Assembly (NCBI RefSeq): GCF_000758625.1
Contig: NZ_CP009283.1
Span: 5,033,501-5,097,500 of the forward strand
Source: Paenibacillus sp. FSL R7-0273
GTDB lineage: Bacteria > Bacillota > Bacilli > Paenibacillales > Paenibacillaceae
DNA: 64,000 nucleotides
Direction of reading: 5' to 3'
Shown here: positions 1 to 64,000 of the stretch, piece after piece
Layout: the number at the start of each line of letters is the position of its first letter
Numbering within the stretch: position 1 is the stretch's first letter
Program-made: the position numbers and the translations under genes
Notes under the pieces: generated by a model
Database searches by the model: none
Seen by the model: the letters and a program-made list of their open reading frames with translations, nothing else
What the model was told of the DNA's origin: nothing

Positions 1-130
1 TGGTCATGAATCCGCCAAACGGCAGAATAATCTCCGATGGAATCGGCGGAAAAATGTTCTCGAAGGCAAGCATCAGCATAATGCCGAGATAGCCGAACTG
101 CTCCATAAAGTCTGTAATCCAGGTTTTCAT
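1..130 (-). CDS. DedA family membrane protein, N-terminal fragment
   Basis: Only the first 43 codons lie in the window; the gene runs off the left edge. The product opens MKTWITDFMEQFGYLGIM and continues with the block ENIFPPIPSEI, the conserved acidic/proline-rich N-terminal motif of DedA proteins (seen). DedA proteins are polytopic plasma-membrane proteins, and the B. subtilis member UptA (YngC) recycles undecaprenyl phosphate (established). The ATG follows GGAGGAG by about 6 nt and lies 17 bp after the bceB-type permease stop codon, so this is probably the third gene of that operon. An UptA-like role is inferred from this neighbourhood and cannot be settled from 43 residues. Confidence 0.85.
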   Translation of the reverse strand, partial: MKTWITDFMEQFGYLGIMLMLAFENIFPPIPSEIILPFGGFMT

Positions 131-147
131 TGTTAGCTCCTCCGCAT

Positions 148-2097
148 TCAGATGAGATTTTTTTTGAGGTTGCGCAGATAGCGTCCTCTGATCATGAAGA
201 AATACAGCCCCTGCGCCGCCAGATATCCGGCCAGCACCGCGCCTGTCTCGGCTGCAATGGACAGATAAAACAGACGCTGCAGGGCGATGAAGGCAAACAG
301 GCTGTGCACCATGGCAATCCCGACCGGAATAAAGAACATCAGTGCGAGCTGCAGCGTGACCGTGCGGTCCAGCTCCCGGTCAGTCAGACCCATTTTCGAC
401 AAAGTGGAGTACTGCTGCCGGTCATGATCCAGATCTGTATAGAGCCGGAAATATAAGAAGCTGCCTGCCGCGATAAAAAAGACAGTACCGATCAGCAGGG
501 AAGCAAACAGCATTGTACTGTAGAGGATGTTCTGAATTTCAAACAGCGTCCCGCTGACCACTACCGCGTATGGGGAATCACTCTCGTAGGTCACCTTTCC
601 TTTACCGCTCAGGGTGCTTGCAATGCCTGCAGTCTGCGGAAAATCCTCAACATAAAAGCCGGTATAGCTGTCGGTATGCACCGGGGCAATAGCCTGGAAC
701 TGGCTGTCACTGATAACCATTCCGCTGAAATCCCCGCCGCCTTGCCCGTCCAGCTCCGGCAGCAGATACTCGGCAATCGGAACATGCTCGGTATAACCGA
801 CCTCTTCAATCCTGGTTCCCTGCTCCAGAGTGTATACCGCTTTGATCCGGCTGGAAGTCAGGCTGCGGTCCCGCTGGGAGCCGATCATGACCAGCCCCTC
901 ACTATCCTGCAGCGGCTGCTCAGCGGACACGAAGCCGGCCTTGGCCAGCGCCTGCATATAGTCCGTATAAGAAATCAGGGGCAGCAGGCGGGTCCGGTCC
1001 GGCCCTGTCTGGGAAGCAACCGCCGCATATTTTACGGGCAGCGTCAACGTCTCATAGGGCAGCCCGAGACGCTCCAGCTCACTGCGGATCCCCTGCAGAT
1101 CTGCCCCCGGCCTGTAGCCGCCCTGGCCAGCCTTCGCCACATAACCCACGGCTGCCGGATAATCCAGCTTCAGCTCTTTGGACAGCGTATGAATGGAGGC
1201 AAACACGCCGACTGAGGTGAAGGATACCGCGGACACAATCGTCACCATAAAAAACATCCGTCCGTTTGTCTTCCACCGGTAAGACAGGCCTGAGAGCATG
1301 ATCAGATTGGTCTTATGCCAATAAAAACGGCGGATGCGGCGCAGGACACTTGCGATATACAGGCTTAGCTGCGTGTAGAACAGATAGGTTCCCGCAACCG
1401 TAATGGCCACGACCGGGAACATGATCACTTCCACCGAGGCTGCAGATGCAGATGCCGCAAGGGCATATCCCGCCAGCAGCAGTAACGCAGAAGCAGCAGC
1501 CGGCAGAGGGGATATCCGCGGTGTCTGTTCAGCCCTGGTGCCTCCGTGAAAGAGAATGCGCGGAGAATCCTGGCCGATGAGCATAAAGGTGCCGAGGGAA
1601 ATCAGGACGAACAGCAGGGCGAAGCTGCTTATGGTCAGTACCGGTGCCTGCCAGGAAAAATAAAAATGCAGCGGACCGATGCCGAGAAAGCCTGCTCCGA
1701 TCATCAGGAACAGCTTGCCGAGCAGCATACCGAGCAGCGTTCCGCTCAGAATAGCCGAGCCGCCGATCATCATGTTCTCCAGAAAGACCATTTTATTGAG
1801 CTGGGCCTTGGTCATGCCATGCATCAGCAACAGACCGAACTCCAGCTTGCGCGACTGCAGAAAAGAGCCGACCGAGACCAGTACGAACAGCGAGGAGAAA
1901 ACAAAGATAATCGCTTCTGCTGCAAGCATCGCATCGGCCGCCGTGCTGAGTATCATGTCCCCGGAAATGGCCGGGTGAAAAATAAACAGGGCGCACAGGA
2001 AGAAAATCATCACGGAAAAGGAGCTGCAGACAAAATAGGCGGCATATTTGCGTTTGTTGCGTGTGACGTTCCTATAAGCGAATTGGCGAAAGGTCAT
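148..2097 (-). CDS. BceB-type ABC transporter permease (FtsX domains), antimicrobial peptide resistance
   Basis: 649 residues, the usual BceB length. The first membrane segment is near residues 20-42; two FtsX-like membrane blocks (about 50-300 and 525-649) flank a large extracytoplasmic domain (about 305-525), the hallmark of Bce-type permeases (family knowledge). With its ATPase it would free or protect lipid-II-cycle intermediates from peptide antibiotics such as bacitracin and signal to a BceS kinase; that function is inferred from architecture. The start chosen is the ATG at 2097 after GGGAGG; the frame is open further upstream, but that part lies inside the ATPase gene. It overlaps the ATPase gene by 26 bp, which suggests translational coupling. 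Confidence 0.9.
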   Translation of the reverse strand: MTFRQFAYRNVTRNKRKYAAYFVCSSFSVMIFFLCALFIFHPAISGDMILSTAADAMLAAEAIIFVFSSLFVLVSVGSFLQSRKLEFGLLLMHGMTKAQLNKMVFLENMMIGGSAILSGTLLGMLLGKLFLMIGAGFLGIGPLHFYFSWQAPVLTISSFALLFVLISLGTFMLIGQDSPRILFHGGTRAEQTPRISPLPAAASALLLLAGYALAASASAASVEVIMFPVVAITVAGTYLFYTQLSLYIASVLRRIRRFYWHKTNLIMLSGLSYRWKTNGRMFFMVTIVSAVSFTSVGVFASIHTLSKELKLDYPAAVGYVAKAGQGGYRPGADLQGIRSELERLGLPYETLTLPVKYAAVASQTGPDRTRLLPLISYTDYMQALAKAGFVSAEQPLQDSEGLVMIGSQRDRSLTSSRIKAVYTLEQGTRIEEVGYTEHVPIAEYLLPELDGQGGGDFSGMVISDSQFQAIAPVHTDSYTGFYVEDFPQTAGIASTLSGKGKVTYESDSPYAVVVSGTLFEIQNILYSTMLFASLLIGTVFFIAAGSFLYFRLYTDLDHDRQQYSTLSKMGLTDRELDRTVTLQLALMFFIPVGIAMVHSLFAFIALQRLFYLSIAAETGAVLAGYLAAQGLYFFMIRGRYLRNLKKNLI

Positions 2098-2842
2098 GGG
2101 AAGCACCTCCCAGCAGCGACAGCATATCGATGATATTCTGGAAAAAGGCCGCTCTGCTGCTGCCGCGGTACATTTCACTGTAGAAACGCCCGTCTTTGAT
2201 AAAAATGACACGGTGGCAGAAGCTGGCCGCCACCGCATCATGTGTAACCATCAGTACAGTGGCTCCTTCCGCCTCATTCACCTCGGCCAGCAGCCCCATC
2301 ACTTCGCCTGCGGTCCTGGAGTCAAGGCTTCCCGTAGGCTCATCAGCCAGAATCAGCGCCGGGCGGTGGATCATCGCCCTGGCAATGGCCACCCGCTGCG
2401 TCTGGCCTCCGGATAGCTCAAAGGTCCGTTTATCCAGCAGCTGCAGGATATCCAGCCTGGCCGCCGCCTCCTGCAGCCGGCGCTCCATCTCAGGAACCGG
2501 CGTTCCGGCGAGGGTAAGCGGCAGCACAATATTCTCACCGGCAGTCAGTGTATCCAGCAGATTGAACTGCTGAAACACAAAGCCCAGCTCTCTGCGTCTG
2601 AACAGAGCCTTCTCATTACGGTCCAGCTTGTTCGGATCACGCCCGCCGATCATCACTTCGCCCGAGGTAGGCTCATCAATGGTGGCGATGACATTGAGCA
2701 GAGTTGTTTTGCCGCTGCCGGAGGGTCCCATGATACCAACGAACTCCCCCTTTTCCACAGCAAAGCGGATATGGTTCAGCGCCTGGGTCGATACCTTGCC
2801 CTCATATATTTTGGATAGATTATGCACGTCTAACAGGGGCAA
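2072..2842 (-). CDS. BceA-type ABC transporter ATP-binding protein
   Basis: 256 residues of the MacB/LolD-like ATPase group. Walker A GPSGSGKTT lies near residues 39-47, the signature is SGGQTQR, and Walker B with the D-loop reads LADEPTGSLDS. It energises the adjacent FtsX-type permease at the cytoplasmic face of the membrane. The start is a TTG at 2842 placed 9 nt after AAGGAG; no better-placed ATG exists upstream. First gene of the bceA-bceB-dedA unit. The upstream region holds a BceR-like operator, so induction by a peptide antibiotic through a Bce-type response regulator is likely (inference). Confidence 0.93.
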   Translation of the reverse strand: MPLLDVHNLSKIYEGKVSTQALNHIRFAVEKGEFVGIMGPSGSGKTTLLNVIATIDEPTSGEVMIGGRDPNKLDRNEKALFRRRELGFVFQQFNLLDTLTAGENIVLPLTLAGTPVPEMERRLQEAAARLDILQLLDKRTFELSGGQTQRVAIARAMIHRPALILADEPTGSLDSRTAGEVMGLLAEVNEAEGATVLMVTHDAVAASFCHRVIFIKDGRFYSEMYRGSSRAAFFQNIIDMLSLLGGASHDLSPIRL

Positions 2843-2877
2843 ATGCTTCCGCTCCTTACATCATATAGATTGGTTTC

Positions 2878-2883
2878 ATTATA
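2878..2883 (-). promoter_or_regulatory. -10 box of the bceA promoter
   Basis: TATAAT on the minus strand about 36 nt upstream of the TTG start. No good -35 hexamer lies 16-18 bp upstream, as expected for a promoter that needs an activator such as BceR. Confidence 0.5.
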
Positions 2884-2928
2884 CAAAGTGTTAACACCCG
2901 CGTGCTATTTCTGAAACTTACAGTCACC

Positions 2929-2942
2929 TTACATTATTGTAA
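2929..2942. promoter_or_regulatory. BceR-type operator (TTACA-N4-TGTAA)
   Basis: TTACA, then TTAT, then TGTAA, an exact match to the TNACA-N4-TGTAA inverted repeat known for BceR-like regulators of Bacillota. It sits about 46 bp upstream of the bceA -10 box. A second half-site, TTACA, begins at about 2918 and may be the secondary low-affinity site described for BceR promoters. Confidence 0.75.
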
Positions 2943-2953
2943 GCAAGCAGGGG

Positions 2954-2982
2954 TTGACATTGTCAGCCGCCACGCCTATATT
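2954..2982 (+). promoter_or_regulatory. Sigma-A promoter of namA
   Basis: Perfect -35 TTGACA (2954-2959), 17-bp spacer, -10 TATATT (2977-2982), reading toward the old yellow enzyme gene. It is close to consensus, so basal transcription should be strong unless repressed. Confidence 0.75.
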
Positions 2983-2985
2983 TAT

Positions 2986-3001
2986 ATGCATGAGCATGCA
3001 T
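2986..3001. promoter_or_regulatory. Palindromic operator candidate at the namA transcription start
   Basis: Inverted repeat ATGCAT-GAGC-ATGCAT beginning 4 bp after the -10 box and covering the expected start site. That is a classical repressor position. No cognate regulator can be named; MarR or TetR types are possible. Confidence 0.45.
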
Positions 3002-3083
3002 TTATTATCAAGCGGACGACGTTCATCACTTCCGGCTACATACAGCATGCCAAATTCAGGCACTCTGCCAAGGAGAGATACAA

Positions 3084-4121
3084 ATGAAGGATCTGTTCAC
3101 CCCCTATGAATTAAAGGATTTAAAGCTGAAGAACCGTGTAGTTCTTCCTCCTATGTGCCAGTATTCAGTTGAAGCAAAGGACGGTATTGCTACAGACTGG
3201 CATTACAACCACTATGTAAGCCGGGCTGTCGGCGGCACCGGACTGATTATTATAGAAATGACCGATGTTGAGCCTGACGGCCGTATCACAGATTACGATT
3301 TGGGCATCTGGTCAGATGAGCACATCCCTGCCCTGGCCCGGATTGTTGACGCCTGCCACGCCTATGGCGCCAAAGTAGGCATCCAGATTGCCCATGCCGG
3401 CCGGAAGGCTGAAGATGCTGCTGTTCCTGTATCCTCTTCCCCCATTCCGTTCGATGATAAATCCAAGACACCCCGCGAGCTGACAACAGCGGAAGTGAAG
3501 GATATGGTCGGCAAATTCCAGGCAGGTGTAAGACGCGCCGTCCAGGCCGGCTTCGATGTCATCGAGCTGCACGGCGCCCACGGCTATCTGATTCACCAGT
3601 TCCATTCGCCGCTAACCAACCGCAGAAGCGATGAATACGGCCAGGACCTTACCCTGTTCGGCAGAGAGGTCATTGCCGCCGCGAAGCAGGAAATGCCTGA
3701 AGGCATGCCGCTCATTATGCGCATCTCCGCCCAGGAATACGTTGAGGGCGGCTACGGCCTCACAGAAAGCCTGAATATCGGCGCAGCCTATAAGGAAGCC
3801 GGAGCGGATATTTTCCATATCAGTGCCGGCGGTGAAGGGGCAATTGCCGCTTCGGGCAGACCGGGCACACACGCCGCTTACCAGGTGCCGCTGGCCCGTG
3901 CTTTCAAGCTGGAGCTGGAGGTTCCCGTTATTGCTGTAGGCCGGCTGGATGAAGCTGTGCTCGCCAATGCGGTTATCGGCAATGAAGAGGCGGATCTGGT
4001 TGCTGTCGGACGCGGCATGCTCAGAAACCCTTACTGGACGCTGGAAGCAGGCGTACAGCTGGGTAAAGATGCCGGCATTCCGAAGCAGTATACCTTCGGG
4101 TTCCCCCGGAGCGGCAACTAA
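3084..4121 (+). CDS. namA: NADPH dehydrogenase, old yellow enzyme (NamA/YqjM type)
   Basis: 345-residue FMN TIM-barrel enzyme reducing alpha,beta-unsaturated carbonyls and nitro compounds with NADPH. The YqjM-class features are visible: Cys25 in PPMCQYS (the redox-tuning Cys26 of YqjM), the next-but-one Tyr, the substrate/FMN block ELHGAHGYL, and SPLTNRRSDEYG. Length matches YqjM (338 aa). The ATG follows AAGGAGAGATACAA. Its own near-consensus promoter with an overlapping palindrome suggests induction by electrophiles or oxidants (inference). A MarR gene follows 142 bp downstream on the same strand. Confidence 0.93.
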   Translation: MKDLFTPYELKDLKLKNRVVLPPMCQYSVEAKDGIATDWHYNHYVSRAVGGTGLIIIEMTDVEPDGRITDYDLGIWSDEHIPALARIVDACHAYGAKVGIQIAHAGRKAEDAAVPVSSSPIPFDDKSKTPRELTTAEVKDMVGKFQAGVRRAVQAGFDVIELHGAHGYLIHQFHSPLTNRRSDEYGQDLTLFGREVIAAAKQEMPEGMPLIMRISAQEYVEGGYGLTESLNIGAAYKEAGADIFHISAGGEGAIAASGRPGTHAAYQVPLARAFKLELEVPVIAVGRLDEAVLANAVIGNEEADLVAVGRGMLRNPYWTLEAGVQLGKDAGIPKQYTFGFPRSGN

Positions 4122-4263
4122 TCAGGAACGCAGGCATTCCTTGTCCCAGGCTTAGGCACTGACAGCGAACAGGCTTCTTTTCTCGCAACCACCGGGGGTA
4201 TAATGGTATAATGGATGTTAACTAATTTCATGCGCCGGCATGCACCGGGAGAGGATTATACAG

Positions 4264-4701
4264 ATGAAGAAGAACCTGGAGGATGACCTGATATCCAGCT
4301 GGTTGTCCCTGACCCATATACAGATGAATGTAGCCAATGAGCTTGAAGCACGGCTGCAGGAGAAATTCCAGCTGTCGCTCAAGGAATTTTACCTGCTGCT
4401 CTTCCTGTCCGAGGCTCCGGAGAAGAAGCTGCGGCTGCAGCAGCTAGAGTCCATGGTCGGCCTCAGCCAGAGCGCGGTTTCTCGCCTGGTCAGCCGGTTC
4501 GAGGCCAAGGGCTGCGGAGCACTGGAGCGGAAGAATTGTGACAGTGACCGCCGGAGCATCTATACCTCGCTGACAGCGATCGGACAGAGCAAGGTGGACC
4601 GGGCGCGGGTAACCGTAAGCGAGGTGCTGGCAGAGGCGTTTCCGCATAGCGAAGCTGCACAGCTGCTGGAGCAGCTTGCACGGCTGGGGCAGCAGCAATA
4701 G
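4264..4701 (+). CDS. MarR family transcriptional regulator
   Basis: 145 residues with the MarR winged-helix core: LRLQQLESMVGLSQSAVSRL as recognition region, followed by the wing with RKNCDSDRRS and YTSLT. The start ATG 4264 (MKKNLEDD) is placed after GAGAGG; an in-frame ATG at 4240 has no comparable site. A dimeric cytoplasmic DNA-binding protein responding to small phenolic or electrophilic ligands is the family expectation. Downstream of namA on the same strand, it is a candidate regulator of it (inference). A strong hairpin follows at 4751. Confidence 0.88.
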   Translation: MKKNLEDDLISSWLSLTHIQMNVANELEARLQEKFQLSLKEFYLLLFLSEAPEKKLRLQQLESMVGLSQSAVSRLVSRFEAKGCGALERKNCDSDRRSIYTSLTAIGQSKVDRARVTVSEVLAEAFPHSEAAQLLEQLARLGQQQ

Positions 4702-4750
4702 TCTGCTGTAGCCTTATGCAGAGCATTTCCGGCCCGCCGTTACCAAAACA

Positions 4751-4782
4751 ACCCCCGTTGTATCTGTATGGTCAACGGGGGT
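4751..4782. terminator. Bidirectional terminator between MarR and XRE-TPR genes
   Basis: Perfect 10-bp stem ACCCCCGTTG / CAACGGGGGT with a 12-nt loop; T-rich on the + side (CTTTGTT) and TGTTTTGG on the minus side. It lies directly behind the restored reading frame of the minus-strand gene ending at 4788. Confidence 0.8.
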
Positions 4783-4787
4783 CTTTG

Positions 4788-5818
4788 TTATGCAGTTTGG
4801 TCTGTTAACACCCTCAGGCGCTCAATTTCTCCATTATAGTATTCGACCGTCCTGCCCTCCGTTGTGCTCCACTCACGCTCCAGCAGTGCAAGGATCTCCA
4901 GTATTTTCCCTATAGCTTCCATGTATTTCCCCTGAATCTTATAGATATGCGATATGGCTTCCAGACCGGGCGCGGCTGAAGGTCGTCTCCTCTTGCATAA
5001 TATTCTATGGCTTCGTCATATCTGCCGAGCTTGGCCATGCAGTCGCCTCTGGCGGACCAGGCTATCCAGTCTTCGGGATAAAGCTCGGTCATCTGCTTCC
5101 AAAGATTTAGGGCCTGTGTCAGATTGCCTTCCTCTTTACAGATCAGGCCGCCGTACAGCTGGTATAAATAGCCTGGACGGATAGCATTCAGACTCTCCAG
5201 CATCCCCCTTGCCTCAGCACATCTTCCGTCAGCAATCAGGTAATTCAAAAGCCATACATAACTGCGCCAGTGATCAGGATGCTCAGCCACAAAGCTTTTA
5301 TAGTATCCGATAAGCTTATGGTGATTAGAGCAGTTCCAGTCAAAAACAGGGCCGTTCTCCGCATCCCGCAGCGCATTATGGGCGTCTTTGCTGTCCGGCG
5401 CATGTATCAGGGCTTCCTTCGCATAATGTGAAGCCAGCCCCCGGTGCTCTTCGACACGGTGAATGTGCAGCTGCGCCAGCAAGGTCAGGCATTGGGCTGT
5501 TTTGCCCGTGTCACTCAGCTTTTCTTTAAGAAAGCTCTCAGCGTAACGGAAATCCTCGGCCGAAATAGATTGCTCCTTGCTGATCATAATGCCGATTCGC
5601 TCCAGATGGGTATCATCTGGCAACGCGAACAGCTCATCAATGGTTACTCCCAGCAGGACAGATAATTCCGGCAAAATCTGAATATCCGGCAGCGTTACAC
5701 TGTTCTCCCATTTGGATACAGCCTGGGAGGACATATTCAGCCTGCCTGCAAGCACCTCCTGTGTCATGCCTTTCTGCAGGCGCAGCAGCTTGATCTTTTT
5801 TCCCATTTCAATATTCAT
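4788..5818 (-). CDS. XRE-family regulator with TPR-like C-terminus, frameshifted near its 3' end
   Basis: The N-terminal HTH-XRE domain (about residues 1-65) reads GMTQEVLAGRLNMSSQAVSKW. It is followed by alpha-helical TPR-like repeats (about 100-290) typical of peptide- or metabolite-sensing Bacillota regulators. The frame as read stops at 4910 after an atypical tail. One frame over, the sequence continues smoothly (LEAISHIYKIQGKYMEAI, then KILEILALLEREW) to a TAA at 4788 just before the terminator. A one-base loss near 4965 (in the CCCGGTCTGG context) explains this. Start 5818 follows GGAGG by 8 nt; the ATG at 5836 does not. It could be a real mutation or a sequencing error. Confidence 0.8.
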
Positions 5819-5860
5819 ACAGTTAACCTCCGGCAATAATCAGTTCGACTAGTCACCTGA

Positions 5861-5890
5861 ATTATACGCCTTTGGATAAAATCCCCTCAA
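5861..5890 (-). promoter_or_regulatory. Promoter of the XRE-TPR gene
   Basis: -35 TTGAGG (5885-5890), 18-bp spacer, -10 TATAAT (5861-5866) on the minus strand, about 43 nt ahead of the start codon. Confidence 0.55.
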
Positions 5891-6004
5891 TGACTGTACA
5901 GTTAAGGAGATTAGCTTAGCAGGTTACACCGGAGACCGGCATTCACCCATCTGCCCGTTCCGGCATACAACATATCTATAATGGATCAAACTGGAGGTGT
6001 ATGT

Positions 6005-6289
6005 ATGCTGTTTGCGCTGATGCAGCTGCTTGGCGGCATTATTCTGTCTGTGGGCTGGATTCCGCAGATTATGCAGATTATCAGAACCAAATCGGTCACT
6101 GACCTCAGCCTGAACGCCTATCTGCTGATGCTGCTGGGCATTGGACTGATGGAGGCTTATGCACTCAGGCTGGCCGCTGACGGGACGGGACTGGCTTTTC
6201 TCATCACCAATACGTTATCGCTGGCCGTTGTCTCTACTGTTGTGCTGCTGATTCTGCGCTACCGGCTGCCCCGGAGCCCAAAAAAATAA
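6005..6289 (+). CDS. PQ-loop / SemiSWEET-like small membrane protein
   Basis: 94 residues with three hydrophobic segments (about 3-22, 38-57, 64-85) and the PQ-loop signature GWIPQIMQIIRTKSVTDLS after helix 1. This is the three-helix half-transporter fold of bacterial SemiSWEET and related PQ-loop proteins, which work as membrane dimers for small sugars or other solutes; the substrate here is unknown. Start 6005 (MLFALMQ) follows GGAGGTG, whereas the ATG at 5981 has no ribosome site. Its 3' end overlaps the 3' end of the convergent sensor kinase gene by 56 bp, so the two transcripts are antisense there. Confidence 0.8.
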   Translation: MLFALMQLLGGIILSVGWIPQIMQIIRTKSVTDLSLNAYLLMLLGIGLMEAYALRLAADGTGLAFLITNTLSLAVVSTVVLLILRYRLPRSPKK

Positions 6290-7253
6290 TCCGTACCGCC
6301 GTTCCCTGCCCAGCCTCGGAGGAAATCTCCGCCTTGTGCCCCAGCTTGCCGCAGATCTGCTTCACCAGATACAGCCCCATCCCTGTAGATTCCTGAAAGG
6401 TACGCCCGTTCACGCCGGTAAAATAAGCATCAAACACCCGCGGAAGGTCACCGGGCGGAATGCCCACCCCTTCATCGCGAACCTCAAGCACCACCTGCCC
6501 CTGCTCTGCAGTATACCCGTGAAAATGGACAAACCGGCCCTCCTCCACCGTGTACCTGAGCGCATTCGTTATCAGCTGGGTCAGCACAAAGCCAAGCCAC
6601 TTCTCGTCTGAAGTAATCGTGAGCCCGCTCTCTATGCTGAGTGACGGGAAGACGCGCTTGCGGATAAACAATCTTTTCTGCTCGGAGGTCACGCTGCGCA
6701 CCACCTCTTCCAGCTTCAGCTGCTCAACGTAAAAATCATGCTCGAACGTATCCAGCCTTGCAGTGTACAGCACGGTATCCAGCCCCTTCTTCAGCCGGTC
6801 GAGCTCATCGCTGATTGCCGTGAACGGCGGACCATCCTTATCCTGAATGATCAGATGAATGACAGACAGCGGCGTCTTCATGCTGTGCACCCACTGGTTG
6901 ATGAAATGGATGTGCTCCTCCAGCTTGTGGCGGTAGCTGTGCAGATCGTTCTGGTAGAGCCTGAACTGCTGGGTCAGCAGCTTGCGCAGGCTGTCAGCAA
7001 GCGGCGAGCTTTGGACCGGCCCCCCTGATTCGTTCAGCGAGCCCGGCGGAGTCTGCAGACGTTCATAAAAGGTCCGGTTAGACAGATAACGGTAAGCTAA
7101 ATAGGCCAGCAGCAGACAAGTGCTGAGCAGCGCAGCGTACAGGGTGACTTCCACTGCGCTGCCGCCGTCCAGCCGGTATACAAGCGAGATGATCAGCAGC
7201 TGGGCGAGATATATGATAATAAGCGGTGTCTGATCCCGCAAAAACAGCTTCAT
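6234..7253 (-). CDS. BceS-like intramembrane-sensing histidine kinase
   Basis: 339 residues. Two membrane helices (about 10-26 and 37-55) are joined by a very short outside loop, so there is no sensory domain: the intramembrane-sensing design of BceS, which reads the transport activity of its BceAB partner (family knowledge). Phospho-acceptor His123 lies in WVHSMKTPLS; the N-box is LITNALRYT, and the G-boxes are DEGVGIPPGD and GMGLYLVK. It begins at the base after the response regulator stop codon, so the two are co-translated. The only Bce-type transporter visible is bceAB about 4 kb away on the same strand. Confidence 0.9.
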   Translation of the reverse strand: MKLFLRDQTPLIIIYLAQLLIISLVYRLDGGSAVEVTLYAALLSTCLLLAYLAYRYLSNRTFYERLQTPPGSLNESGGPVQSSPLADSLRKLLTQQFRLYQNDLHSYRHKLEEHIHFINQWVHSMKTPLSVIHLIIQDKDGPPFTAISDELDRLKKGLDTVLYTARLDTFEHDFYVEQLKLEEVVRSVTSEQKRLFIRKRVFPSLSIESGLTITSDEKWLGFVLTQLITNALRYTVEEGRFVHFHGYTAEQGQVVLEVRDEGVGIPPGDLPRVFDAYFTGVNGRTFQESTGMGLYLVKQICGKLGHKAEISSEAGQGTAVRIIFLGSGAAGSAESAAQQ

Positions 7254-7952
7254 CTACGATTCCCCCCAGTTCTCGGATAAGCGGTAGCCCTGGCCGCGCA
7301 CCGTCTGCAGACCGTCCTGGATTTCCAGCACCGCCAGCTTTTTACGCACCCGGGTAACATAGACATTAAGCGTATTATCATCGACGAAGGCCTGGTCATC
7401 CCAGATTTTCTCCAGCAGCCGGTCGCGTGTTACCAGAGTTCCGGCTTTCCGCATCAGCTCATCCAGTATTTTGGCCTCGGTATGGCTGAGCTCTATTCTG
7501 GCGCTGCCGCGTGAGAGGACAAGCCGCTCGGCATCAAGCGTCAGCCCGGACACACTGAGGCCGCGCTCATTCCCGCCTGCAGCATAAGAGCCGTATGCCC
7601 GGCGGAGATGGCTTTTGATTTTGGCAAAGGCAATTTCATAGTCAAACGGCTTCGTGATATAATCATCCGCCCCGTTCTCCAGCGCCATAACCTGATCCAT
7701 CTTGCCGTCGCGGGCGGAGATGAACAGTACCGGACAGGTGGAGATTCCGCGGATCTGACGGCACCAGTAGTACCCGTCGAATTTCGGCAAATTGACGTCC
7801 AGCAGCACCAGGTGCGGTGCATACTGCTCGAATTCCGTTTTGACTGCCTCAAAATCCTGCACGGCCCGGGTTTCGTAGCCGAATTTATGCAGATAATTCT
7901 GCAGCAGGGCAACGAGCCCCTGGTCATCTTCGATAATGAATATTTTGAACAT
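7254..7952 (-). CDS. BceR-like OmpR-family response regulator
   Basis: 232 residues. The receiver domain (about 1-115) has phospho-acceptor Asp52 in LLDVNLPKFDG and the switch Lys in ITKPFDYE. The OmpR/PhoB winged helix (about 130-228) ends TVRGQGYRLSENW. Start 7952 (MFKIFIIEDD) follows GGAGGACTGCT; the longer frame to 8000 lacks a ribosome site. It is expected to bind TNACA-N4-TGTAA inverted repeats, and exactly one such site is seen in this part of the window, in front of bceA. A sigma-A promoter lies about 45 bp upstream. Confidence 0.92.
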   Translation of the reverse strand: MFKIFIIEDDQGLVALLQNYLHKFGYETRAVQDFEAVKTEFEQYAPHLVLLDVNLPKFDGYYWCRQIRGISTCPVLFISARDGKMDQVMALENGADDYITKPFDYEIAFAKIKSHLRRAYGSYAAGGNERGLSVSGLTLDAERLVLSRGSARIELSHTEAKILDELMRKAGTLVTRDRLLEKIWDDQAFVDDNTLNVYVTRVRKKLAVLEIQDGLQTVRGQGYRLSENWGES

Positions 7953-8000
7953 AGCAGTCCTCCGGTTACGTCCCTGGCGTGTATAAGGGGGTTTGCCCAT

Positions 8001-8029
8001 AATATATACAGTCCCTGCTGGCTAGTCAA
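8001..8029 (-). promoter_or_regulatory. Promoter of the bceRS-type operon
   Basis: -35 TTGACT (8024-8029), 17-bp spacer, -10 TATATT (8001-8006) on the minus strand. Near consensus, consistent with constitutive low-level production of the sensor pair. Confidence 0.7.
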
Positions 8030-8055
8030 ATCTGGGTTATACTCTATGATAGATC

Positions 8056-8068
8056 CTTACAATGTAAG
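8056..8068. promoter_or_regulatory. Short inverted repeat upstream of the bceRS promoter
   Basis: CTTACAATGTAAG is a near-perfect dyad with the same half-sites (TTACA / TGTAA) as the BceR box but a 1-nt rather than 4-nt spacer, upstream of the -35 box. It may be a degenerate regulator site or chance. Confidence 0.3.
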
Positions 8069-8156
8069 AAGGCTTTAGATGAGAGAGAATAAATACGATG
8101 AAGGCGTATTCTTCAAAAAATACAGCGCCATGCCCCGATATAATATGGCTGTACAC

Positions 8157-8202
8157 AACAAACAGCCGCCCTCCCGGTTACCCGGCAGTACGGCTGTTTG
8201 TT
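8157..8202 (-). terminator. Terminator after the AIM24-family gene
   Basis: Perfect 12-bp stem AACAAACAGCCG / CGGCTGTTTGTT with a 22-nt loop, 40 bp downstream of the AIM24-family stop codon. Confidence 0.65.
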
Positions 8203-8241
8203 CAATACTCCCTGCAGCTGATGATACGGTCAGTCTGCAGT

Positions 8242-9036
8242 CTATCTGCCGTCCAGCAGATTGCCCAGTCCCCCCAGGATACTGCCTTCCTCCTTGCGGC
8301 CTGAGCCGCCTGCCGCCGACAGGATACGGTCGGCCATGCGGCTGAACGGCAGCGACTGTACCCATACCTTGCCCGGTCCGCGCAGGGTGGCGAAGAACAG
8401 GCCCTCGCCGCCGAACAGCGCGGTTTTGACTCCTTTTACAAATTCAATATTGTAATCCACGGAAGAGGTCATCGCCACAAGACAGCCTGTATCCAGCTTG
8501 ATTGTCTCTCCCGGCTGCAGCGTCCTCTCAAGCACATGACCGCCGGAATGGACGAAGGCAAGGCCGTCTCCCTCCAGCTTTTGCATAATGAAGCCTTCCC
8601 CGCCGAAGAAGCCTACGCCCAGCTTGCGCTGAAATTCAATGCCTACAGATACGCCCTTGGCCGCGCACAGGAACGAATCCTTCTGGCAGATCACCTTGCC
8701 TGAGTATTGCTGAAGATCTAGCGGAATGATTTTACCCGGATAAGGGGCCGCAAAGGTAACATTCTTCCGTCCGTAATGCCCGCTGTGTGTAAATACAGTC
8801 ATAAACAGGCTCTCACCGGTCAGGATCCGCTTGCCCGCCCCCATGAGCTTGCCCATCAGTCCGCTGCCCTGCCGTGAGCCGGAGCCGTCACCGAAAATCG
8901 TCTCCATCGTAATTTCCGGGTCCATCATCATAAAGCTTCCTGCTTCGGCAACCACGCTCTCACCGGGATCAAGCTGTACCTCCACACACTGGATTTCTCC
9001 GCCCATGATTACATAATCAATTTCGTGCGCACTCAT
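8242..9036 (-). CDS. AIM24 / TIGR00266 family protein
   Basis: 264 residues, all beta-rich with many glycines ([39 protein letters not shown]). These match the bacterial AIM24 (TIGR00266) family, whose fold is a tryptophan-RNA-binding attenuator-like beta barrel. No signal peptide or membrane helix is visible. The bacterial function is not established; the yeast homologue is mitochondrial. The ATG follows GGAGG. Single-gene transcript with its own terminator. Confidence 0.85.
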
Positions 9037-9159
9037 TCCTGCCGCCTCCTAAGGATTAATAATGCATATGTATTCGCGTCTCTGAGCTTCCATGATGCTT
9101 CGAATGAGATATATACGCTCTGCCCGCAGCAGCGGTTTCAGTCCTCAGGCATAATAAAT

Positions 9160-9197
9160 AAAGGCCAGGACAGATGCATGCATCCGGCCTGGCCTTT
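9160..9197 (-). terminator. Terminator after the YitT-type gene
   Basis: 10-bp perfect stem AAAGGCCAGG / CCTGGCCTTT with an 18-nt loop, 40 bp beyond the stop codon of the membrane protein gene. A second small hairpin, ACCCCGCAGCACGGGGT, lies just before it at about 9206-9222. Confidence 0.65.
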
Positions 9198-9236
9198 GAT
9201 CTTGAACCCCGCAGCACGGGGTTAACTCTGCGCTAA

Positions 9237-9908
9237 TCACGCTACTGTACTATCCTGCGGTTGATTCAGCTGCGGCTGCAGCTTCGGTACTTTGTTCAGC
9301 TTAGGTTTGCCGAGTGAAGTAGTCAAGGTAATAACATAGCCGGCTACTACTACGGCCATAACTGTGTACAAGGTCTCCTTAACCGGCATATATATAAGCG
9401 ACAATGCCAGGACAATAACATCCATAAGGATGAATACCGTGCCTACCTTGATACCTTTCCACTCGCTGATCAGCAGCGACAAAATATCGTCACCGCCGCT
9501 CGCCCCGCCGCCGCGCAGGATCATTCCCGCTCCAAGACCTGTCAGTACGCCGGATAACAATGCCGCAAGCGGCAGATTATCCTGCAAGTCGATCACCCAT
9601 CCGGAATAGCGTTCCATCAGCCCGTAGAACAGCGTGAAGGCTGTTACAGAGATAACGGTGTTCATTACGAACGATTTCCCTTTGAAAATGATTGCGATTA
9701 TAAGTACTGGTATGTCTAGAATTAGAGTGGATATAGATGGTGAAATCCCTAATACGTATTTGCCGAGCAATGCCAGGCCGACGAACCCGCCCTCGGTCAA
9801 ATGATTCTGATAATTAATGTGATAATAAGTAAAGGCTAACAGCAAAGTTCCGGACAAAATAACGGTGAGTCGTAACGGCAGCTTCATACCGTTGTTGTGA
9901 TTCCTCAT
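9237..9908 (-). CDS. YitT-type (DUF161) integral membrane protein, short form
   Basis: 223 residues with about six hydrophobic segments; the motif GAGMILRGGGASGGDDILS is the diagnostic glycine-rich block of YitT-like proteins. Typical YitT proteins are about 280 residues with a cytoplasmic DUF2179 domain; here the protein ends in a short Pro/Gln-rich tail, so it is the short form. Transport function is unproven for the family. The ATG follows GGGGAGACCTGT. The notable point is regulation: the promoter is about 260 bp upstream and the leader is rich in hairpins. Confidence 0.85.
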   Translation of the reverse strand: MRNHNNGMKLPLRLTVILSGTLLLAFTYYHINYQNHLTEGGFVGLALLGKYVLGISPSISTLILDIPVLIIAIIFKGKSFVMNTVISVTAFTLFYGLMERYSGWVIDLQDNLPLAALLSGVLTGLGAGMILRGGGASGGDDILSLLISEWKGIKVGTVFILMDVIVLALSLIYMPVKETLYTVMAVVVAGYVITLTTSLGKPKLNKVPKLQPQLNQPQDSTVA

Positions 9909-10163
9909 ACAGGTCTCCCCTTATCGTAGTTGGCGGCTTAGACGTCGCTTAAGCCTCTACGGGGGGGCATGCCAGAGGAGCTTTTCCTTCGCATACAATA
10001 CTCCCTTCCCATGTGAGAGGCGGCTTCGTCAATTACAACGTTTCGCACCTTCGACAGGGAAGCTAAGTATAAGACAGATCATAACGTTTCCAAATCGTCC
10101 TTTGGGGATTCGTCCTTCGGGGACACATGGTATCCTGATCCTTTCTTTAATTTGATAACTTCT
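9909..10163 (-). ncRNA. Long structured 5' leader of the YitT-type gene, candidate cis-regulatory RNA
   Basis: About 255 nt of non-coding leader between a convincing promoter and the start codon, read on the minus strand. By eye it contains: a tandem pair of near-identical 15-mers (TCCCCGAAGGACGAA, TCCCCAAAGGACGAT); a CTTCCC/GGGAAG long-range stem; a GTATGC/GCATGC stem; a CCTCT/AGAGG stem; and a GGCTTA/TAAGCC hairpin that shares bases with the previous stem, so the two are mutually exclusive. I could not match it to purine, SAM, lysine, T-box, c-di-AMP, M-box, glmS or guanidine classes. Family unknown. Confidence 0.45.
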
Positions 10164-10169
10164 GAATAG

Positions 10170-10198
10170 ATTATACCACGCGGCAGGCTGCCTCTAAA
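10170..10198 (-). promoter_or_regulatory. Promoter of the YitT-type transcript
   Basis: -10 TATAAT (10170-10175), 17-bp spacer, -35 TTTAGA (10193-10198, 4 of 6 to consensus) on the minus strand. The weak -35 fits the activator-like direct repeats just upstream. Confidence 0.6.
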
Positions 10199-10222
10199 CA
10201 GGTTTCCAGTAAAAACATCACG

Positions 10223-10255
10223 ATTCATGTAAATTTTACGCTTCATTCATGTAAA
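10223..10255. promoter_or_regulatory. Direct repeat ATTCATGTAAA, 22-bp period
   Basis: ATTCATGTAAA occurs at 10223-10233 and 10245-10255, 22 bp (two helical turns) apart, immediately upstream of the YitT-gene promoter and directly behind the Crp/Fnr stop codon. This arrangement is typical of OmpR-class activator sites. The binding protein is unknown. Confidence 0.45.
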
Positions 10256-10263
10256 ATCTGTAA

Positions 10264-10764
10264 TTAACCCTGATTCCGCAGCAAACGGTTGACCGTTTCA
10301 CGCCGGACGCCGATCAATTGTCCTATCTCCTCCTGGGTCAGCAAATCTGTAAGCTGTGCACCGTAGGCGTAATCCTTCATCCAGCGGTTCAGCAGCTCCA
10401 TCCGTTCAGCCGGCGAGCCGACAGTAAGGTGATCCAGCCGTGTCTGCATGAACCGAACCTTCTCCTGAAGCAGCAGCGCAATCTCCATCACTTTGTCCGG
10501 ATTATCATGCAGCTCCCGGTACCATTCCGCTGCCGGAACAACCTCAATTTCACTTTTGATCATGGCAACAGCCGTTCCATGCGCCTCCTTCGGCGAAATG
10601 AGGGAATGATGGGGAACAGTCTCACCGGGATACAGCAGGTTGAACAGAACCATATTCCCGTTTTCATGCAGTCTTATTACCTTGAACAGCCCGCTCTTCA
10701 CCTTATACAGATAATCGCAGCTGTCTCCCTGACGGAACAAGACTTCCCCTCTGTGCAGAATCAT
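10264..10764 (-). CDS. Compact Crp/Fnr family transcriptional regulator
   Basis: 166 residues. The cyclic-nucleotide-type beta barrel starts almost at the first codon (LHRGEVLFRQGDSCDYLY) and the protein ends directly after the recognition helix (TQEEIGQLIGVRRETVNRLL). Usual family length is 210-230, so both the leading helix and the C-terminal tail are missing. No Fnr-type cysteine cluster is present, so oxygen sensing by Fe-S is unlikely; the effector is unknown. The ATG follows GGAGAG at 5 nt and no upstream in-frame start was evident. Its 3' end lies next to the activator-like direct repeats of the downstream gene. Confidence 0.85.
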   Translation of the reverse strand: MILHRGEVLFRQGDSCDYLYKVKSGLFKVIRLHENGNMVLFNLLYPGETVPHHSLISPKEAHGTAVAMIKSEIEVVPAAEWYRELHDNPDKVMEIALLLQEKVRFMQTRLDHLTVGSPAERMELLNRWMKDYAYGAQLTDLLTQEEIGQLIGVRRETVNRLLRNQG

Positions 10765-10848
10765 TTCGCTCTCTCCTTTATCATCTGTTTATATATATTG
10801 ATAATTATACAGAATTACACCTCAAAATTGCAGCGGATCAAATATAAA

Positions 10849-10890
10849 AAAACTGCGGGAAGCAGACTGGCGTCTGATTCCCGCAGTTTT
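10849..10890 (-). terminator. Rho-independent terminator of the fruRKA operon
   Basis: 13-bp perfect stem AAAACTGCGGGAA / TTCCCGCAGTTTT with an inner CAGAC/GTCTG stem, followed on the minus strand by a T-run continuing into TTTATATTT. It lies 17 bp after the fruA stop codon. Confidence 0.9.
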
Positions 10891-10906
10891 AGATGCGGAT
10901 CGTTAT

Positions 10907-12832
10907 TTATTTTCGGGCCTGCAGCGGCTTTTTCCAGAGGCCGAGCGCCAGGCCGGAAATCACGGCGCCGATAAGTACGGCCAGCAGGAACAGCAGTGCA
11001 TTGCTCGATAATGCAGCGACGAAGACCCCGCCGTGAGGTGCCGGCACATTTATGTGCCAGTACTGGGTAAGTCCGCCGGCTACAGCCGAGCCGATGATAC
11101 AGGTGGTCAGAACGCGCAGCGGATCGGCTGCTGCGAACGGGATCGCCCCTTCAGTAATAAACGATAGGCCAAGTACATAATTCGTCAGCCCGGATTTGCG
11201 TTCGGTTTCGGTGAATTTGTTCTTAAACAGGGTTGTAGCCAGTGCGATTGCCAGCGGAGGAACCATACCGCCGGCCATTACCGCAGCCATCATCAGGCCG
11301 TTCACGTTGCCGCTGGAGGTAAACACGCCAATGGCAAAGGTGTAAGCCGCTTTGTTGAAGGGGCCGCCCATATCAATGGCCATCATTCCGCCAAGGACAA
11401 CACCGAGGAGAACCATGTTGCCTGTGCCCATTTTGTTAAGGGCATCAATCATCGCTGTATTAATGGACCCGAATACCGGATCGAATATATAGAATACAAT
11501 AGCTCCTGTAATCAGCAGGCCGAAGACCGGATACAGCAGAATCGGCTTCAGTCCGTCAAGCGTGCGCGGCAGGCCGGCAAAGGCTTTGCGCAGGCCGATG
11601 ATGACATAACCGGCCAGGAAACCGGCGGCCAGACCGCCAAGGAAGCCGGCATTGGAATTCAGGGCCATGATACCGCCGACCATACCCGGCATCAGCGCCG
11701 GCCGGTCGCCGATGCTCATTGCGATGAATCCGGCAAGAATCGGAATCAGGAAATGGAAGGCACCTTCACCGCCGCCGATCGTCTGCAGCAGCTTCACCAG
11801 CGGATTGTCTACACCGGCTACCTGCTCCAGCAGGAAGGAAACAGCAAGCAGGATACCGCCGCCGACTACGAACGGAAGCATATGCGAAATACCGTTCATC
11901 AGATCTTTATAGATCTTGCTGCCGACACTGCCGGATTTGGCAGGAGCTTCCTCATTGCTGCGTCCGCCGGTGCCCTGATAGATCGGAGCATCGCCTTTAA
12001 GCGCCTTGCTGATCAGCTCTTCGGGCTTGCGGATTCCGTCGCTGACCGGTCTTTCCAGCACCGGCTTGCCGGCGAAGCGGGCCATCTCGACGTTCTTATC
12101 GGCTGCCACAATTACACCGCTGGCCCGGCGGATCTCATCTTCGGTAAGCACATTCTGTGCACCTTCAGAGCCGTTGGTTTCAACGCGGATATTAACGCCC
12201 ATCTCCAGCGCCTTCTTCTTCAGTGCATCTTCGGCCATGAAGGTGTGGGCAATACCGGTCGGGCAAGCTGTTACAGCTACTACGAAACCGGAAGATTCAG
12301 GATTGCCGACAATCATCTTCTCTGGGGCAGGCTTGGCTGCAGGCTTCGCTTTATCCGCTTCAGCCTTGGCTTCCTGCTCTGCCTGCTTCGCATCGAATAG
12401 CGCGGCTACTTCATCCGGAGTCGAAGCATTCATGAGCGCTTCAATGAATTCGCTTTCAATGAGCAGCCTGGACAGAGCTGCCAATGTTCGCATGTGCATA
12501 TTTCCAGCACCTTCCGGCGCGGCGATCATGAAGAACAGCTTGGCCGGCTCATCGTCCAGCGATTCATACTCAACACCTGCGCTGCTCTTGGCAAACACTA
12601 CTGTAGCTTGATTAACCGCAGAGGTTTTGGCATGAGGCATGGCAATTCCGCTGCCGATTCCGGTGCTGGACTGGGCTTCACGCGCCAGGATTTTCTCCTT
12701 GAACAGCACCTTGTCGTTAATTCTTCCGCTGGCTGCCAGGCTGGCGATCAGTTCATCGATCGCCGCCTCTTTGGTGGTAGCCTGCAGATTCATGATCATT
12801 GCTTCTTTTATCATCAAATCTGTAATTTTCAT
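10907..12832 (-). CDS. fruA: PTS fructose transporter EIIABC
   Basis: 641 residues in the order EIIA-EIIB-EIIC. The EIIA phospho-His67 sits in GIAMPHAKT. A Lys/Ala/Glu-rich linker (about 148-175) leads to EIIB with Cys190 in VTACPTGIAHTF. EIIC (about 300-640) has roughly nine membrane segments and the fructose-type block DMGGPFNKAAYTF. It imports fructose with phosphorylation at C1, taking phosphate from HPr. It follows fruK by 38 bp and is the last gene of fruR-fruK-fruA, with a strong terminator behind it. Confidence 0.95.
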   Translation of the reverse strand: MKITDLMIKEAMIMNLQATTKEAAIDELIASLAASGRINDKVLFKEKILAREAQSSTGIGSGIAMPHAKTSAVNQATVVFAKSSAGVEYESLDDEPAKLFFMIAAPEGAGNMHMRTLAALSRLLIESEFIEALMNASTPDEVAALFDAKQAEQEAKAEADKAKPAAKPAPEKMIVGNPESSGFVVAVTACPTGIAHTFMAEDALKKKALEMGVNIRVETNGSEGAQNVLTEDEIRRASGVIVAADKNVEMARFAGKPVLERPVSDGIRKPEELISKALKGDAPIYQGTGGRSNEEAPAKSGSVGSKIYKDLMNGISHMLPFVVGGGILLAVSFLLEQVAGVDNPLVKLLQTIGGGEGAFHFLIPILAGFIAMSIGDRPALMPGMVGGIMALNSNAGFLGGLAAGFLAGYVIIGLRKAFAGLPRTLDGLKPILLYPVFGLLITGAIVFYIFDPVFGSINTAMIDALNKMGTGNMVLLGVVLGGMMAIDMGGPFNKAAYTFAIGVFTSSGNVNGLMMAAVMAGGMVPPLAIALATTLFKNKFTETERKSGLTNYVLGLSFITEGAIPFAAADPLRVLTTCIIGSAVAGGLTQYWHINVPAPHGGVFVAALSSNALLFLLAVLIGAVISGLALGLWKKPLQARK

Positions 12833-12870
12833 GTATATCAGCTCCCTTTGTTCCTGTAAATACCGTATGC

Positions 12871-13782
12871 CTACAGCTGTGTAATCTCAATCTGAGGGCG
12901 CAGCCGGCCGATAAAGTCTCCGTCAGCCAAATCATCGGAGAACGCTGTTGCACTGCCTGAGGCAACTCCTGTACGGAATGCCTCCAGGATATCGCCTTCC
13001 CGGGACAAGGTGCCCACAAAGCCGGCGATCATAGAATCGCCTGCCCCTACCGAATTTCTAACCTGGCCGGACGGGGCATTTGCACTGTATACGCCCTCCT
13101 GTGTAATCAGCAGGGCGCCGTCTCCGGCCATGGAGACCAGCACATGCTGCGCTCCCGCTTCCAGCAGCCTGCGTCCGTAAGCGATGACCTCTTCTCTGGT
13201 GCTGATGGTAACCCCGAACAGCTCGGCAAGCTCATGGTGATTGGGCTTGACCAGCAGCGGACCATGTACAAGAGCCTGCTGCAGAGCCTGACCGGTAGTA
13301 TCTATAACGAATTGTGCGCCATGCTGCTTGCATACTTCGATCAGCCTGTTATAAAAGCCCTCTCCCAGCGAAGGAGGGATGCTCCCGGACATGACCACAA
13401 TGTCCCCTGCCTGCAGATTCCGCAGCTTGTTCATCAGGGCACCGGCTTCTTCCTCATTTATCTCCGGCCCTGTACCGTTAATTTCGGTTTCTTCCCCGCT
13501 CTTCAGCTTGATGTTAATCCGTGTATCCCCGCTGACCGGCACAAAATTGTTCGAGGTGCCTTCCGCATGCAGCCAGTCCTCAATGAACCGGCCGGTGAAG
13601 CCGCCAAGAAAGCCGGTTGCCGTGTTGCTTACTCCGAGCTGGTTCAGCACACGCGATACATTGATGCCCTTGCCTCCAGGCAGCTTCAGGTCCCGGCTCA
13701 TCCGGTTGAGGCTGCCGAGCTTCATATCTTCAACTTCCACGATATAGTCAATGGAAGGATTGAGTGTAACGGTGTAAATCAT
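12871..13782 (-). CDS. fruK: 1-phosphofructokinase
   Basis: 303-residue PfkB-fold sugar kinase converting fructose-1-phosphate to fructose-1,6-bisphosphate. Substrate motif PGGKGINVSRVL near residue 36; catalytic and anion-hole motif NSVGAGDSMIAGF near the C-terminus. The start is ATG 13782 (MIYTVTLNPS), which lies 6 nt after GAGGG; the ATG two codons earlier abuts the ribosome site. It is placed between the DeoR regulator and the PTS transporter whose product it phosphorylates. Confidence 0.95.
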   Translation of the reverse strand: MIYTVTLNPSIDYIVEVEDMKLGSLNRMSRDLKLPGGKGINVSRVLNQLGVSNTATGFLGGFTGRFIEDWLHAEGTSNNFVPVSGDTRINIKLKSGEETEINGTGPEINEEEAGALMNKLRNLQAGDIVVMSGSIPPSLGEGFYNRLIEVCKQHGAQFVIDTTGQALQQALVHGPLLVKPNHHELAELFGVTISTREEVIAYGRRLLEAGAQHVLVSMAGDGALLITQEGVYSANAPSGQVRNSVGAGDSMIAGFVGTLSREGDILEAFRTGVASGSATAFSDDLADGDFIGRLRPQIEITQL

Positions 13783-13813
13783 GTTCATCCCTCATTATTG
13801 TGGTTTACTTGCC

Positions 13814-14578
13814 TCACACGACCGTGAAGCCGACATCCCTGTCTTTCAGGCCCCGTATAAAGCTGTCCGGCGCTGCCGAATCCAGGATGCAGTGATCAAT
13901 TTCCTGCAGATCTGCCACCTTGCAGAAGGAGACCTGGCCGATCTTGCTATGGTCAGCCAGCAGAATGGACTGCTTGGCAACAGCAATCATTTTGCGCTTC
14001 GTGGCAGCCTCCAGCATATTGGGAGTGGTAATACCCTCCTGGAGATCAAGCCCGTTCGTTCCGAGAAACGCTTTATCCACACGCACCATCTCCAGCGACC
14101 GTTCTGTCATCGGTCCGACAAAAGCCATCGTATCCGGCCGGAGCATTCCGCCTGTAATGGAAACCTCGATGTTCCGGCAATCCCTCAGCTCATTCAAAGC
14201 CATGATCGAGTTGGTGATCACCTTGAGATTCGAGAAGCTCTTCAGTGCCCTGGCAATCTGCAGCGTTGTCGTCCCTCCGTCAAGCAGGATGGCATCGCCC
14301 TCCTGGATCAGCTGGGCTGCCTTGGCGGCAATCCGCAGCTTCTCATCAATCAAACGGTCTTCCTTATCCGGAAAAGCGGCCTCGAAGTTGACGCTCTGCA
14401 GCGATACTGCCCCGCCGTGCGTCCGCTTCAGCAGCCTTGCTTCCTCCAGCTCCTTCAAATCCCGGCGGACCGTCGATTCGGAAACGCCCAGCTGCTGGCT
14501 GAGCTCCTGCACCGATGCCCTTGTATGCTGGTCTACGAACTGGACAATGCTTACCTTTCTTTCTTCTTCAAACAGCAC
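13814..14578 (-). CDS. fruR: DeoR-family repressor of the fructose operon
   Basis: 254 residues. N-terminal DeoR winged helix (about 1-57: SVQELSQQLGVSESTVRRDL) and C-terminal sugar-phosphate sensor domain with DGGTTTLQIAR and ILLADHSKIG. Expected inducer is fructose-1-phosphate made by the operon (family knowledge). The start is a GTG at 14578 behind GGGAG. It is autoregulated by inference: four tandem 10-bp half-site-like units and a cre-like site lie upstream at 14676-14726. A 31-bp gap to fruK. Confidence 0.9.
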   Translation of the reverse strand: MLFEEERKVSIVQFVDQHTRASVQELSQQLGVSESTVRRDLKELEEARLLKRTHGGAVSLQSVNFEAAFPDKEDRLIDEKLRIAAKAAQLIQEGDAILLDGGTTTLQIARALKSFSNLKVITNSIMALNELRDCRNIEVSITGGMLRPDTMAFVGPMTERSLEMVRVDKAFLGTNGLDLQEGITTPNMLEAATKRKMIAVAKQSILLADHSKIGQVSFCKVADLQEIDHCILDSAAPDSFIRGLKDRDVGFTVV

Positions 14579-14653
14579 AGCAGCTCACTCCCTGTACGCA
14601 TAGCGTAAGCATGAAGTCCGCCTGCTATGCAGTGTAATTATTCATTTGCGAAT

Positions 14654-14715
14654 TTGATCATTTCTATGAATTCACTTGCTCATTATTGATCATTTGTGCT
14701 CATTTATGATCTTAA
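14654..14715. promoter_or_regulatory. Tandem operator of the DeoR-type fructose repressor
   Basis: Four head-to-tail 10-bp units: TTGCTCATTA (14676), TTGATCATTT (14686), GTGCTCATTT (14696), ATGATCTTAA (14706). A fifth copy, TTGATCATTT, lies at 14654 and a sixth, TTGCTCATTC, at 14748. Consensus NTGMTCATTW with one unit per helical turn, as expected for a DeoR-family oligomer. Assignment to this repressor is inferred from position. Confidence 0.6.
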
Positions 14716-14726
14716 CAGCGTTTTCA
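14713..14726 (-). promoter_or_regulatory. cre-like catabolite-control site
   Basis: TGAAAACGCTGTTA on the minus strand matches TGWAANCGNTNWCA at 13 of 14 positions. It overlaps the end of the fructose operator array, so CcpA control of the fru operon is likely (inference). Confidence 0.6.
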
Positions 14727-14861
14727 AAGGTTGTAAAGTGATTTTTTTTGCTCATTCATGAAAAATAAGCTCTTTAGAAATATCCTCCCGATTGCCTATT
14801 TCATCCATGGAGGCAGCAACATATTTTATATTACATATGGCGAAAAGCAGGTGAACAGGGA

Positions 14862-15149
14862 ATGGCCAATAACATTAACGGTTACGGCGGCAATGCCGGC
14901 AATAATAAAAGCAGCAATCGCCCCGGCAGCACCGGAAATCCTGTCGAGTCTGCGGAATTAACCGCTGATGACTATGAAATTATTGCTGCCGGACTCGGTG
15001 CTCTCGGAGAATTTTTTGCTTTCCTGGCACTCGTCAAAGCCAAGCAGGTTGCAAAGGAAACTGGCGGGCAGGTCGATATAGAGCCCGCCCTGTTTATTCA
15101 GTCACGAAAAAAAGCGGCTAAACGGAAGTCCCGTCAGCCGCGCAGATAG
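14862..15149 (+). CDS. Small hypothetical protein, Asn/Gly-rich N-terminus and basic C-terminus
   Basis: 95 residues, family not recognised. Residues 1-28 are rich in N, G and S. A central amphipathic/hydrophobic stretch (about 40-60: IIAAGLGALGEFFAFLALV) could be one membrane-associated helix. The last 15 residues are strongly basic (RKKAAKRKSRQPRR). AGGTG lies 8 nt before the ATG. It ends 7 bp from the convergent stress-protein gene. Small spore- or surface-related proteins of Bacillota can look like this, but no assignment is made. Confidence 0.6.
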   Translation: MANNINGYGGNAGNNKSSNRPGSTGNPVESAELTADDYEIIAAGLGALGEFFAFLALVKAKQVAKETGGQVDIEPALFIQSRKKAAKRKSRQPRR

Positions 15150-15156
15150 CTGATGC

Positions 15157-15630
15157 CTATTCAGCAGATGCCAGAGGAATAGCGTTATGCTGTTCCATTA
15201 TTTTGCTCACCTGCGTATTCTGATCCTCACCTGATTTCACGATTACAATAATACGTTCCATCTCCGCATGCTCTGCATACTTGGCTGCTTCCGCTTCCGG
15301 AATGCCGATCCCGATCAGGCTGACAGTCAGGCCATCCCCTTCAAGGTCAGCTCCCGCCAGCTTTGGCGCTGCCGGTCCGGCAGCCACAGCCGTATCATTG
15401 ATCATATCAAGGCCAACCCCTACTTCCCGGGCCGTTCCGAACAAGCCCGAATTACCGGCTCCGCTCTCCGGTTTTCCGATTCCCGTATCGTGGCTGATCA
15501 GCTCAAGTGTTTTCTTTTGCTTCGTCATAGCTGAAATATGCTTCGTCTTAATCCCGCTATCCTTTAGTGCCTCGATTGCCAGCACGGCATCGCTCCGGTG
15601 CCCGAATATTCCTATAACCAGCGCAGTCAT
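15157..15630 (-). CDS. General stress protein GSP17M/YflT-like (low-temperature-induced type)
   Basis: 157 residues. N-terminal YflT-like alpha/beta domain (MTALVIGIFGHRSDAVLAIEAL) and a central glycine/alanine-rich stretch like those in stress-induced proteins. The biochemical role is unknown; B. subtilis relatives belong to the sigma-B regulon. Start 15630 lies 6 nt after AGGAGGGGG, whereas the open frame to 15687 has no such site. I looked for a sigma-B promoter (GTTTAA/GGGTAT) upstream and did not find a convincing one. Confidence 0.75.
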   Translation of the reverse strand: MTALVIGIFGHRSDAVLAIEALKDSGIKTKHISAMTKQKKTLELISHDTGIGKPESGAGNSGLFGTAREVGVGLDMINDTAVAAGPAAPKLAGADLEGDGLTVSLIGIGIPEAEAAKYAEHAEMERIIVIVKSGEDQNTQVSKIMEQHNAIPLASAE

Positions 15631-15811
15631 CTGCATCCCCCTCCTGTTAAGGCGTATTAACCGCCCCCGTTCCCGCTTGAACCGCACAACCCGGCAGAAT
15701 TAACCGTCTATCAGACTGAATCAATTTCTAGCGTTTCGGTTATAAAGATAGAATCGGGATGATCAGATTACATACGGTCACTGTATACATTTTAATTACG
15801 GGGGTGCTGCA

Positions 15812-16912
15812 ATGCTGCAAAGCAAGTATTTTCGGACATGTCTGTCCATAATCGCTCTACTCACTATTCTCTATCTGGGCTCCAAGGTTATTGTTCTGTT
15901 TACTCCGCTGGTATCCATCATTAACCTGCTGCTTGTGCCGATGATGCTGTCCGGGTTCATGTATTATCTGCTGCGCCCGCTCGTCAGATTCCTTGAAAAG
16001 CATAAGCTGAACCGCGCCCTGTCCATCCTGCTGATCTATCTTGTCTTCGCCGGCCTGTTCGTTCTGTTCTGGATTCTGATCTGGCCGACACTGCGCGAGC
16101 AGTTCCAGAATTTTATTGATAACATGCCTTATCTTGTACAGGGGATGCAGAACCAATTCAACCAGCTGCGAAATGATCCGTCACTTTCACGGTTTTTCCA
16201 AGGGGACACGGACCTTTCTGACAAAATATCGGAGTATTTAAGCAACGCGATCAACTGGATGACCAACTCCATGTCCAATCTGATCGGAGTCATTTCCAGT
16301 ATAGTTGTCGTTATCGCCACATTGCCGATTATTCTTTATTACATGTTAAAAGACGGACACAAGCTGTCGCCGATCCTGCAGGGCCTGTTCCCGCGGAAAT
16401 ACCGCAAGGAAGGCCAGGACATGCTCAGCGATATCGATACAGCGCTCAGCGGATTCATTGTTACGCGGGTTATTTTAAACGTGGTGCTCGGGATCATGCT
16501 GTACATCGGCTTCCTGTTCATCGGCCTGCCTTATTCCCTGCTGCTTGCGGTGATTTCCATTCCGCTTAACTTTATTCCTTACGTCGGTTCACTGCTTGCT
16601 TCCATACCCGTTCTTATCGTCGGCTTCATTGAATCCCCGTCGATGGCGATCTGGTCACTGGTCATTATTCTGGCAGCCCAGCAGGTTCAGGATAATGTGC
16701 TGTCCCCGATCATTTACGGAAAATCACTGGATGTGCATCCATTGACCACGGTGGTAATTGTACTGGTGGGCGGCGATTTCTTCGGAATTATTGGTGTCCT
16801 GATTGCTCTTCCGGTCTATATGATCGTTAAAATTATTGTTATGCGGATTTATGAGATCATTGTCGCGGAGCGGGTTGAGGAGATTCAGCTGCCCAAAGAG
16901 GAACAGATGTAG
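15812..16912 (+). CDS. AI-2E family transporter (PerM/YtvI-like)
   Basis: 366 residues with about seven to eight membrane helices. Two N-terminal helices (about 10-60) and one near 70-90 are followed by a soluble amphipathic region (about 95-150) and then a C-terminal helix bundle with the family blocks IPLNFIPYVGSLLASIPV and VHPLTTVVIVLVGG. The family includes the AI-2 exporter TqsA and Na+/H+ antiporters; the substrate cannot be predicted. The ATG follows GGGGGTG. Monocistronic, with a terminator 18 bp downstream. Confidence 0.88.
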   Translation: MLQSKYFRTCLSIIALLTILYLGSKVIVLFTPLVSIINLLLVPMMLSGFMYYLLRPLVRFLEKHKLNRALSILLIYLVFAGLFVLFWILIWPTLREQFQNFIDNMPYLVQGMQNQFNQLRNDPSLSRFFQGDTDLSDKISEYLSNAINWMTNSMSNLIGVISSIVVVIATLPIILYYMLKDGHKLSPILQGLFPRKYRKEGQDMLSDIDTALSGFIVTRVILNVVLGIMLYIGFLFIGLPYSLLLAVISIPLNFIPYVGSLLASIPVLIVGFIESPSMAIWSLVIILAAQQVQDNVLSPIIYGKSLDVHPLTTVVIVLVGGDFFGIIGVLIALPVYMIVKIIVMRIYEIIVAERVEEIQLPKEEQM

Positions 16913-16930
16913 CCTCCTATATTTAACTGC

Positions 16931-16971
16931 AAAGAGCAGCGTCCTCCCGCTTCAGGGGAACGCTGCTCTTT
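16931..16971 (+). terminator. Terminator after the AI-2E family gene
   Basis: 11-bp stem AAAGAGCAGCG / CGCTGCTCTTT with a 19-nt loop, then TTTGTCTG. Confidence 0.8.
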
Positions 16972-17017
16972 TGTCTGGTGATGCTCCTGTAAAGCGAACG
17001 CAGCTGCTAAGCTGCTC

Positions 17018-17422
17018 TTATCCCCGCAGGGAACGCACAACAAAAATATGTGTGCCCTTCATCAGGTTTTGCCCGTCCTGCAGGGTAACTGCACCTTTGG
17101 TGTGCGAGACAATAACGGAGTTGAATGCGACCAGCTGGTCACCCTTCCAGACCGTTACCGCTGATTTGAAATAGACTGCATTGTCAAACTGCTGCCGCTC
17201 TCTCATGACATATCCGACGGAGTGAAGAACCGGAGGCAAGGCCCGCTCCTTGGGGGCGAGCGCTTTAATGAACACAATGTCACGAAAAGGTACAGCAATT
17301 TCCTGATGGCCGATAACGGCCAGTGAAGCCTGAGGGTCCCATTTGCGCAGAACGCCCTTCATAATCGTGTAAGGCGCCTCCCCGCAATACATAATGACTG
17401 GTCTGCCTACCCAATGCTTCAT
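17018..17422 (-). CDS. Hypothetical protein downstream of ung
   Basis: 134 residues, family not recognised. The first 55 residues (MKHWVGRPVIMYCGEAPYTI, then KGVLRKWDPQASLAVIG) look like a small Sm/SH3-like beta barrel; the rest is beta-strand-rich with no signal or membrane segment. It lies 34 bp behind ung on the same strand, so it is probably the third gene of rnhA-ung-orf. A nucleic-acid-related role would be only guilt by association. The ATG lies 9 nt after a purine-rich GGGGAGAG. Confidence 0.6.
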   Translation of the reverse strand: MKHWVGRPVIMYCGEAPYTIMKGVLRKWDPQASLAVIGHQEIAVPFRDIVFIKALAPKERALPPVLHSVGYVMRERQQFDNAVYFKSAVTVWKGDQLVAFNSVIVSHTKGAVTLQDGQNLMKGTHIFVVRSLRG

Positions 17423-17456
17423 TGCTCTCCCCCTTTCTTCATCATGCCTCTGCTGC

Positions 17457-18128
17457 CTATAAATTCGGTATGGACCAGTCTATCCCTGCCAAACCGTGTG
17501 ATTCCAGATACTGATTCGCCTGTGAAAAGGGCCTGCTGCCCAAAAATCCGCGGTGTGCCGAGAACGGGCTGGGATGCGGAGACTGGATAACCTTATGACG
17601 GCTCCGGTCAATATAGGCCCCCTTCTGCTGGGCATGGCTGCCCCAGAGTATGAACACCAGCGGCTCTGTCCGTTCATTCAGCTTTTCCATAACCGCATCG
17701 GTAAATGTCTCCCAGCCTAATCCCTTGTGCGAATTTGGCTGGCCTTCCCGGACAGTCAGCACTGCGTTAAGCATCAGCACACCCTCCTCCGCCCAGTGAA
17801 GCAGCGAGCCGTGATTAGGTACCTCCGTGCCGGTATCGTTATGCAGCTCCTGATAAATATTGCGTAAAGAAGGCGGGATGCGCACACCCGGCTTCACCGA
17901 GAAGCTCAGCCCGTGTGCCTGCCCGGCACCATGATAAGGGTCCTGCCCCAATATTACGACCCGTGTTCTGCTATAGGGTGTCAGCTTGAGCGCCGAAAAC
18001 AGCAGCTCCTTGGGCGGATAAACGGTATACTGCTTGTACTCTGCAGCTAACGCGTAGCGCAGCTCCTGAAAATAAGGCTTCTGAATCTCCTCCTGAAGCA
18101 CTTCATCCCAATCATTTTCGAACAACAT
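17457..18128 (-). CDS. ung: Uracil-DNA glycosylase, family 1
   Basis: 223 residues, standard length. Water-activating Asp63 in GQDPYHG, uracil-binding LMLNAVLTVREGQPNSH, and the DNA-intercalation loop HPSPFSAHRGF. It removes uracil from DNA as the first step of base-excision repair. 52 bp after the RNase HI gene on the same strand. The ATG follows GGGGAGCCGGA. Confidence 0.96.
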   Translation of the reverse strand: MLFENDWDEVLQEEIQKPYFQELRYALAAEYKQYTVYPPKELLFSALKLTPYSRTRVVILGQDPYHGAGQAHGLSFSVKPGVRIPPSLRNIYQELHNDTGTEVPNHGSLLHWAEEGVLMLNAVLTVREGQPNSHKGLGWETFTDAVMEKLNERTEPLVFILWGSHAQQKGAYIDRSRHKVIQSPHPSPFSAHRGFLGSRPFSQANQYLESHGLAGIDWSIPNL

Positions 18129-18180
18129 TCCGGCTCCCCTTCCGTTCTTGCTGTGTATTTATACTGTACCTTGTATTACC

Positions 18181-18843
18181 CTATTTCCGCCCGTAATCCG
18201 CTTTGATCTCTCCCCATTCCTTCGTCTGCCACTTCAATACTTTATTGTTGTAGGTATTGGTCTGCAGCCAGCGCTCGGCCCGGTCGATCAGCGTCCAGAT
18301 CTCCTCTGTCGAAGCATCACGCGCCAGGGTGGTCGCCACCTTCTTCTGCTTGACCCATTTCATCGCGTTGACGGAATCACTGTAAACCGTTCTGCTGCTG
18401 CCTTCCTTCTTCAAAAGAGCAAGCGCATGCACGATCGCCAGAAATTCGCCGAGGTTGTTGGTGCCCTTTTTAATCGGTCCGCAGGAGAAAATAAGTTCTC
18501 CGGTCTGTGTATCCACACCCTTGTATTCCACCGGTCCCGGATTGCCTCTTGTGCCGACATCCACTGAGATGCTGTCATAATCTATTTCAGCAGAGGTCGG
18601 TACGGACGCGCTGCGGCTGTATGAGCCGGACGCTTTGCCCTTAGCCGCTCCCGAGCCGGCTGCCCCGGTTCCCCAATTGCCCTTCCAGCCGGCCTTGAAG
18701 GCTGCATCTGCGGCAGCTTTTGACTCATATGATTTGTATTTGGCCCCTGTGTAGTGGTCCGTCTGAGCCTGACATTCCGCCCAGGTACTGTATACCCCCG
18801 GCTGCTTGCCCTCCCAGACCACATAATATTTCGATTTTGCCAT
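18181..18843 (-). CDS. rnhA: RNase HI with N-terminal hybrid-binding domain
   Basis: 220 residues. Viroplasmin-like hybrid-binding domain (about 1-48: YYVVWEGKQPGVYSTW), a Gly/Ser linker (about 55-82), then the RNase H fold with catalytic acids in SVDVGTRG, NNLGEFLAIVHAL, YSDSVNAM and the final ADYGRK. This is the organisation of the Bacillus halodurans enzyme. It degrades RNA in RNA-DNA hybrids. Leads the probable operon rnhA-ung-orf. An 18-bp perfect palindrome lies 56 bp upstream of the start. Confidence 0.93.
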   Translation of the reverse strand: MAKSKYYVVWEGKQPGVYSTWAECQAQTDHYTGAKYKSYESKAAADAAFKAGWKGNWGTGAAGSGAAKGKASGSYSRSASVPTSAEIDYDSISVDVGTRGNPGPVEYKGVDTQTGELIFSCGPIKKGTNNLGEFLAIVHALALLKKEGSSRTVYSDSVNAMKWVKQKKVATTLARDASTEEIWTLIDRAERWLQTNTYNNKVLKWQTKEWGEIKADYGRK

Positions 18844-18898
18844 GCCTGCTGCTCCTCCTGCCGCTTAAAATTCATCAGAAGATTATTGTAATCCAAAC

Positions 18899-18916
18899 GG
18901 CTTCTATATAGAAGCC
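18899..18916. repeat. Perfect 18-bp palindrome upstream of rnhA
   Basis: GGCTTCTATATAGAAGCC is fully self-complementary, between rnhA and the TetR gene. It could be an operator or a small hairpin; no regulator can be assigned. Confidence 0.4.
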
Positions 18917-18981
18917 TGTATCCCAAAGCAGCTCTCCTGCCGGAATAATCTGGCGGATAATTAACTGGCCGTGCGCCTATA

Positions 18982-19569
18982 CTATACCGGGGCCTGCTCC
19001 AGCGTTTTGAGCGTCATATCTACAATCGTCTGCAGCTTGCCGGCATCCCCGGTGGTTTTGACCAGCACCCTCAAGCCCATAAGTGCATTATGCAGATAAG
19101 CAGCCATTTCAGCCGGCTCAAAGCCGCGAGCCAGCTCACCGCTCTCCTGTCCTTGCCGCAGCAGGCGTTCAAGATGCTGCTCGGTGCCCGCAAAGGCGGC
19201 TGTTACTTTGTCTGCGGCAGCTGGATCATGAATAGCCAGCTCCACTGCAGTATTCACCAGCAGGCAGCCCTTGGGCTCATGAGCACTCGTGTGCACAGTA
19301 GCTTCAAAGATGAGCCGGATGGCTTCCTTGACAGAGGTCTGGCCTTCAGCCCGGCTCTGCAGCCTGCCTGCAGCCATCTCGGCATACCGGTCCATTACTT
19401 TCATATATAAAGTATGCTTGTCACCAAACGTATCATACATGCTCCGCTTATGAATGCCCATGCCGGATACAAGATCCTGCATAGAGGTCTTTTCATAGCC
19501 CTGCTGCCAAAAAATCGTCATAGCTTTGCCGAGGACATTATCCACGTCAAACTCTTTGCTTCTCGCCAT
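18982..19569 (-). CDS. TetR/AcrR family transcriptional regulator
   Basis: 195 residues. HTH at about 10-55 (IFWQQGYEKTSMQDLVSGMG, then HKRSMYDTFGDKHTLY) and an all-helical ligand domain. The block SAHEPKGCLLVNTAVELA is typical of the YxaF/AcrR subgroup. The gene starts 166 bp from a divergent lipoprotein gene. Two inverted copies of a TATAGAACG-type 16-mer lie between them, probably its operator (inference). The ligand is unknown. Confidence 0.9.
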   Translation of the reverse strand: MARSKEFDVDNVLGKAMTIFWQQGYEKTSMQDLVSGMGIHKRSMYDTFGDKHTLYMKVMDRYAEMAAGRLQSRAEGQTSVKEAIRLIFEATVHTSAHEPKGCLLVNTAVELAIHDPAAADKVTAAFAGTEQHLERLLRQGQESGELARGFEPAEMAAYLHNALMGLRVLVKTTGDAGKLQTIVDMTLKTLEQAPV

Positions 19570-19605
19570 GCATCATGCTCCTTTCACTACCTTAACTTTA
19601 TCATT

Positions 19606-19621
19606 TATAGAACGTTCGGTA
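19606..19621 (+). promoter_or_regulatory. Operator-like 16-mer, copy 1
   Basis: TATAGAACGTTCGGTA, containing the palindrome GAACGTTC. Copy 2 (19661-19676) is the same motif inverted, with 13 of 16 positions conserved. Both sit in the intergenic region next to the TetR gene. Confidence 0.5.
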
Positions 19622-19660
19622 AATATTCAAGGATCAGTGAGTTAAATCACTTCTATTCCT

Positions 19661-19676
19661 TACCAATCGTTCTATA
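19661..19676 (-). promoter_or_regulatory. Operator-like 16-mer, copy 2 (inverted)
   Basis: TACCAATCGTTCTATA, reverse complement TATAGAACGATTGGTA; partner of the copy at 19606, 55 bp away. The pair suits binding of two TetR dimers controlling both divergent genes. Confidence 0.5.
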
Positions 19677-19735
19677 TTAATTTTGAAGCTATCCGTATGC
19701 AGCATATCTAACCCACCTTGAGGAGGCTTTGTAAC

Positions 19736-20281
19736 ATGAATAAACTTAGTCTAAGCGCTGCGGTACTTGCTCTGTTCCTGGTAAGCGGCTGCGGGAATGA
19801 CGGGAGCGGCAATCCTTCCGGCAACGGGGCGGCCGTGAACACAAATAATGCTGGTGAGCCAGATGCCGTCGCTACGGCTTCTATTGTGGATAATGAGGCG
19901 GCCTTCAGGAATGCCCTCAGCAAGGACGGCACCTGGATCGCCGCAGCCCTGCGGAATCTGAACTTCGGCGAGGAGCTGATTGTGGATGGACAGTTTGTCC
20001 ATAACGGTGAGCCTGCCCGCAAAATCGCCCTCTATACGCAAGATGAGGACCAGGACATTACTGATTCATTCTCCTTGACCGCACCTAAGCTGATTGTCAA
20101 AAGCGAGAATACCCGGCTGGAGGGCGGGATTTTTATCGGGGATGTCTATGTCGAGGCCGACGGCTTCACCGTCGTCAGTGCCACAGTGAGAGGAAATATC
20201 TTTTTTGCCGACAAGCAGTATCTCTCCACCTTCCATTTAGGAGACCAGGGGATTGTGAGCGGGTCGGCGAAAGTTAAATAA
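19736..20281 (+). CDS. Predicted lipoprotein, hypothetical
   Basis: 181 residues. Signal peptide with lipobox LVSGC (Cys19), then an Asn/Gly-rich linker. The C-terminal half (about 110-180) is strand-rich with repeated glycines (TRLEGGIFIGDVYVEADGF, VRGNIFFADKQYL) and resembles a parallel beta-helix or bactofilin-like solenoid. Start ATG 19736 lies 9 nt after GGAGG; the frame to 19718 lacks a site. It is followed 30 bp later by another lipoprotein with a phosphoesterase domain, so the two are probably co-expressed on the outer membrane face. Function unknown. Confidence 0.75.
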   Translation: MNKLSLSAAVLALFLVSGCGNDGSGNPSGNGAAVNTNNAGEPDAVATASIVDNEAAFRNALSKDGTWIAAALRNLNFGEELIVDGQFVHNGEPARKIALYTQDEDQDITDSFSLTAPKLIVKSENTRLEGGIFIGDVYVEADGFTVVSATVRGNIFFADKQYLSTFHLGDQGIVSGSAKVK

Positions 20282-20311
20282 ACGGTTCTTAAGTGAAATG
20301 AGGTGCAGCTA

Positions 20312-21667
20312 ATGCCTGTCCGCCGGCTTAATATCATGCTTCTCTGCTCTCTGCTGCTGCTTCTCTCTTCATGCAGCAGACAGGACGCTGCAGGAGAGCA
20401 AATGCTCCGGATTCAGTCCGGCCGGAATATAAAGCTTCTAACCACCACCGATACCCACTACCTGTCTCCAAGGCTGACCGATAACGGCCCGGCCTTCAGC
20501 CGTTTTCTGGCTGCCGGAGACGGCAAACAGCTGGCCTACAGCAGTGAAATGCTGGATTCCCTCGCTTACGATATCGGGATAGAGCGGCCCGCTGCAGTTA
20601 TCATCAGCGGCGATTTGACCAACAACGGGGAGAAAGCCAGCCATCAGGATCTGGCGGAGCATCTGCGGACCATCGAACAGCAGACCGGGACACAGATCTA
20701 TGTTATTCCCGGCAATCACGATGTCCAGAATCCGTGGGCAAGACGCTTTGAAGGGGAAAAGCAGCTCACCGTACCCTCTGTTACCCCGAAGCAGTTCCGC
20801 AAGATCTACAGTGATTTCGGCTATGCGGAAGCACTGCTTAAGGATAATGACTCCATGAGCTATCTTGCAGCCCCTTCAGAGGACCTATGGCTGCTGATGC
20901 TTGACACCAGCCAGTACAGCAGCAATAAGAAGCTGGGCCATCCCCAGCTTGACGGCCAGCTCACCGATGCTACCCTGAGATGGATTGACCGCTGCGGTAA
21001 GCTTGCGGCTGAGCAAGGCGCGCATATGGTAGCAGTCATGCATCACAGCCTGCTGGACCACAGTGATTTTGTCCAGGAGGGCTTCACGCTGAATAACAAC
21101 GGACAAGCGGCAGCGGCTCTGATCAGAAACGGCATAACCACTGTCTTTAGCGGACATATCCATTTCCAGGATATCCGCAGCAGCAGCGGAGAGGATATAT
21201 ATGACATTGCTAATAGCGCCCTGTCCGTATACCCGCATCAGTACGGTATTCTCAACTACACCCCTGCAGCCGGAACACTTGAATACCATACCTCGGGGCT
21301 GAATGTGGAGCTCTGGGCCAAGTCAGCGGGCAGCACAGACCCGGATCTGCTACATTTCAAGGCTTACAGTGAAGCCGCGTTCCGTAAGCTGTCTGCTGAC
21401 CGGAGTTACGCCAGACTGACCGGTGACACCAGCTATAAGAGCTATACAGAGGAAGAGCTGGCGGCGATGGCGGACGTTGTCGGCAGGCTGAATGAGATTT
21501 ATTTTGCCGGAACTGCGGATCAGGATATTGCTGCCGTTACCGGCTCGGAAGGCTTCCGGCTGTGGCAGACTGCCCCGTACAGCGGACTAAAAAGCTACGT
21601 ACTGCGCATGTCAGAGCTGGAGCCGAAGGATAATAACCATTTTGTTACAAAATTGCCGCAGCGGTAA
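20312..21667 (+). CDS. Metallophosphoesterase lipoprotein (calcineurin-like)
   Basis: 451 residues. Lipobox LLSSC near residue 21. The calcineurin-fold motifs are all visible in order: TTTDTHYLS, SGDLTNNGE, PGNHDVQ, MHHSLLDHSD and SGHIHFQD, giving a di-metal centre for phosphate-ester hydrolysis outside the cell. A C-terminal helical region of about 120 residues follows the catalytic domain. Start ATG 20312 lies 6 nt after GAGGTG; the GTG inside that site is an alternative. The substrate is unknown. Confidence 0.88.
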   Translation: MPVRRLNIMLLCSLLLLLSSCSRQDAAGEQMLRIQSGRNIKLLTTTDTHYLSPRLTDNGPAFSRFLAAGDGKQLAYSSEMLDSLAYDIGIERPAAVIISGDLTNNGEKASHQDLAEHLRTIEQQTGTQIYVIPGNHDVQNPWARRFEGEKQLTVPSVTPKQFRKIYSDFGYAEALLKDNDSMSYLAAPSEDLWLLMLDTSQYSSNKKLGHPQLDGQLTDATLRWIDRCGKLAAEQGAHMVAVMHHSLLDHSDFVQEGFTLNNNGQAAAALIRNGITTVFSGHIHFQDIRSSSGEDIYDIANSALSVYPHQYGILNYTPAAGTLEYHTSGLNVELWAKSAGSTDPDLLHFKAYSEAAFRKLSADRSYARLTGDTSYKSYTEEELAAMADVVGRLNEIYFAGTADQDIAAVTGSEGFRLWQTAPYSGLKSYVLRMSELEPKDNNHFVTKLPQR

Positions 21668-21744
21668 CGTTTGAACAGGACGGTTTGCGTTTAAATTAGG
21701 GCGAGCACTTAATTAGGCATAAGCCCAAGGAGGACGACAACCCC

Positions 21745-22647
21745 ATGTTCAAACGGATGGATGAAATTATGATTGAGATTCCCGATGTTGAAAAACCGGA
21801 CCCGAACGCGGCAGCTGCCGTGCAGGAGCTGTTAGGCGGCAAATTCGGCGAGATGTCCACCCTCAACAACTATCTCTACCAGTCTTTTAATTTCCGCTCC
21901 AAGGACAAGCTGAAGCCGTTTTATGACCTGGTGATGAGTATTACCGCTGAAGAGCTGGGACATGTGGAGCTGGTCTCCCACGCCGTAAATAAATGTCTCA
22001 GAGGCTCAACCGATTATAAAAAACCGGATTCTACTCCGCTGGAAGCTGTGAAGGATGCCCGCCTGTCCTATCATTTCCTGGCCGGAGCACAGGGGGCCAT
22101 GCCGTTCGACTCCATGGGCAACCCGTGGACCGGCGCCAATGTGTTTAACAGCGGGAATCTGGTAGAGGATCTGCTGCACAATTTCTTCCTCGAATGCGGA
22201 GCAAGAACCCATAAGATGAAGGTATATGAAATGACTGATCATCCGGCGGCCCGCGCGGTTGTCGGCTTCCTGCTGGTCCGCGGCGGCGTTCATGTCGTGG
22301 CCTATGCGAAGGCGCTGGAAATCGCTACAGGCGTTAATGTGACCAAGCTGGTACCGGTCCCGTCGCTGAGCAATAAATTGTTTACCGAAGCGAAGAAATA
22401 CGAGGAAAAAGGCGTGCATACCAAGCTGTACACCTGGAGTGACAAGGATTTCAGCTCGATCGGCCAGATCTGGAAAGGAACGCATCCCGAGGACGGGCTG
22501 CCGCTCGAAGTCATTGAGGGCGCTCCGCAGGGCGTTCCGATTCCCGAAGCACCGGAATCCAAGGAGGAGTTCGCCCCGGGCATTTCCGCAGAGGAATTCA
22601 AGGAAATTGCCAAGCGGCTTAAAATGGCCGGCAATATTACGGACTGA
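21745..22647 (+). CDS. Manganese catalase family protein
   Basis: 300 residues, the usual length. Four-helix-bundle metal ligands are visible in GEMSTLNNYLYQS, ITAEELGHVELVSH, HNFFLECGARTHK and VRGGVHVVAYAKAL. Non-haem di-manganese catalases decompose hydrogen peroxide in the cytoplasm; in Bacillota, relatives are also spore-coat components (CotJC type), so either role is possible. Ribosome site AAGGAGG about 11 nt before the ATG; an A/T-flanked terminator follows. Confidence 0.9.
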   Translation: MFKRMDEIMIEIPDVEKPDPNAAAAVQELLGGKFGEMSTLNNYLYQSFNFRSKDKLKPFYDLVMSITAEELGHVELVSHAVNKCLRGSTDYKKPDSTPLEAVKDARLSYHFLAGAQGAMPFDSMGNPWTGANVFNSGNLVEDLLHNFFLECGARTHKMKVYEMTDHPAARAVVGFLLVRGGVHVVAYAKALEIATGVNVTKLVPVPSLSNKLFTEAKKYEEKGVHTKLYTWSDKDFSSIGQIWKGTHPEDGLPLEVIEGAPQGVPIPEAPESKEEFAPGISAEEFKEIAKRLKMAGNITD

Positions 22648-22686
22648 CCTGTATCTGCCGGCGTGTTGTCATATAAAAAATTTGCA

Positions 22687-22725
22687 AAAAAAGGGGGCCT
22701 ACCTGTGCAGGACGCCCCTTTTTTT
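22687..22725. terminator. Bidirectional terminator between the catalase and lipoprotein genes
   Basis: A-run then GGGGC ... GCCCC then a seven-T run; it serves the + strand catalase gene and, with the A-run read as T on the other strand, the convergent lipoprotein gene. Confidence 0.85.
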
Positions 22726-22739
22726 CATTCTCAAACTAT

Positions 22740-23432
22740 TTAGTCGTAGCCGCCGACCGCTTCCGGAAGCTCTAGGTAAGCCGGCTTTGCTTGGACCAGC
22801 TCAAAAATATAGCTCCGCAGCTCCCTCAACTGCTCAGCGTCTGCTGTAATTTCGCACTTTTCTTCATCCCATGAAAATGAACGGACTTCCCCGTCCACCC
22901 TGATCTGCCAGTGCTCCTCGCTAAAAGGAGTCTTTGCGCAGTACTTCCTGTCCGGCTCCAGCTTGAGCTCCCTGTAAATATTGATTGTACGCAAACGGGC
23001 ATAAATATCCGCCTTTTCACTATCGGTCAAAACCAGCTCTGCCTGTGCCGTTCCCTTGACCACCAGATCCTTGGTCACCGTACCCTCAAAGGTGTTAATC
23101 TCATTTTTGCCCATAACCCCAAATCGCACAGAGAAGGCAAAATCCTCCGGCATTGCTTCCGGCATCTCGGTGGCGGGTGTGGCGGATTTGTTAGACTTAT
23201 TGGGTGATTGGGATGCGTCCGGTATGCGCTCGTTTGGTGTGTTAGATGGATTAGGTGTGATGGGTGCTTTGGATATGTTGGGTGCGGTGGATATGTTGGG
23301 TGCGCCGGATGCGTTTGGTGTGGCAGATGGGCTGAGTGCGGCTGATTGTTGAGTGCTAGGACTACTGTTTCCGGAGCAGCTTGTCAGAAACGACAGGAGC
23401 AGCAGCGACGTGAATAGTAGAGACAGTCTCAT
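22740..23432 (-). CDS. Predicted lipoprotein with Pro/Asn/Ser-rich repetitive linker
   Basis: 230 residues, family not recognised. Signal peptide with lipobox LTSC (Cys19). Residues about 30-92 are a low-complexity linker of short degenerate repeats (NASGAPNISTAPNISKAP), consistent with a cell-wall-spanning stalk. The C-terminal domain (about 95-230) is alpha/beta with two cysteines (RKYCAK, EEKCEI) that could form a disulphide. The repetitive DNA suggests slippage-prone length variation of the stalk. Probably surface-exposed; function unknown. Confidence 0.75.
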   Translation of the reverse strand: MRLSLLFTSLLLLSFLTSCSGNSSPSTQQSAALSPSATPNASGAPNISTAPNISKAPITPNPSNTPNERIPDASQSPNKSNKSATPATEMPEAMPEDFAFSVRFGVMGKNEINTFEGTVTKDLVVKGTAQAELVLTDSEKADIYARLRTINIYRELKLEPDRKYCAKTPFSEEHWQIRVDGEVRSFSWDEEKCEITADAEQLRELRSYIFELVQAKPAYLELPEAVGGYD

Positions 23433-23527
23433 TTATCTTCCTCCTCTTGTAACAAATTATCGTTAATTACCATATTATCACTAAATGGTCGATAGCTAGT
23501 TATGTTGCAGCTGTGGAGGAAAAGGGT

Positions 23528-24080
23528 GGCCGCTTCTGCTCGAATCAGAGGCATTTTTGCCTCTCATTTCGGCAATCCTGCCACTTCCGCTCGAATCAAA
23601 GGCATTTTTCCCTCTCATTCCGGCAATTCGGCCGTTTCTGCTCGGATCAGAGGCATTTGTGCCTCTCATTTCGGCAATCCTGCCACTTCCGCTCAGATCA
23701 GAGGCATTTGTGCCTCTCATTTCGGCAATCCGGCCGCTTCCGCTCGATCAGAGGTATTTCTGCCTCTCATTCCGGCAATCCGGCCGCTTTCGCTCGAATC
23801 AAAGGCATTTTTCCCTCTCATTCCGGCAATCCAGCCGCTTTCGCTCGAATCAAAGGCATTTCTGCCTCTCATTCCGGCAATCTGGCCGCTTCCGCTCAGA
23901 TCAGAGGCATTTTTGCCTCTCATTTCAGCAATCCGGCCGCTTTCGCTCGAATCAGAGGCATTTTTGCCTCTCATTTCGGCTAACTGGCTGCTTCTGCTCG
24001 AATCAGAGGCATTTGTGCCTCTCATTTCGGCAATCCTGCTGCTTCCTCTCGAATCAGAGGCATTTGTGCCTCTCATTCTC
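23528..24080. repeat. Tandem array, 11 copies of a 51-bp unit with internal hairpin
   Basis: Each unit contains the dyad AGAGGCA-TTTT-TGCCTCT (or a 1-3 base variant), then CATTTCGGCAATCCGGCCGC. Dyad centres are at about 23555, 23606, 23657, 23708, 23758, 23809, 23860, 23911, 23962, 24013 and 24064: ten steps, nine of exactly 51 bp and one of 50. Because 51 is a multiple of three, long frames stay open on both strands, but the 50-bp step shifts the frame, arguing against coding. No spacers of unique sequence exist, so it is not CRISPR. Confidence 0.9.
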
Positions 24081-24136
24081 CCATACAGCGGCGTCGGCCC
24101 GCTACTTGCGGGTTCCTTCTCTTATTCCAGCTGTCC

Positions 24137-25267
24137 TCATTCCAGCTGTCCTCCCATAAGCTTAGCAGCTTCCAGAGAGAGCTCCGTGAAGGCTGCCTCC
24201 CTGCCGTTCACCAGCAGTGCAATCCGGTGTACTCCCGGATAGTGGCGGCGTGTGGTCAGGTCTGCCCAGCGGTGTGTCCGGACAGCGGACAGCCTAGCTC
24301 CTCCCGGGACCGTTTTGTCGGAGAGCAGGAACAGCTTGCGGGAGGTTTTGCCGCCGGCCTTCACGAAATCAATTCCGTACTCCACCCGAATCCGTGCCGC
24401 TTCCCCCTCCCGCACCCTTAGCTGATAGCTCAGCACACAGCTATCGCCAATCCGCAGAACGGATGGATCGACAGACAAGGCGGCTGCAGCCACAAGCGGT
24501 GCGCTCTCCTCCTCCTCCGCATAGCCAAAAATCGCCATGATTTCCGGATTAGCCTTGCGGATCAGCGAGCGGCAGCCATGCCGCACAATCCAGTCGGTGC
24601 GGGTGCTTACACCCATCCAGCGGCGGGCAATGCCGATCACGACATCAGGATGATCCTTGGCAATATCATTCAGGTTATTGGCCACGCTTTTGCGCACATA
24701 TAGTGAAGGATCATCCTTCAGCTGCTCCAGCACCGGCAGCACGGGGGAAGGATCGCGCTTGAACACAGGCAGCGCCTGGCCCCACGGCAGACGCGGCCGG
24801 CTGCCCTCACTGGCAAGCCGGCGCACATGCTCATTAGTATGCCGCGACCAGACCAGCATCTGCTCCATCATCCGCTGCGGGTCGCCCAGCAGAAACGGTC
24901 TGACAGCAAACTCGGCACTCGACCCCTGTGTAAACCGTTCCAGCGCCTTCATCGACAGCTCCCAATGCTCCTCTGCCTGCCCGTATACTTCAACAAAATC
25001 GGGAAAGATCAGGTAAGGGAAGCCCGTACATTCATGATCTACCGCATACAGGACAGCCAGAGCCTGCCCGTAGCCGCCCGGCAGATAAGTTCCCATTGTC
25101 TCCGTAATCCGCCGCATCCGTGCTTTTAATTCCAGCTCTTCCCACGGCTCCCGCATTGCCTCAGCCACAAAGGCTTCCAGCTCAAACGTCTCGCAGGCGC
25201 CATGCAGCTTCCTGCCCAGATCCCGCAAAAATCCTTCATTATACATTGCTTTTAACGGCTCCGCCAT
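24137..25267 (-). CDS. HEAT-repeat protein, DNA alkylation repair (AlkC/AlkD-like) family
   Basis: 376 residues. Helical HEAT-like repeats occupy about 1-260, with SLYVRKSVANNLNDIAKDHP and ARRWMGVSTRTDWIVRHGCR, the typical block of AlkD-like proteins. A C-terminal beta-rich domain (about 265-376) is like that of the AlkC subgroup. Such proteins flip or excise alkylated bases (family knowledge); catalytic competence is not shown here. Start 25267 lies 8 nt after GGAGGG; the longer frame to 25318 has no site. The 51-bp array lies directly downstream. Confidence 0.82.
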   Translation of the reverse strand: MAEPLKAMYNEGFLRDLGRKLHGACETFELEAFVAEAMREPWEELELKARMRRITETMGTYLPGGYGQALAVLYAVDHECTGFPYLIFPDFVEVYGQAEEHWELSMKALERFTQGSSAEFAVRPFLLGDPQRMMEQMLVWSRHTNEHVRRLASEGSRPRLPWGQALPVFKRDPSPVLPVLEQLKDDPSLYVRKSVANNLNDIAKDHPDVVIGIARRWMGVSTRTDWIVRHGCRSLIRKANPEIMAIFGYAEEEESAPLVAAAALSVDPSVLRIGDSCVLSYQLRVREGEAARIRVEYGIDFVKAGGKTSRKLFLLSDKTVPGGARLSAVRTHRWADLTTRRHYPGVHRIALLVNGREAAFTELSLEAAKLMGGQLE

Positions 25268-25557
25268 GTCTTGAACCCTCCAGTAGTTGTTGAAATTCCA
25301 GTCATGAAAGCATAGCATGGCATACTGGACAGCCTTGTGTCAGGTTTGTTTTTAAACCGGCAATTTGTACGAATATTCTCCACACATCCGTTATTCTGCC
25401 GTTGTGGTAAACCAGCTATGCCGGTCCCGGGCACATAAACATAGGACTCCTCATCATCCTCATCCGCGCCGTCTCCAGAATCATACTCATCTTCATGGCT
25501 TAACGGAGTATCCGGAGTTGCATCAAACCTTGCATCAAATGGCTCAGATATTTTCAG
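25252..25557 (-). CDS. Possible small acidic protein with non-ATG start
   Basis: An open frame of 101 codons fills the gap between the acetyltransferase and HEAT-repeat genes. Its first half is strongly acidic (HEDEYDSGDGADEDDEESY), followed by YVYVPGTGIAGLPQRQ and a Cys-containing tail. No ATG precedes the acidic part; the best start is a CTG at 25557 just after GGAGGGG, and the nearest ATG/GTG would remove half the frame. It overlaps the next start codon by 16 bp. The opposite strand is open too, so coding is uncertain. No family recognised. Confidence 0.35.
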   Translation of the reverse strand: MKISEPFDARFDATPDTPLSHEDEYDSGDGADEDDEESYVYVPGTGIAGLPQRQNNGCVENIRTNCRFKNKPDTRLSSMPCYAFMTGISTTTGGFKTWRSR

Positions 25558-25573
25558 ATCCCCTCCTGTCCAA

Positions 25574-26086
25574 TTAAAAAAACGCCGCCGGATACATCAG
25601 CTCTCCCTTAAGCTGCTCAAGCGCTCCCTCCCTCAGCACGCATACCTGAAATACTTCCGCAGGCACAGGAAACTGCAGCAGCTCCAGCCCGTGCACGCCA
25701 GCCGGCACAAAACCAAACCGGGGATAGTATGACGGATGTCCAATCAGCAATATAGCACCGAATCCCAGGCTGGCCGCACGTCTTTTGGCCTCTTCAATCA
25801 GCAGTCCGCCGATCCCCCGGCCCTGATACTCCGGATGCACGGCAATTGGAGCCAGGACGATCACCGGATGCTCCAGCTCCTTGTCCACTACCTTAGCCCC
25901 GCTCAGCAAAATATGACCGACAATCATGCCCTTCCTTTCAGCTACAATAGACAAGTCTGGAATGAACTGGTCTGAGTGCCTAATCCGTTCCAACAGCTCA
26001 GCTTCATCCTCACGGTTCCCGAACGCCAGCTCATTCAGCCGGAATACCTGCCCGTAATCCCCGGTCTTTTCGGTTCTAATCTGCAT
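25574..26086 (-). CDS. GNAT family N-acetyltransferase (YhbS-like)
   Basis: 170 residues with the acetyl-CoA-binding motif A VHPEYQGRGIGGLLIEEAKR and motif B region GHPSYYPRFGFVPAG, typical of YhbS-type GNATs. A cytoplasmic enzyme acetylating an amine of an unknown small molecule or protein. Starts 12 bp after the preceding gene's stop with GGAGG upstream, so the two are co-transcribed. Confidence 0.9.
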   Translation of the reverse strand: MQIRTEKTGDYGQVFRLNELAFGNREDEAELLERIRHSDQFIPDLSIVAERKGMIVGHILLSGAKVVDKELEHPVIVLAPIAVHPEYQGRGIGGLLIEEAKRRAASLGFGAILLIGHPSYYPRFGFVPAGVHGLELLQFPVPAEVFQVCVLREGALEQLKGELMYPAAFF

Positions 26087-26098
26087 GGATATGCCCTC

Positions 26099-26629
26099 CT
26101 AGTTAAGCAGCTCCTCAATTTCCTCTATGCCCTTCTTCGCCCGGAGGTTCAGGCTCCGCTTGTCCCGCAGCCCGAGCTGCTGCAGCTCATGACCAGGGTC
26201 AGCGACCAGCGGCTCCCGCATCACAGCCTCCAAAATCTCCACCGTGCAGCGGCAGGCACGGAACAGCAGTTCACGGGGGATCACCGGCTTGTGACAGCGG
26301 ATAATACCGGTCAGCCCCTCGGCGTACATCAGTCTTACTAAGCTGTCAGCACTCATAATGTTGCGCTCGGCAAAAGCGGCTGTCTTTTCCACCATGACCG
26401 GGCTCTGGTATTGTCTGGACAATCCATCCAATGCTTGAACTGCCTCCCAGTTCCGGATGGACAGCTGCTGCAAATAAGCATCTGCCAGTTCCGTCAGCCA
26501 CTGCTGCTCGGTCTCCCTGGATATGCCGTGTTCTTTATACATTTTCAGCACACCTTCACGGTGCATTTGGATATGACTGCCGGAATAGCGTGTGAATAAT
26601 TCACGGGCCTGCTGCAGCTCATCACTCAT
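26099..26629 (-). CDS. Hypothetical helical protein
   Basis: 176 residues, family not recognised. Predicted all-helical and soluble. Notable segments are SRETEQQWLTELADAYLQQL and ACRCTVEILEAVMREPLV with two cysteines spaced C-R-C. No known domain motif seen. It lies 12 bp upstream of the acetyltransferase gene in the same direction and 38 bp behind a small membrane protein gene, suggesting one transcript. Confidence 0.7.
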   Translation of the reverse strand: MSDELQQARELFTRYSGSHIQMHREGVLKMYKEHGISRETEQQWLTELADAYLQQLSIRNWEAVQALDGLSRQYQSPVMVEKTAAFAERNIMSADSLVRLMYAEGLTGIIRCHKPVIPRELLFRACRCTVEILEAVMREPLVADPGHELQQLGLRDKRSLNLRAKKGIEEIEELLN

Positions 26630-26667
26630 TATATAGCCACCTTGCTTGTTGTATTAAAATCCCGGTA

Positions 26668-27021
26668 TTATCGTTCCGGCTCCACATGCTTCAATCTGGA
26701 TTCCCTGAACCCGTTCTCTCTTCCCTCCGGCGTTATGCTGTAGCTAATCTGCAGCACATCGTTGTGGGCAAAATAAGTATACTCTACACCAGGCTCATCA
26801 CTAAACTCAACCACAGCAAAAAATTTCGGCAATACTATGCCCCAAACCCCTTTTACTGAAGCAATCTCCTGTTTAGTGTAGCCCATGGTTCCCGTCAGAT
26901 AGTCGGAGACCCGCTTGGCGTAAATGATTTTGTTAACCTGCACATACATCACCGGTGTCAAGATAAGCAGTACAATCAGAGTACATAACGCATAAGCAGC
27001 CCTTTTCCTCCACAGGCTCAG
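26668..27021 (-). CDS. DUF3139-like small membrane-anchored protein, probable CTG start
   Basis: Standard start codons give only a 97-residue frame (TTG at 26961) that cuts into a membrane helix. The same frame continues upstream through WRKRAAYALCTLIVLLILTP, a clean signal-anchor helix preceded by basic residues, up to a CTG at 27021. That CTG lies 9 nt after AGGAGG and there is no ATG, GTG or TTG in between. The resulting 117-residue protein has the DUF3139 pattern (N-terminal helix, GYTKQEIASVKGVWG, then a VEFSDEPGVEYTYF strand region). Probably extracytoplasmic. Use of CTG is inferred. Confidence 0.65.
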   Translation of the reverse strand: MSLWRKRAAYALCTLIVLLILTPVMYVQVNKIIYAKRVSDYLTGTMGYTKQEIASVKGVWGIVLPKFFAVVEFSDEPGVEYTYFAHNDVLQISYSITPEGRENGFRESRLKHVEPER

Positions 27022-27166
27022 CTGTAAACGCCTCCTTCTGCTAATGACCTATTTTCATCACTTTTGCAAATTAAACCTGTTTTCAAAACGCGTTTGCTGT
27101 CGTAAAATGGTTGAAAAGCTTTTGGAGCGAAAAGTTTACAAGACAGATAGATAGGGGACCGGGACG

Positions 27167-27385
27167 ATGCCAAAGCCGCTTGTCAAAAATATCGATTTTT
27201 TTGTTGCCGCCATGTCACAGACCTTTGTGTCCGCACTGCAGCTTGACCCTGACGGGATGTATTCCCAGGTCGGCTACGGCATTATTGAAAAATTCTCCGA
27301 GGAATATGTGCGGGTCAAACGCTTTGACGGCACAGTGTCGCATTATGACCGGGGAATAACCAAATTTCAGCATAACCGGGCATAA
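27167..27385 (+). CDS. Hypothetical 72-residue protein
   Basis: Small soluble protein, family not recognised; begins MPKPLVKNIDFFVAAMSQTF and ends with a charged beta-strand-like segment (EEYVRVKRFDGTVSHYDRG). The ATG is preceded by GGGGACCGGGACG. No neighbours on the same strand. The size and composition fit a conserved small Paenibacillus protein, but no function is proposed. Confidence 0.55.
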   Translation: MPKPLVKNIDFFVAAMSQTFVSALQLDPDGMYSQVGYGIIEKFSEEYVRVKRFDGTVSHYDRGITKFQHNRA

Positions 27386-27486
27386 GGTACAGGAAGTTAA
27401 ATATTACTACTATTTCTCCGGCCGGGCGCAATTCCCTGCTTTTTCCACCCTTAAGGAGACGAGGCAACAGGAAGCCTGTTGGCAAA

Positions 27487-27523
27487 AAAAAGCGGACGCA
27501 CGCTCAGCATGCATCCGCTTTTT
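27487..27523. terminator. Terminator between the 72-aa ORF and ABC exporter genes
   Basis: 10-bp stem AAAAAGCGGA / TCCGCTTTTT with a 17-nt loop; the A and T tracts make it usable from either side. It lies 28 bp after the ABC gene stop. Confidence 0.85.
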
Positions 27524-27550
27524 GGGTTGTTCTGGCACAGTAGCCCCGTC

Positions 27551-29317
27551 CTACGCTTGAAGCTGTTTTAATTCGTAGAAGGCTCCTTTACGGCTCATCA
27601 GCTCTTCAAAGGTCCCCACCTCGGCAACCTGTCCATCCTTCATCACCACAATCCGGTCCGCATCACGGATGGTTGACAGCCTGTGGGCCACAATAAAGGT
27701 GGTCCGTCCGCGCCTCAGCTCCCGCATCGCCTTTTGCACGATAAATTCAGAGATGTTGTCCAGCGCAGAGGTCGCCTCATCCAGTAAAATAATCTCCGGA
27801 TCACGGATCATTGCCCGGGCAATAGCTATCCGCTGGCGCTGTCCCCCGGACAACCTGCCGCCATGCTCGCCGATCAGCGTATCCAGTCCCTGCGGCATTT
27901 GCGCCACCACGTCCTGCAAATTGGCCAGCCGGATAACCTCCTGCAGCTTATTGTCCGGCACATCCTTCAGCCCGAAGGTGATATTGCTGCGGATCGTGCC
28001 CGAGAACAGGACGGTGCTTTGCGGTACGACAGCCAGCTTTTGCCGGTACATGCGCATGTCCAGCTCCTCCATCGGCCTGCCGTCCACCAGAATAATGCCC
28101 CCGGTAGGCTTATAGAAGCCGACAACCATATTTAGTACGGTAGACTTGCCTGCCCCCGATTCTCCGACCAGTGCGATACACTCTCCCGGACGGACGCTCA
28201 GATTAAAATTCTTCAGCACATGCCTGTCTGTATCCTTATAGCTGAACTCAACCCCGCGGAACTCATATTCCCCGCGCAGCGAAGTAACCGCCGACGTCCC
28301 CTGATATTCTTCGACCTGTGTGGAGGTCAGCACCTCGGAAATGGAATGGATCGATTCGAATCCCCTGGCGAACTGCGGGTACACGCCAAGCAGGCTGTTG
28401 ATTGAAGCCATAATCGTTGAAAAGAACCCCTGGTACATCACCACATCGCCGATCTGTATTTTGCCCTGATAGGCCAGAATACAAGTGAAACCCAGGCAAA
28501 GCAGCTGGAACAGGGTGAAAACAGCCCAGCTTGAAGCTCCGAACAATGCTTCAGTGATGTCGAGCCGGTACCCTTTTCCCTTCAGCTCAGACAGGGTGCC
28601 TTCGACCTTGCCGATCTCGCTCTCTTCCAGCCCGTGCGCTCGGGTCACCGGAATCATCTCGACGGTTTCAGCCACCTGGCCTGACATGTTCTCAATCTCG
28701 CTGCGGAATTCCCGATTGCGGGTGCGGATTCTGGTACGGAAAAAGGTGATCAGCAGCACACCGAAGGGAATCACGAGCACGAAGAACAGGGTAACCTGCA
28801 GGCTTTTGAAAGCAGTAATGGATATAGCAATCAGGACATTGGTCAGCGCCGGCACAAAAGAGTACATCATCTGCTTGGACAGCGTCTCGATAGCCTCGAC
28901 ATCACGCAGCACCTTGGACTGCAGCCGTCCGGCCCGCAGGTCTGTATGATAGGCCATCGACAGATGCTGCAGCTTGCGGATCAGCGTACCGCGCAGCCCC
29001 GCTTCAACCTGCCGGGAAGACCGGCTCATAAAGCTGACGTGAATATAGGCCGACGGAATATTCTGCAGAATAACAACAGACACGATCGCCAGGTCCCTCC
29101 ACAGGAAACCCAGGCTGGTTAATTCAGGCCGGCTGAGCTGATTAATAATGTCAGCAGTAACAATCGGGATGACCCAGACAGGCGAATGCTTGAAAATGTA
29201 GAACAGCAGAGAGATAAGCAGATTCAGCCGCATGCCTCTGTACAGCAGCAAAAGCGTACGGAACGGGCGGTCCCTCTTCAGCTCCCTGCTCATGAACAGC
29301 TCTTCATAATCAGGCAT
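27551..29317 (-). CDS. ABC transporter, fused permease and ATP-binding protein (exporter type)
   Basis: About 588 residues. Six-helix exporter domain (about 20-300), then an ATPase domain with Walker A GESGAGKST, signature LSGGQRQR and Walker B IILLDEAT. Likely a homodimeric or heterodimeric exporter; the substrate is unknown. The start is uncertain: ATG 29317 (MPDYEELF) and ATG 29293 (MSRELKR, GAAGAG 6 nt upstream) are both possible. The open frame also reaches a TTG at 29383 that overlaps the pectinesterase stop codon. It immediately follows the pectinesterase gene and is probably on the same transcript. Confidence 0.88.
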   Translation of the reverse strand: MPDYEELFMSRELKRDRPFRTLLLLYRGMRLNLLISLLFYIFKHSPVWVIPIVTADIINQLSRPELTSLGFLWRDLAIVSVVILQNIPSAYIHVSFMSRSSRQVEAGLRGTLIRKLQHLSMAYHTDLRAGRLQSKVLRDVEAIETLSKQMMYSFVPALTNVLIAISITAFKSLQVTLFFVLVIPFGVLLITFFRTRIRTRNREFRSEIENMSGQVAETVEMIPVTRAHGLEESEIGKVEGTLSELKGKGYRLDITEALFGASSWAVFTLFQLLCLGFTCILAYQGKIQIGDVVMYQGFFSTIMASINSLLGVYPQFARGFESIHSISEVLTSTQVEEYQGTSAVTSLRGEYEFRGVEFSYKDTDRHVLKNFNLSVRPGECIALVGESGAGKSTVLNMVVGFYKPTGGIILVDGRPMEELDMRMYRQKLAVVPQSTVLFSGTIRSNITFGLKDVPDNKLQEVIRLANLQDVVAQMPQGLDTLIGEHGGRLSGGQRQRIAIARAMIRDPEIILLDEATSALDNISEFIVQKAMRELRRGRTTFIVAHRLSTIRDADRIVVMKDGQVAEVGTFEELMSRKGAFYELKQLQA

Positions 29318-29379
29318 GCCTTCTGCACCGCGCTCCGGAAAACCTCCGCTGCCGGCTGCATCCGGCCTGCCTAATGCGC

Positions 29380-30333
29380 TCAACTCCAGAACTCCGTCCC
29401 GGCAAAGACCCGCGCTTTATCCGGTATACCTTCTCCTGTCCCGCTTACATTTGCCCACGCTACACGCTGCCCCCGCAGCTCACTTGCACCTGAAGCTGTA
29501 TATTCGCTGTAACGTACAGTAGCCTCATTGGCCGGGTTGCCCCAGTTATCCCAGCCGGCAGGATGAATATGCGCCCCCAGCCGGCAATTCACAAAGGCCG
29601 TTGCCGCGTAGCTGCGCCATGGCCGTCCCAGGTAAATGCCGGAAACGTCAGCACCGGCTGTCAGCAGACAATCCCTGAATACATAACCGTAGGCCTGGCC
29701 CTCAGGCGTAGATGCTGCCGTAACATAACCGACACCATCATGGGTGGAGCGCAGGCTGCGGATCTCGCAATGCTCGAAATAAGCGGTTGCCCCGCCAAAG
29801 ATAAAATCCACTGTCCCTTCAATATAGCAGCGTGTGTACAGCTGGCGGCATTGCTCCTGCCGTTCATGCAGCGGAACCCCGCCGAAGGCGAAGCCATGCT
29901 TGTTCGCTGCAGGCAGCGGACCGGTAAAAATCGTATCCTGATGCCCCTTGAAGATACAGTTGCGGAATACCGTTTCGTCACAATGGGCATAGAGAGCCAG
30001 CGCCTGGCCAATCTCCGGCCCCTGCCCGGCTGTATTGATGACGGTCAGATTTTCGATGACCAGCCTGTTGCCATTCAGGAACAGGGTAGGTGTAGCAAAG
30101 GTCCCCTGCTCTTCACCTCTTTCGTCCAGCTGCCGGGCATACAGATTGTTTGTAATAATAACCTCGCCGACTCCCGCAATTGTCAGGTCTGACCGGTATA
30201 TCCGCACGGTCTCCTCATATATCCCCGCCATAATATATATTGTCTCGTGCTCCTGCACAGTCCGGCGCTCAAGCTCATTGACTGCCTCCTGGATTGTCGG
30301 GTAATCGCAAAAGGCCTCTTTTCCTACCCACAT
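29380..30333 (-). CDS. Pectin methylesterase (carbohydrate esterase family 8)
   Basis: 317 residues forming the right-handed beta-helix of CE8. Motifs: GHQDTIFTG and IEGTVDFIFGGATAYFEH carry the two catalytic aspartates, and YLGRPWR carries the conserved arginine. It removes methyl groups from homogalacturonan. No signal peptide is visible, so the protein is probably cytoplasmic and acts on imported oligogalacturonides (inference). Start ATG 30333 lies 8 nt after AAGGAGG; the ATG two codons upstream is too close. Divergent from a LacI regulator that precedes the uxa genes. Confidence 0.92.
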   Translation of the reverse strand: MWVGKEAFCDYPTIQEAVNELERRTVQEHETIYIMAGIYEETVRIYRSDLTIAGVGEVIITNNLYARQLDERGEEQGTFATPTLFLNGNRLVIENLTVINTAGQGPEIGQALALYAHCDETVFRNCIFKGHQDTIFTGPLPAANKHGFAFGGVPLHERQEQCRQLYTRCYIEGTVDFIFGGATAYFEHCEIRSLRSTHDGVGYVTAASTPEGQAYGYVFRDCLLTAGADVSGIYLGRPWRSYAATAFVNCRLGAHIHPAGWDNWGNPANEATVRYSEYTASGASELRGQRVAWANVSGTGEGIPDKARVFAGTEFWS

Positions 30334-30395
30334 GTTCATTTCCTCCTTATGATCTATCTCAGGCACCTTCCGGCCGCGTCAAACAAACAAGATGA

Positions 30396-30409
30396 TTATA
30401 ACGCTTTCT
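30396..30409 (+). promoter_or_regulatory. Weak cre-like site in the pectinesterase/LacI divergent region
   Basis: TTATAACGCTTTCT matches TGWAANCGNTNWCA at 11 of 14 positions and shares the ACGCTTTC core with the two cre-like sites at 48998 and 49061. Confidence 0.3.
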
Positions 30410-30429
30410 TAATCAATGTGCCATCAAAA

Positions 30430-30445
30430 ATTTTAACGTGTGCAT
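30430..30445. promoter_or_regulatory. Pectin-locus operator candidate, copy 1
   Basis: ATTTTAACGTGTGCAT, a degenerate copy of the palindrome ATGNNCACGTGNNCAT found intact at 31608 before uxaB. It lies 12 bp upstream of the LacI gene -35 box. Assigned to the neighbouring LacI regulator by inference. Confidence 0.5.
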
Positions 30446-30457
30446 TTCATTATTTCC

Positions 30458-30486
30458 TTGACTTGACGCAGTTTGAGGAATACACT
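30458..30486 (+). promoter_or_regulatory. Promoter of the LacI-family regulator gene
   Basis: -35 TTGACT (30458-30463), 17-bp spacer, -10 TACACT (30481-30486), 37 bp upstream of the ATG. Confidence 0.65.
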
Positions 30487-30523
30487 GGAATCGTTAACAA
30501 TTCTTTTTTTCCGGGGAGAGCTT

Positions 30524-31519
30524 ATGATAACGATCAAAGACATCGCGCGTGTTGCAGGCGTCTCCCATACTACGGTGTCCAGAGCGCTGAACGGCAGCCC
30601 GCTGATCAAGAAGGTCACCCGTGACAAGATTGAGCGGATCGCAGCCGAGATGAACTATGTGCCCAATTACAATGCGAAGAGCCTCGTTACCAAACGTTCC
30701 TTCACTATCGGGCTATTCTTCTCCAGTATCGATCAGGGAACCTCGTCGAGCTTCCTGGTGGATGCCATCAAGGGCATCAGCCATGCGCTGGATGAGAACT
30801 ACAATCTGACCGTTCACGGGATTGACGGAGTACGTAATTTCGGCAACATTCAGCCGCAGCGCTTTGACGGTATTCTCGTCATGAGCCAGAGCGATGAGGA
30901 TAATGCTTTTATCTACCATGTCAAGACCATCGGCATCCCGCTTGTCGTGCTGAACCGCCAGCTGGAGGACCCCGGTATTATGAACGTAGTGGCGAATGAC
31001 CGCGAAGGCGTCAGGGAAGCTATTGATTATGTAGTTTCGCTGGGGCACCAGAAGCTGGCTATTATTGAAGGAAAACCCGGGTTCAAGTCTTCAACAGAAC
31101 GCAAGCAGGGCTTTATGGACAGTCTGATCGCCCACCGTCTTCCGCTTCATTCAGATTATTTCGTGCAGGGGGATTACAGCATTGAGAGCGGTTTTGCCGC
31201 TATGTCCCGGCTGCTAAGTCTTCCGGAGCCTCCGAGCGCCGTCTTCTGCTCCAATGACGATATGGCAATCGGGGCCATGAATGCCTGCTATGCCCATAAG
31301 GTCAGCGTTCCGCAGCAGATTTCACTGCTCGGCTTCGATGATATTATGTTTGCACGTTATACAAATCCCGCCTTGACTACTGTACGTAAGCCGATTGCAG
31401 ATATAAGCGAGCTCGGCACGAAGATGCTGATCCAGCTTCTGCTGCAGCCGGACACCATGCCCCAGCAGCTGTTTGTCAAGACGTCGCTGGTAGTGCGTGA
31501 TACGGTAACGGACCTCTGA
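30524..31519 (+). CDS. LacI/GalR family regulator of the pectin/galacturonate locus
   Basis: 331 residues. HTH and hinge (about 1-60: TIKDIARVAGVSHTTVSRAL), then a complete periplasmic-binding-protein-like core ending with the conserved block VSVPQQISLLGFDDIMFARY and LTTVRKP. Start 30524 (MITIKDIA) follows GGGGAGAG at 5 nt. Divergent from the pectinesterase gene and directly upstream of uxaB. A 16-bp CACGTG-centred palindrome before its own promoter and before uxaB is its probable operator. The inducer could be galacturonate or a pathway intermediate (inference). Confidence 0.9.
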   Translation: MITIKDIARVAGVSHTTVSRALNGSPLIKKVTRDKIERIAAEMNYVPNYNAKSLVTKRSFTIGLFFSSIDQGTSSSFLVDAIKGISHALDENYNLTVHGIDGVRNFGNIQPQRFDGILVMSQSDEDNAFIYHVKTIGIPLVVLNRQLEDPGIMNVVANDREGVREAIDYVVSLGHQKLAIIEGKPGFKSSTERKQGFMDSLIAHRLPLHSDYFVQGDYSIESGFAAMSRLLSLPEPPSAVFCSNDDMAIGAMNACYAHKVSVPQQISLLGFDDIMFARYTNPALTTVRKPIADISELGTKMLIQLLLQPDTMPQQLFVKTSLVVRDTVTDL

Positions 31520-31607
31520 GGTCCATTTGTTTAACCGCTAATCTCTGTTCTTGCAGAATCGGATCCCCCCTCATCCGTAAGGGGTAGTCCGTTTCTTCCA
31601 GATAAAA

Positions 31608-31623
31608 ATGTTCACGTGTGCAT
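31608..31623. promoter_or_regulatory. Pectin-locus operator candidate, copy 2 (uxaB upstream)
   Basis: ATGTTCACGTGTGCAT fits the dyad ATGNNCACGTGNNCAT, 45 bp upstream of the uxaB start; the copy at 30430 shares TAACGTGTGCATTT-like sequence. LacI-family operators are commonly such even-length palindromes with a central CG. Confidence 0.55.
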
Positions 31624-31668
31624 TTATTAAACTTTATCTATTTAAATTTAAAGGAGACGTTGAAAACC

Positions 31669-33081
31669 ATGACAAACCGCCTATCCAGAACCACCCAGCC
31701 CGGCCTGCCCGTCTATCCAGAACGGATGATCCAGTTCGGCGAAGGCAATTTTATGCGTGCCTTTGTAGACTGGCAGCTGCAGCAGATGAACAATCAGGGG
31801 CTGTTTAACGGCAGTGCCGTGCTCGTTCAGCCGATCGGCCAGGGTCTCGGCGGACTGATGGCTGAGCAGGACAATTTGTACACAGTGCTGTTAAACGGTA
31901 TTATGCAGGAGCAAACCGTCAACTCACGCGAGATTATAACAAGCGTCAGCCGGGTGATCAGCCCCTATGATGACTATGCGGCTTATCTGGCTCTGGCTGA
32001 GGATGACGCCCTGGAATTCATAACCTCCAATACTACTGAAGCGGGTATTGCTTATAGCGCCGGCGACAGTCTGAATGATACACCTCCAAAGAGCTTTCCG
32101 GCCAAGCTGACTGCGCTGCTGCACAAACGCTTTGAGCTGGGCAAAAAGGGCTTCATCATTATTCCTTGCGAGCTGATCGACCGCAACGGCGAGAAGCTGC
32201 TGCAGATTGTGCAGCAATATGCTGCGGAGTGGCAGCTGGGCGAGGATTTCAATAAATGGCTGGTGGAAGAAAACACCTTCTGCTGCAGTCTGGTAGACCG
32301 GATCGTGCCTGGTTATCCGCGCGACAAGGCAGCCCAGCTGGAAGAGGAGCTGGGCTATAAGGACAATCTGATTGTTACCGCCGAGCCTTTCCTGTTCTGG
32401 GTTATTGAAGGCCCTGCATGGCTGTCCGAGAAGCTGCCGCTCGCAGAGGCCGGACTGAATGTAGTTGTGACCGACGATATGACTCCTTACCGTGAGCGCA
32501 AGGTTCACCTGCTGAACGGTCCGCACACTGCAATGGTTCCGCTGGCTATGATGGCTGGTCTGGAGACAGTCGAAGATGTAATGAACGACGCCACCTTCTT
32601 CCGCTTCGTGCAGGAGCTGATGAACGATGAGCTGAGCCCGATGCTGGATCTGCCTGCAGAGGAGCTGTCTTCCTACTCTGCCGCCGTACTGGAGCGGTTC
32701 AGAAACCCGTTCGTCCGTCATGAGCTTGCCTCCATCTCGCTGAACAGCATCTCCAAGTTCAAGTCCCGCCTCCTGCCGGTTCTGCTCCGCTACCAGAAGG
32801 AGCGCAGCCAGCTGCCGGAGCTGACAACGCTGGCCTTCGCCGCCCTGCTGCTCAGCTACCGCGGAGACCGCGTAGCCAGACAAGACGGTGCAGAGGTACT
32901 GGAAGCCTTCGACAAAGCCTGGAGCAATCCGGACAGCTTCGTGCAGACCATCCTTGCGGATGAGAGCCTGTGGGGTCAGGATCTGACACAGGTTCCGGGA
33001 CTTGCAGATGCCGTTGCCGCGAAGCTGCAGGAGCTTGACCGTACAGACAGCCGTGCGGTGCTGCAGCAGGCTGTGAACTGA
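31669..33081 (+). CDS. uxaB: Tagaturonate reductase (altronate oxidoreductase)
   Basis: 470 residues of the mannitol dehydrogenase superfamily: N-terminal Rossmann region starting RMIQFGEGNFMRAFVDWQL, and a C-terminal helical domain with KVHLLNGPHTAMVPLAMMAG. NADH-dependent reduction of D-tagaturonate to D-altronate, the second step of galacturonate catabolism. Start ATG 31669 lies 12 nt after GGAG; the open frame to 31618 runs through the operator region. First gene of uxaB-uxaA-uxaC; a repeat-rich 305-bp gap separates it from uxaA. Confidence 0.93.
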   Translation: MTNRLSRTTQPGLPVYPERMIQFGEGNFMRAFVDWQLQQMNNQGLFNGSAVLVQPIGQGLGGLMAEQDNLYTVLLNGIMQEQTVNSREIITSVSRVISPYDDYAAYLALAEDDALEFITSNTTEAGIAYSAGDSLNDTPPKSFPAKLTALLHKRFELGKKGFIIIPCELIDRNGEKLLQIVQQYAAEWQLGEDFNKWLVEENTFCCSLVDRIVPGYPRDKAAQLEEELGYKDNLIVTAEPFLFWVIEGPAWLSEKLPLAEAGLNVVVTDDMTPYRERKVHLLNGPHTAMVPLAMMAGLETVEDVMNDATFFRFVQELMNDELSPMLDLPAEELSSYSAAVLERFRNPFVRHELASISLNSISKFKSRLLPVLLRYQKERSQLPELTTLAFAALLLSYRGDRVARQDGAEVLEAFDKAWSNPDSFVQTILADESLWGQDLTQVPGLADAVAAKLQELDRTDSRAVLQQAVN

Positions 33082-33135
33082 TAGAAAACCGGATTTAAAA
33101 TAAAGGTTTTGCCGTTTCAATAACTTTAACTCCAT

Positions 33136-33320
33136 CTAACGGACTGAGATGCTCTTATTGTCCCTAACGTTCATCTTTTATGAGGCTAACGGACAGCAGC
33201 GCCTTTATTGGCGGTCATTTCTCCACCTTCGGGCAACAAATGAAGAAATAAGCGCATTGAGGTCCGTTAGCCATCGGAATATACACTTTCAGGCCTAATA
33301 AGGGCTCTACGGTCCGTAAG
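33136..33320. repeat. Four-unit phased repeat between uxaB and uxaA
   Basis: Four 24-bp units start at 33136, 33186, 33247 and 33297 (steps 50, 61, 50). Units 1 and 2 read CTAACGGAC...CTTATT; units 3 and 4 are inverted, AATAAG...GTCCGTTAG (CGTAAG in unit 4). Unit 2 can pair with unit 3 and unit 1 with unit 4, giving a nested hairpin or cruciform. It lies inside the uxa transcription unit, so it may act on the mRNA. The rest of the 305-bp gap holds no gene. Confidence 0.8.
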
Positions 33321-33386
33321 AATTAGAATAAGGCAGGATACCTCCTGCTTGAGATCATAACAACATTTTGAGGAGGGACAGACAGC

Positions 33387-34874
33387 ATGAAACGATTAAT
33401 GAAAATGAACCCCCGCGATACGGTGGCTGTAGCCCTGCGTCCGGTTACCGCCGGTGAACAGCTGGAGATCGACGGTGTCAGCGTGCAGGCAGGCCAGGAT
33501 ATTCCCCAGGGGCACAAGATCGCCCTGACAGCCTTTAACGAAAATGACGTCATCACCAAATACGGCTATCCGATCGGGCACGCGATTGCCCCTATCGCAG
33601 CCGGCGATTGGATTCACACGCATAACATCAAAACAAATCTCGTAGGTGAAGAAGAATACGATTATGTGCCTGAGCTTCACCCGGTTACCTATCCGAAGCG
33701 CGACCTGACCTTCCAAGGCTACCGCCGTGCCAACGGCAAGGTCGGCATCCGTAACGATCTGTTCATTATCCCGACTGTCGGCTGCGTGAATGGCATCGCT
33801 GAGCAGATGCTGTCCGAGTTCAAGGCCGAGCACCCGGATCTGGGCGGCTTCGACAATCTTACCGTGCTGAAGCATCCTTACGGCTGCTCCCAGCTGGGCG
33901 ATGACCACCGCATGACCCGCAGCATCCTGCTGGATGCCGTGAATCACCCGAATGCCGGCGGCGTGCTCGTCTTCGGCCTCGGGTGCGAGAACAACATCGT
34001 CTCCGAATTCCGCAGCATTCTAGGCGATTATGATAAGAGCCGGGTCAAGTTCCTGGTTGCCCAGGAGGTCGGCAACGAGGTGGAAGCCGGGCTGGCGCTT
34101 CTGGAAGAGCTGTATGATGCGGCTAAGGATGATAAGCGTGAGCCGGTTCCCCTCAGCGAGCTGAACATCGGCCTGAAATGCGGCGGCTCCGACGGCTTCT
34201 CCGGCATTACAGCCAACCCGTTGCTGGGCGCTTTCTCCGATTTCATCATTTCCCAGGGCGGTACCTCGGTACTGACTGAAGTGCCGGAAATGTTCGGTGC
34301 AGAGAAAATGCTGATGGCCCGCGCAGAAAGCCGCGAGGTCTACGAGGATATCGTCTCCCTGATCAACAATTTCAAGCAGTACTTCCTCTCCTACGGAGAG
34401 CCGGTGTACGAGAACCCTTCCCCGGGTAACAAAGCCGGCGGTATCAGTACGCTCGAAGATAAATCTCTCGGCTGCACCCAGAAGGCCGGTACTTCTCCGG
34501 TCGTCGACGTGCTGGATTACGGCGTAAAGCTGCGCAAAAAAGGCCTCAGCCTGCTGCAGGCTCCGGGCAACGATCTTGTAGCAGCATCCGCCCTTGCTGC
34601 CTCCGACTGCCAGCTGGTGCTGTTCACCACCGGACGCGGGACACCATTCGGCAGCTTCGTGCCTACGGTTAAGGTAGCCACCAACAACGAGCTGTTCGCC
34701 AAAAAAGGCCACTGGATGGACTTCAACGCAGGTCCTCTGCTGGAAGTGCCGATGGCCGAAGTATTGGAAGAATTCATCTCCTACATCATCGCTGTGGCAA
34801 GCGGCCAGAAAACACGCAATGAGCAGAACGAAGTGCGCGAGCTGGCTATTTTCAAGACCGGGGTTACGTTATAA
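33387..34874 (+). CDS. uxaA: Altronate dehydratase
   Basis: 495 residues. N-terminal SAF domain (about 10-75: NPRDTVAVALRPV, GYPIGHAIAPIAAGDWIHTH), then the UxaA core with GYRRANGKVGIRND, CSQLGDD, GLKCGGSDGFSG and GCTQKAGTSPVVDVLDYG, whose cysteines and histidines bind iron. Dehydrates D-altronate to 2-keto-3-deoxygluconate. The ATG follows GAGGAGGGACAGACAGC. Third enzyme of the pathway encoded here; the later kinase and aldolase are not in the window. Confidence 0.95.
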   Translation: MKRLMKMNPRDTVAVALRPVTAGEQLEIDGVSVQAGQDIPQGHKIALTAFNENDVITKYGYPIGHAIAPIAAGDWIHTHNIKTNLVGEEEYDYVPELHPVTYPKRDLTFQGYRRANGKVGIRNDLFIIPTVGCVNGIAEQMLSEFKAEHPDLGGFDNLTVLKHPYGCSQLGDDHRMTRSILLDAVNHPNAGGVLVFGLGCENNIVSEFRSILGDYDKSRVKFLVAQEVGNEVEAGLALLEELYDAAKDDKREPVPLSELNIGLKCGGSDGFSGITANPLLGAFSDFIISQGGTSVLTEVPEMFGAEKMLMARAESREVYEDIVSLINNFKQYFLSYGEPVYENPSPGNKAGGISTLEDKSLGCTQKAGTSPVVDVLDYGVKLRKKGLSLLQAPGNDLVAASALAASDCQLVLFTTGRGTPFGSFVPTVKVATNNELFAKKGHWMDFNAGPLLEVPMAEVLEEFISYIIAVASGQKTRNEQNEVRELAIFKTGVTL

Positions 34875-34911
34875 TCTCTTATCCTAAATTTCTTATAAAG
34901 GGAGCGTCATC

Positions 34912-36312
34912 ATGTTTTTAAACGACGATTTTTTATTGACTACCGAACCTGCACGGCAGCTCTTTCATCAATATGCAGCCAAAATGCCGATCATTGACTA
35001 CCATTGTCATCTCGATCCCCGTGAAATCTATGAAGACCAGCCGTTCAAAAACCTGACTGCAGCCTGGCTCTACGGCGACCATTACAAATGGCGGCTCATG
35101 CGTGCAAACGGCATACCGGAATCCCATATTACCGGCGATGCTTCGGACTACGACAAGTTCCTGGCCTGGGCCAGAACGCTGCCAAAGGCTGTCGGCAACC
35201 CGCTCTACAGCTGGACCCACCTGGAGCTGCGCCGCTTCTTCGGTGTTAACGAGCCGCTGAACGAGCAGACAGCACCGGCAATCTGGGAGCAGGTTAACCG
35301 CAAGCTGGCGGAACCGGAGTTCACCCGGCGCGGGCTGATCCGCAGCTCACAGGTCAAGACGATCTGTACTACAGATGACCCTGCTGATTCGCTGGAGTAT
35401 CACAAGCTGCTGAAAGAAGCCGAGAAGGAATTCAGCGTGTTCCCTACCTTCCGTCCCGACAAGGCGCTGAACATCGATGCTCCGGGCTTCCCGGCATGGA
35501 TCGCTGCCCTGGAGAAAGCTGCCGGGCTGCCGGTAACCAGCTATGCTGAGCTGCTTGAAGCGCTGAAAAACCGTGTAGAATTCTTCCACGACAACGGCTG
35601 CCGCCTGTCCGACCATGCGCTGGATGTCCTGCGCTACCGGGCCGGCTCGGACGCTGAAGCCCAGGCGGTCTTCGCCAAACGTCTGGATGGTGCAGAACTG
35701 TCTGCCGAAGAAATCACACTCTACCGTACAGAGCTGCTCACAAAGCTCATCGGCTTCTATCATGACAAAGACTGGACCATGCAGCTGCATATCCATGCTT
35801 ACCGGAACAACAATACACCGATGTTCCAGAAGCTGGGACCGGATACCGGTTATGACGGCATAAATGACCTGTCCATTACCGAAAGCCTGTCCAGTCTGCT
35901 GGACCGGGCAGAATGCGCCTCTGGTCTGCCGAAGACGATCCTCTATTCTCTGAATGCGAAGGATTATCCGGCACTGCTGGCCTTGATGGGCTGCTACCAG
36001 AAGGATACGGCCGGCAAAATGCAGCTCGGCTCCGGCTGGTGGTATAACGACACCAGAAACGGCATGCGCGAGCAGCTTACCCTGCTGGCTGACAACAGCC
36101 TGCTGGGCAACTTTGTCGGCATGCTGACCGATTCCCGCAGCTTCCTGTCCTACACACGGCATGAGTATTTCCGCCGCGTGCTGTGCGGACTGCTCGGCGA
36201 GCTTGTTGAGCGCGGCGAAGCACCGGATGATACAGCGCTGCTCGGACAGCTGGTTCAGGATATCTCCTATAACAATGCCGCCGGATATTTTGGCTTCCCG
36301 GCTGCGGAATAA
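34912..36312 (+). CDS. uxaC: Glucuronate/galacturonate isomerase
   Basis: 466-residue TIM-barrel metal enzyme of the amidohydrolase superfamily. Metal-site motif DYHCHLDPREI near the N-terminus, IRSSQVKTICTTDDPAD, and the lysine/arginine-containing SRSFLSYTRHEYFRRVLCG near the C-terminus. Interconverts galacturonate with tagaturonate (and glucuronate with fructuronate), the first pathway step. Starts 37 bp after uxaA with GGGAG before the ATG. Confidence 0.96.
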   Translation: MFLNDDFLLTTEPARQLFHQYAAKMPIIDYHCHLDPREIYEDQPFKNLTAAWLYGDHYKWRLMRANGIPESHITGDASDYDKFLAWARTLPKAVGNPLYSWTHLELRRFFGVNEPLNEQTAPAIWEQVNRKLAEPEFTRRGLIRSSQVKTICTTDDPADSLEYHKLLKEAEKEFSVFPTFRPDKALNIDAPGFPAWIAALEKAAGLPVTSYAELLEALKNRVEFFHDNGCRLSDHALDVLRYRAGSDAEAQAVFAKRLDGAELSAEEITLYRTELLTKLIGFYHDKDWTMQLHIHAYRNNNTPMFQKLGPDTGYDGINDLSITESLSSLLDRAECASGLPKTILYSLNAKDYPALLALMGCYQKDTAGKMQLGSGWWYNDTRNGMREQLTLLADNSLLGNFVGMLTDSRSFLSYTRHEYFRRVLCGLLGELVERGEAPDDTALLGQLVQDISYNNAAGYFGFPAAE

Positions 36313-36329
36313 GGTAAGGGGGAGCAAGC

Positions 36330-37097
36330 ATGCTGCATGTATGTCTTGACGGGGATGGAGCTGTGCCGGAGAATTCCGGCACCTCCATCCTTTCCCTTTA
36401 TCCGCTGCCTGTACAGGAGGAGCGGCCGTTTATGCTTGTGCTGCCCGGCGGCGGCTATCATCATCTGGCTCAGCATGAGGGCGAGCCTGTCGCCTTATGG
36501 CTGAACAGCCTCGGGATTCATGCCGGCGTGCTGAAGTACGTGACTCAGGACATTAACCCGTCTTCCTTGATCAGGGATGTGGAGGAGGCACTGGCCTGGG
36601 TGCGGGAAACGCCTAAGGATTGGAGCGTCCGGCCCGGTCAGGTCGGGCTCACCGGCTTCTCGGCTGGCGGCCATCTCGCCGCCATAACGGCAGTTACGGC
36701 TGCCCCGGAACGCAAACCCGATCTGCTGATTCTGGGTTATCCGGTCATTACGTTTGAGGAGCCTTATGCCCATATGGGCAGCCGCGGGAATATGCTGGGG
36801 ACAAATCCAAGCGAGGCGGAGATCGTGGCCCATTCTGCTGACCGTCAGGCTAACACAGATAGCCCTCCTGCGTTCATCTGGACTACTGCGGACGATGCCA
36901 GTGTGCCCGTGGAGAACAGCCTGAAATTTGCCGCTGCCCTGTCCGGCATAGGAGTTCCGTTTGAGCTGCATATCTTTGAAGAGGGCCGTCACGGGCTCGG
37001 GCTATCCGCCGAAAATGCGGAATGCCGGCAGTGGCTGAAGCTTTGCGAGGTCTGGCTCGGTAAACACCATTTTGTAACTGATAAGGAGGAAGCCTGA
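36330..37097 (+). CDS. Alpha/beta hydrolase, acetyl-xylan-esterase-like
   Basis: 255 residues. Nucleophile Ser111 in LTGFSAGGHLAA, oxyanion motif LPGGGYHHLAQHE, and catalytic His in EEGRHGLGLS: the BD-FAE / hormone-sensitive-lipase-like carbohydrate esterase pattern. Probably a cytoplasmic deacetylase of pectic or xylan fragments (no signal peptide). Starts 17 bp after uxaC with GGGGGAG; the next gene begins 1 bp after its stop. Operon membership with an acetylesterase supports a side-chain-trimming role (inference). Confidence 0.88.
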   Translation: MLHVCLDGDGAVPENSGTSILSLYPLPVQEERPFMLVLPGGGYHHLAQHEGEPVALWLNSLGIHAGVLKYVTQDINPSSLIRDVEEALAWVRETPKDWSVRPGQVGLTGFSAGGHLAAITAVTAAPERKPDLLILGYPVITFEEPYAHMGSRGNMLGTNPSEAEIVAHSADRQANTDSPPAFIWTTADDASVPVENSLKFAAALSGIGVPFELHIFEEGRHGLGLSAENAECRQWLKLCEVWLGKHHFVTDKEEA

Positions 37098-37098
37098 C

Positions 37099-37788
37099 AT
37101 GCCGACACTATACATTGCCGGTGACTCCACCGCCGCCCTGAAGGGGGCGGAAGCCAAGCCGATGGCGGGCTGGGGAGAATATCTCCAGGCCCATTTTGGA
37201 CCGGAAGTCATTATTGATAACCGCGCCATCAACGGGCGGAGCACCAAATCTTTTCTTGAGCAAGGCCGGCTGGCCGATATTGAAAAGGATTTTCAGCCCG
37301 GTGATTACCTGCTGATCCAGTTCGGGCATAATGATGGCAAGCATGACGACCCTTTGCGTTTTACAGATCCTGATACAGAGTACAGGCAGAATCTGCGACT
37401 GTACATTGAATCTGCCCGCAGCCGCGGCGGTTATCCGGTACTGCTGACCTCCGTCAGCCGCCGCCTGTTCACTGCGGACGGTGAACCCGATCCGCTGGCC
37501 TTAGGCGCTTATCCGGCGGCTATGCGCGCTGTTGCAGAGGAGACCGGGGCGCCGCTGCTGGATATTTTTGCTGCTTCCCAGCAGCTGTACCGCACGCTCG
37601 GCATTGACGGTTCGCAGCATCTGCTGATGCATCTCCCGCCGGGGCAGCATCCCAATTATCCCGATGGCGTCACGGATGACACGCATTTCAGCACCGAGGG
37701 CGCTAAGCGGATCGCCGCGCTTGTGGCGGTGGCCATCCGGCAATGTCCGGCGTTAGCAGAGCTGCATCCGCATCTGCATAAAAGATAA
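37099..37788 (+). CDS. Rhamnogalacturonan acetylesterase (SGNH hydrolase, CE12 type)
   Basis: 229 residues. SGNH blocks: GDST with Ser10, the glycine block RAINGRSTKSF, QFGHNDGK with Asn, and DDTHFSTEGA with the Asp-His pair. It resembles YesT/YesY-type enzymes that deacetylate rhamnogalacturonan. No signal peptide, so it acts on imported fragments. Starts 1 nt after the preceding stop codon, with AAGGAGG 9 nt upstream inside that gene. Confidence 0.92.
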   Translation: MPTLYIAGDSTAALKGAEAKPMAGWGEYLQAHFGPEVIIDNRAINGRSTKSFLEQGRLADIEKDFQPGDYLLIQFGHNDGKHDDPLRFTDPDTEYRQNLRLYIESARSRGGYPVLLTSVSRRLFTADGEPDPLALGAYPAAMRAVAEETGAPLLDIFAASQQLYRTLGIDGSQHLLMHLPPGQHPNYPDGVTDDTHFSTEGAKRIAALVAVAIRQCPALAELHPHLHKR

Positions 37789-37815
37789 GCGTACATAAAC
37801 CCGCCGACTGGTCAT

Positions 37816-37887
37816 ATTAACGGGAAATGTACCGTTCTTTTCGGCACCGGCGGCCAATCCGCCTGCATTAACGGGAAATGTACCGTT
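37816..37887. repeat. Two-unit 51-bp phased palindrome, acetylesterase-isomerase gap
   Basis: ATTAACGGGAAATGTACCGTT occurs twice, nearly as a 51-bp direct repeat (37816 and 37867); the downstream C/ATTTYCGGCAC is also kept. Each copy contains the hairpin AACGG-N8-CCGTT. The remainder of the gap has no gene. Confidence 0.8.
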
Positions 37888-37959
37888 ATTTCCGGCACAC
37901 TAACTTTTGTATCGTTCAATCCAGCCATGAAAATATTACTCACAAGGAGGCCACCTGTA

Positions 37960-38802
37960 ATGAATGTACCGCTACATCTCGGCATCCGCGCCCATGATTT
38001 TCCCAGACATTCCCTGCCTGAGCTGATCGCGAAGCTGAAGCATTACCGGTTTAGCCACATTCAGCTTGCCGTACGTAAATCTTTTCCGGCTAGTGTCCCT
38101 TCCCTCTCCTCGCTCAGTCCAGGGGCGGCTGTTTATTATGGGGAAAGCTTCCGCCAAAGCGGCATCAAAATCGCTGTGCTCGGCTGCTATGTCAACATCA
38201 TCGACCCAGATCCTGATAAACGTGCGCAGGCTTTGCAGGATTTCAGCACCCATCTGCGCCTGGCGCGTGACTTCGGAGCGAGCCTTGTCGGTACAGAAAC
38301 AGGCAGCGTCGGCAAGGGATACACGACGGACAATTTTACCGAGGAGGCCTTCCAGGAGGTAGTTGCCTCTGTTAAAATAATGGTCGCTGAAGCTGAACGG
38401 TTCGGCGTTACCGTGGGCATTGAAGCAGGCCAGAATCATCCGCTGCATAACGTCCGGCTGACGAAGCGGCTGCTGGAGCTTATTCCGTCGAATAATCTGC
38501 AGATTATTCTGGACTGCGCAAACCTGATGTCACCGGACAATTACCAGCAGCAGGAGGCTGTCATTGCTGAAGCACTGGAGATGCTGGGTGACCGGATCGC
38601 GGTCATTCACCTGAAGGATTTTACTGTGGAAGACGGCAAAATCGTCATCGTTCCTGTCGGCCAGGGACAGCTGCATTTTGCACCGGTTCTGCGTTATATG
38701 AAATACAAGCGCCCGCATATCCAGGGTCTGCTGGAAAGCACAACGGAGCCTTTTATACAGGAAAGTGTGGATTTTCTGCACCGTCTGTACAACGAAGTGT
38801 AG
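37960..38802 (+). CDS. Sugar phosphate isomerase/epimerase family (xylose isomerase-like TIM barrel)
   Basis: 280 residues with the AP-endonuclease-2-like TIM barrel: GVTVGIEAGQNHP and LQIILDCANLMSP carry metal-binding Glu and Asp, AVIHLKDF carries the metal His, and a C-terminal Glu lies in GLLESTTEPF. The substrate is unknown; in this place a uronate or rhamnose-derived sugar is plausible. Start 37960 lies 9 nt after AAGGAGG; ATG 37927 has no site. Last gene before a clear terminator. Confidence 0.85.
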   Translation: MNVPLHLGIRAHDFPRHSLPELIAKLKHYRFSHIQLAVRKSFPASVPSLSSLSPGAAVYYGESFRQSGIKIAVLGCYVNIIDPDPDKRAQALQDFSTHLRLARDFGASLVGTETGSVGKGYTTDNFTEEAFQEVVASVKIMVAEAERFGVTVGIEAGQNHPLHNVRLTKRLLELIPSNNLQIILDCANLMSPDNYQQQEAVIAEALEMLGDRIAVIHLKDFTVEDGKIVIVPVGQGQLHFAPVLRYMKYKRPHIQGLLESTTEPFIQESVDFLHRLYNEV

Positions 38803-38851
38803 CTTATACTGATCTGCCATCGGCTTATAAGGTTCCAGTCCTCATTATTAA

Positions 38852-38880
38852 AGCATCCGCAGCATGCGGGTGCTTTTTTG
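38852..38880 (+). terminator. Terminator of the pectin gene cluster
   Basis: AGCATCCGC / GCGGGTGCT stem with a 5-nt loop, followed by TTTTTTG, 50 bp after the isomerase stop codon. Confidence 0.85.
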
Positions 38881-39030
38881 GCGTTTTAACTGCACCGCTG
38901 TTATGTGCTCCCCGGGGTTTTCATGTAAAATAGACGATGGGGCTTAGCTCCTCTTACATATGTTAGTTAGCCAGGATCATGGGTACAATTAGGTTAGAGA
39001 GCTTCATTCATACAAAGGATAGGTGAAACC

Positions 39031-40968
39031 ATGCACAATTTCGGATTTGCCCGCGTCGCTGCAGCCTCCCCCGAGCTTCGCGTCGCAGACTGCGGGTTTA
39101 ATGCAGAACACATTATTGAAGTAATCAAACAGGCTCATGCCCAGCAGGTCGAGTACCTGGTGCTGCCTGAGCTGTCTATTACAGGGTATACCTGCGGAGA
39201 CCTGTTCCTGCAGCCAAAGCTGCAGACTGAGGCAATTACAGCCCTGCATGAAATTACAGCCGCAACAGCCGGCTTAAGCCTGATTGTTATCGCCGGCCTG
39301 CCTGTCGCCATCAAAGGCCGGCTGTTTAACTGCGCTGCCGTTCTTCAGCAGGGTAAAATCCTCGGTATTGTGCCAAAAACCTGCCTGCCCGGCTACAGCG
39401 AATTCTATGAGCCCCGCTGGTTCGCGGCTGCCGAGGAGCTTGAGGTTGCCGAGCTCCGTCTGGGCGGCGTTACGGTTCCAATCGGCAACGATTTGATCTT
39501 TGCCAGTGAAACGGACGGCAATCTCTCATTTGGCGTTGAGATCTGTGAGGATCTATGGGTTCCGGTTCCGCCGAGCAGCCTGCTGGCCCAGGCCGGCGCC
39601 CTGCTGCTCTTCAACCCGTCCGCCAGCAACGAGCTGGTCGGCAAGGCCGATTACCGGCGCCAGCTGGTCTCCGGTCAGTCTGCCTCCTGCGTGGCGGCAT
39701 ATATCTACGCAGGCAGCAACACCGGCGAATCCTCGACAGATGTCGTCTTCGGCGGCCATTCACTGATTGCCGAGAACGGCCAGACGCTGGCCGAATCAGA
39801 GCGCTTCAGCCATGAGAGCCAGCTCATCATCGCTGATATCGATGTGCCGAGGCTTCAATATTCGCGCTCGGTCATGGGCACCTTCCGGGCTGGCAAGGGC
39901 GGCCGCAACTACCGCGAAATCCTGTTCGCTGATCCGGCAGCCCGGCAGACGGAACGCCAGCTGGCCCGCAAAATTGCCGTCAACCCGTTCGTTCCCGGCA
40001 ATCCGCAGCAGCGGGATGAGCGCTGCCAGGAAATCCTGTCGATTCAGACCTCCGGCCTGATGAAGCGCATCCGCCACATCGGTACGAAGCAGGCTGTCAT
40101 CGGCATTTCCGGCGGGCTTGATTCCACGCTCGCCCTGCTCGTCGCAGTTCGCGCTATGGAGCGGCTCGGCCGACCGGCAAGCGATGTGCTCGCAGTAACG
40201 ATGCCTGGCTTCGGTACAACGAACCGGACCTATGATAATGCCGTAGGCTTGATTAAGGCGCTCGGAGCCTCGATGATGGTTGTTGACATTAAAGCGGCGT
40301 GCCTGCAGCATTTTGAGGATATCGGACATGACAAGGATGTTCATGATCTAACCTACGAGAACGTGCAGGCCCGGGAGCGCACACAGATTCTAATGGATCT
40401 GGCCAACAAAAACGACGGCATCGTCATCGGTACCGGCGACCTCTCCGAGCTTGCCCTCGGATGGTGTACCTACAACGGTGACCATATGTCGATGTACAGC
40501 GTAAACTCCGGTATTCCAAAAACACTGATCCAGTACGTGGTCGCCTGGTACGCCGATCATGAAGCTGACGAGACGGTAAATAAGTTCCTGTACAGCATTA
40601 TCGAGACAGGCATCAGCCCTGAGCTGCTGCCGCCGTCGGCGACCGGAGAGATTGTTCAGCTGACCGAAAATATCCTCGGGCCGTACATTGTGCATGACTT
40701 CTTCCTCTACTATATGCTGCGGACAGGCGCTGCTCCGGGCAAAATGCTCTATCTGGCTCAGCAAGCCTTCGGCGAAGCTTATCCCAAAGAACAGCTCAAA
40801 GCCTGGCTGAAGGTATTCATCTCCCGTTTCTTCACCCAGCAGTTCAAGCGCTCCTGCCTGCCGGACGGACCGAAGGTCGGGACGGTGAGCCTTTCGCCGC
40901 GCGGTGACTGGCGGATGCCAAGCGATGCTTCTGCGGCCCTATGGCTGCGTGAAGTGGACGAATTATAA
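39031..40968 (+). CDS. nadE: Glutamine-dependent NAD+ synthetase
   Basis: 645 residues, the long two-domain form. The N-terminal nitrilase-like glutaminase domain has Glu47, Lys116 and Cys172 (GVEICEDLW). The C-terminal synthetase domain has the pyrophosphate loop GISGGLDST (about 358-366) and LGWCTYNGDHMSMY. Converts deamido-NAD to NAD with ammonia from glutamine. The ATG is preceded by GGATAGGTGAAACC. Monocistronic, with a terminator. Confidence 0.97.
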   Translation: MHNFGFARVAAASPELRVADCGFNAEHIIEVIKQAHAQQVEYLVLPELSITGYTCGDLFLQPKLQTEAITALHEITAATAGLSLIVIAGLPVAIKGRLFNCAAVLQQGKILGIVPKTCLPGYSEFYEPRWFAAAEELEVAELRLGGVTVPIGNDLIFASETDGNLSFGVEICEDLWVPVPPSSLLAQAGALLLFNPSASNELVGKADYRRQLVSGQSASCVAAYIYAGSNTGESSTDVVFGGHSLIAENGQTLAESERFSHESQLIIADIDVPRLQYSRSVMGTFRAGKGGRNYREILFADPAARQTERQLARKIAVNPFVPGNPQQRDERCQEILSIQTSGLMKRIRHIGTKQAVIGISGGLDSTLALLVAVRAMERLGRPASDVLAVTMPGFGTTNRTYDNAVGLIKALGASMMVVDIKAACLQHFEDIGHDKDVHDLTYENVQARERTQILMDLANKNDGIVIGTGDLSELALGWCTYNGDHMSMYSVNSGIPKTLIQYVVAWYADHEADETVNKFLYSIIETGISPELLPPSATGEIVQLTENILGPYIVHDFFLYYMLRTGAAPGKMLYLAQQAFGEAYPKEQLKAWLKVFISRFFTQQFKRSCLPDGPKVGTVSLSPRGDWRMPSDASAALWLREVDEL

Positions 40969-40990
40969 GCTTCCTTAAGCTGAATAATAG

Positions 40991-41033
40991 CTGTATCCCC
41001 AGCAGTTCCGGCTGGTGCGGATACGGCTTTTTT
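40991..41033 (+). terminator. Terminator of nadE
   Basis: CTGTATCC / GGATACGG stem enclosing CAGC/GCTG, followed by a run of seven T. Confidence 0.85.
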
Positions 41034-41060
41034 TGCATGCATAAAAATTTAGTTAGGCTC

Positions 41061-41089
41061 TTGACGTATTTCTGTACAGATGATATATT
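41061..41089 (+). promoter_or_regulatory. Promoter of the MarR-MFS operon
   Basis: -35 TTGACG (41061-41066), 17-bp spacer, -10 TATATT (41084-41089). The leader downstream (about 41100-41145) is almost pure A/T with overlapping inverted TTAATTA-type motifs (TAATAATTAAG, TTAATTATT, ATTAATTAAT), the usual look of a MarR operator. Confidence 0.65.
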
Positions 41090-41198
41090 GTTTCATGCTT
41101 TAATAATTAAGTTGTTAATTATTTATTGATTAATTAATAAATCTTTTATTTAGTAAACCACTTATGTATTTTCAAATGATTGCGCGGGAGGTGAAGGA

Positions 41199-41633
41199 TT
41201 GACAGATCAGGAGCGTGACCGGTATTTTGAATTCCCTATTCTTTTTAAGACCTTTCTGAAGGGGCTGGGCCAGCAGTGGAACAAGCAAGGCTTCCCGATC
41301 ACCCAGACCCAGTTCAAGGCGCTGCAGATATTGTCCAAGGAAGGTCCAATGATGGTTTCCCAGCTGGCCGCTGCGCTTGATTTGACACCTGCCGCCGTTA
41401 CCGGCATTACAGACCAGCTGCTTACTGAAGGCTATATTCAGAAGGAGCGCGCCGCCGGAGACCGCCGGGCAATGAACATCACGCTGACCCCCGAAGGAAT
41501 AGCCGTCATCAGGTCAACACAGGCGAAGCTTGGTGAGGTTATGCATTCTTATTTCAGCATTTTGCCTGAAGAAGACATGGAGCATTTGAGAAGAATTTTT
41601 GGGGTATTAATTAAGGAATTAGACAAAAAATAA
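41199..41633 (+). CDS. MarR family transcriptional regulator
   Basis: 144 residues. MarR winged helix: MMVSQLAAALDLTPAAVTGI as HTH, then KERAAGDRRAMNITLTPEG as wing. The start is TTG 41199, 5-6 nt after GGGAGGTG; there is no ATG near. Located 24 bp before an MFS drug-efflux gene and behind an A/T-rich dyad region, so it is the probable repressor of the pair, released by a toxic small molecule (inference). Confidence 0.9.
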   Translation: MTDQERDRYFEFPILFKTFLKGLGQQWNKQGFPITQTQFKALQILSKEGPMMVSQLAAALDLTPAAVTGITDQLLTEGYIQKERAAGDRRAMNITLTPEGIAVIRSTQAKLGEVMHSYFSILPEEDMEHLRRIFGVLIKELDKK

Positions 41634-41656
41634 AAGTGACGGTGAAGAAACTAACT

Positions 41657-43279
41657 ATGGAAAATTTAACAGACAAGCGCAAGCTATCCATTATGATTGC
41701 CATCATGGCAGCCATGCTGTTTGCCGCGATCAACCAGACGATTACCAGCACGGCTATGCCGCGCATCATCTCCATCCTGGACGGTATGGACTACTATACC
41801 TGGACCATTAATATTTACCTGCTGACCTCGACGATTGCCACCGTGCTTGTCGGCAAGCTCTCTGACATGTTCGGGCGCAAGCCGTTCCTGCTGGCCGGGA
41901 TTCTGCTCTTTATGGTCGGTGCCTTTTTAACGGGTACCTCCGATAATGTCTACCAGTTCATCACTTACCGCGGGATCCAGGGGATCGGCGCCGGTATTAT
42001 CCAGTCCACTGCCTTTACTGCTGTAGGCGACCTGTTCCCTCCGCGTGAGCGCGGCAAATGGATGGGCCTGATGACCGCAGTTTTCGGTTTCTCCAGCGTA
42101 CTTGGACCGACACTCGGCGGCTATCTGATTGACCATCTCGACTGGCACTGGCTGTTCTGGATCTTCCTGCCGCTTGGTTTTGTAGCATTCGGCATGATCC
42201 TGGCCCTGTTCCCAAAAGCACAGCGCGGAGCGTCGACCAGCATCGATTACCTCGGCTCTCTGTTTATGACAACGACCATTGTACCGCTGCTGCTCGCTTT
42301 TTCGTGGGCGGGTACAGAATATGCTTGGGGCTCTGCCCAGATTCTCGGCCTCCTGGCTGCAACTGTAGTATCAGCAATCATCTTTATCTTTGTTGAAACC
42401 AAAGCCAAAAACCCGATTCTGCCGCTTCACCTGTTCAAAAACAGCATCGTTACGATCTCCAATCTGATCGGCTTCCTGATGAACTTCGGCATGATGGGCG
42501 CGATGATCTACCTGTCCTTCTTTGTACAGGGTGTACTTGGTATTTCCGCAACTTATGCAGGTTACGTTACTATGCCGATGTCGATCGTAATGGTCGTAGC
42601 AAGTGCCCTGACCGGCCAGATGATTGCCAAAAAGGGTAAGTACAAACGTTTCGCTCTGATCGGGGTACCTATTATGGTGGCCGGGATGGCGATCATGGTA
42701 TTCATGAACAGCGTGCCGATGGCCGTTCTCAGTATGATCGTATTCGGCCTGGGTCTTGGCCTGGGGATGCCTGTCTTCTCGCTGGCTACCCAGAATGCCG
42801 TATCCCACACCGAGCTTGGCGCAGTTACCGCATCCACCCAGCTGTTCCGTAACCTTGGCGGTACAATCGGTATCGCTGTAATGGGTACTGTAATGTCGAA
42901 CAATCTGACCAAGCACCTGAAAGAAGCGCTGACCTCATCTTCAGCACCTGACTTCAGCAAGCTTGATCCGACAGTAGCACAGCAAATGACTGCCTTTGCC
43001 AACCCGCAGGCGCTGATGAACAAGCCGCTGCTGGAGCAGACGCAAGCCAGTCTGCCTGCTGATGTTCAGCCAATCTTCGTACAGATGATCGATAGTATCC
43101 GTGACGCACTGGGTCAGACGCTGTCCACAGTGTTCCTTACCGGTACCATCGTTCTGTGCCTGGCTTTCGTACTCGTCTTCTTCCTGAAGGAGCTGCCGCT
43201 GCGTTCCTCGAACAAGGCACCTGCTGATGCAGAGGCTCCGACTGAGGGTGTGAATACTAAGAAATTGGCTGTGGAATAA
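41657..43279 (+). CDS. MFS transporter, DHA2 (EmrB/QacA) drug-efflux family
   Basis: 540 residues, about 14 membrane helices. Motif A GKLSDMFGRKPFLL between helices 2 and 3; motif C-like GFSSVLGPTLGGYL in helix 5, the mark of antiporters. It exports drugs in exchange for protons. Start ATG 41657 (MENLTDKRK) is chosen; a GTG at 41636, just after the MarR stop codon, is an alternative with a weaker context. Co-transcribed with the MarR gene. Confidence 0.92.
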   Translation: MENLTDKRKLSIMIAIMAAMLFAAINQTITSTAMPRIISILDGMDYYTWTINIYLLTSTIATVLVGKLSDMFGRKPFLLAGILLFMVGAFLTGTSDNVYQFITYRGIQGIGAGIIQSTAFTAVGDLFPPRERGKWMGLMTAVFGFSSVLGPTLGGYLIDHLDWHWLFWIFLPLGFVAFGMILALFPKAQRGASTSIDYLGSLFMTTTIVPLLLAFSWAGTEYAWGSAQILGLLAATVVSAIIFIFVETKAKNPILPLHLFKNSIVTISNLIGFLMNFGMMGAMIYLSFFVQGVLGISATYAGYVTMPMSIVMVVASALTGQMIAKKGKYKRFALIGVPIMVAGMAIMVFMNSVPMAVLSMIVFGLGLGLGMPVFSLATQNAVSHTELGAVTASTQLFRNLGGTIGIAVMGTVMSNNLTKHLKEALTSSSAPDFSKLDPTVAQQMTAFANPQALMNKPLLEQTQASLPADVQPIFVQMIDSIRDALGQTLSTVFLTGTIVLCLAFVLVFFLKELPLRSSNKAPADAEAPTEGVNTKKLAVE

Positions 43280-43297
43280 ATCCCGGCTTACAACAAT

Positions 43298-43338
43298 AAA
43301 AGGGCAATCCTTGGTCACCGGCCACGGATTGCCCTTTT
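43298..43338. terminator. Bidirectional terminator between the MFS and glycosidase genes
   Basis: 13-bp perfect stem AAAAGGGCAATCC / GGATTGCCCTTTT with a 15-nt loop; works for both convergent genes. Confidence 0.9.
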
Positions 43339-43350
43339 GCAGTATAAACC

Positions 43351-45366
43351 TTAAAATCCGGTTCGCGGAATCTCTGCCGGAAGCACATGATAGGGTTCAG
43401 CTGTGCCTGTTCTTACCTTATACATCTGCTTGTGCGCCTCTATAGCCCCCTGCATAAAAGGCTCATACAGCTGATTGCAGACATCGGCAGCTCCGATCTG
43501 ATAATTCTCCCCGTCAAAGCGTCCCAGCACCGGCTGGTCATTCCACTGAAAATAATGAACGCCGATCAGCTGCGGTATGGCAGCAGACTGCTCCACAAAA
43601 TAACGGTATGCCCCGCCGCGTTCCTCCTGGGTAGCCACCGCCCGGATTCCGTAAGCCAGCATACCGCTGTCTGCACCGCCGAAGTGGTACTCGCCGATCA
43701 TAACAGGCTTGCCGAGGCGGCTGCTGATCTGTTCAATCTGCTCCCGGTCCGGAGCAAACTGGTAGCAGTTCAGCGAGAATACATCAAACCATTCGCAGCC
43801 TTCCAGCACTTCATCGCTGCTTACCCATGCATAACGCATACCGAGATTCAGATGATTGGGAGCTGCCTCCCGGCAGGCACGGGCCGGCAGCTCCACATAA
43901 CGCCGGATCAGCAGCCGGTTAAACTGTCCATAATCAGCTGCTCTTACCGAATCAGCCAAAGGCTTCGTATCATCAGGAATGTACAGCTCATCATATCCGT
44001 TATAACGGCTGTTCCAGGCTGCGTTTAATTCATCCACTGTACTGTACTTCTCATGCAGCCACTGAATGAACCGCTCTTTGCTGGCAAAGCGGGTGGCTGA
44101 AGACAGCATCAGCTGCGTCAGGTCCAGGCTGTCCACGAACGCCCAGTGCGGCTCGTTGCGCATGAAATACCCAACCATCCGCCGCTCTTCCCGCAGCGGG
44201 AGCAGCTGCTCCGCAAACTGCTGTGCATTCCGCCCGTATTCCGGACTGAACACATCCGGAAAATCGCGGAAGATCCGCTGCTCCGTCTCCGGGAACCCGC
44301 TCAGCGGATACACATACGGCAGATTCGAGGCCGCGATGAACCTGCTGTCCGACCAGTTGCCGATGGTATTGAACCCGCCCTGCCGCAGCCGGTATTCAGT
44401 CAGCTCCGTCCAGGCGTCTCTCCACTGCGGACCGAATACTCTTATCAGGTTCGCTATCCCGAAGCTGAATTCACGGCCCTCCTGCGACCAGGCATCTTTA
44501 TAAGCCCCACCCTGCCCGGGCAGTTGCGGGAGGAGATGCTCCATACCGGTTACACGCATAGGCGAGGAAGGGCCTACACAATCCATTCCGGTACTGAATA
44601 GTGCATAGCCGTCCGGATCAACGAACCACCAGTTCCGGCCGTCGAACGCTGTGCGGAAATAACCGGTCGCCGTGAACCTCAGCTCTTTCCAGCCTCCGTA
44701 ACGGCTGAGTGAGCCGGCGCTGTAATCTGCTCCTGCCGTCTCCGCCCATTCCGTCGCCCGCTGCCGCTCAGCCCGGAGCCGGCTGACTAACTCTGCAGCA
44801 TCGGCCGTTTTGCCCGGCCACTCTCTTCCCTTCAGCTGTCCCAGCTCATCTACATAAGGCTGATAGATATAATCGAAGGCCGGTTCCTCTTTGCTTAGGC
44901 ATAAGCCCAGTATATCGGCACTTCTCTCCGCAGCTGATGGAATAGTGGCAATCGAAAAGCCGGTTATCTGATCCCGGTCGACCCTGGCACCACCACGCAG
45001 CACCGTCTGCATTACACCGGGATAACGGGGCAGGAACAGCTTTTCACCGCTCAAATGCTCCAGCGGCAGGCAGATTACGGTTCTTACGCCCGGCAGGATG
45101 CCCAGATGATAAGTAATTTCACGGTCATCCCTGTCACGGAAGGAGAACAGCAGGACCAGGATATCATGGCACTCATGGTACACCTCAGCATTCACATACC
45201 GGCAGGCCTGCCATTCAGCAGCGTCTGCTTTGCCCGGCTGCAGCTCTGCTCCGCCGCCCTCAGGCGACGTCCACAGCCGGAAGCCCCCGGAGGGGCTAAG
45301 CGTAAGCTGTGCATGAGGACCGGTGTCGAACCATTCCCCGGACAGCTGGAAGGATGATGCCATCAT
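43351..45366 (-). CDS. Clan GH-A glycoside hydrolase (GH42/GH50-like, beta-galactosidase or agarase type)
   Basis: 671 residues. N-terminal beta-sandwich (about 1-230), then a TIM barrel introduced by GRNWWFVDPDGYALFSTGMD. Putative acid/base Glu405 in YFMRNEPHWAF and nucleophile Glu559 in PVMIGEYHFGG, the clan GH-A arrangement. Residue patterns resemble GH50 agarases and GH42 galactosidases; I cannot fix the family or substrate. No signal peptide, so it cleaves imported oligosaccharide. The ATG overlaps the binding-protein stop (ATGA), so translation is coupled; last gene of the ABC operon. Confidence 0.85.
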   Translation of the reverse strand: MMASSFQLSGEWFDTGPHAQLTLSPSGGFRLWTSPEGGGAELQPGKADAAEWQACRYVNAEVYHECHDILVLLFSFRDRDDREITYHLGILPGVRTVICLPLEHLSGEKLFLPRYPGVMQTVLRGGARVDRDQITGFSIATIPSAAERSADILGLCLSKEEPAFDYIYQPYVDELGQLKGREWPGKTADAAELVSRLRAERQRATEWAETAGADYSAGSLSRYGGWKELRFTATGYFRTAFDGRNWWFVDPDGYALFSTGMDCVGPSSPMRVTGMEHLLPQLPGQGGAYKDAWSQEGREFSFGIANLIRVFGPQWRDAWTELTEYRLRQGGFNTIGNWSDSRFIAASNLPYVYPLSGFPETEQRIFRDFPDVFSPEYGRNAQQFAEQLLPLREERRMVGYFMRNEPHWAFVDSLDLTQLMLSSATRFASKERFIQWLHEKYSTVDELNAAWNSRYNGYDELYIPDDTKPLADSVRAADYGQFNRLLIRRYVELPARACREAAPNHLNLGMRYAWVSSDEVLEGCEWFDVFSLNCYQFAPDREQIEQISSRLGKPVMIGEYHFGGADSGMLAYGIRAVATQEERGGAYRYFVEQSAAIPQLIGVHYFQWNDQPVLGRFDGENYQIGAADVCNQLYEPFMQGAIEAHKQMYKVRTGTAEPYHVLPAEIPRTGF

Positions 45367-47039
45367 TTAAGACCCATATTGGTCATGACATCCACTTTAC
45401 CCGCATTCGTATACCATTCGTTCACTTCTTCCGTGATCTGCGTTCCGCCCTTCTCGTACCATTGCTTAACAAAAGTGTCGTAGCTTTCGAGCGGCTCCTT
45501 ACTATAGATAATCTTAGTAAAAGTCTCCTTCTCCATCGTGTTCAGCTGCTCCCATGAAGTCTGCATTGTTTTGGTCGGCGGGCCGTTAAAAGCGTTAGGG
45601 AGCAGCACATCCCGGTTCTCGTATGAAATGACATACCCTGCAATGGTGGTAGGATCATTAGCCGCTGACCGCATCAGCACCCCGGTATCGGCTTTGGCAC
45701 CTTGTGCCAGATCATAGAAGGACTTGCCCGGTCCGTCCACGCTTGGCGTATTTTTGGTAAATGCCATCTTCCCTACTCCCTGAACCGCATCCAGCGGTGT
45801 GTTGAATGCCTTGGAATCAAAAACAACCTCCCCGTTCACGATGTCATAATCGTAGCCCTGTGCGTACCCGTATTTAAAATCTCCTGTGCCGAAGGCTGCA
45901 TCATACAGCTTGTCGTAGTAGAGGAAGAACGCCTCCATATTGTTAAAATCTTTATTAAACATAAATACACCGTCATTCTGCTGGCCGGACTGGTACGTCT
46001 TATCGCCGCTGACCCCGCTGATTGTCGGGTAGGCACTGATTTTGGCACCCTGCACATTGGTTTCAACATCCTTCACGCTGCCGTACAGCCAAGGACGTCC
46101 GATAATAATGCCTGCTTTGCCTTCGGTAAAATCAGCCAGCGCATCCCAGGCTCCCTGTGTCGCCAGCTCCTTGTTCAAATATCCCTTGGAATACCAGTCA
46201 CGCAGCTTGGCAAGCGCATCTTTCATCCCGCCGGCAACAGACCCGTAAGTAAGCTTGCCGCCCTCGTTATACCATTGGCCCGGGAGATGCTTGCCGGCGT
46301 AGGCGCTGAAGATCATTACAGAGTCGCTGACCCAGCCGGTGTTGTAGGAATCCTTTCCGCTAAAATCGAATCCGTACGTATCCTGCTTGCCGTTCCCGTC
46401 CGGATCATCATTCGTAAAGGCGGCAATGACCTGCTCGAATTCGTCGATCGTCGTCGGCGCCTTCAGCCCCAGATTATCCAGCCAGTCCTGCCGGACCAGC
46501 ATCACTTCGCCTTCTGTCAGATTGGGGGCAATCGGCATACCGTATACCTTTCCGTCCTGGATAACCGGGTTGAAGGCGGTCGGATATTCCTTGTAAATTT
46601 CCTTTAGCCGCTCCGGCATATATTTGTTGATGTCCTCTGTAATATCCTTGACCAGCCCGGACTGGATCAGGTCATTCTCCAGCGAAGTATCATAGACCGG
46701 CAGCACATCCGGAAGCTTCTCCGAGCCGGTCAGCGCAAGCCGCAGCTTCGTGTTATACTGCGCTGCATCGCCGCCCAGCAGTGTTGTCTCAATCTGTATA
46801 CCCAGCTTCTCCACGCCCCAGCGGGTCAGCACATTATCATTCAGGCTCTCACCGTTGATATATTTCCCGGCATTTTCATCCTGCTGCTTCGCAATCGTAA
46901 GCGTGATCGGCGGATCATATTTACCGTCCTTGAGCGTCGCTTCGGCCGTAGAGCCACCTTCCTTTTTGACCGGGCCGCACCCGGCGAGCAGTCCTGTCAG
47001 CAATACAGCAACGGAGAGTAATGCACCTTTTTTTTTCAT
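45363..47039 (-). CDS. Sugar ABC transporter substrate-binding lipoprotein (LplA-like)
   Basis: 558 residues. Signal peptide with lipobox LLAGC (Cys21). Family-1 binding-protein fold with the Paenibacillus-typical acidic loop DPDGNGKQDTYGF, which resembles a calcium-binding loop. Captures an oligosaccharide outside the cell for the two permeases encoded upstream. No ATPase gene is present; these systems share a common MsmX-type ATPase (family knowledge). Order on the minus strand: permease, permease, binding protein, glycosidase. Confidence 0.93.
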   Translation of the reverse strand: MKKKGALLSVAVLLTGLLAGCGPVKKEGGSTAEATLKDGKYDPPITLTIAKQQDENAGKYINGESLNDNVLTRWGVEKLGIQIETTLLGGDAAQYNTKLRLALTGSEKLPDVLPVYDTSLENDLIQSGLVKDITEDINKYMPERLKEIYKEYPTAFNPVIQDGKVYGMPIAPNLTEGEVMLVRQDWLDNLGLKAPTTIDEFEQVIAAFTNDDPDGNGKQDTYGFDFSGKDSYNTGWVSDSVMIFSAYAGKHLPGQWYNEGGKLTYGSVAGGMKDALAKLRDWYSKGYLNKELATQGAWDALADFTEGKAGIIIGRPWLYGSVKDVETNVQGAKISAYPTISGVSGDKTYQSGQQNDGVFMFNKDFNNMEAFFLYYDKLYDAAFGTGDFKYGYAQGYDYDIVNGEVVFDSKAFNTPLDAVQGVGKMAFTKNTPSVDGPGKSFYDLAQGAKADTGVLMRSAANDPTTIAGYVISYENRDVLLPNAFNGPPTKTMQTSWEQLNTMEKETFTKIIYSKEPLESYDTFVKQWYEKGGTQITEEVNEWYTNAGKVDVMTNMGLK

Positions 47040-47094
47040 ATATAGACTCCTTTATCGTTGAATTTAAGTTGAAGTTAGGATGTATCTGCTTCTG

Positions 47095-47964
47095 CTACTC
47101 CTTAACTGCACCCAGTACAATGCCCTTTACAAAATACTTCTGCAAAAATGGATAGACGAGGATAATCGGCAAGGTGCTGATAAAGATCTGCGCAGCCTTG
47201 ATGCTCTGCTCCGATAATGCCGCCGCCTCCGACTGGCTGAGCGCCATGCTCTGGGCTGAGCCCTGCACCACAACCGTCTGCAGAAAGGAAGCCAGCGGGT
47301 AGTTCTCGGTACTCGACATATACAGAATTCCGTCAAACCAGGCGTTCCAGTGGCCGACCATAATGAACAGGCCTACCGTTGCCAGTCCGGGAAGGGAGAG
47401 CGGCAGATAGATTTTGCGGAAAATAACAAAGAATGAGGCACCGTCGATAAACGCCGCTTCCTCCAGCGCCTTCGGAATCGTTTTGAAGAAATTCATAATC
47501 AGAATCAGGTTGTAAGCGCCAAAGGCGCCGGGCAGCACCAGCGACCAGATCGTGTCCTTAAACCCCAGCTTCGTAACCAGGATATAGGATGGAATCAAGC
47601 CTCCGGAGAACAGCATCGTGAAGATAAAAATCCACATCAGCACATTCCGCCCGCGGAAATCCTTGGATAAGGCATAGCCGGCCGTTGTAATGACAAACAT
47701 GCTGATCAAGGTCCCGAGTACCGTCCGGAATACAGAGATTTGCATCGAGCCGGTAAAGTTGGTGTTTCTGAAGGTTTTGGCGTAGGCGTCCATATTGAAG
47801 TCCACCGGCCAGAAGGATACCAGATTGCCGTTGATCGCCGATTTGCTGCTAAGGGACTGGGCGAGCAGATGGAGCATCGGCAGGAAGCATGATAACGCAA
47901 TCAGAATCAGAAATATATAGTTGAAGAACGAGAAAATCTTATATCCCTTGGACTTATGATACAC
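47095..47964 (-). CDS. Carbohydrate ABC transporter permease (LplC/YtcP type)
   Basis: 289 residues, six membrane helices. The EAA loop EEAAFIDGASFFVIFRKIYL is followed by LPLSLP. The C-terminal signature is KYFVKGIVLGAVKE. Second permease of the heterodimer; 15 bp after the first permease gene. Confidence 0.94.
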   Translation of the reverse strand: MYHKSKGYKIFSFFNYIFLILIALSCFLPMLHLLAQSLSSKSAINGNLVSFWPVDFNMDAYAKTFRNTNFTGSMQISVFRTVLGTLISMFVITTAGYALSKDFRGRNVLMWIFIFTMLFSGGLIPSYILVTKLGFKDTIWSLVLPGAFGAYNLILIMNFFKTIPKALEEAAFIDGASFFVIFRKIYLPLSLPGLATVGLFIMVGHWNAWFDGILYMSSTENYPLASFLQTVVVQGSAQSMALSQSEAAALSEQSIKAAQIFISTLPIILVYPFLQKYFVKGIVLGAVKE

Positions 47965-47979
47965 TCTTCATGCTCCCTT

Positions 47980-48921
47980 CTAGAATATTTTGTAGTTGGC
48001 GGCCTTGTAGGCAATACGGTATGAAATAACGATCAGGACGAAGCTGATGCCTGATTTGAACAATCCGACCGCTGTACCGAACCCGTATTGGCCATTTAAC
48101 AGAGAAGACCGGTACACGTAAGTATCGATAATATCCCCTGTACTGTACACCAGCGGATTGTAGAGGTTAAAGATCTGCTCAAAGCCTGCATCGAGAATAT
48201 TTCCCAGACTCAGTGTGGCAATAACAATGATCATCGGCAGCATGCTCGGCAGCGTAACATGTCTGATCTGCTGCCAGCGGGAAGCGCCGTCTATCTCGGC
48301 AGCCTCATAATAAGAAGGATCGATTCCGGTAATAACGGCCAGATAGACAATCATGCCGAAGCCGAAGTTTTTCCACAGATCACTGATAATGACCGTTGGT
48401 CTGAACAGGACCGGATCGCCCAGGAAATAAACCGGCTGGATTCCGAACACACTGGTCAGCACATGGTTGATGCCGCCGTCAAGTCCCAGAAGGTCAATCA
48501 TAATGCCGGCCACCGTTACCCATGATAAGAAATGCGGCAGATATACGAGCGTCTGAATGCTTTTTTTGACACCCATATTGCGGATTTCACTTAACAGGAT
48601 AGCCATGATGATCGGCACGACAATACCGACAACGATTTTGATTACCGCGATAATCAGCGTGTTCGTGATAGCCTGAGTGGCTTCCTTGTACTGAAAGATT
48701 CTCGCGAAGTTGTCCCAGCCGATCCAGGCGGAGCCGGAAATACCCAGCCAGGGCTTATAATCCTGAAAAGCCATCACCAGTCCGACCATCGGCCCGTAGG
48801 CGAAAATGAGGACACACACAAGTGCGGGGATACAGAGTACATACAGCGGCCAGCTTTTTTTCAGTTCCTTGCTCCAGGGATCTTTTCCTTTTTTCCGGAT
48901 GTCAGTCTTGAGCGGCTGCAC
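47980..48921 (-). CDS. Carbohydrate ABC transporter permease (LplB/YtcQ-operon type)
   Basis: 313 residues, six membrane helices (first about 26-50: LYVLCIPALVCVLIFAYGP). EAA loop YEAAEIDGASRWQQIRHV, then TLPSMLP. The start is taken as GTG 48921; an in-frame TAA lies four codons upstream, so it cannot be longer, although the ribosome site (AACAGG) is poor. First gene of the operon, divergent from the YesM-type kinase gene whose partner regulator probably activates it. Confidence 0.9.
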   Translation of the reverse strand: MQPLKTDIRKKGKDPWSKELKKSWPLYVLCIPALVCVLIFAYGPMVGLVMAFQDYKPWLGISGSAWIGWDNFARIFQYKEATQAITNTLIIAVIKIVVGIVVPIIMAILLSEIRNMGVKKSIQTLVYLPHFLSWVTVAGIMIDLLGLDGGINHVLTSVFGIQPVYFLGDPVLFRPTVIISDLWKNFGFGMIVYLAVITGIDPSYYEAAEIDGASRWQQIRHVTLPSMLPMIIVIATLSLGNILDAGFEQIFNLYNPLVYSTGDIIDTYVYRSSLLNGQYGFGTAVGLFKSGISFVLIVISYRIAYKAANYKIF

Positions 48922-48997
48922 CCTGTTTATTATAACGTGAGCTATTGGTGTTACCCCCTTTAAGAATGCCGAGTAGGTGTTGCAGATTTAATGTTAG

Positions 48998-49011
48998 CAA
49001 AAACGCTTTCA
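48998..49011 (+). promoter_or_regulatory. cre-like site 1 upstream of the sugar ABC operon
   Basis: CAAAAACGCTTTCA, 12 of 14 to the cre consensus. Confidence 0.5.
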
Positions 49012-49060
49012 ATCTAAAATGTCCCGATCTGAAGATCATAACCAATCCCTTAACCTGTTT

Positions 49061-49074
49061 GATAAGCGCTTTCA
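49061..49074 (+). promoter_or_regulatory. cre-like site 2 upstream of the sugar ABC operon
   Basis: GATAAGCGCTTTCA, 12 of 14 counting variable positions, 63 bp (six helical turns) from site 1. CcpA could bind both and affect both divergent transcripts. Confidence 0.5.
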
Positions 49075-49182
49075 TTTTGTGGGCTGATTGTCTTTTTCTT
49101 TTGAATTTAATGACTTATGATAGATTCGGGCGGATGCACAGCAATTAGACAAATACGTGTTACAGGGAATGAGGACAACAAT

Positions 49183-50913
49183 ATGATTAAAAAGGTGAAT
49201 ATGAAACGGTTCATCTACTTCTTCATTTTTTTCCTGCTGCTTACACTGGGGCTGTTCTACATCATGAATACCCTTAGCTCACGAACGCTTCAGGAGAGTC
49301 TGGTCAATGCCTCCAGGAACCAGCTGGCTTATGCGGAGGAAATCATAGACGGGGCGATCTCCGAGGCAAGCATGTACGGAATCCAATATACCGCCGACGA
49401 CGATGTACGTTTCTATCAGAACCGCAAGCTGGAATTAAGCAATTATGACGCCCAGATGAACAAAAATGAAATTTCCGGCCGGTTAGCGGACCAGCTCTTC
49501 TCCAGCCTTGCGGTCGAGTCGATCGGGATTTACTGGAAGCAGGACGGCACCTTCATCCAGACCGGACATGATTCGCTGGCGAAGCTCCCTTTTGAACAGG
49601 TAATGGAGCGCGGCTGGCAGACTTATAATAATAGCCTGTACTACTTTTCGGTCTACCCCTATATCCACCAGCCCAAAAATCCGGCAAATATAGAATATAT
49701 CGTCGGTGTGAAGCTTAAGAAGGAGTATCTGACCGGGCTGCTGGGCAAAGCGGTTAACGGCGACAGCTCCAACGCTTTTTTACTGGTGAATGACAGCCTT
49801 GTCATTAGCAGCAAGCCGGTAGACAGCCGGATCGAGGAAAAAGCGCGGGCGACGGTTACCCCCGATCCGCAGCACATTCTGAAATTCGATTACCATACCG
49901 GCGAGGACGACTATTATGTGCTGTCCAAATACATAGAGCCTATTGATACGTATCTGGTGACGTATACAAGGATGAGCGATTTCCTGACTCCGCTGGACCG
50001 CAGCCAGCAGGTGTTCGCAGCCAGTATTATCGTTATCCTGATCATCGGCCTGACCGTCATTCTGATGTTCTACCGTAATTTTTACCGTAATGTGCATCTG
50101 CTCGGCAAAAAATTTCATCAGGTGGAGCAGGGTAACTACAGCACGCGGATCAGCGAGAACCCGGTCAACGAATTTTATACCTTGTTCAAAAGCTTCAACC
50201 ATATGGTACTCAGAACCCAGAACCTGTTCGCCTCACTCAAAATCGAAACCGAGCTGCGCAGGGATGCCGAGGTAAAGCAGCTGCAGGCCCAGATCAATCC
50301 GCATTTTCTGTACAACAGCCTGTTCTTTATTATGTCGATGGCACAATCCTCACCGGAAGCCGTCATGCAGATGAGCAAGCATCTGGCCGAATATTACCGT
50401 TACCTGACCAAGCTCGACCGCCAGGATGCCACGCTGGCCTCCGAGCTGCAGCTTGCCGGCCATTTCTTATCGATTATGTCTCTCTGTAAAGAGCTGCATT
50501 ATGAGATCAGCCTGCCGCCGGAGCTCGGGGAGCACCGCATTATGCCGCTGATTATCCAGCCGATTGTGGAAAATGCGATCCAGCACGGGATTGAGGAGCT
50601 GCAGGGCGCCCACCGTGTCTCCATCGAGGTAAAGGCACTCGATGACGGGGCGCTGATCCTTATTGCGGATGACGGGAAGGGACTTACGCCGGACCAGCTT
50701 GAGCTGCTGGCAGCCCGTGTGGGCAGCGAGGCTCCTCCGCAGGGCTCCCGGGGCATCGGCTTGTGGAATATTCATCAGCGGCTCAAAAATGCCTATGGTG
50801 AATTAAGCGGCCTGCGGTTCTTCACGAATGACTGGGGCGGCCTGTCCGTTATGGCTTACATTGATTTCTCACTGGATGAAGGAGGAGAATATGAAATTAC
50901 TGATTGTGGATGA
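49183..50913 (+). CDS. YesM-type sensor histidine kinase
   Basis: 576 residues. Membrane helices at about 9-30 and 278-297 flank an extracellular sensor of roughly 245 residues (double-Cache-like). HAMP about 298-350; His-kinase domain with phospho-acceptor His374 in QINPHFLYNSLF; N-box QPIVENAIQHGIEE; G-box ADDGKGLTPDQL; and GIGLWNIHQRL. Start 49183 lies 8 nt after GAGGA. Senses extracellular sugar directly or through the binding protein (inference). Overlaps its response regulator gene by 23 bp. Confidence 0.93.
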   Translation: MIKKVNMKRFIYFFIFFLLLTLGLFYIMNTLSSRTLQESLVNASRNQLAYAEEIIDGAISEASMYGIQYTADDDVRFYQNRKLELSNYDAQMNKNEISGRLADQLFSSLAVESIGIYWKQDGTFIQTGHDSLAKLPFEQVMERGWQTYNNSLYYFSVYPYIHQPKNPANIEYIVGVKLKKEYLTGLLGKAVNGDSSNAFLLVNDSLVISSKPVDSRIEEKARATVTPDPQHILKFDYHTGEDDYYVLSKYIEPIDTYLVTYTRMSDFLTPLDRSQQVFAASIIVILIIGLTVILMFYRNFYRNVHLLGKKFHQVEQGNYSTRISENPVNEFYTLFKSFNHMVLRTQNLFASLKIETELRRDAEVKQLQAQINPHFLYNSLFFIMSMAQSSPEAVMQMSKHLAEYYRYLTKLDRQDATLASELQLAGHFLSIMSLCKELHYEISLPPELGEHRIMPLIIQPIVENAIQHGIEELQGAHRVSIEVKALDDGALILIADDGKGLTPDQLELLAARVGSEAPPQGSRGIGLWNIHQRLKNAYGELSGLRFFTNDWGGLSVMAYIDFSLDEGGEYEITDCG

Positions 50914-52258
50914 CGGGCATTATATCGTTGAATATCTGAAGCATCTGCTGGACTGGAAAAAATTCGGCGTGCAGCAGGTTGTAACCTCCACCAATTCGCT
51001 GGAGGCCAAGCAATTGTTGAACCACAATGACGTTGATATTCTGATTACCGATATCCGCATGCCTGAGGTATCCGGCCTTGATCTGCTGGAGCACATCAGC
51101 GGGCAGCTGCTGAAGACCAAGGTGGTCTTCCTCTCCGGTTATTCACAGTTTGATTACGCCCAAAAGGCGATCCGGCTGGGCGCCCTGGATTATCTGCTTA
51201 AGCCTGTAGATAAAGAGGATATGGAAAAAGCCATGCAGCAGGTGCTTAAAAATATTGACGAGCAGCAGCGGAAACAGCAGCCGGTGCAGGCGGAATTTGA
51301 CGCTCTGGGCTTTCTGCTGTCTGTTATCGGCAGTGCTGCTCCCGCAGAGGGCGACAATGAATTTGTTGCCTGTGATACCATGCAGCAGCTGAAGGAACGC
51401 TACTGCTTCTTTCAGATTACAGACGCCAAGGGGACAGACGAAGTCACGTTAAGGAATCACAGCTGTGCTGCAGAGGGCTTCATCTGGGCAGCCGGCCCGT
51501 CCATTACCGGCCTGCTCCGGGTATCCGGTGCCGGCCCGCTTGCTGCCGAAATAGAGAATATCTCCTTCTCTGAGAGCTTTGAATTCGCGGACAAGAATAC
51601 AGTCCGGCATATCTTCTGCCGGTTTTATTACCGGGAGGAGCCGGATGCCGGGGATTGTACACTGCTGCAGAACTGCACTGCCCATCCGAAACGGGAAAAT
51701 GCGGACTGGGAAGCCGCCCGAAAAAACATCCTCCGAAGCTACGCCAAGCTGCAAACCAGAAAGCAGCAGCTTCTCTATCTGCTTGATTTCATCCAGCTGC
51801 TGTACTTCACGTCCGGCCGGCTGCAGCAGTCTGAGGTGGCCGACTGGATCTTCAAAGAGCTGGCAGAGCCCGATGCTGCACTCCAGTCCGTGCTGCTCTG
51901 TGTCACCCGGCTGGAGCGCAGCCCCAAATTGACGAACAGCCATATTGTCAGTACTATTCAGGCTTATATTACCGGGCATATCGGTGATGGTTTGAGCCTG
52001 GACGATCTGGGTAAAATTGTACATCTCCACCCGGTTTATCTGTCAAAGGTTTATAAGCAGGAGACCGGCGAGAACCTGTCGGGCTTCATTGCCGCCAAGC
52101 GGCTGGAGAAGGCATCGCAGCTGCTGCTGGAATCCAGCCTGCATGTGGTTGATATCTCCCAGCTGGTCGGCTACAAGAAGCCGCAGTATTTCATTAAGCT
52201 GTTCAAGGAACAGTACGGAATTACCCCTTATCAATACCGCAGACAGCAAATCCAATAA
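50891..52258 (+). CDS. YesN-type response regulator with AraC DNA-binding domain
   Basis: 455 residues. Receiver domain 1-120 with Asp54 in LITDIRMPEVSG and Lys in YLLKPVDKED; a long variable middle (about 130-345); a C-terminal AraC/XylS double HTH (about 350-452) with GLSLDDLGKIVHLHPVYLSK and GYKKPQYFIKLFKEQYG. Start 50891 lies close behind GGAGGAG within the kinase gene. Probable activator of the divergent ABC/glycosidase operon. Confidence 0.94.
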   Translation: MKLLIVDDGHYIVEYLKHLLDWKKFGVQQVVTSTNSLEAKQLLNHNDVDILITDIRMPEVSGLDLLEHISGQLLKTKVVFLSGYSQFDYAQKAIRLGALDYLLKPVDKEDMEKAMQQVLKNIDEQQRKQQPVQAEFDALGFLLSVIGSAAPAEGDNEFVACDTMQQLKERYCFFQITDAKGTDEVTLRNHSCAAEGFIWAAGPSITGLLRVSGAGPLAAEIENISFSESFEFADKNTVRHIFCRFYYREEPDAGDCTLLQNCTAHPKRENADWEAARKNILRSYAKLQTRKQQLLYLLDFIQLLYFTSGRLQQSEVADWIFKELAEPDAALQSVLLCVTRLERSPKLTNSHIVSTIQAYITGHIGDGLSLDDLGKIVHLHPVYLSKVYKQETGENLSGFIAAKRLEKASQLLLESSLHVVDISQLVGYKKPQYFIKLFKEQYGITPYQYRRQQIQ

Positions 52259-52298
52259 GGAATAAGCTTGTAGACTTAGACTTAGGAGGCGATTGCTT

Positions 52299-52835
52299 AT
52301 GAAGCCGTTTGAACAGCCGGAAGCCGGAGCCGGGGGAGCCATCGAAACCTTCACTCTCCCGCAGGACGGCCTGCTGCCAAACAACCCGGCACTGCCGGTC
52401 ATTGTGTATACAGGTGCCCTGCGGAACCATCCGGAACGCACCGAGCAGCTCTTCAATGACAACGGCTGGCTGAACAGCTGGCAGAACGGCGTGTTCAGCT
52501 ATCACCATTACCACAGCAACGCGCATGAGGTGCTTGGTGTGATGTCCGGGACCGCCAGCCTGCAGCTTGGCGGCGATGCCGGCCGGACGCTTGAGGTGTC
52601 GGCCGGGGATGTACTGGTGCTGCCGGCCGGAACGGCGCACAAGCTGCTGCACAGCTCCACCGGCTTCCGCGTCGCCGGCGCATATCCCGGCGGCGCGGAT
52701 TACAACACCCGGCTGGCCGAGCCTGACGACCTGGCGGCTGCACTGCAAGAGATCGCGGAGGTCCCGCTGCCGGACAGTGATCCGGTGTACGGCAAGGCGG
52801 GGCCGCTGCTGGAGGCGTGGGGTGCGGGCGGCTGA
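52299..52835 (+). CDS. Cupin domain protein (YjlB-like)
   Basis: 178 residues. Cupin motif 1 HHYHSNAHEVLGVMSGTASL and motif 2 VLVLPAGTAHKLL carry metal-binding histidines and a glutamate. Starts 40 bp after the yesN-type gene with TTAGGAGG 9 nt before the ATG (a TTG two codons earlier is less likely). Single-domain cupins like this act as sugar-isomerase-like or dioxygenase-like metalloproteins; the substrate is unknown. A 15-bp terminator stem follows at 52936. Confidence 0.85.
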   Translation: MKPFEQPEAGAGGAIETFTLPQDGLLPNNPALPVIVYTGALRNHPERTEQLFNDNGWLNSWQNGVFSYHHYHSNAHEVLGVMSGTASLQLGGDAGRTLEVSAGDVLVLPAGTAHKLLHSSTGFRVAGAYPGGADYNTRLAEPDDLAAALQEIAEVPLPDSDPVYGKAGPLLEAWGAGG

Positions 52836-52935
52836 ATGCGGGCGGCAGCCGCAGCAAATCCAGCAGCCTTACTGCGGGCCGTTGTTGTGGACGGCTGCAT
52901 GCCGGACTAAGCCGCAGCCAAAGTGCCGGGAATTA

Positions 52936-52973
52936 AAAAGCGCTTTGCCGTGTTTCTCCGGCAAAGCGCTTTT
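52936..52973. terminator. Terminator between the cupin and methyltransferase genes
   Basis: 15-bp perfect stem AAAAGCGCTTTGCCG / CGGCAAAGCGCTTTT with an 8-nt loop, suited to both convergent genes. Confidence 0.9.
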
Positions 52974-52982
52974 ACATGCAGC

Positions 52983-53885
52983 TTATTTAGTTCTGCTGTA
53001 CATATTCTCATCCCGTAGCCGGATCAGTACCTTGCCGAAGCGCCCTCCCTGCTGTACAGTCACCGTTCCTTCGGGATACGTAGCGTTCATATAGTCAGAA
53101 ACGATTTTCCCGGTAGCGTCACTGTCTGTCAGGCGGTGATGTTTCAGCAGCTGAAGCACCTCGTCGATAGCCGCTTCAACAGTATATTCCGCGCTCTTCA
53201 TTTCCTTGGTCACAATCGACTCAAAGGCGTAGTCCTTTAGATAGAGCAGGTTTAGCAGATAGGCCATCTCGGAGGCTTCGGCAAGCGGTACAGCCTCTCC
53301 TGTAAACAGCGGCAGCACCTCATTCAGCAGACTATGCCGCCTGGAGCCGGCTGAAGTACTGATATAGCAGTATTGTCTGGCACAGCTGATCACACGCTCC
53401 GCGCCTGCCCAGTCGGACACAGCCGGACACATCGAGACAAAAACAAGATCAAACGCCTTCTCCCATCCCTTAGCCGCCAGATCAATATCCTCAAAGGCTT
53501 CACGTACCAGTGTGATTTCCGCTTTTCCGGGGCTGACCCGGGCTTTGTTCGCTTCAAACAAATCGGCCAAAGGAGTATTAGGCTCAACGGCGGTCACCTT
53601 CGCCCCGCGCTCGGCAAACGGCACACTGAACCCGCCCGAAGCCGCGCCGATATCCAGCACCGTCAATCCGTTAAAATCAACACCCTGCCCCTCCATCCAG
53701 CCGATAATCCGCTCTGCCCTCTGTCTTCCGCCTTCGCTGAATACCTCTTCGTTAAACGTATGCGCTTTGGAATCGAATGAACGGGTAGGGTCCACTCCAG
53801 CTTTTCTTGTCAAATTGATGTAGGATTTCGGGTCTTCCTTCCATGCCTGCTCCCATGCCTGTGCATCAAATAAATGATTATTCAT
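52983..53885 (-). CDS. Class I SAM-dependent methyltransferase
   Basis: 300 residues. Motif I LDIGAASGGFSVPFAERGA near residues 75-93, motif II region VTAVEPN, and motif post-I DLVFVSMCPAV. The C-terminal third is helical and may be the substrate lid. Small-molecule methyltransferase, substrate unknown. The Rrf2 regulator gene lies 119 bp upstream in the same direction, and two direct AGACTT half-sites (53954-53968) between them resemble the palindrome in front of the Rrf2 gene. Confidence 0.88.
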   Translation of the reverse strand: MNNHLFDAQAWEQAWKEDPKSYINLTRKAGVDPTRSFDSKAHTFNEEVFSEGGRQRAERIIGWMEGQGVDFNGLTVLDIGAASGGFSVPFAERGAKVTAVEPNTPLADLFEANKARVSPGKAEITLVREAFEDIDLAAKGWEKAFDLVFVSMCPAVSDWAGAERVISCARQYCYISTSAGSRRHSLLNEVLPLFTGEAVPLAEASEMAYLLNLLYLKDYAFESIVTKEMKSAEYTVEAAIDEVLQLLKHHRLTDSDATGKIVSDYMNATYPEGTVTVQQGGRFGKVLIRLRDENMYSRTK

Positions 53886-53953
53886 GCCTTATCATCCCTT
53901 TTCATTTAGTAAACTGCTGTTAATACCTATAAACACACTGCCGGTTATACAAA

Positions 53954-53968
53954 AGACTTAATAGACTT
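53954..53968. promoter_or_regulatory. Putative Rrf2 site before the methyltransferase gene
   Basis: AGACTT-AAT-AGACTT: the same half-site and the same 9-bp step as the palindrome AGACTT-TAT-AAGTCT at 54430 but in direct orientation. Confidence 0.35.
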
Positions 53969-54004
53969 CTTATATCTATAATCAAGCCATAAAAATAACG
54001 GCGC

Positions 54005-54406
54005 TTATAAATCCACCGTTACTTTTGCAGCAAGCTCAGAGAGCTTCTTGTTCTGCAGATAGTCTTCCATCCGGTTCTCTGCCTCCACCATCACCTGCTG
54101 GATCAGGCATTCACTGGAATGGTTCAGCGTGCAGTCAAACAGCGACGCCGTCCCCTCAATCGCATGGATCACATCGAGAAAAGAAATATCATCCTTCTTC
54201 TGCTTGAGCTGATACCCGCCATTCGCACCGGATACAGACTGGATCAGCCCCGCCTTCACCAGCTTGGTCAGAATCTTCGACAGATAAGTCGGCGACACAT
54301 GCTGCCGTTCAGCCAGCTGCTGCACGCCCACAGGCTTATCGGGAGAAGCAGCCACCAGAAAAAGCATCGTATGCAGCGCATAATTCGTTGCTTTGGAGTA
54401 CTTCAT
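54005..54406 (-). CDS. Rrf2 family transcriptional regulator
   Basis: 133 residues. Winged HTH with VGVQQLAERQHVSPTYLSKI and the wing SGANGGYQL. Two cysteines in LFDCTLNHSSECLIQ are fewer than the three of Fe-S-type IscR/NsrR, so redox or thiol sensing (CymR/YwnA-like) is as likely as a cluster. Start 54406 (MKYSKATNYA) follows GAGGTGGAAC. A perfect 15-bp palindrome lies 24 bp upstream, probably its operator. Confidence 0.9.
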   Translation of the reverse strand: MKYSKATNYALHTMLFLVAASPDKPVGVQQLAERQHVSPTYLSKILTKLVKAGLIQSVSGANGGYQLKQKKDDISFLDVIHAIEGTASLFDCTLNHSSECLIQQVMVEAENRMEDYLQNKKLSELAAKVTVDL

Positions 54407-54429
54407 GTTCCACCTCAATCTTCAATCAC

Positions 54430-54444
54430 AGACTTTATAAGTCT
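54430..54444. promoter_or_regulatory. Palindromic operator upstream of the Rrf2 gene
   Basis: AGACTTTATAAGTCT, perfect dyad AGACTT-N3-AAGTCT at the expected promoter position of the Rrf2 gene; autoregulation is inferred. Confidence 0.55.
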
Positions 54445-54502
54445 ATAATAGCTTTTATAGGGATGGAAAGCAAGCTGCTTTTTAAGTTTGTTATAGATTG
54501 AA

Positions 54503-54720
54503 CTATATAGATTGAACTAATAACATTGCTGTTTTGGGACTGCATGTGACTCTAGAGAATATTTGGACTTCCAGCCGCTGTTGTCTGCAGATTTCTTGAT
54601 TTATACCGTTTTTAACGGTTGAAATCCGCAGACAAAGGCGGTCGCTACCGCTCCTCCAGTTCCAAAATTCTCCTCCGCCACTCTTCCCTTAACATAAATT
54701 CTTAAGTTCAATCTATATAG
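54503..54720. mobile_element. MITE-like non-coding element with 16-bp terminal inverted repeats
   Basis: CTATATAGATTGAACT at 54503-54518 is exactly inverted at 54705-54720. Inside, 54574-54641 forms a long imperfect hairpin (GCCGC-TGTCTGC-GATTTC pairing with GAAATC-GCAGACA-GGCGG) around an inner ACCGT/ACGGT loop. A further copy of the GCCGCTGTTGTCTGCAGATTT arm lies outside at 54772. No gene and no clear target duplication seen, so the mobile-element assignment is tentative. Confidence 0.35.
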
Positions 54721-54861
54721 TGATTTTATGGTTTAGGATTTGCCTTGTTTCAGTGAATGCGCAGACTTCCGGCCGCTGTTGTCTGCAGATTTCCGGACAC
54801 AATCATTAGTAGCTGCACGACGTAGCATGAAGGAACTTCCCCCTCCTCCGATGCTTCGCCT

Positions 54862-55046
54862 TAACTGCACTTTGTGCAACTAAAACACCTGTTTTTCTCC
54901 GAAAGTTCATTTTAACTGTATTCCGTGCAACTAAACTGCCGGGAAAAGCCTGTTTTCGCCGTTTTGGACGGAAATAGCTGCACCAAGTGCAGTTATATCG
55001 CTGAGGGTCACCTTTTCCTCGAATATAACTGCAGATTGTGCAGCTA
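54862..55046. repeat. Four-unit phased palindromic repeat (TAACTGCA type)
   Basis: Dyads TGCAC-TTT-GTGCA and variants are centred at 54872, 54923, 54985 and 55036 (steps 51, 62, 51). Flanking TAAC/ACTA sequence shows units 1, 2 and 4 in one orientation and unit 3 inverted. No reading frame of interest crosses it. The rest of 55047-55271 holds only an 8-bp inverted repeat CGGGTGAG/CTCACCCG (55181-55204), possibly part of a terminator for the GH31 gene. Confidence 0.8.
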
Positions 55047-55271
55047 TTTTAATTTCTATAGGATGGTATACTGCCCAATGAGTGAAATGCTGCCTCACAC
55101 ACAACGTATGCACAGGGGCGTTCGTCCGAGAGACTAGCTAATTTAGCTGCCGGAGTTCAGCGGGAACAACTCAGCCCAGCCGGGTGAGGTAGGCTACTCA
55201 CCCGTGCACAACAAACCTAATGCAGCGTACAAAGCTCAGCGCCGGTACCAATTCTACGCCCCGGCTCTCAC

Positions 55272-57689
55272 TTACCCCAAGCTGGCTGTCAAGATCTCAC
55301 ACAGCGCGCCGAACAGCGGCTGCTCAAGCTTAAGCGCAGTAAGGGAAGCTAACGCCGCCGCTGGCGTAGCAGAAGACCGCACCAGCCCGTAGATCTGCTC
55401 CTTCAGCTGGAATTCAATCTGCGCCCGGTTCAGCAGGGCGAATACATCCGCTTCAATCCGGTTAGCGGCAAGGCGCGCGCCGCCGAGTTCAACCGTAATC
55501 GCGGCAGACACCGCGGTCTGCGGGATCGTTACCGTAAGCGTATGTGTGGAATGGTCATACGCTGTATCCGCTGCCGTCTCCGCACCGCCGGCCAGCACCT
55601 TCACCTGCGTATCGGCCACGCCGGTAAAGCAGAGCTTCCAGCTGCGCAGCGGAGGCAGGGCAGCCAGGTTGCCGCTGGCAGGATGAATCGTAAAGCTGGC
55701 GCAATCCCCCCAGCTCAGGCTCATCTTCGTAACGCACCAGCTCTCCTCCCGGTCCCCCGCAGCTTCCCCTGTATCCTCCCACAGGTGGAAGCGGCCGTCT
55801 GCTCCGGCGAACACCTTAACCTCCAGCTCCCGCGGGTTCGCCGTGGACGAGGTGTATCCGCTGAGATCAGCCAGCGGAACAATCGCTCCGGCCTTCGCCA
55901 GCACCGGAATGGTCTCCAGATTCCTGTACAACGTAAGGCTACGGCTGCCGTCATACCCCCGGCCGCTGAAAAGGTCATACCAGCGGCCCTCCGGCAGCCA
56001 CGCCGTGAACTCCGCCATTCCGGTCCGGCGGTCCACCGGTGAGGTGATCGGGCAGGCCATCAGCTCGGTGCCGAAGTAATACTGGTTCGCCACCCCGTAA
56101 GCCTCCGGCTGCTCCGGATGATGATAATACAGCGGCCGGACCAGCGGCAGCCCGTCCACGCTCGCGTAGCGGTTCATCGTGTACAGGTAGGGAATCAGCC
56201 GGTGCCGCAGGCGCAGCGCTTCCTTCATCGCGGCTTCCGCAACCGGGTTAAACCGCCACGGCTCCTTGCTGTTGAACGGGCTGGCTGAGCTATGCAGCCG
56301 CAGCACCGGTGAGAACACGCCGAACTGCACCCAGCGCATCACCAGCTCATCGTCGAGATAGCCCTGCATGTGGCCGCCGATGTCGTGGCTCCACCAGCCG
56401 TACCCGGCATTCGCTGCACTCGCCGTGAAGTACGGCTGGAACGCAAGCGACTCCCAGGTGACAATCGTGTCGCCGGAGAAGCCCACCGGATAACGGTGAC
56501 TGCCCAGTCCGGCATAACGGGAGAACGTCAGCGGCCTGCCGCCGCGCCGGCCGCTGTCCAGATAGTGATAATGGTTCAGCATCCACAGCGGATCAAGTCC
56601 CGGCACCCGGGTTACACCGCCCTGCTGCCAATCGATCCACCAGAAGTCCACGCCTTCCTCTTCCAGCGGATGGTGCAGATATTTGAAATAGGCCTGCAGG
56701 AATTTCGGATCGGTGATATCAAATTCAACTGCATCGCCCTTTTCCGGGTCCAGCCCAAGCTCCCCGGCGATTGCCAGATAGGGGTCTTCGAAAGCGCGCA
56801 CGCCGTCTGCCGGGTGAACATTCAGCGTTACATGCAGCCCCCGCTCATGCAGCCTGGCCAGGAACTGACCAGGGTCCGGGAACAGCCTGCGGTTCCATGT
56901 ATAGCCCGTCCAGCCGCTGCCGTACTGCGGATCGACATCGACCAGATGCCAGTCCATGTCAATCACCGCAACAGAGAACGGAATCTTTTCCTGCTCGAAC
57001 CGTTCCATCAGCGCCAGATACTCATCTGCGCTGTAAGGGTAATACCGGCTCCACCAGTTGCCGAGCGCATAGCGCGGCAGAAGCGGCGCCGGGCCGCTGA
57101 GCCGGTAAAAATCCTTCAGGCATTCCAGATAGTCATGCCCGTACCCGAAGAAATACAGATCCGTCCCGCCCGCTTCACGCGGCATAACCTGCCCGTCCTC
57201 CTCCAGCAGCAGTGAACGGCTGTCGTCCATCACCGTATAGCCGCCGCGGGACATCAGCCCCGGCTCCAGCGGAATCGCCCCGTCCGCATTATCCAGTGTC
57301 CGGGCCGTACCGCCCAGATCCTGCGGCGTGTCGCCGTAATGCCAGACTCCCATCAGGTGGCCTGAGCCGTTACGCACACGCACATTAAGCCCGTAGCGGG
57401 AGAAGGGCTGCTTGTCATAGCTCAAATGCAGCCGTTCCGTTATAATCTCCAGCTTGTTACCGTGATCCACCAGCTGGAACTCCGGCACCGGAAAATCCCG
57501 GTTAAGCACAGTCTGGGTCGCCCGGTCCTCGAACCTGCCGGCAGGATGGTATTCCAGACGAAGCAGCTGCGGGGTCAGAACAGTGATCCGGAAGCCCTCT
57601 CCTTCAATGACCGCTTCAGGACGGGCGGAAGGCCGAACTTTCAGTTTCATATGCTCAGGCAGCTGCTGCTGCTCCATAATCTTTTTCAT
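55272..57689 (-). CDS. Alpha-glucosidase family GH31
   Basis: 805 residues. N-terminal beta-sandwich (about 25-200), TIM barrel with nucleophile Asp353 in FWWIDWQQGG and acid/base Asp407 in GFSGDT, then C-terminal beta domains. A helical-looking tail of about 60 residues after residue 745 is an unusual extension. No signal peptide, so intracellular. Hydrolyses alpha-linked glucose or xylose units from oligosaccharides imported by the adjacent ABC system. Last gene of the operon; the ATG follows GAGGTC at 9 nt. Confidence 0.92.
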   Translation of the reverse strand: MKKIMEQQQLPEHMKLKVRPSARPEAVIEGEGFRITVLTPQLLRLEYHPAGRFEDRATQTVLNRDFPVPEFQLVDHGNKLEIITERLHLSYDKQPFSRYGLNVRVRNGSGHLMGVWHYGDTPQDLGGTARTLDNADGAIPLEPGLMSRGGYTVMDDSRSLLLEEDGQVMPREAGGTDLYFFGYGHDYLECLKDFYRLSGPAPLLPRYALGNWWSRYYPYSADEYLALMERFEQEKIPFSVAVIDMDWHLVDVDPQYGSGWTGYTWNRRLFPDPGQFLARLHERGLHVTLNVHPADGVRAFEDPYLAIAGELGLDPEKGDAVEFDITDPKFLQAYFKYLHHPLEEEGVDFWWIDWQQGGVTRVPGLDPLWMLNHYHYLDSGRRGGRPLTFSRYAGLGSHRYPVGFSGDTIVTWESLAFQPYFTASAANAGYGWWSHDIGGHMQGYLDDELVMRWVQFGVFSPVLRLHSSASPFNSKEPWRFNPVAEAAMKEALRLRHRLIPYLYTMNRYASVDGLPLVRPLYYHHPEQPEAYGVANQYYFGTELMACPITSPVDRRTGMAEFTAWLPEGRWYDLFSGRGYDGSRSLTLYRNLETIPVLAKAGAIVPLADLSGYTSSTANPRELEVKVFAGADGRFHLWEDTGEAAGDREESWCVTKMSLSWGDCASFTIHPASGNLAALPPLRSWKLCFTGVADTQVKVLAGGAETAADTAYDHSTHTLTVTIPQTAVSAAITVELGGARLAANRIEADVFALLNRAQIEFQLKEQIYGLVRSSATPAAALASLTALKLEQPLFGALCEILTASLG

Positions 57690-57735
57690 AATAATATGAC
57701 CTCATTTCCGGCTATAACCGGCGCACCGTTAAGAA

Positions 57736-58659
57736 CTACTCCTTCACCGCGCCGATCATAACCCCCTGGTTAAAATATTTTTGGATGAACGGATACACGC
57801 ACATAATCGGAACCGTCGCCACAATAATGACGGAGTAACGCATCATATTAGCCAGCCGCAGCGCCAGCTGCGCCGCCTCGCCGGACCCGATGCCGGATTG
57901 CATCTGGTTGGTAATGAGGATGTTGCGGAGGATCAGCTGCAGCGGATGCAGATTGGGATTTTTGAGATAGATCAGGGCGTTGAAATAGGAATTCCAGTGG
58001 CCGACGGCAATCCACAAGCCCAGCACGGCAATAATTGCCTTGGACAGCGGCAGCACAATCCCCGTAAAAAACCGGAGATTCCCGCACCCGTCAATCTGCG
58101 CCGCCTCCCACAGGTCGCCTGGAATACTGGTCTGGAAGAACGTACGGGCAACAATGATGTTATACACGCCAACCGAAAACGGCAGCACCATGACCAGAAA
58201 TGTGTCATACATATGAAAATCACGGACCGTCAGAAACGTCGGAATCAGCCCGCCGTTAAAAAACATCGTAAAAATAAAGAACAGCGACAGGAATTTACGC
58301 CCCTTCAGGTCTTTACGCGAAAGCGCATAGGCAGCGCAGATATTAACAACCAGGCCGATGAGCGTGCCGACGATTGTATACAGGATGGTATTGCGGTAGC
58401 CGATCCAGATATTATTATGGCGCAGCAGCTCCTTGTAGCCGTCGAGCGTGAACCCTTTCGGGAACAGCCAGACCTGGCCGCCGGCCACCGCCGAAGGATC
58501 ACTGAAGGAAGCGATAACGATAAAATACAGCGGATAAATCAGAATAATCAGAAACAATACCGCAATCACGTACAGCACAATCTCCATCACGCTATCGGAG
58601 GAGCGGTTGTTTTTTATTTTCCCCTTAGGCTCTTTAACTGCAGGTGTAAGTACTCCCAT
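57736..58659 (-). CDS. Carbohydrate ABC transporter permease (LplC/YtcP type)
   Basis: 307 residues, six membrane helices beginning at about residue 27 after a polar, lysine-rich N-terminus. EAA loop WEAAQIDGCGNLRFFTGIVL with LPLSK. C-terminal KYFNQGVMIGAVKE. Second permease of the alpha-glucan transporter; 15 bp after the first permease gene. Confidence 0.94.
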   Translation of the reverse strand: MGVLTPAVKEPKGKIKNNRSSDSVMEIVLYVIAVLFLIILIYPLYFIVIASFSDPSAVAGGQVWLFPKGFTLDGYKELLRHNNIWIGYRNTILYTIVGTLIGLVVNICAAYALSRKDLKGRKFLSLFFIFTMFFNGGLIPTFLTVRDFHMYDTFLVMVLPFSVGVYNIIVARTFFQTSIPGDLWEAAQIDGCGNLRFFTGIVLPLSKAIIAVLGLWIAVGHWNSYFNALIYLKNPNLHPLQLILRNILITNQMQSGIGSGEAAQLALRLANMMRYSVIIVATVPIMCVYPFIQKYFNQGVMIGAVKE

Positions 58660-58674
58660 TATGAACTCCTCCTT

Positions 58675-59598
58675 CTACCACAGGCTGTTTTCGCTGATCT
58701 TTTTGGAAATCTGGTTGACGATAATCAGCAGAATAAAGTTAATGACCGTGTTGAACAGATTGACTGCCGACGAGAAGCTGTACTGGCTGCTGAGCAGACC
58801 GATTTTATATACGTAGGTGGACAGAATTTCGCTGGAGGTGGCGTTGAGGTCGTTCTGCATCAGGTACACTTTTTCAAAGCCAACCCCAAGCAGCCCCCCG
58901 ACACGCAGAATGAGCAGCGTAACCGCCGTCGGCATCAGCATCGGAATATCGATATAACGCACCTTGTGCCAGCGGCTCGCCCCGTCCACGGTTGCAGCTT
59001 CATATAGACTCGGATCAACCGCAGACAATGCCGCGATAAAAATAATGCTGTCCCAGCCGACATGCTGCCACACATCCGACCAGACGTACACGCTGCTGAA
59101 CAGCGACGAGGAGCCGAGCAGATCGGGCGCTTCCTTGCCGAACAGGCTGAACAGGTTGCCGACCAGACCGGTGCTTGGCGACAGCAGAATGACCATCAGC
59201 CCGACCATGACCACGGTGGAGATAAAATGCGGCATATACGAAACCGTCTGGAAAAAGCGCCGGAACCGGTTCGGACGCATCTGGTTCACCATCAGCGCCA
59301 GGATGATCGGAATTGGAAAGGTTACCAGACTGTACAGGCTGATAATCAGCGTATTTTTAATCGTGTTCGAGAACTGATAGGAGTTAAAGAACTTCTCAAA
59401 ATATTTAAACCCCGCCCACGGACTCTCCGTAATCCCCAAAGCCGGGCTGTAATCCTTAAAAGCAATAAGTATCCCGTACATCGGTTTGTACGCAAACAGC
59501 AGCGACAGCACCACCGCGGGCAGCAGCAGCAAATACAGCCCCCAGTTTCTTTTCACCGCCATAAGCGTCCCCCCGGAACTGGCTTGACCGGATCTCAT
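58675..59598 (-). CDS. Carbohydrate ABC transporter permease (LplB type)
   Basis: 307 residues with six helices; EAA loop YEAATVDGASRWHKVRYIDI, then PMLMP. Start 59598 lies 5-6 nt after AGGAGGGG. Partner of the next gene. The 300-bp region upstream (59599-59898) holds no gene, only the GH13 terminator and presumably a promoter. Confidence 0.94.
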   Translation of the reverse strand: MRSGQASSGGTLMAVKRNWGLYLLLLPAVVLSLLFAYKPMYGILIAFKDYSPALGITESPWAGFKYFEKFFNSYQFSNTIKNTLIISLYSLVTFPIPIILALMVNQMRPNRFRRFFQTVSYMPHFISTVVMVGLMVILLSPSTGLVGNLFSLFGKEAPDLLGSSSLFSSVYVWSDVWQHVGWDSIIFIAALSAVDPSLYEAATVDGASRWHKVRYIDIPMLMPTAVTLLILRVGGLLGVGFEKVYLMQNDLNATSSEILSTYVYKIGLLSSQYSFSSAVNLFNTVINFILLIIVNQISKKISENSLW

Positions 59599-59834
59599 GA
59601 AATCCCCTCCTGAATGTGTTTATCTGTTTAAGTACCTAAAGTATATCTTTAAGGTCCCGGAGGCTGCCGGACCTAATGGGTGCGTTAACCGGACTTTTAT
59701 GATTGGTGTAAAAGCTTCCGGGCTGCACGGTTTCCCGGGCAGCGGGCCGGTATGTGCAATGCGGACTTTCGCTGCTGTTATCCGGACTTTCGGCTTGGCG
59801 GGCAGCAGAACAATATTGGACTGCCGGCGGATGC

Positions 59835-59871
59835 AAAAAAAAAAACGCCGGGCAGCGTCTGCTATCCGGCG
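59835..59871 (-). terminator. Terminator after the GH13 gene
   Basis: On the minus strand CGCCGG-N-CAG ... CTG-N-CCGGCG followed by a run of eleven T, 28 bp past the GH13 stop. It separates the GH13 gene from the permease genes, so the cluster is at least two transcripts. Confidence 0.9.
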
Positions 59872-59898
59872 GTATCTCATACAGTATGTTACACAGGC

Positions 59899-61188
59899 TT
59901 ACACCTGCTCAATAATGACGGGCCGGCCGGCACAGAACAGCTTGCCGCCGCCATAGACCTTGATCTCGCCGCCGTCGATCAGGCTCTGGTAGCTTCCATC
60001 CGGCAAGCCGGTATCTACCTCGGCTTCCCTGCCCTTCAGGCTGAATACGCCGGCCAGCTTCCGGCTGCCCCAAGTGTGTGTTCCTGTTACGATGTCCTCT
60101 TCCTCTACTGCATGCAAATGGAAGATGCCCTCCGCCATGATCTCCTTCTGCTTAATCGGGTATAGCGCAGTGAACAGCCAGGACAGGTCAGTCCCGGTAT
60201 CCCAGCTGACCGTATCCTTGTCGAACAGGTCAGGGCAAACCGTGTTCGCCGTTTCCTGTCCGCCGTAGATCAGCGTCATGCCCTTCTGGAAATACAGGAA
60301 GGCCGTCCAGTTGATCAGGCTCTGCTCATCCGGAATGAGCGCTTTAGCCCGAGGCCGGTCATGATTCTCCAGAAACCGCAGTTTGACGTAGTTATCCGGG
60401 TAAAGGTACTCCTGGGCGTTAATTTTCTCTATGTAGCTCGCAAGCGGAATCTCACCGGCCAGATAACCGCTGTAATACGGATAGACATCGTAGTCATAGC
60501 AGGCATCGAACGCCTGCAGCGTTTCCGCATCGCTGAGCCCGGCCAAGCCGAGCGAACGGAGGTGCATAATGAAATCCGGCTCGATAGATTCGGCCAGCCA
60601 CAGGCAGCCGGAATTGACCTCGCGCACTTCCTTGGCGGCCCGCTCCCAGAACGCCAGCGGCAGCAGCGGTGCAACGTCGCAGCGGAAGCCGTCGACGATG
60701 CCCGCCCACCTCTTCAGCGTCTCAATCTGGTAGTCCCACAGCTCTCGACAGTTATAGTCAAGGTCCACAATATCAGCCCAATCTCCGGCTTTATTGCCGA
60801 GCTTCCCTTCCGGCGTTCTATAGAAAAATTCGGGATGCTCACTGACCAGTACCGAATCCGGCGAGGTATGGTTATACACCACGTCGATGATGCATTTCAT
60901 CCCGTGCTCATGGATCGCGCCGACCAGCGACTTGAAATCCTCCAGCGTGCCCAGCTCCGGGTTAATTTCCCTGTAGTCCTGGTTGGCGTACGGGCTGCCT
61001 AAGCCGCCTTTGCGCTCGGCGGTACCGATCGGATGAACCGGCAGCAGCCAGATAATGTCCACCCCAAGGCTGCGGATGCGCCCGAGATCGCGCTCCACCG
61101 CGCGGAAGCTCCCCTCTTCACTGTGGTTGCGGACGTACACTGAGTACACAACACTGCTGCGCAGGGATTTTGAAGTATGCTTTGCCAT
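59899..61188 (-). CDS. Alpha-amylase family glycosidase (GH13)
   Basis: 429 residues, shorter than most GH13 enzymes. The four conserved regions are present: DVVYNHT (about 102), GFRCDVA with nucleophile Asp171, acid/base Glu200 in WLAESIE, and FLENHDRPR with Asp277. Short C-terminal beta domain. No signal peptide, so it acts on imported maltodextrin- or isomalto-type substrate. The ATG follows GGAGTG. Preceded by a 415-bp repeat-rich gap and followed by its own terminator. Confidence 0.93.
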   Translation of the reverse strand: MAKHTSKSLRSSVVYSVYVRNHSEEGSFRAVERDLGRIRSLGVDIIWLLPVHPIGTAERKGGLGSPYANQDYREINPELGTLEDFKSLVGAIHEHGMKCIIDVVYNHTSPDSVLVSEHPEFFYRTPEGKLGNKAGDWADIVDLDYNCRELWDYQIETLKRWAGIVDGFRCDVAPLLPLAFWERAAKEVREVNSGCLWLAESIEPDFIMHLRSLGLAGLSDAETLQAFDACYDYDVYPYYSGYLAGEIPLASYIEKINAQEYLYPDNYVKLRFLENHDRPRAKALIPDEQSLINWTAFLYFQKGMTLIYGGQETANTVCPDLFDKDTVSWDTGTDLSWLFTALYPIKQKEIMAEGIFHLHAVEEEDIVTGTHTWGSRKLAGVFSLKGREAEVDTGLPDGSYQSLIDGGEIKVYGGGKLFCAGRPVIIEQV

Positions 61189-61252
61189 TTCTGTTACACT
61201 CCTACTCCTATAGTTAATTAGAATTAAGGCTGGATGTTTGACGGCTAAGTTA

Positions 61253-61360
61253 GTTTGTTGACAGTTAGGTGCTATGTCGAAGTTGGGGGCTATGTGAGAG
61301 TTTGGTGCTATGTGAGAGCTTGATGCTATATCGGAGTTTGTTGCGTTACCGTGTGTTGAG
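61253..61360. repeat. 18-bp minisatellite, about five to six units
   Basis: GCTATGTGAGAGTTTGGT-type units start at 61271, 61289, 61307, 61325 and 61343, with a degenerate one at 61253. Exactly 18-bp steps, decaying at both ends. Lies just upstream of the GH13 gene. Confidence 0.75.
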
Positions 61361-61387
61361 TAACCAATCTTGAAGCCAAGTAAATTG

Positions 61388-61578
61388 AATTAAGTGGATT
61401 TTCGCCACCTAATTCTTCATCAAACAACGATATTAGTGAATTAGTTGGAAAAAGGTCACTTAAATGTGCCTATTTCACCTGTCTGCTGGTAAATCACCGA
61501 ATTAGGTGACGTTTTTCCATCTAATTGTCCGAATCAGCAGATAACGATCAATTTAAGTAGCAAAAATCCAACTAAATC
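61388..61578. repeat. Four-unit phased palindromic repeat (AATTAAGTGG type)
   Basis: Imperfect dyads AATTARGTGG...CCACYTAATT with a T- or A-run loop, centred at 61401, 61452, 61513 and 61564 (steps 51, 61, 51). By the T-run, units 1 and 3 read one way and units 2 and 4 the other. With the 18-bp minisatellite this fills the 415-bp gap between the GH13 and LacI genes. Confidence 0.8.
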
Positions 61579-61603
61579 TCAAAAGCTCCTCATTTCAGAG
61601 TAG

Positions 61604-62359
61604 CTACCCTCTCAGAACCGGCCGGCGCAGGACAAACTGGGCCATCCAGCCTGCGTCCCCTCCGGAAGACTGCTGCTGATGCTGCCGCCGGATGCTTCCA
61701 ATCAGCAACTCCGAAGCCATGGCACCCATTCGCGCAACACTTTCATCCGGTATGCCGGGAAAAGTTACTACCGCTGACGCCAGCGCACCGGCACCCTCGT
61801 CAGAACTTTCCCTGCCAACCTTCGTCTGCCCGCTGCTCCCGGCATCCGTTTCATGCTGATCCCCCGCCCCCTCACTCCCGCTGCCCGCCGTCGGCTCATC
61901 CTCCACCAGCACAAACGGATAGCCCTCCTGCTGCAGGAAATCCACAACGGAGCTGCTCCGGCGGGCGGAGAGCAGGATGGCACCGTCGGCCCGGCCGCCC
62001 TTCAGCAGCCGGGAGACGGCCTCCAGCTCCTCCCGTCCTCCATCGCCGGAGGCCAGCTGGATGTCGTAGCCCAGCTTGCCGGCGCCGAGCACAATCCCCC
62101 GGATCACCTCCATACAGTAGAGGTTGGCCGGCCATATCTCTGCCGTGTCCGGCAGCAGGACACAGATGCAGCGGGTCGTCCGCGACACGAGGTTCTGCGC
62201 GATAATATTCGGCGTATAGCCCAGCTCCTCCATCGTCTCCCGGACCCTGCGGGAGGTCTCCGCCCGTACATTGGCATGACCTGCCAGTACCCTGGAGACG
62301 GTGGACACGGAGACGCCCGCCCGGCGGGCCACCTTTTTCATCGTAACCGTCATAGACAC
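61604..62359 (-). CDS. LacI-family regulator lacking the middle of its effector domain
   Basis: 251 residues against the usual 330-345. The HTH/hinge is intact (KKVARRAGVSVSTVSRVLAG) and lobe 1 runs to YPFVLVEDEP. The sequence then goes into about 45 residues of Gly/Ser/Glu/Asp linker and resumes only at the extreme C-terminal motif (PDESVARMGAMASELLIGS). The conserved GFDD and LTTVRQP-type core of lobe 2 is absent. The start is GTG 62359, 9 nt after AAGGAGG; ATG 62353 is too far. Likely local regulator of the alpha-glucan genes, but effector response is doubtful. Confidence 0.8.
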   Translation of the reverse strand: MSMTVTMKKVARRAGVSVSTVSRVLAGHANVRAETSRRVRETMEELGYTPNIIAQNLVSRTTRCICVLLPDTAEIWPANLYCMEVIRGIVLGAGKLGYDIQLASGDGGREELEAVSRLLKGGRADGAILLSARRSSSVVDFLQQEGYPFVLVEDEPTAGSGSEGAGDQHETDAGSSGQTKVGRESSDEGAGALASAVVTFPGIPDESVARMGAMASELLIGSIRRQHQQQSSGGDAGWMAQFVLRRPVLRG

Positions 62360-62533
62360 TAGAATCAGCCTCCTTTCCAACCCCACTCTCTCAACTTTCA
62401 TGCCCATGCATACACCGTGACACTTCGCCGTATACCCACCCCGTTCTTCCTCCGTCTCCTTACACACCCGAGTCAGCAGGGTGGCGGAGTTGGAGGTGCG
62501 AGTATGGGGGATGGCCAACTCCCAAAGACAATC

Positions 62534-62563
62534 CCGCCCCGCGCAACAGATTGCGCGGGGCGG
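62534..62563 (-). terminator. Strong hairpin behind the binding-protein gene
   Basis: 13-bp perfect stem CCGCCCCGCGCAA / TTGCGCGGGGCGG with a 4-nt loop, 12 bp after the stop codon; only a weak T tract follows. Either a terminator or an mRNA-stabilising intercistronic hairpin that favours binding-protein synthesis. Confidence 0.75.
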
Positions 62564-62575
62564 ATGACAAGCGGA

Positions 62576-64000
62576 TTATTTTACACTGGTATAACGGCTG
62601 TAGGCTTCGGTACGGATCTTGAGCAGCTTGTCGAGCCCCATGTCGTTCAGCTGCTTCACATAGGCATCCCAGCCCTCATCGATATTGCCCTTGCTGATGA
62701 ATTGGGCGCGCATCGTGTTCACATAAGAATCAATGTCGGTGGTCAGCGTAGGCAGCTCCTCGAACTCCTCGGCGGTGTACATTACGTTAGGGAACGGCTC
62801 AGTCACATACTCACTGCCCAGCTTATCAAGCTGCAGCTTCAGGCCGTCGCCGGATTCCGTGCTCAGCACGATCTTTTGCTCAAAGTCCGGGCTGACATAT
62901 TTCGGACCAAAGTCACGCAGCGACTGCTCCCAGTACCATGCATCGGCGCTGGTTCCGGCAGGCGGGTCCATCAGCGTATAGGTACCGTCATCATTTTTCT
63001 GGATAACCGTACCGATTGCGCCCCAGAAGTTCTGAATGCTCGCTTCATCGGTGTAGAACTGGTCCGCCCAGCGTGCGGCGATTTCCGGCGTTTTGCAGGA
63101 GGAAGTGATCAGGAACTCGTTGCGGGCCAGGTTCATCCCGTTCGGATTGCCGATCGTGTAGCGTTTTCCGTCCGGTCCGGCGATTGGCGGAATCGTTACG
63201 TACTGGTCGCCCCATTTGCCGAATACGGCATCCGGTGTCCACTGGTAGGAGAAGCCTACAACTGGAGCATCCGGGTTCTGGAATTTGGCGGATCTCATCG
63301 TGTCGTCCTGGGTGAACAGCTCTTTGTCGAGCAGGCCTTCGGTGTACAGCTTATTTTCCCATTTCAGACCTTCCTTGTATTCCTCCGAGGTCGGGTAGTA
63401 TACAGCTTTGCCGTCCTTCACAATCATGTTGTTGTTGTTGAGGTCGGCGATGCCGAACGGGCTGATCAGGTCATTGCTGACTTCGATATACGGAATTTCA
63501 TCCGCCTTGCCGTTGCCGTTCGGGTCCTGCTCCTTGAACGCCTTCATTACGTTGTACAGCTCGTCGATGGTCTCTGGTACCTTCAGGCCGAGCTTGTCAA
63601 GCCAGGTTTTGTTGATAACCGGCTGGCGTGAGCTCTTTGGACGTGACGGCAGTCTGGCCGGCAAAGAGTAGATTTTACCGTCCGGGAACGTGCTGATCTT
63701 CTTCATATCCGGCGTCTCATCCATAGCGGCCTTGAGGTTAGGCATATACTGGTCGATATAGTCATCCAGCGGACGGAAGTAGCTCAGGTTGTTCACGATA
63801 TCGGAATCCGAGAAGGTCTGATCCCCGATTACTACATCCGGCAGCGTGCCGCTGGCCAGCATGATTGACTTCTGCTCGGCCCAGTCATTGGAGGACATGA
63901 CCTGCCAGTCGATTTTTACATTCGTATTCGTTTCCAGATCCTTCAGCCACTGGTTCTGCGTGAACGTATCCCCCATGCTGCCCCAGCGCACAGTCAGTAC
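62576..64000 (-). CDS. Sugar ABC transporter substrate-binding protein, C-terminal part (cut by window end)
   Basis: 474 codons visible; the frame is open through base 64000 (VLTVRWGSMGD), so the signal peptide and start lie outside. Family-1 solute-binding fold with DWAEQKSIMLASGTLPDVVIG-like lobe 1 and the acidic loop DPNGNGKADEIPY. Same large LplA-like type as the binding protein at 45363. Presumably feeds the permeases at 58675 and 57736. Followed by a very stable hairpin and then the truncated LacI gene. Confidence 0.92.
   Translation of the reverse strand, partial: VLTVRWGSMGDTFTQNQWLKDLETNTNVKIDWQVMSSNDWAEQKSIMLASGTLPDVVIGDQTFSDSDIVNNLSYFRPLDDYIDQYMPNLKAAMDETPDMKKISTFPDGKIYSLPARLPSRPKSSRQPVINKTWLDKLGLKVPETIDELYNVMKAFKEQDPNGNGKADEIPYIEVSNDLISPFGIADLNNNNMIVKDGKAVYYPTSEEYKEGLKWENKLYTEGLLDKELFTQDDTMRSAKFQNPDAPVVGFSYQWTPDAVFGKWGDQYVTIPPIAGPDGKRYTIGNPNGMNLARNEFLITSSCKTPEIAARWADQFYTDEASIQNFWGAIGTVIQKNDDGTYTLMDPPAGTSADAWYWEQSLRDFGPKYVSPDFEQKIVLSTESGDGLKLQLDKLGSEYVTEPFPNVMYTAEEFEELPTLTTDIDSYVNTMRAQFISKGNIDEGWDAYVKQLNDMGLDKLLKIRTEAYSRYTSVK

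What the first reader, a model, noticed from the sequence alone, without database searches (positions are those of the whole stretch)
23528..61578. Different intergenic repeats share one geometry: dyads or mutually inverted motifs at 50-51 bp steps, in three cases 51-61-51
Five gaps (23528-24080, 33136-33320, 37816-37887, 54862-55046, 61388-61578) carry unrelated motifs (AGAGGCA/TGCCTCT, TAACGGAC, AACGG/CCGTT, TGCAC/GTGCA, AATTAAGTGG/CCAC). Spacing is nearly fixed: 51 repeated; 50-61-50; 51; 51-62-51; 51-61-51. Sequence diverges but spacing does not, which points to selection on spacing (five and six helical turns) or to a copying mechanism with a fixed unit. I know of no named element class with this rule. 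It could be a nucleoid- or regulator-binding platform, a structured RNA, or a family of non-autonomous elements.
Basis: partly seen in the sequence, partly recalled or inferred. Interest (0 to 1): 0.82.

Follow-up and report, generated by a model that had tools for sequence, protein, structure and literature searches.

The report
Four-site DNA elements built for wrapping
Gaps between genes in Paenibacillus and related bacteria carry many unrelated-looking repeats that share one strict layout, four binding-site-like units with A/T-rich patches at every turn of the DNA helix, which suggests DNA made to wrap around a protein, somewhat as DNA wraps around histones.

Summary
All five gaps show the stated spacing. 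In a 1.264 Mb sample of the same genome, 51 bp is the top intergenic direct-repeat distance: 36 events, median 1. Three motif families (F1 TGCA, F2 AATTAAGTGG, F3 TAACGGAC) share one architecture: two forward and two reversed units at about 50-51 / 61-62 / 50-51 bp. New here: spacers, weakly alike between copies (38-41% identity), carry an A/T patch every 10.0-10.1 bp, in phase with the dyad centre in all three families, over 19 helical positions, then nothing. A motif-free search finds quartets in other Paenibacillus (38; 28 with this geometry) and Saccharibacillus (4; 3), none in shuffles or an Enterococcus-rich outgroup at that score, and one in another family of the order. In a relative, 18 of 22 have a same-family counterpart in place, with few indels inside. 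This favours a DNA-wrapping nucleoprotein platform over RNA, mobile element or gyrase site. Best protein candidate, unproven: RemA, an octameric ring thought to wrap AT-rich DNA phased at about 10 bp; unit 1 to dyad centre matches one calculated RemA turn. RemA alone does not explain the many motifs.

The parts
23528..24080 (.). tandem array of 51-bp units, dyad AGAGGCA-TTTTT-TGCCTCT; A/T period 10.17 bp
33136..33159 (+). F3 element, unit 1 (CTAACGGAC...CTTATT)
33186..33209 (+). F3 unit 2 (step 50)
33247..33270 (-). F3 unit 3, inverted (step 61)
33297..33320 (-). F3 unit 4, inverted (step 50)
37816..37898 (.). two-unit element AACGGGAAATGTACCGTT, step 51
54862..54882 (+). F1 element, unit 1 (TAACTGCACTTTGTGCAACTA)
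54913..54933 (+). F1 unit 2 (step 51)
54975..54995 (-). F1 unit 3, inverted (step 62)
55026..55046 (-). F1 unit 4 (step 51); nearly palindromic, so scores it on the + strand for this copy
61388..61414 (+). F2 element, unit 1 (AATTAAGTGGATTTTCGCCACCTAATT)
61439..61465 (+). F2 unit 2 (step 51)
61500..61526 (-). F2 unit 3, inverted (step 61)
61551..61577 (-). F2 unit 4, inverted (step 51)

Best explanation
Each element is a double-stranded DNA platform of about 185-190 bp that is wrapped around an oligomeric protein. SHOWN from sequence: four ~21-27 bp units in ++-- order at about 50-51/61-62/50-51 bp; A/T patches at 19 successive helical positions centred on the dyad axis and ending at the outer units; the same layout with different unit motifs in other Paenibacillus, in Saccharibacillus and once in another family of the order; intergenic placement, enriched between converging genes and rare between diverging ones. 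INFERRED: the A/T patches are minor-groove-inward contacts on a curved protein surface; the units are read by sequence-specific subunits or partners; the 51-bp tandem arrays are the open-ended form of the same wrap. MOST LIKELY CORE, unproven (about 35% on its own): RemA (PF04025), an octameric ring thought to wrap DNA and reported to protect AT-rich sites every ~10 bp. One turn round the ring is about 81-84 bp by my arithmetic; unit 1 to dyad is 80.5-82 bp and unit 1 to unit 4 is 161-164 bp, that is two turns, as a 16-mer would need. Proposed role, inferred: local packaging, or a barrier to supercoiling at gene ends.
For: Period and phase: spacer-only A/T period 10.02-10.13, phase within 6 degrees of the dyad centre in four sets; symmetrised profiles correlate at 0.78-0.90 at shift 0 and -0.68 to -0.81 at shift 5; 0 of 2000 permutations reach the observed power in any set, flanks flat. 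Single elements: 27 of 27 own, 20 of 21 G022, 26 of 28 other Paenibacillus, 3 of 3 Saccharibacillus quartets are periodic on their own at p<0.05, against 25 of 241 random intergenic windows. Extent: helical positions -9 to +9, 69 elements averaged. Independence: spacer identity between distant copies 0.38-0.41 on average, at most 0.53 (84 of 168 pairs had comparable lengths). Selection on spacing: gap columns inside elements against 2x60 bp flanks, F1 8 against 191 (7 pairs), F3 6 against 146 (4), F2 32 against 175 (7); without the two pairs of unequal unit number, F1 0 against 112 (6), F3 5 against 67 (3). Context: convergent 12 of 36 against 41 of 326 gaps, p=0.0004; divergent 2 of 36 against 75 of 326, p=0.006; some gaps hold more than one element. 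RemA: in the own genome, matching the 7BM2 ring protein (E 3.9e-33) with GRRTRA kept; ring size, 16-mer and ~10-bp AT-rich footprints in PMC8481266; absent in the 3 Enterococcus/Lactococcus genomes tested, whose loci were in the outgroup without elements at score 82.
Against: No protein-DNA data exist here. Between orthologs, substitutions in spacers preserve A/T-vs-G/C class no more than in other intergenic DNA (0.254 against 0.243), and spacers diverge more (22.5%) than units (9.8%) or than BLAST-alignable intergenic DNA (9.9%) (11 equal-length pairs). RemA has one close copy plus one distant paralogue, which does not explain several unit motifs in one genome. RemA also occurs in Niallia, Heyndrickxia and Shouchella, where no element was seen, but only about 20-21 kb per locus was read. 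There are 18 intervals between 19 patches, not 16. Some high-scoring quartets have other geometries: 58/45/59, 71/41/61 and 49/41/49 own, 73/43/73 L055, 38/73/38 L087. At the lower score of 78 the outgroup has 3 quartets, none of this geometry. In one F2 ortholog pair (61387) there are more gap columns inside (5) than in flanks (2). Three other-Paenibacillus quartets of 28 are out of phase.
Confidence: 0.65

Rival explanations
1. Operators of an ordinary multimeric regulator (for example Lrp/AsnC-type octamers), with curved DNA between four dimer sites; the families are regulons of paralogous regulators.
For: Four dyad-like units match four dimers; units in F1 and F2 are palindromic; many motifs would fit many paralogues. 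[quoted passage not shown]
Against: Elements are rare at diverging promoters (2 of 36) and enriched at converging gene ends, though 22 of 36 are in tandem gaps and could act on a promoter; about 36 elements per 1.26 Mb is dense for operators; flanking genes share little; F3 units are not palindromic. LrpC wrapping is right-handed by its paper's title (reference seen), which would be expected to lengthen the period beyond 10.5 (recalled reasoning). No Lrp search was made.
Confidence: 0.14
2. DNA gyrase (or topoisomerase IV) strong sites, as some REP/BIME-2 elements are in E. coli.
For: The E. coli gyrase motif is symmetrical, long and has phased G/C content; BIME-2 are intergenic and at least some are bound by gyrase (PMC6379681 passages). 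Our elements are enriched at converging gene ends.
Against: Gyrase period is 10.75 bp over 130 bp with a central part (-16 to 19) between two periodic arms; ours is 10.0-10.1 bp over about 187 bp and runs through the centre. The gyrase motif is described as degenerate, without 21-bp units.
Confidence: 0.07
3. A REPIN- or MITE-like family of non-autonomous mobile elements whose geometry is a transposase requirement.
For: Dispersed, many copies, inverted symmetry, several families per genome, locally duplicated copies (0.94 and 0.89 identity within 20 kb; whole-element arrays); presence differs between species in the gap before the 33387-34874 gene.
Against: No PF01797 (RAYT/Y1) in the genome; distant copies at most 0.67 identical; 18 of 22 have a same-family counterpart in place in G022; the one transposase seen between half-elements looks by eye like an IS3-type gene that split an F2 element; tandem 51-bp arrays are not explained; helical phasing of spacers is not expected.
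Confidence: 0.08
4. Intrinsically curved DNA alone, with no wrapped particle, acting as a bend or supercoil pin; units are incidental.
For: Phased A/T runs curve DNA on their own; A-tract periodicity is known in prokaryotic chromosomes (PMC3940949, abstract and passages).
Against: Units are conserved in sequence (9.8% divergence against 22.5% in spacers) and sit at exact steps; the signal ends sharply at the outer units.
Confidence: 0.06
5. A structured RNA with four hairpins.
For: The two elements folded are more stable than shuffles (z -5.4 and -7.0), but that follows from their inverted repeats.
Against: No Rfam match in the window; F3 units are not hairpins; the 10-bp A/T phasing concerns duplex DNA. 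Covariation was not tested.
Confidence: 0.02

Closest known systems
RemA-bound regions of Bacillus subtilis (PepsA, PtapA)
   Same: Poorly conserved, repetitive, AT-rich 7-bp patches spaced by 3 bp (about 10-bp period); ring protein thought to wrap DNA (PMC8481266; abstract, sections 7, 8, 11 and passages read)
   Different: Those lie upstream of promoters and have 6 protected patches; here 19 patches, four sequence-specific units, two-fold symmetry, many copies, few at diverging promoters
E. coli gyrase motif and BIME-2/REP elements
   Same: Symmetrical motif with phased G/C content read as wrapping; BIME-2 intergenic
   Different: Period 10.75 against 10.0-10.1; 130 against about 187 bp; no fixed four-unit layout (PMC6379681, passages only)
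REPINs (RAYT-mobilised)
   Same: Inverted short palindromes, several families per genome, intergenic (PMC3116915 seen as search listing only; details recalled)
   Different: No RAYT in this genome, four units with helical spacing, spacers only weakly alike between copies
Nucleosome-positioning DNA
   Same: A/T patches alternating with G/C at about 10 bp, a particle-sized stretch (recalled)
   Different: No PF00808 histone-fold match over cut-off in this genome; sequence-specific units at fixed steps

Membership tests
RemA binding region | AT-rich patches at about 10-bp steps | tested here: met
   Period 10.02-10.13 in spacers; 19 patches
RemA binding region | RemA encoded in the same genome with DNA-contact arginines | tested here: met
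   PF04025 E 3.6e-37; match to 7bm2 E 3.9e-33, GRRTRA kept
RemA binding region | Binding by RemA | not testable with these tools
   No binding data
RemA binding region | Position upstream of regulated promoters | tested here: inconclusive
   2 of 36 divergent, 12 of 36 convergent, 22 of 36 tandem; tandem gaps may hold promoters
REPIN/REP | Cognate RAYT (Y1) transposase | tested here: not met
   PF01797: 0 matches in own genome; 5 of 14 control genomes ring
REPIN/REP | Near-identical dispersed copies | tested here: not met
   Among 29 sampled four-unit elements the best copies over 20 kb apart are 0.67 identical
Gyrase site (BIME-2 type) | 10.75-bp phasing in two arms outside a central region of about 36 bp | tested here: not met
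   10.0-10.1 bp, continuous through centre; definition from passages of PMC6379681
MITE | Target-site duplications and empty sites | tested here: inconclusive
   Gaps turn over fast; some corresponding gaps lack the element but no clean duplication was read
CRISPR array | Identical repeats with unique spacers | tested here: not met
   In the window's tandem array the whole 51-bp unit repeats, spacer included; quartets have inverted halves
Structured RNA of a known family | Rfam match | tested here: not met
   0 matches in the window at gathering scores
Histone-wrapped DNA | Histone-fold protein present | tested here: not met
   PF00808 best 14.1 bits, cut-off 21.4; other histone families not searched
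Lrp/AsnC octamer operator | Binding by an Lrp-type octamer | not tested
   Considered; no Lrp family search was made

The most novel reading that the evidence does not exclude
Paenibacillus and related bacteria carry a nucleosome-like particle: a RemA 16-mer wraps two turns of DNA (about 16 helical turns from unit 1 to unit 4) at some 200 or more fixed intergenic sites per genome. Each site is addressed by a four-unit code whose letters change between families and species while its geometry is held, and the tandem 51-bp arrays form continuous wrapped fibres.
Probability: 0.28. Interest if true: 0.95.

Novelty: categorically new. Interest (0 to 1): 0.86.

Why it matters
Bacteria are usually said to lack positioned, nucleosome-like wrapping of specific DNA. 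Here a sequence code for such wrapping is visible directly: helical-phase A/T patches over a particle-sized stretch, with four address units at exact steps, in many copies and with different motifs. If true it would give a catalogue of positioned wrapping sites in a bacterial chromosome, a likely function for RemA outside Bacillus (where its wrapping has been hard to test), and a ready experimental system: each element predicts where the protein sits, to the base pair. Even without RemA, geometry that is conserved while the motifs change is a strong handle for finding the protein.

Tried and rejected
RNA: Rfam scan of the window empty; folds are explained by inverted repeats. RAYT/REPIN: no PF01797. 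Autonomous mobile parent: the split halves at own 2346938 / 2348445 hold a transposase gene that I judged IS3-type by eye and that looks like a separate insertion; a similar split F3 pair in G022 (4930660 / 4932051) was not followed. Cognate gene next to the elements: Pfam scan of 63 flanking proteins shows at most 4 with AraC-type HTH, 2 histidine kinases and 2 MarR (the first 25 of 140 families shown; flanking genes outside 200-3600 bp or crossing a stretch border were dropped). Histone fold: no PF00808 over cut-off. Gyrase: period and layout differ. The inverted-repeat histogram was uninformative because palindromic units smear the distance; replaced by unit and quartet scans. The W/S-preserving substitution test gave no difference. 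Spacer identity was first computed in one orientation (0.32-0.35) and corrected with both orientations (0.38-0.41). For the order-level sample (19 stretches) my gene caller was trained on single stretches and over-called noncoding DNA (193 kb of about 358 kb), and no shuffles were run; one search repeated it over all DNA with shuffles: 7 quartets at 82 or more against 0. Only L301 among them is a full quartet of this geometry; L299 and L304 are 51-bp arrays, L306 is 54/54/54, and L297, L305 and L309 have other steps. Literature on such elements: listings showed none; only open PMC papers are held.
Full report
WHAT WAS CLAIMED AND WHAT IS THERE. The five gaps were read and scanned for repeats. 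The tandem array at 23528-24080 has 51-bp steps with one of 50; 33136-33320 has 50/61/50; 37816-37898 has two units 51 apart; 54862-55046 has 51/62/51; 61388-61577 has 51/61/51. The last two units of each quartet are inverted relative to the first two. One correction: the F3 units (CTAACGGAC...CTTATT) are not dyads themselves.

SOURCE. The window lies at 5033501-5097500 of a single-contig 7.29 Mb genome. The protein of 33387-34874 is 98-99% identical (best segment) to ones in Paenibacillus camerounensis, Paenibacillus sp. DMB5, P. typhae and Paenibacillus sp. PastM-3.

GENOME-WIDE TEST. I took 1.2 Mb more of this genome and called genes with a home-made hexamer model. Intergenic direct repeats peak at 51 bp (36 events; 50: 8; 52: 10; median 1). 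Unit profiles seeded from the window and refined on the sample found 51 F1, 77 F2 and 22 F3 units (reversed-sequence controls 3, 3, 9), intergenic in 94, 100 and 86% against 19% noncoding overall. Ten F1, 16 F2 and 3 F3 groups have four units. Their steps are 51/59/51 (one ends in 52, one in 54) in the 24-nt F1 register (59 equals 62 between cores), 51/61 or 62/51, and 50/61/50 or 51. All are ++-- except the window's F1 element, whose last, nearly palindromic unit was scored '+'. Incomplete groups are listed. Scaling 11, 20 and 5 groups of two or more units to the whole genome gives roughly 200 elements, apart from arrays (inference).

THE NEW SIGNAL. Stacking non-redundant four-unit elements of own (sample plus BLAST-fetched loci) and G022 (29 F1, 21+17 F2, 18 F3) and masking the units, the A/T fraction of the spacers oscillates with a period of 10.0-10.1 bp (0 of 2000 permutations in each set), while flanks are flat. 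Bootstrapped best periods are 10.02-10.13 for spacers and 10.09-10.27 for whole elements; the A/T peak lies on the dyad axis in all four sets; symmetrised profiles correlate between sets at 0.78-0.90 and anticorrelate when shifted by half a turn. Averaging 69 quartets of four groups, peaks occur at helical positions 0 to 9 on each side and stop at 10. The signal is present in single elements: 27 of 27 own, 20 of 21 G022, 26 of 28 other Paenibacillus, 3 of 3 Saccharibacillus, against 25 of 241 random intergenic windows. Phase exceptions: 2 of 21 in G022 and L038, by their sequence tandem arrays, and L058 and L109 (below). Eight of the ten arrays measured have periods of 10.17-10.21; two where 51- and 52-bp steps mix have 10.33 and 10.38. 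Scanning own intergenic gaps of 150 bp or more for A/T periodicity without any motif gives 49 of 930 windows over threshold 12, against 1.67 expected; 41 of the 49 are these elements or 51-bp repeats.

MOTIF-FREE GEOMETRY SEARCH. A search for any four 22-mers in ++-- order with steps between 38 and 75-80 bp found, at score 82 or more: own 46 (667 windows), G022 28 (447), other Paenibacillus 38 (432), Saccharibacillus 4 (55), an outgroup of Enterococcus, Vagococcus, Lactococcus, Niallia, Heyndrickxia and Shouchella 0 (126); shuffles (one per window) 0 in every group. At 78 the outgroup has 3, of other geometry, and shuffles 2 (own) and 1 (G022). Of those at 82, 27 of 46, 21 of 28, 28 of 38 and 3 of 4 have steps of 49-53/56-66/49-53. 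Of the other 19 own ones, 15 have outer steps of 51-52 (mostly tandem arrays), one has 51/55/50, and three (58/45/59, 71/41/61, 49/41/49) do not fit. L055 (73/43/73) and L087 (38/73/38) are others. Unit motifs differ widely between species; many by eye fit a 21-bp frame TAR-N15-YTA, which I did not test. L058 and L109 hold quartets with a central step of 71 (one more turn) and related ones reported as 65 in another register whose phase at the dyad is flipped, as expected if phase is locked to the units (inference). In other families of the order (19 stretches), L301 (f7) holds a full 52/62/52 quartet with phase -4 degrees, and L304 and L299 hold 51-bp arrays; over all that DNA 7 quartets reach 82 against 0 in shuffles, the other four with other steps.

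EVOLUTION. In the relative G022, 18 of 22 own elements with three or more units have a same-family element at the corresponding place; own 327656 and 328108 share one, and for some the flank matches were untidy. Of the other four, two had no flank match and two had none of these elements. Gap columns inside elements against 2x60 bp of flank: F1 (7 pairs) 8 against 191, F3 (4) 6 against 146, F2 (7) 32 against 175. Two pairs have unequal unit numbers, which inflates gaps; without them F1 has 0 against 112 and F3 5 against 67. F2 often changes 61 to 62 in the centre, and one F2 pair runs the other way (mispaired rows of element 54861 were dropped). Units diverge by 9.8% and spacers by 22.5% in 11 equal-length pairs; alignable other intergenic DNA diverges by 9.9%. 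Substitutions in spacers do not favour A/T-to-A/T or G/C-to-G/C changes (0.254 against 0.243), a result against simple purifying selection on the A/T class. Copies more than 20 kb apart share 0.38-0.41 of spacer letters on average, at most 0.53 (84 of 168 pairs comparable, better of two orientations), and at most 0.67 overall; close duplicates (0.94, 0.89) lie within 20 kb. In the gap before the 33387-34874 gene the F3 element is present in 3 of 19 relatives read (DMB5, PastM-3, ihuae), internally deleted in typhae, reduced to a remnant in camerounensis and not seen in 14 (by eye).

CONTEXT. Of 36 own elements (two or more units), 12 lie between converging, 22 between tandem and 2 between diverging genes; all gaps of 150 bp or more give 41, 210 and 75. 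Fisher tests: p=0.0004 for convergent and 0.006 for divergent, treating elements as independent although some share a gap. Flanking genes share little: 4 of 63 AraC-type, 2 histidine kinases, 2 MarR.

MECHANISM. Helically phased A/T over a limited, two-fold symmetric stretch is what wrapped DNA would look like. The period is close to that of nucleosomal DNA (recalled) and shorter than the 10.75 bp of the E. coli gyrase motif (PMC6379681, passages). The best protein candidate met is RemA. PMC8481266 (abstract, sections 7, 8 and 11, passages) describes an octameric ring about 71 A across that can form a 16-mer, is thought to wrap DNA with arginines at the minor groove, and reports earlier footprints of at least six AT-rich 7-bp patches at 3-bp intervals; the authors would have expected 16 for a 16-mer. 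DNA on a 71 A ring needs about 81-84 bp per turn (8.0-8.3 helical turns; my arithmetic). Unit 1 to dyad is 80.5-82 bp, and unit 1 to unit 4 is 161-164 bp. The own genome encodes a RemA strongly matching the crystallised one, plus a distant paralogue. RemA was found in 29 of 32 genomes tested; the three without are Enterococcus (two) and Lactococcus. This is suggestive only: RemA is also in Niallia, Heyndrickxia and Shouchella, of which too little was read, and one RemA does not explain many unit motifs. I therefore propose two layers: a general wrapping core and motif-specific readers at the units. The first layer is the better supported.

WHAT IT IS NOT. Not a REPIN by the transposase test, not CRISPR, not a known RNA, no PF00808 histone fold, and unlikely to be a gyrase site. 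No held paper describing the element class came up (listings only).

VERDICT. A real, widespread, strictly built DNA element class; function inferred; protein unidentified, with a testable candidate.

Noticed in passing
own genome 2346938-2348525 (L148): An F2 element appears split between units 2 and 3 by a transposase gene, IS3-type by eye (2347088-2348020, minus). Parts of its flanking motif (GGTGAGACCCCCTTATC...) also sit next to AAAGGG arrays near 243283 and 5281875, so this IS may favour such places.
   Followed up: partly
own genome 7001573-7003083 (L281) and G001:C1:1190123-1190860 (L285): Whole four-unit elements amplified in tandem: five F2 copies 316-370 bp apart, three F1 copies 276 bp apart.
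   Followed up: partly
window 54760-54800; own 5102894 region; L033 upstream of the match: A second repeat class: hairpin-like GGACTTCCGGCCGCTGTTGTCTGCAGATTTC...GAAATCCGCAGACAAAGGCGGAC, whole or in part in several gaps and another species.
   Followed up: no
window 61259-61348 and about 23187-23400: Degenerate short-period tandem repeats (18 bp at 61259; TTGGGTGYGxTGGAT-like near 23187) right beside the wrapped-type elements; some other elements too have short-period arrays beside them (L013, L023, L281).
   Followed up: no
window 23502-24242: The 51-bp array creates reading frames on both strands (up to 246 aa) that an annotator could mistake for genes.
   Followed up: no
L087 (Saccharibacillus sp. 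O23) and L055 (P. cookii): Quartet-like repeats with other steps (38/73/38 and 73/43/73), possibly different element classes.
   Followed up: no
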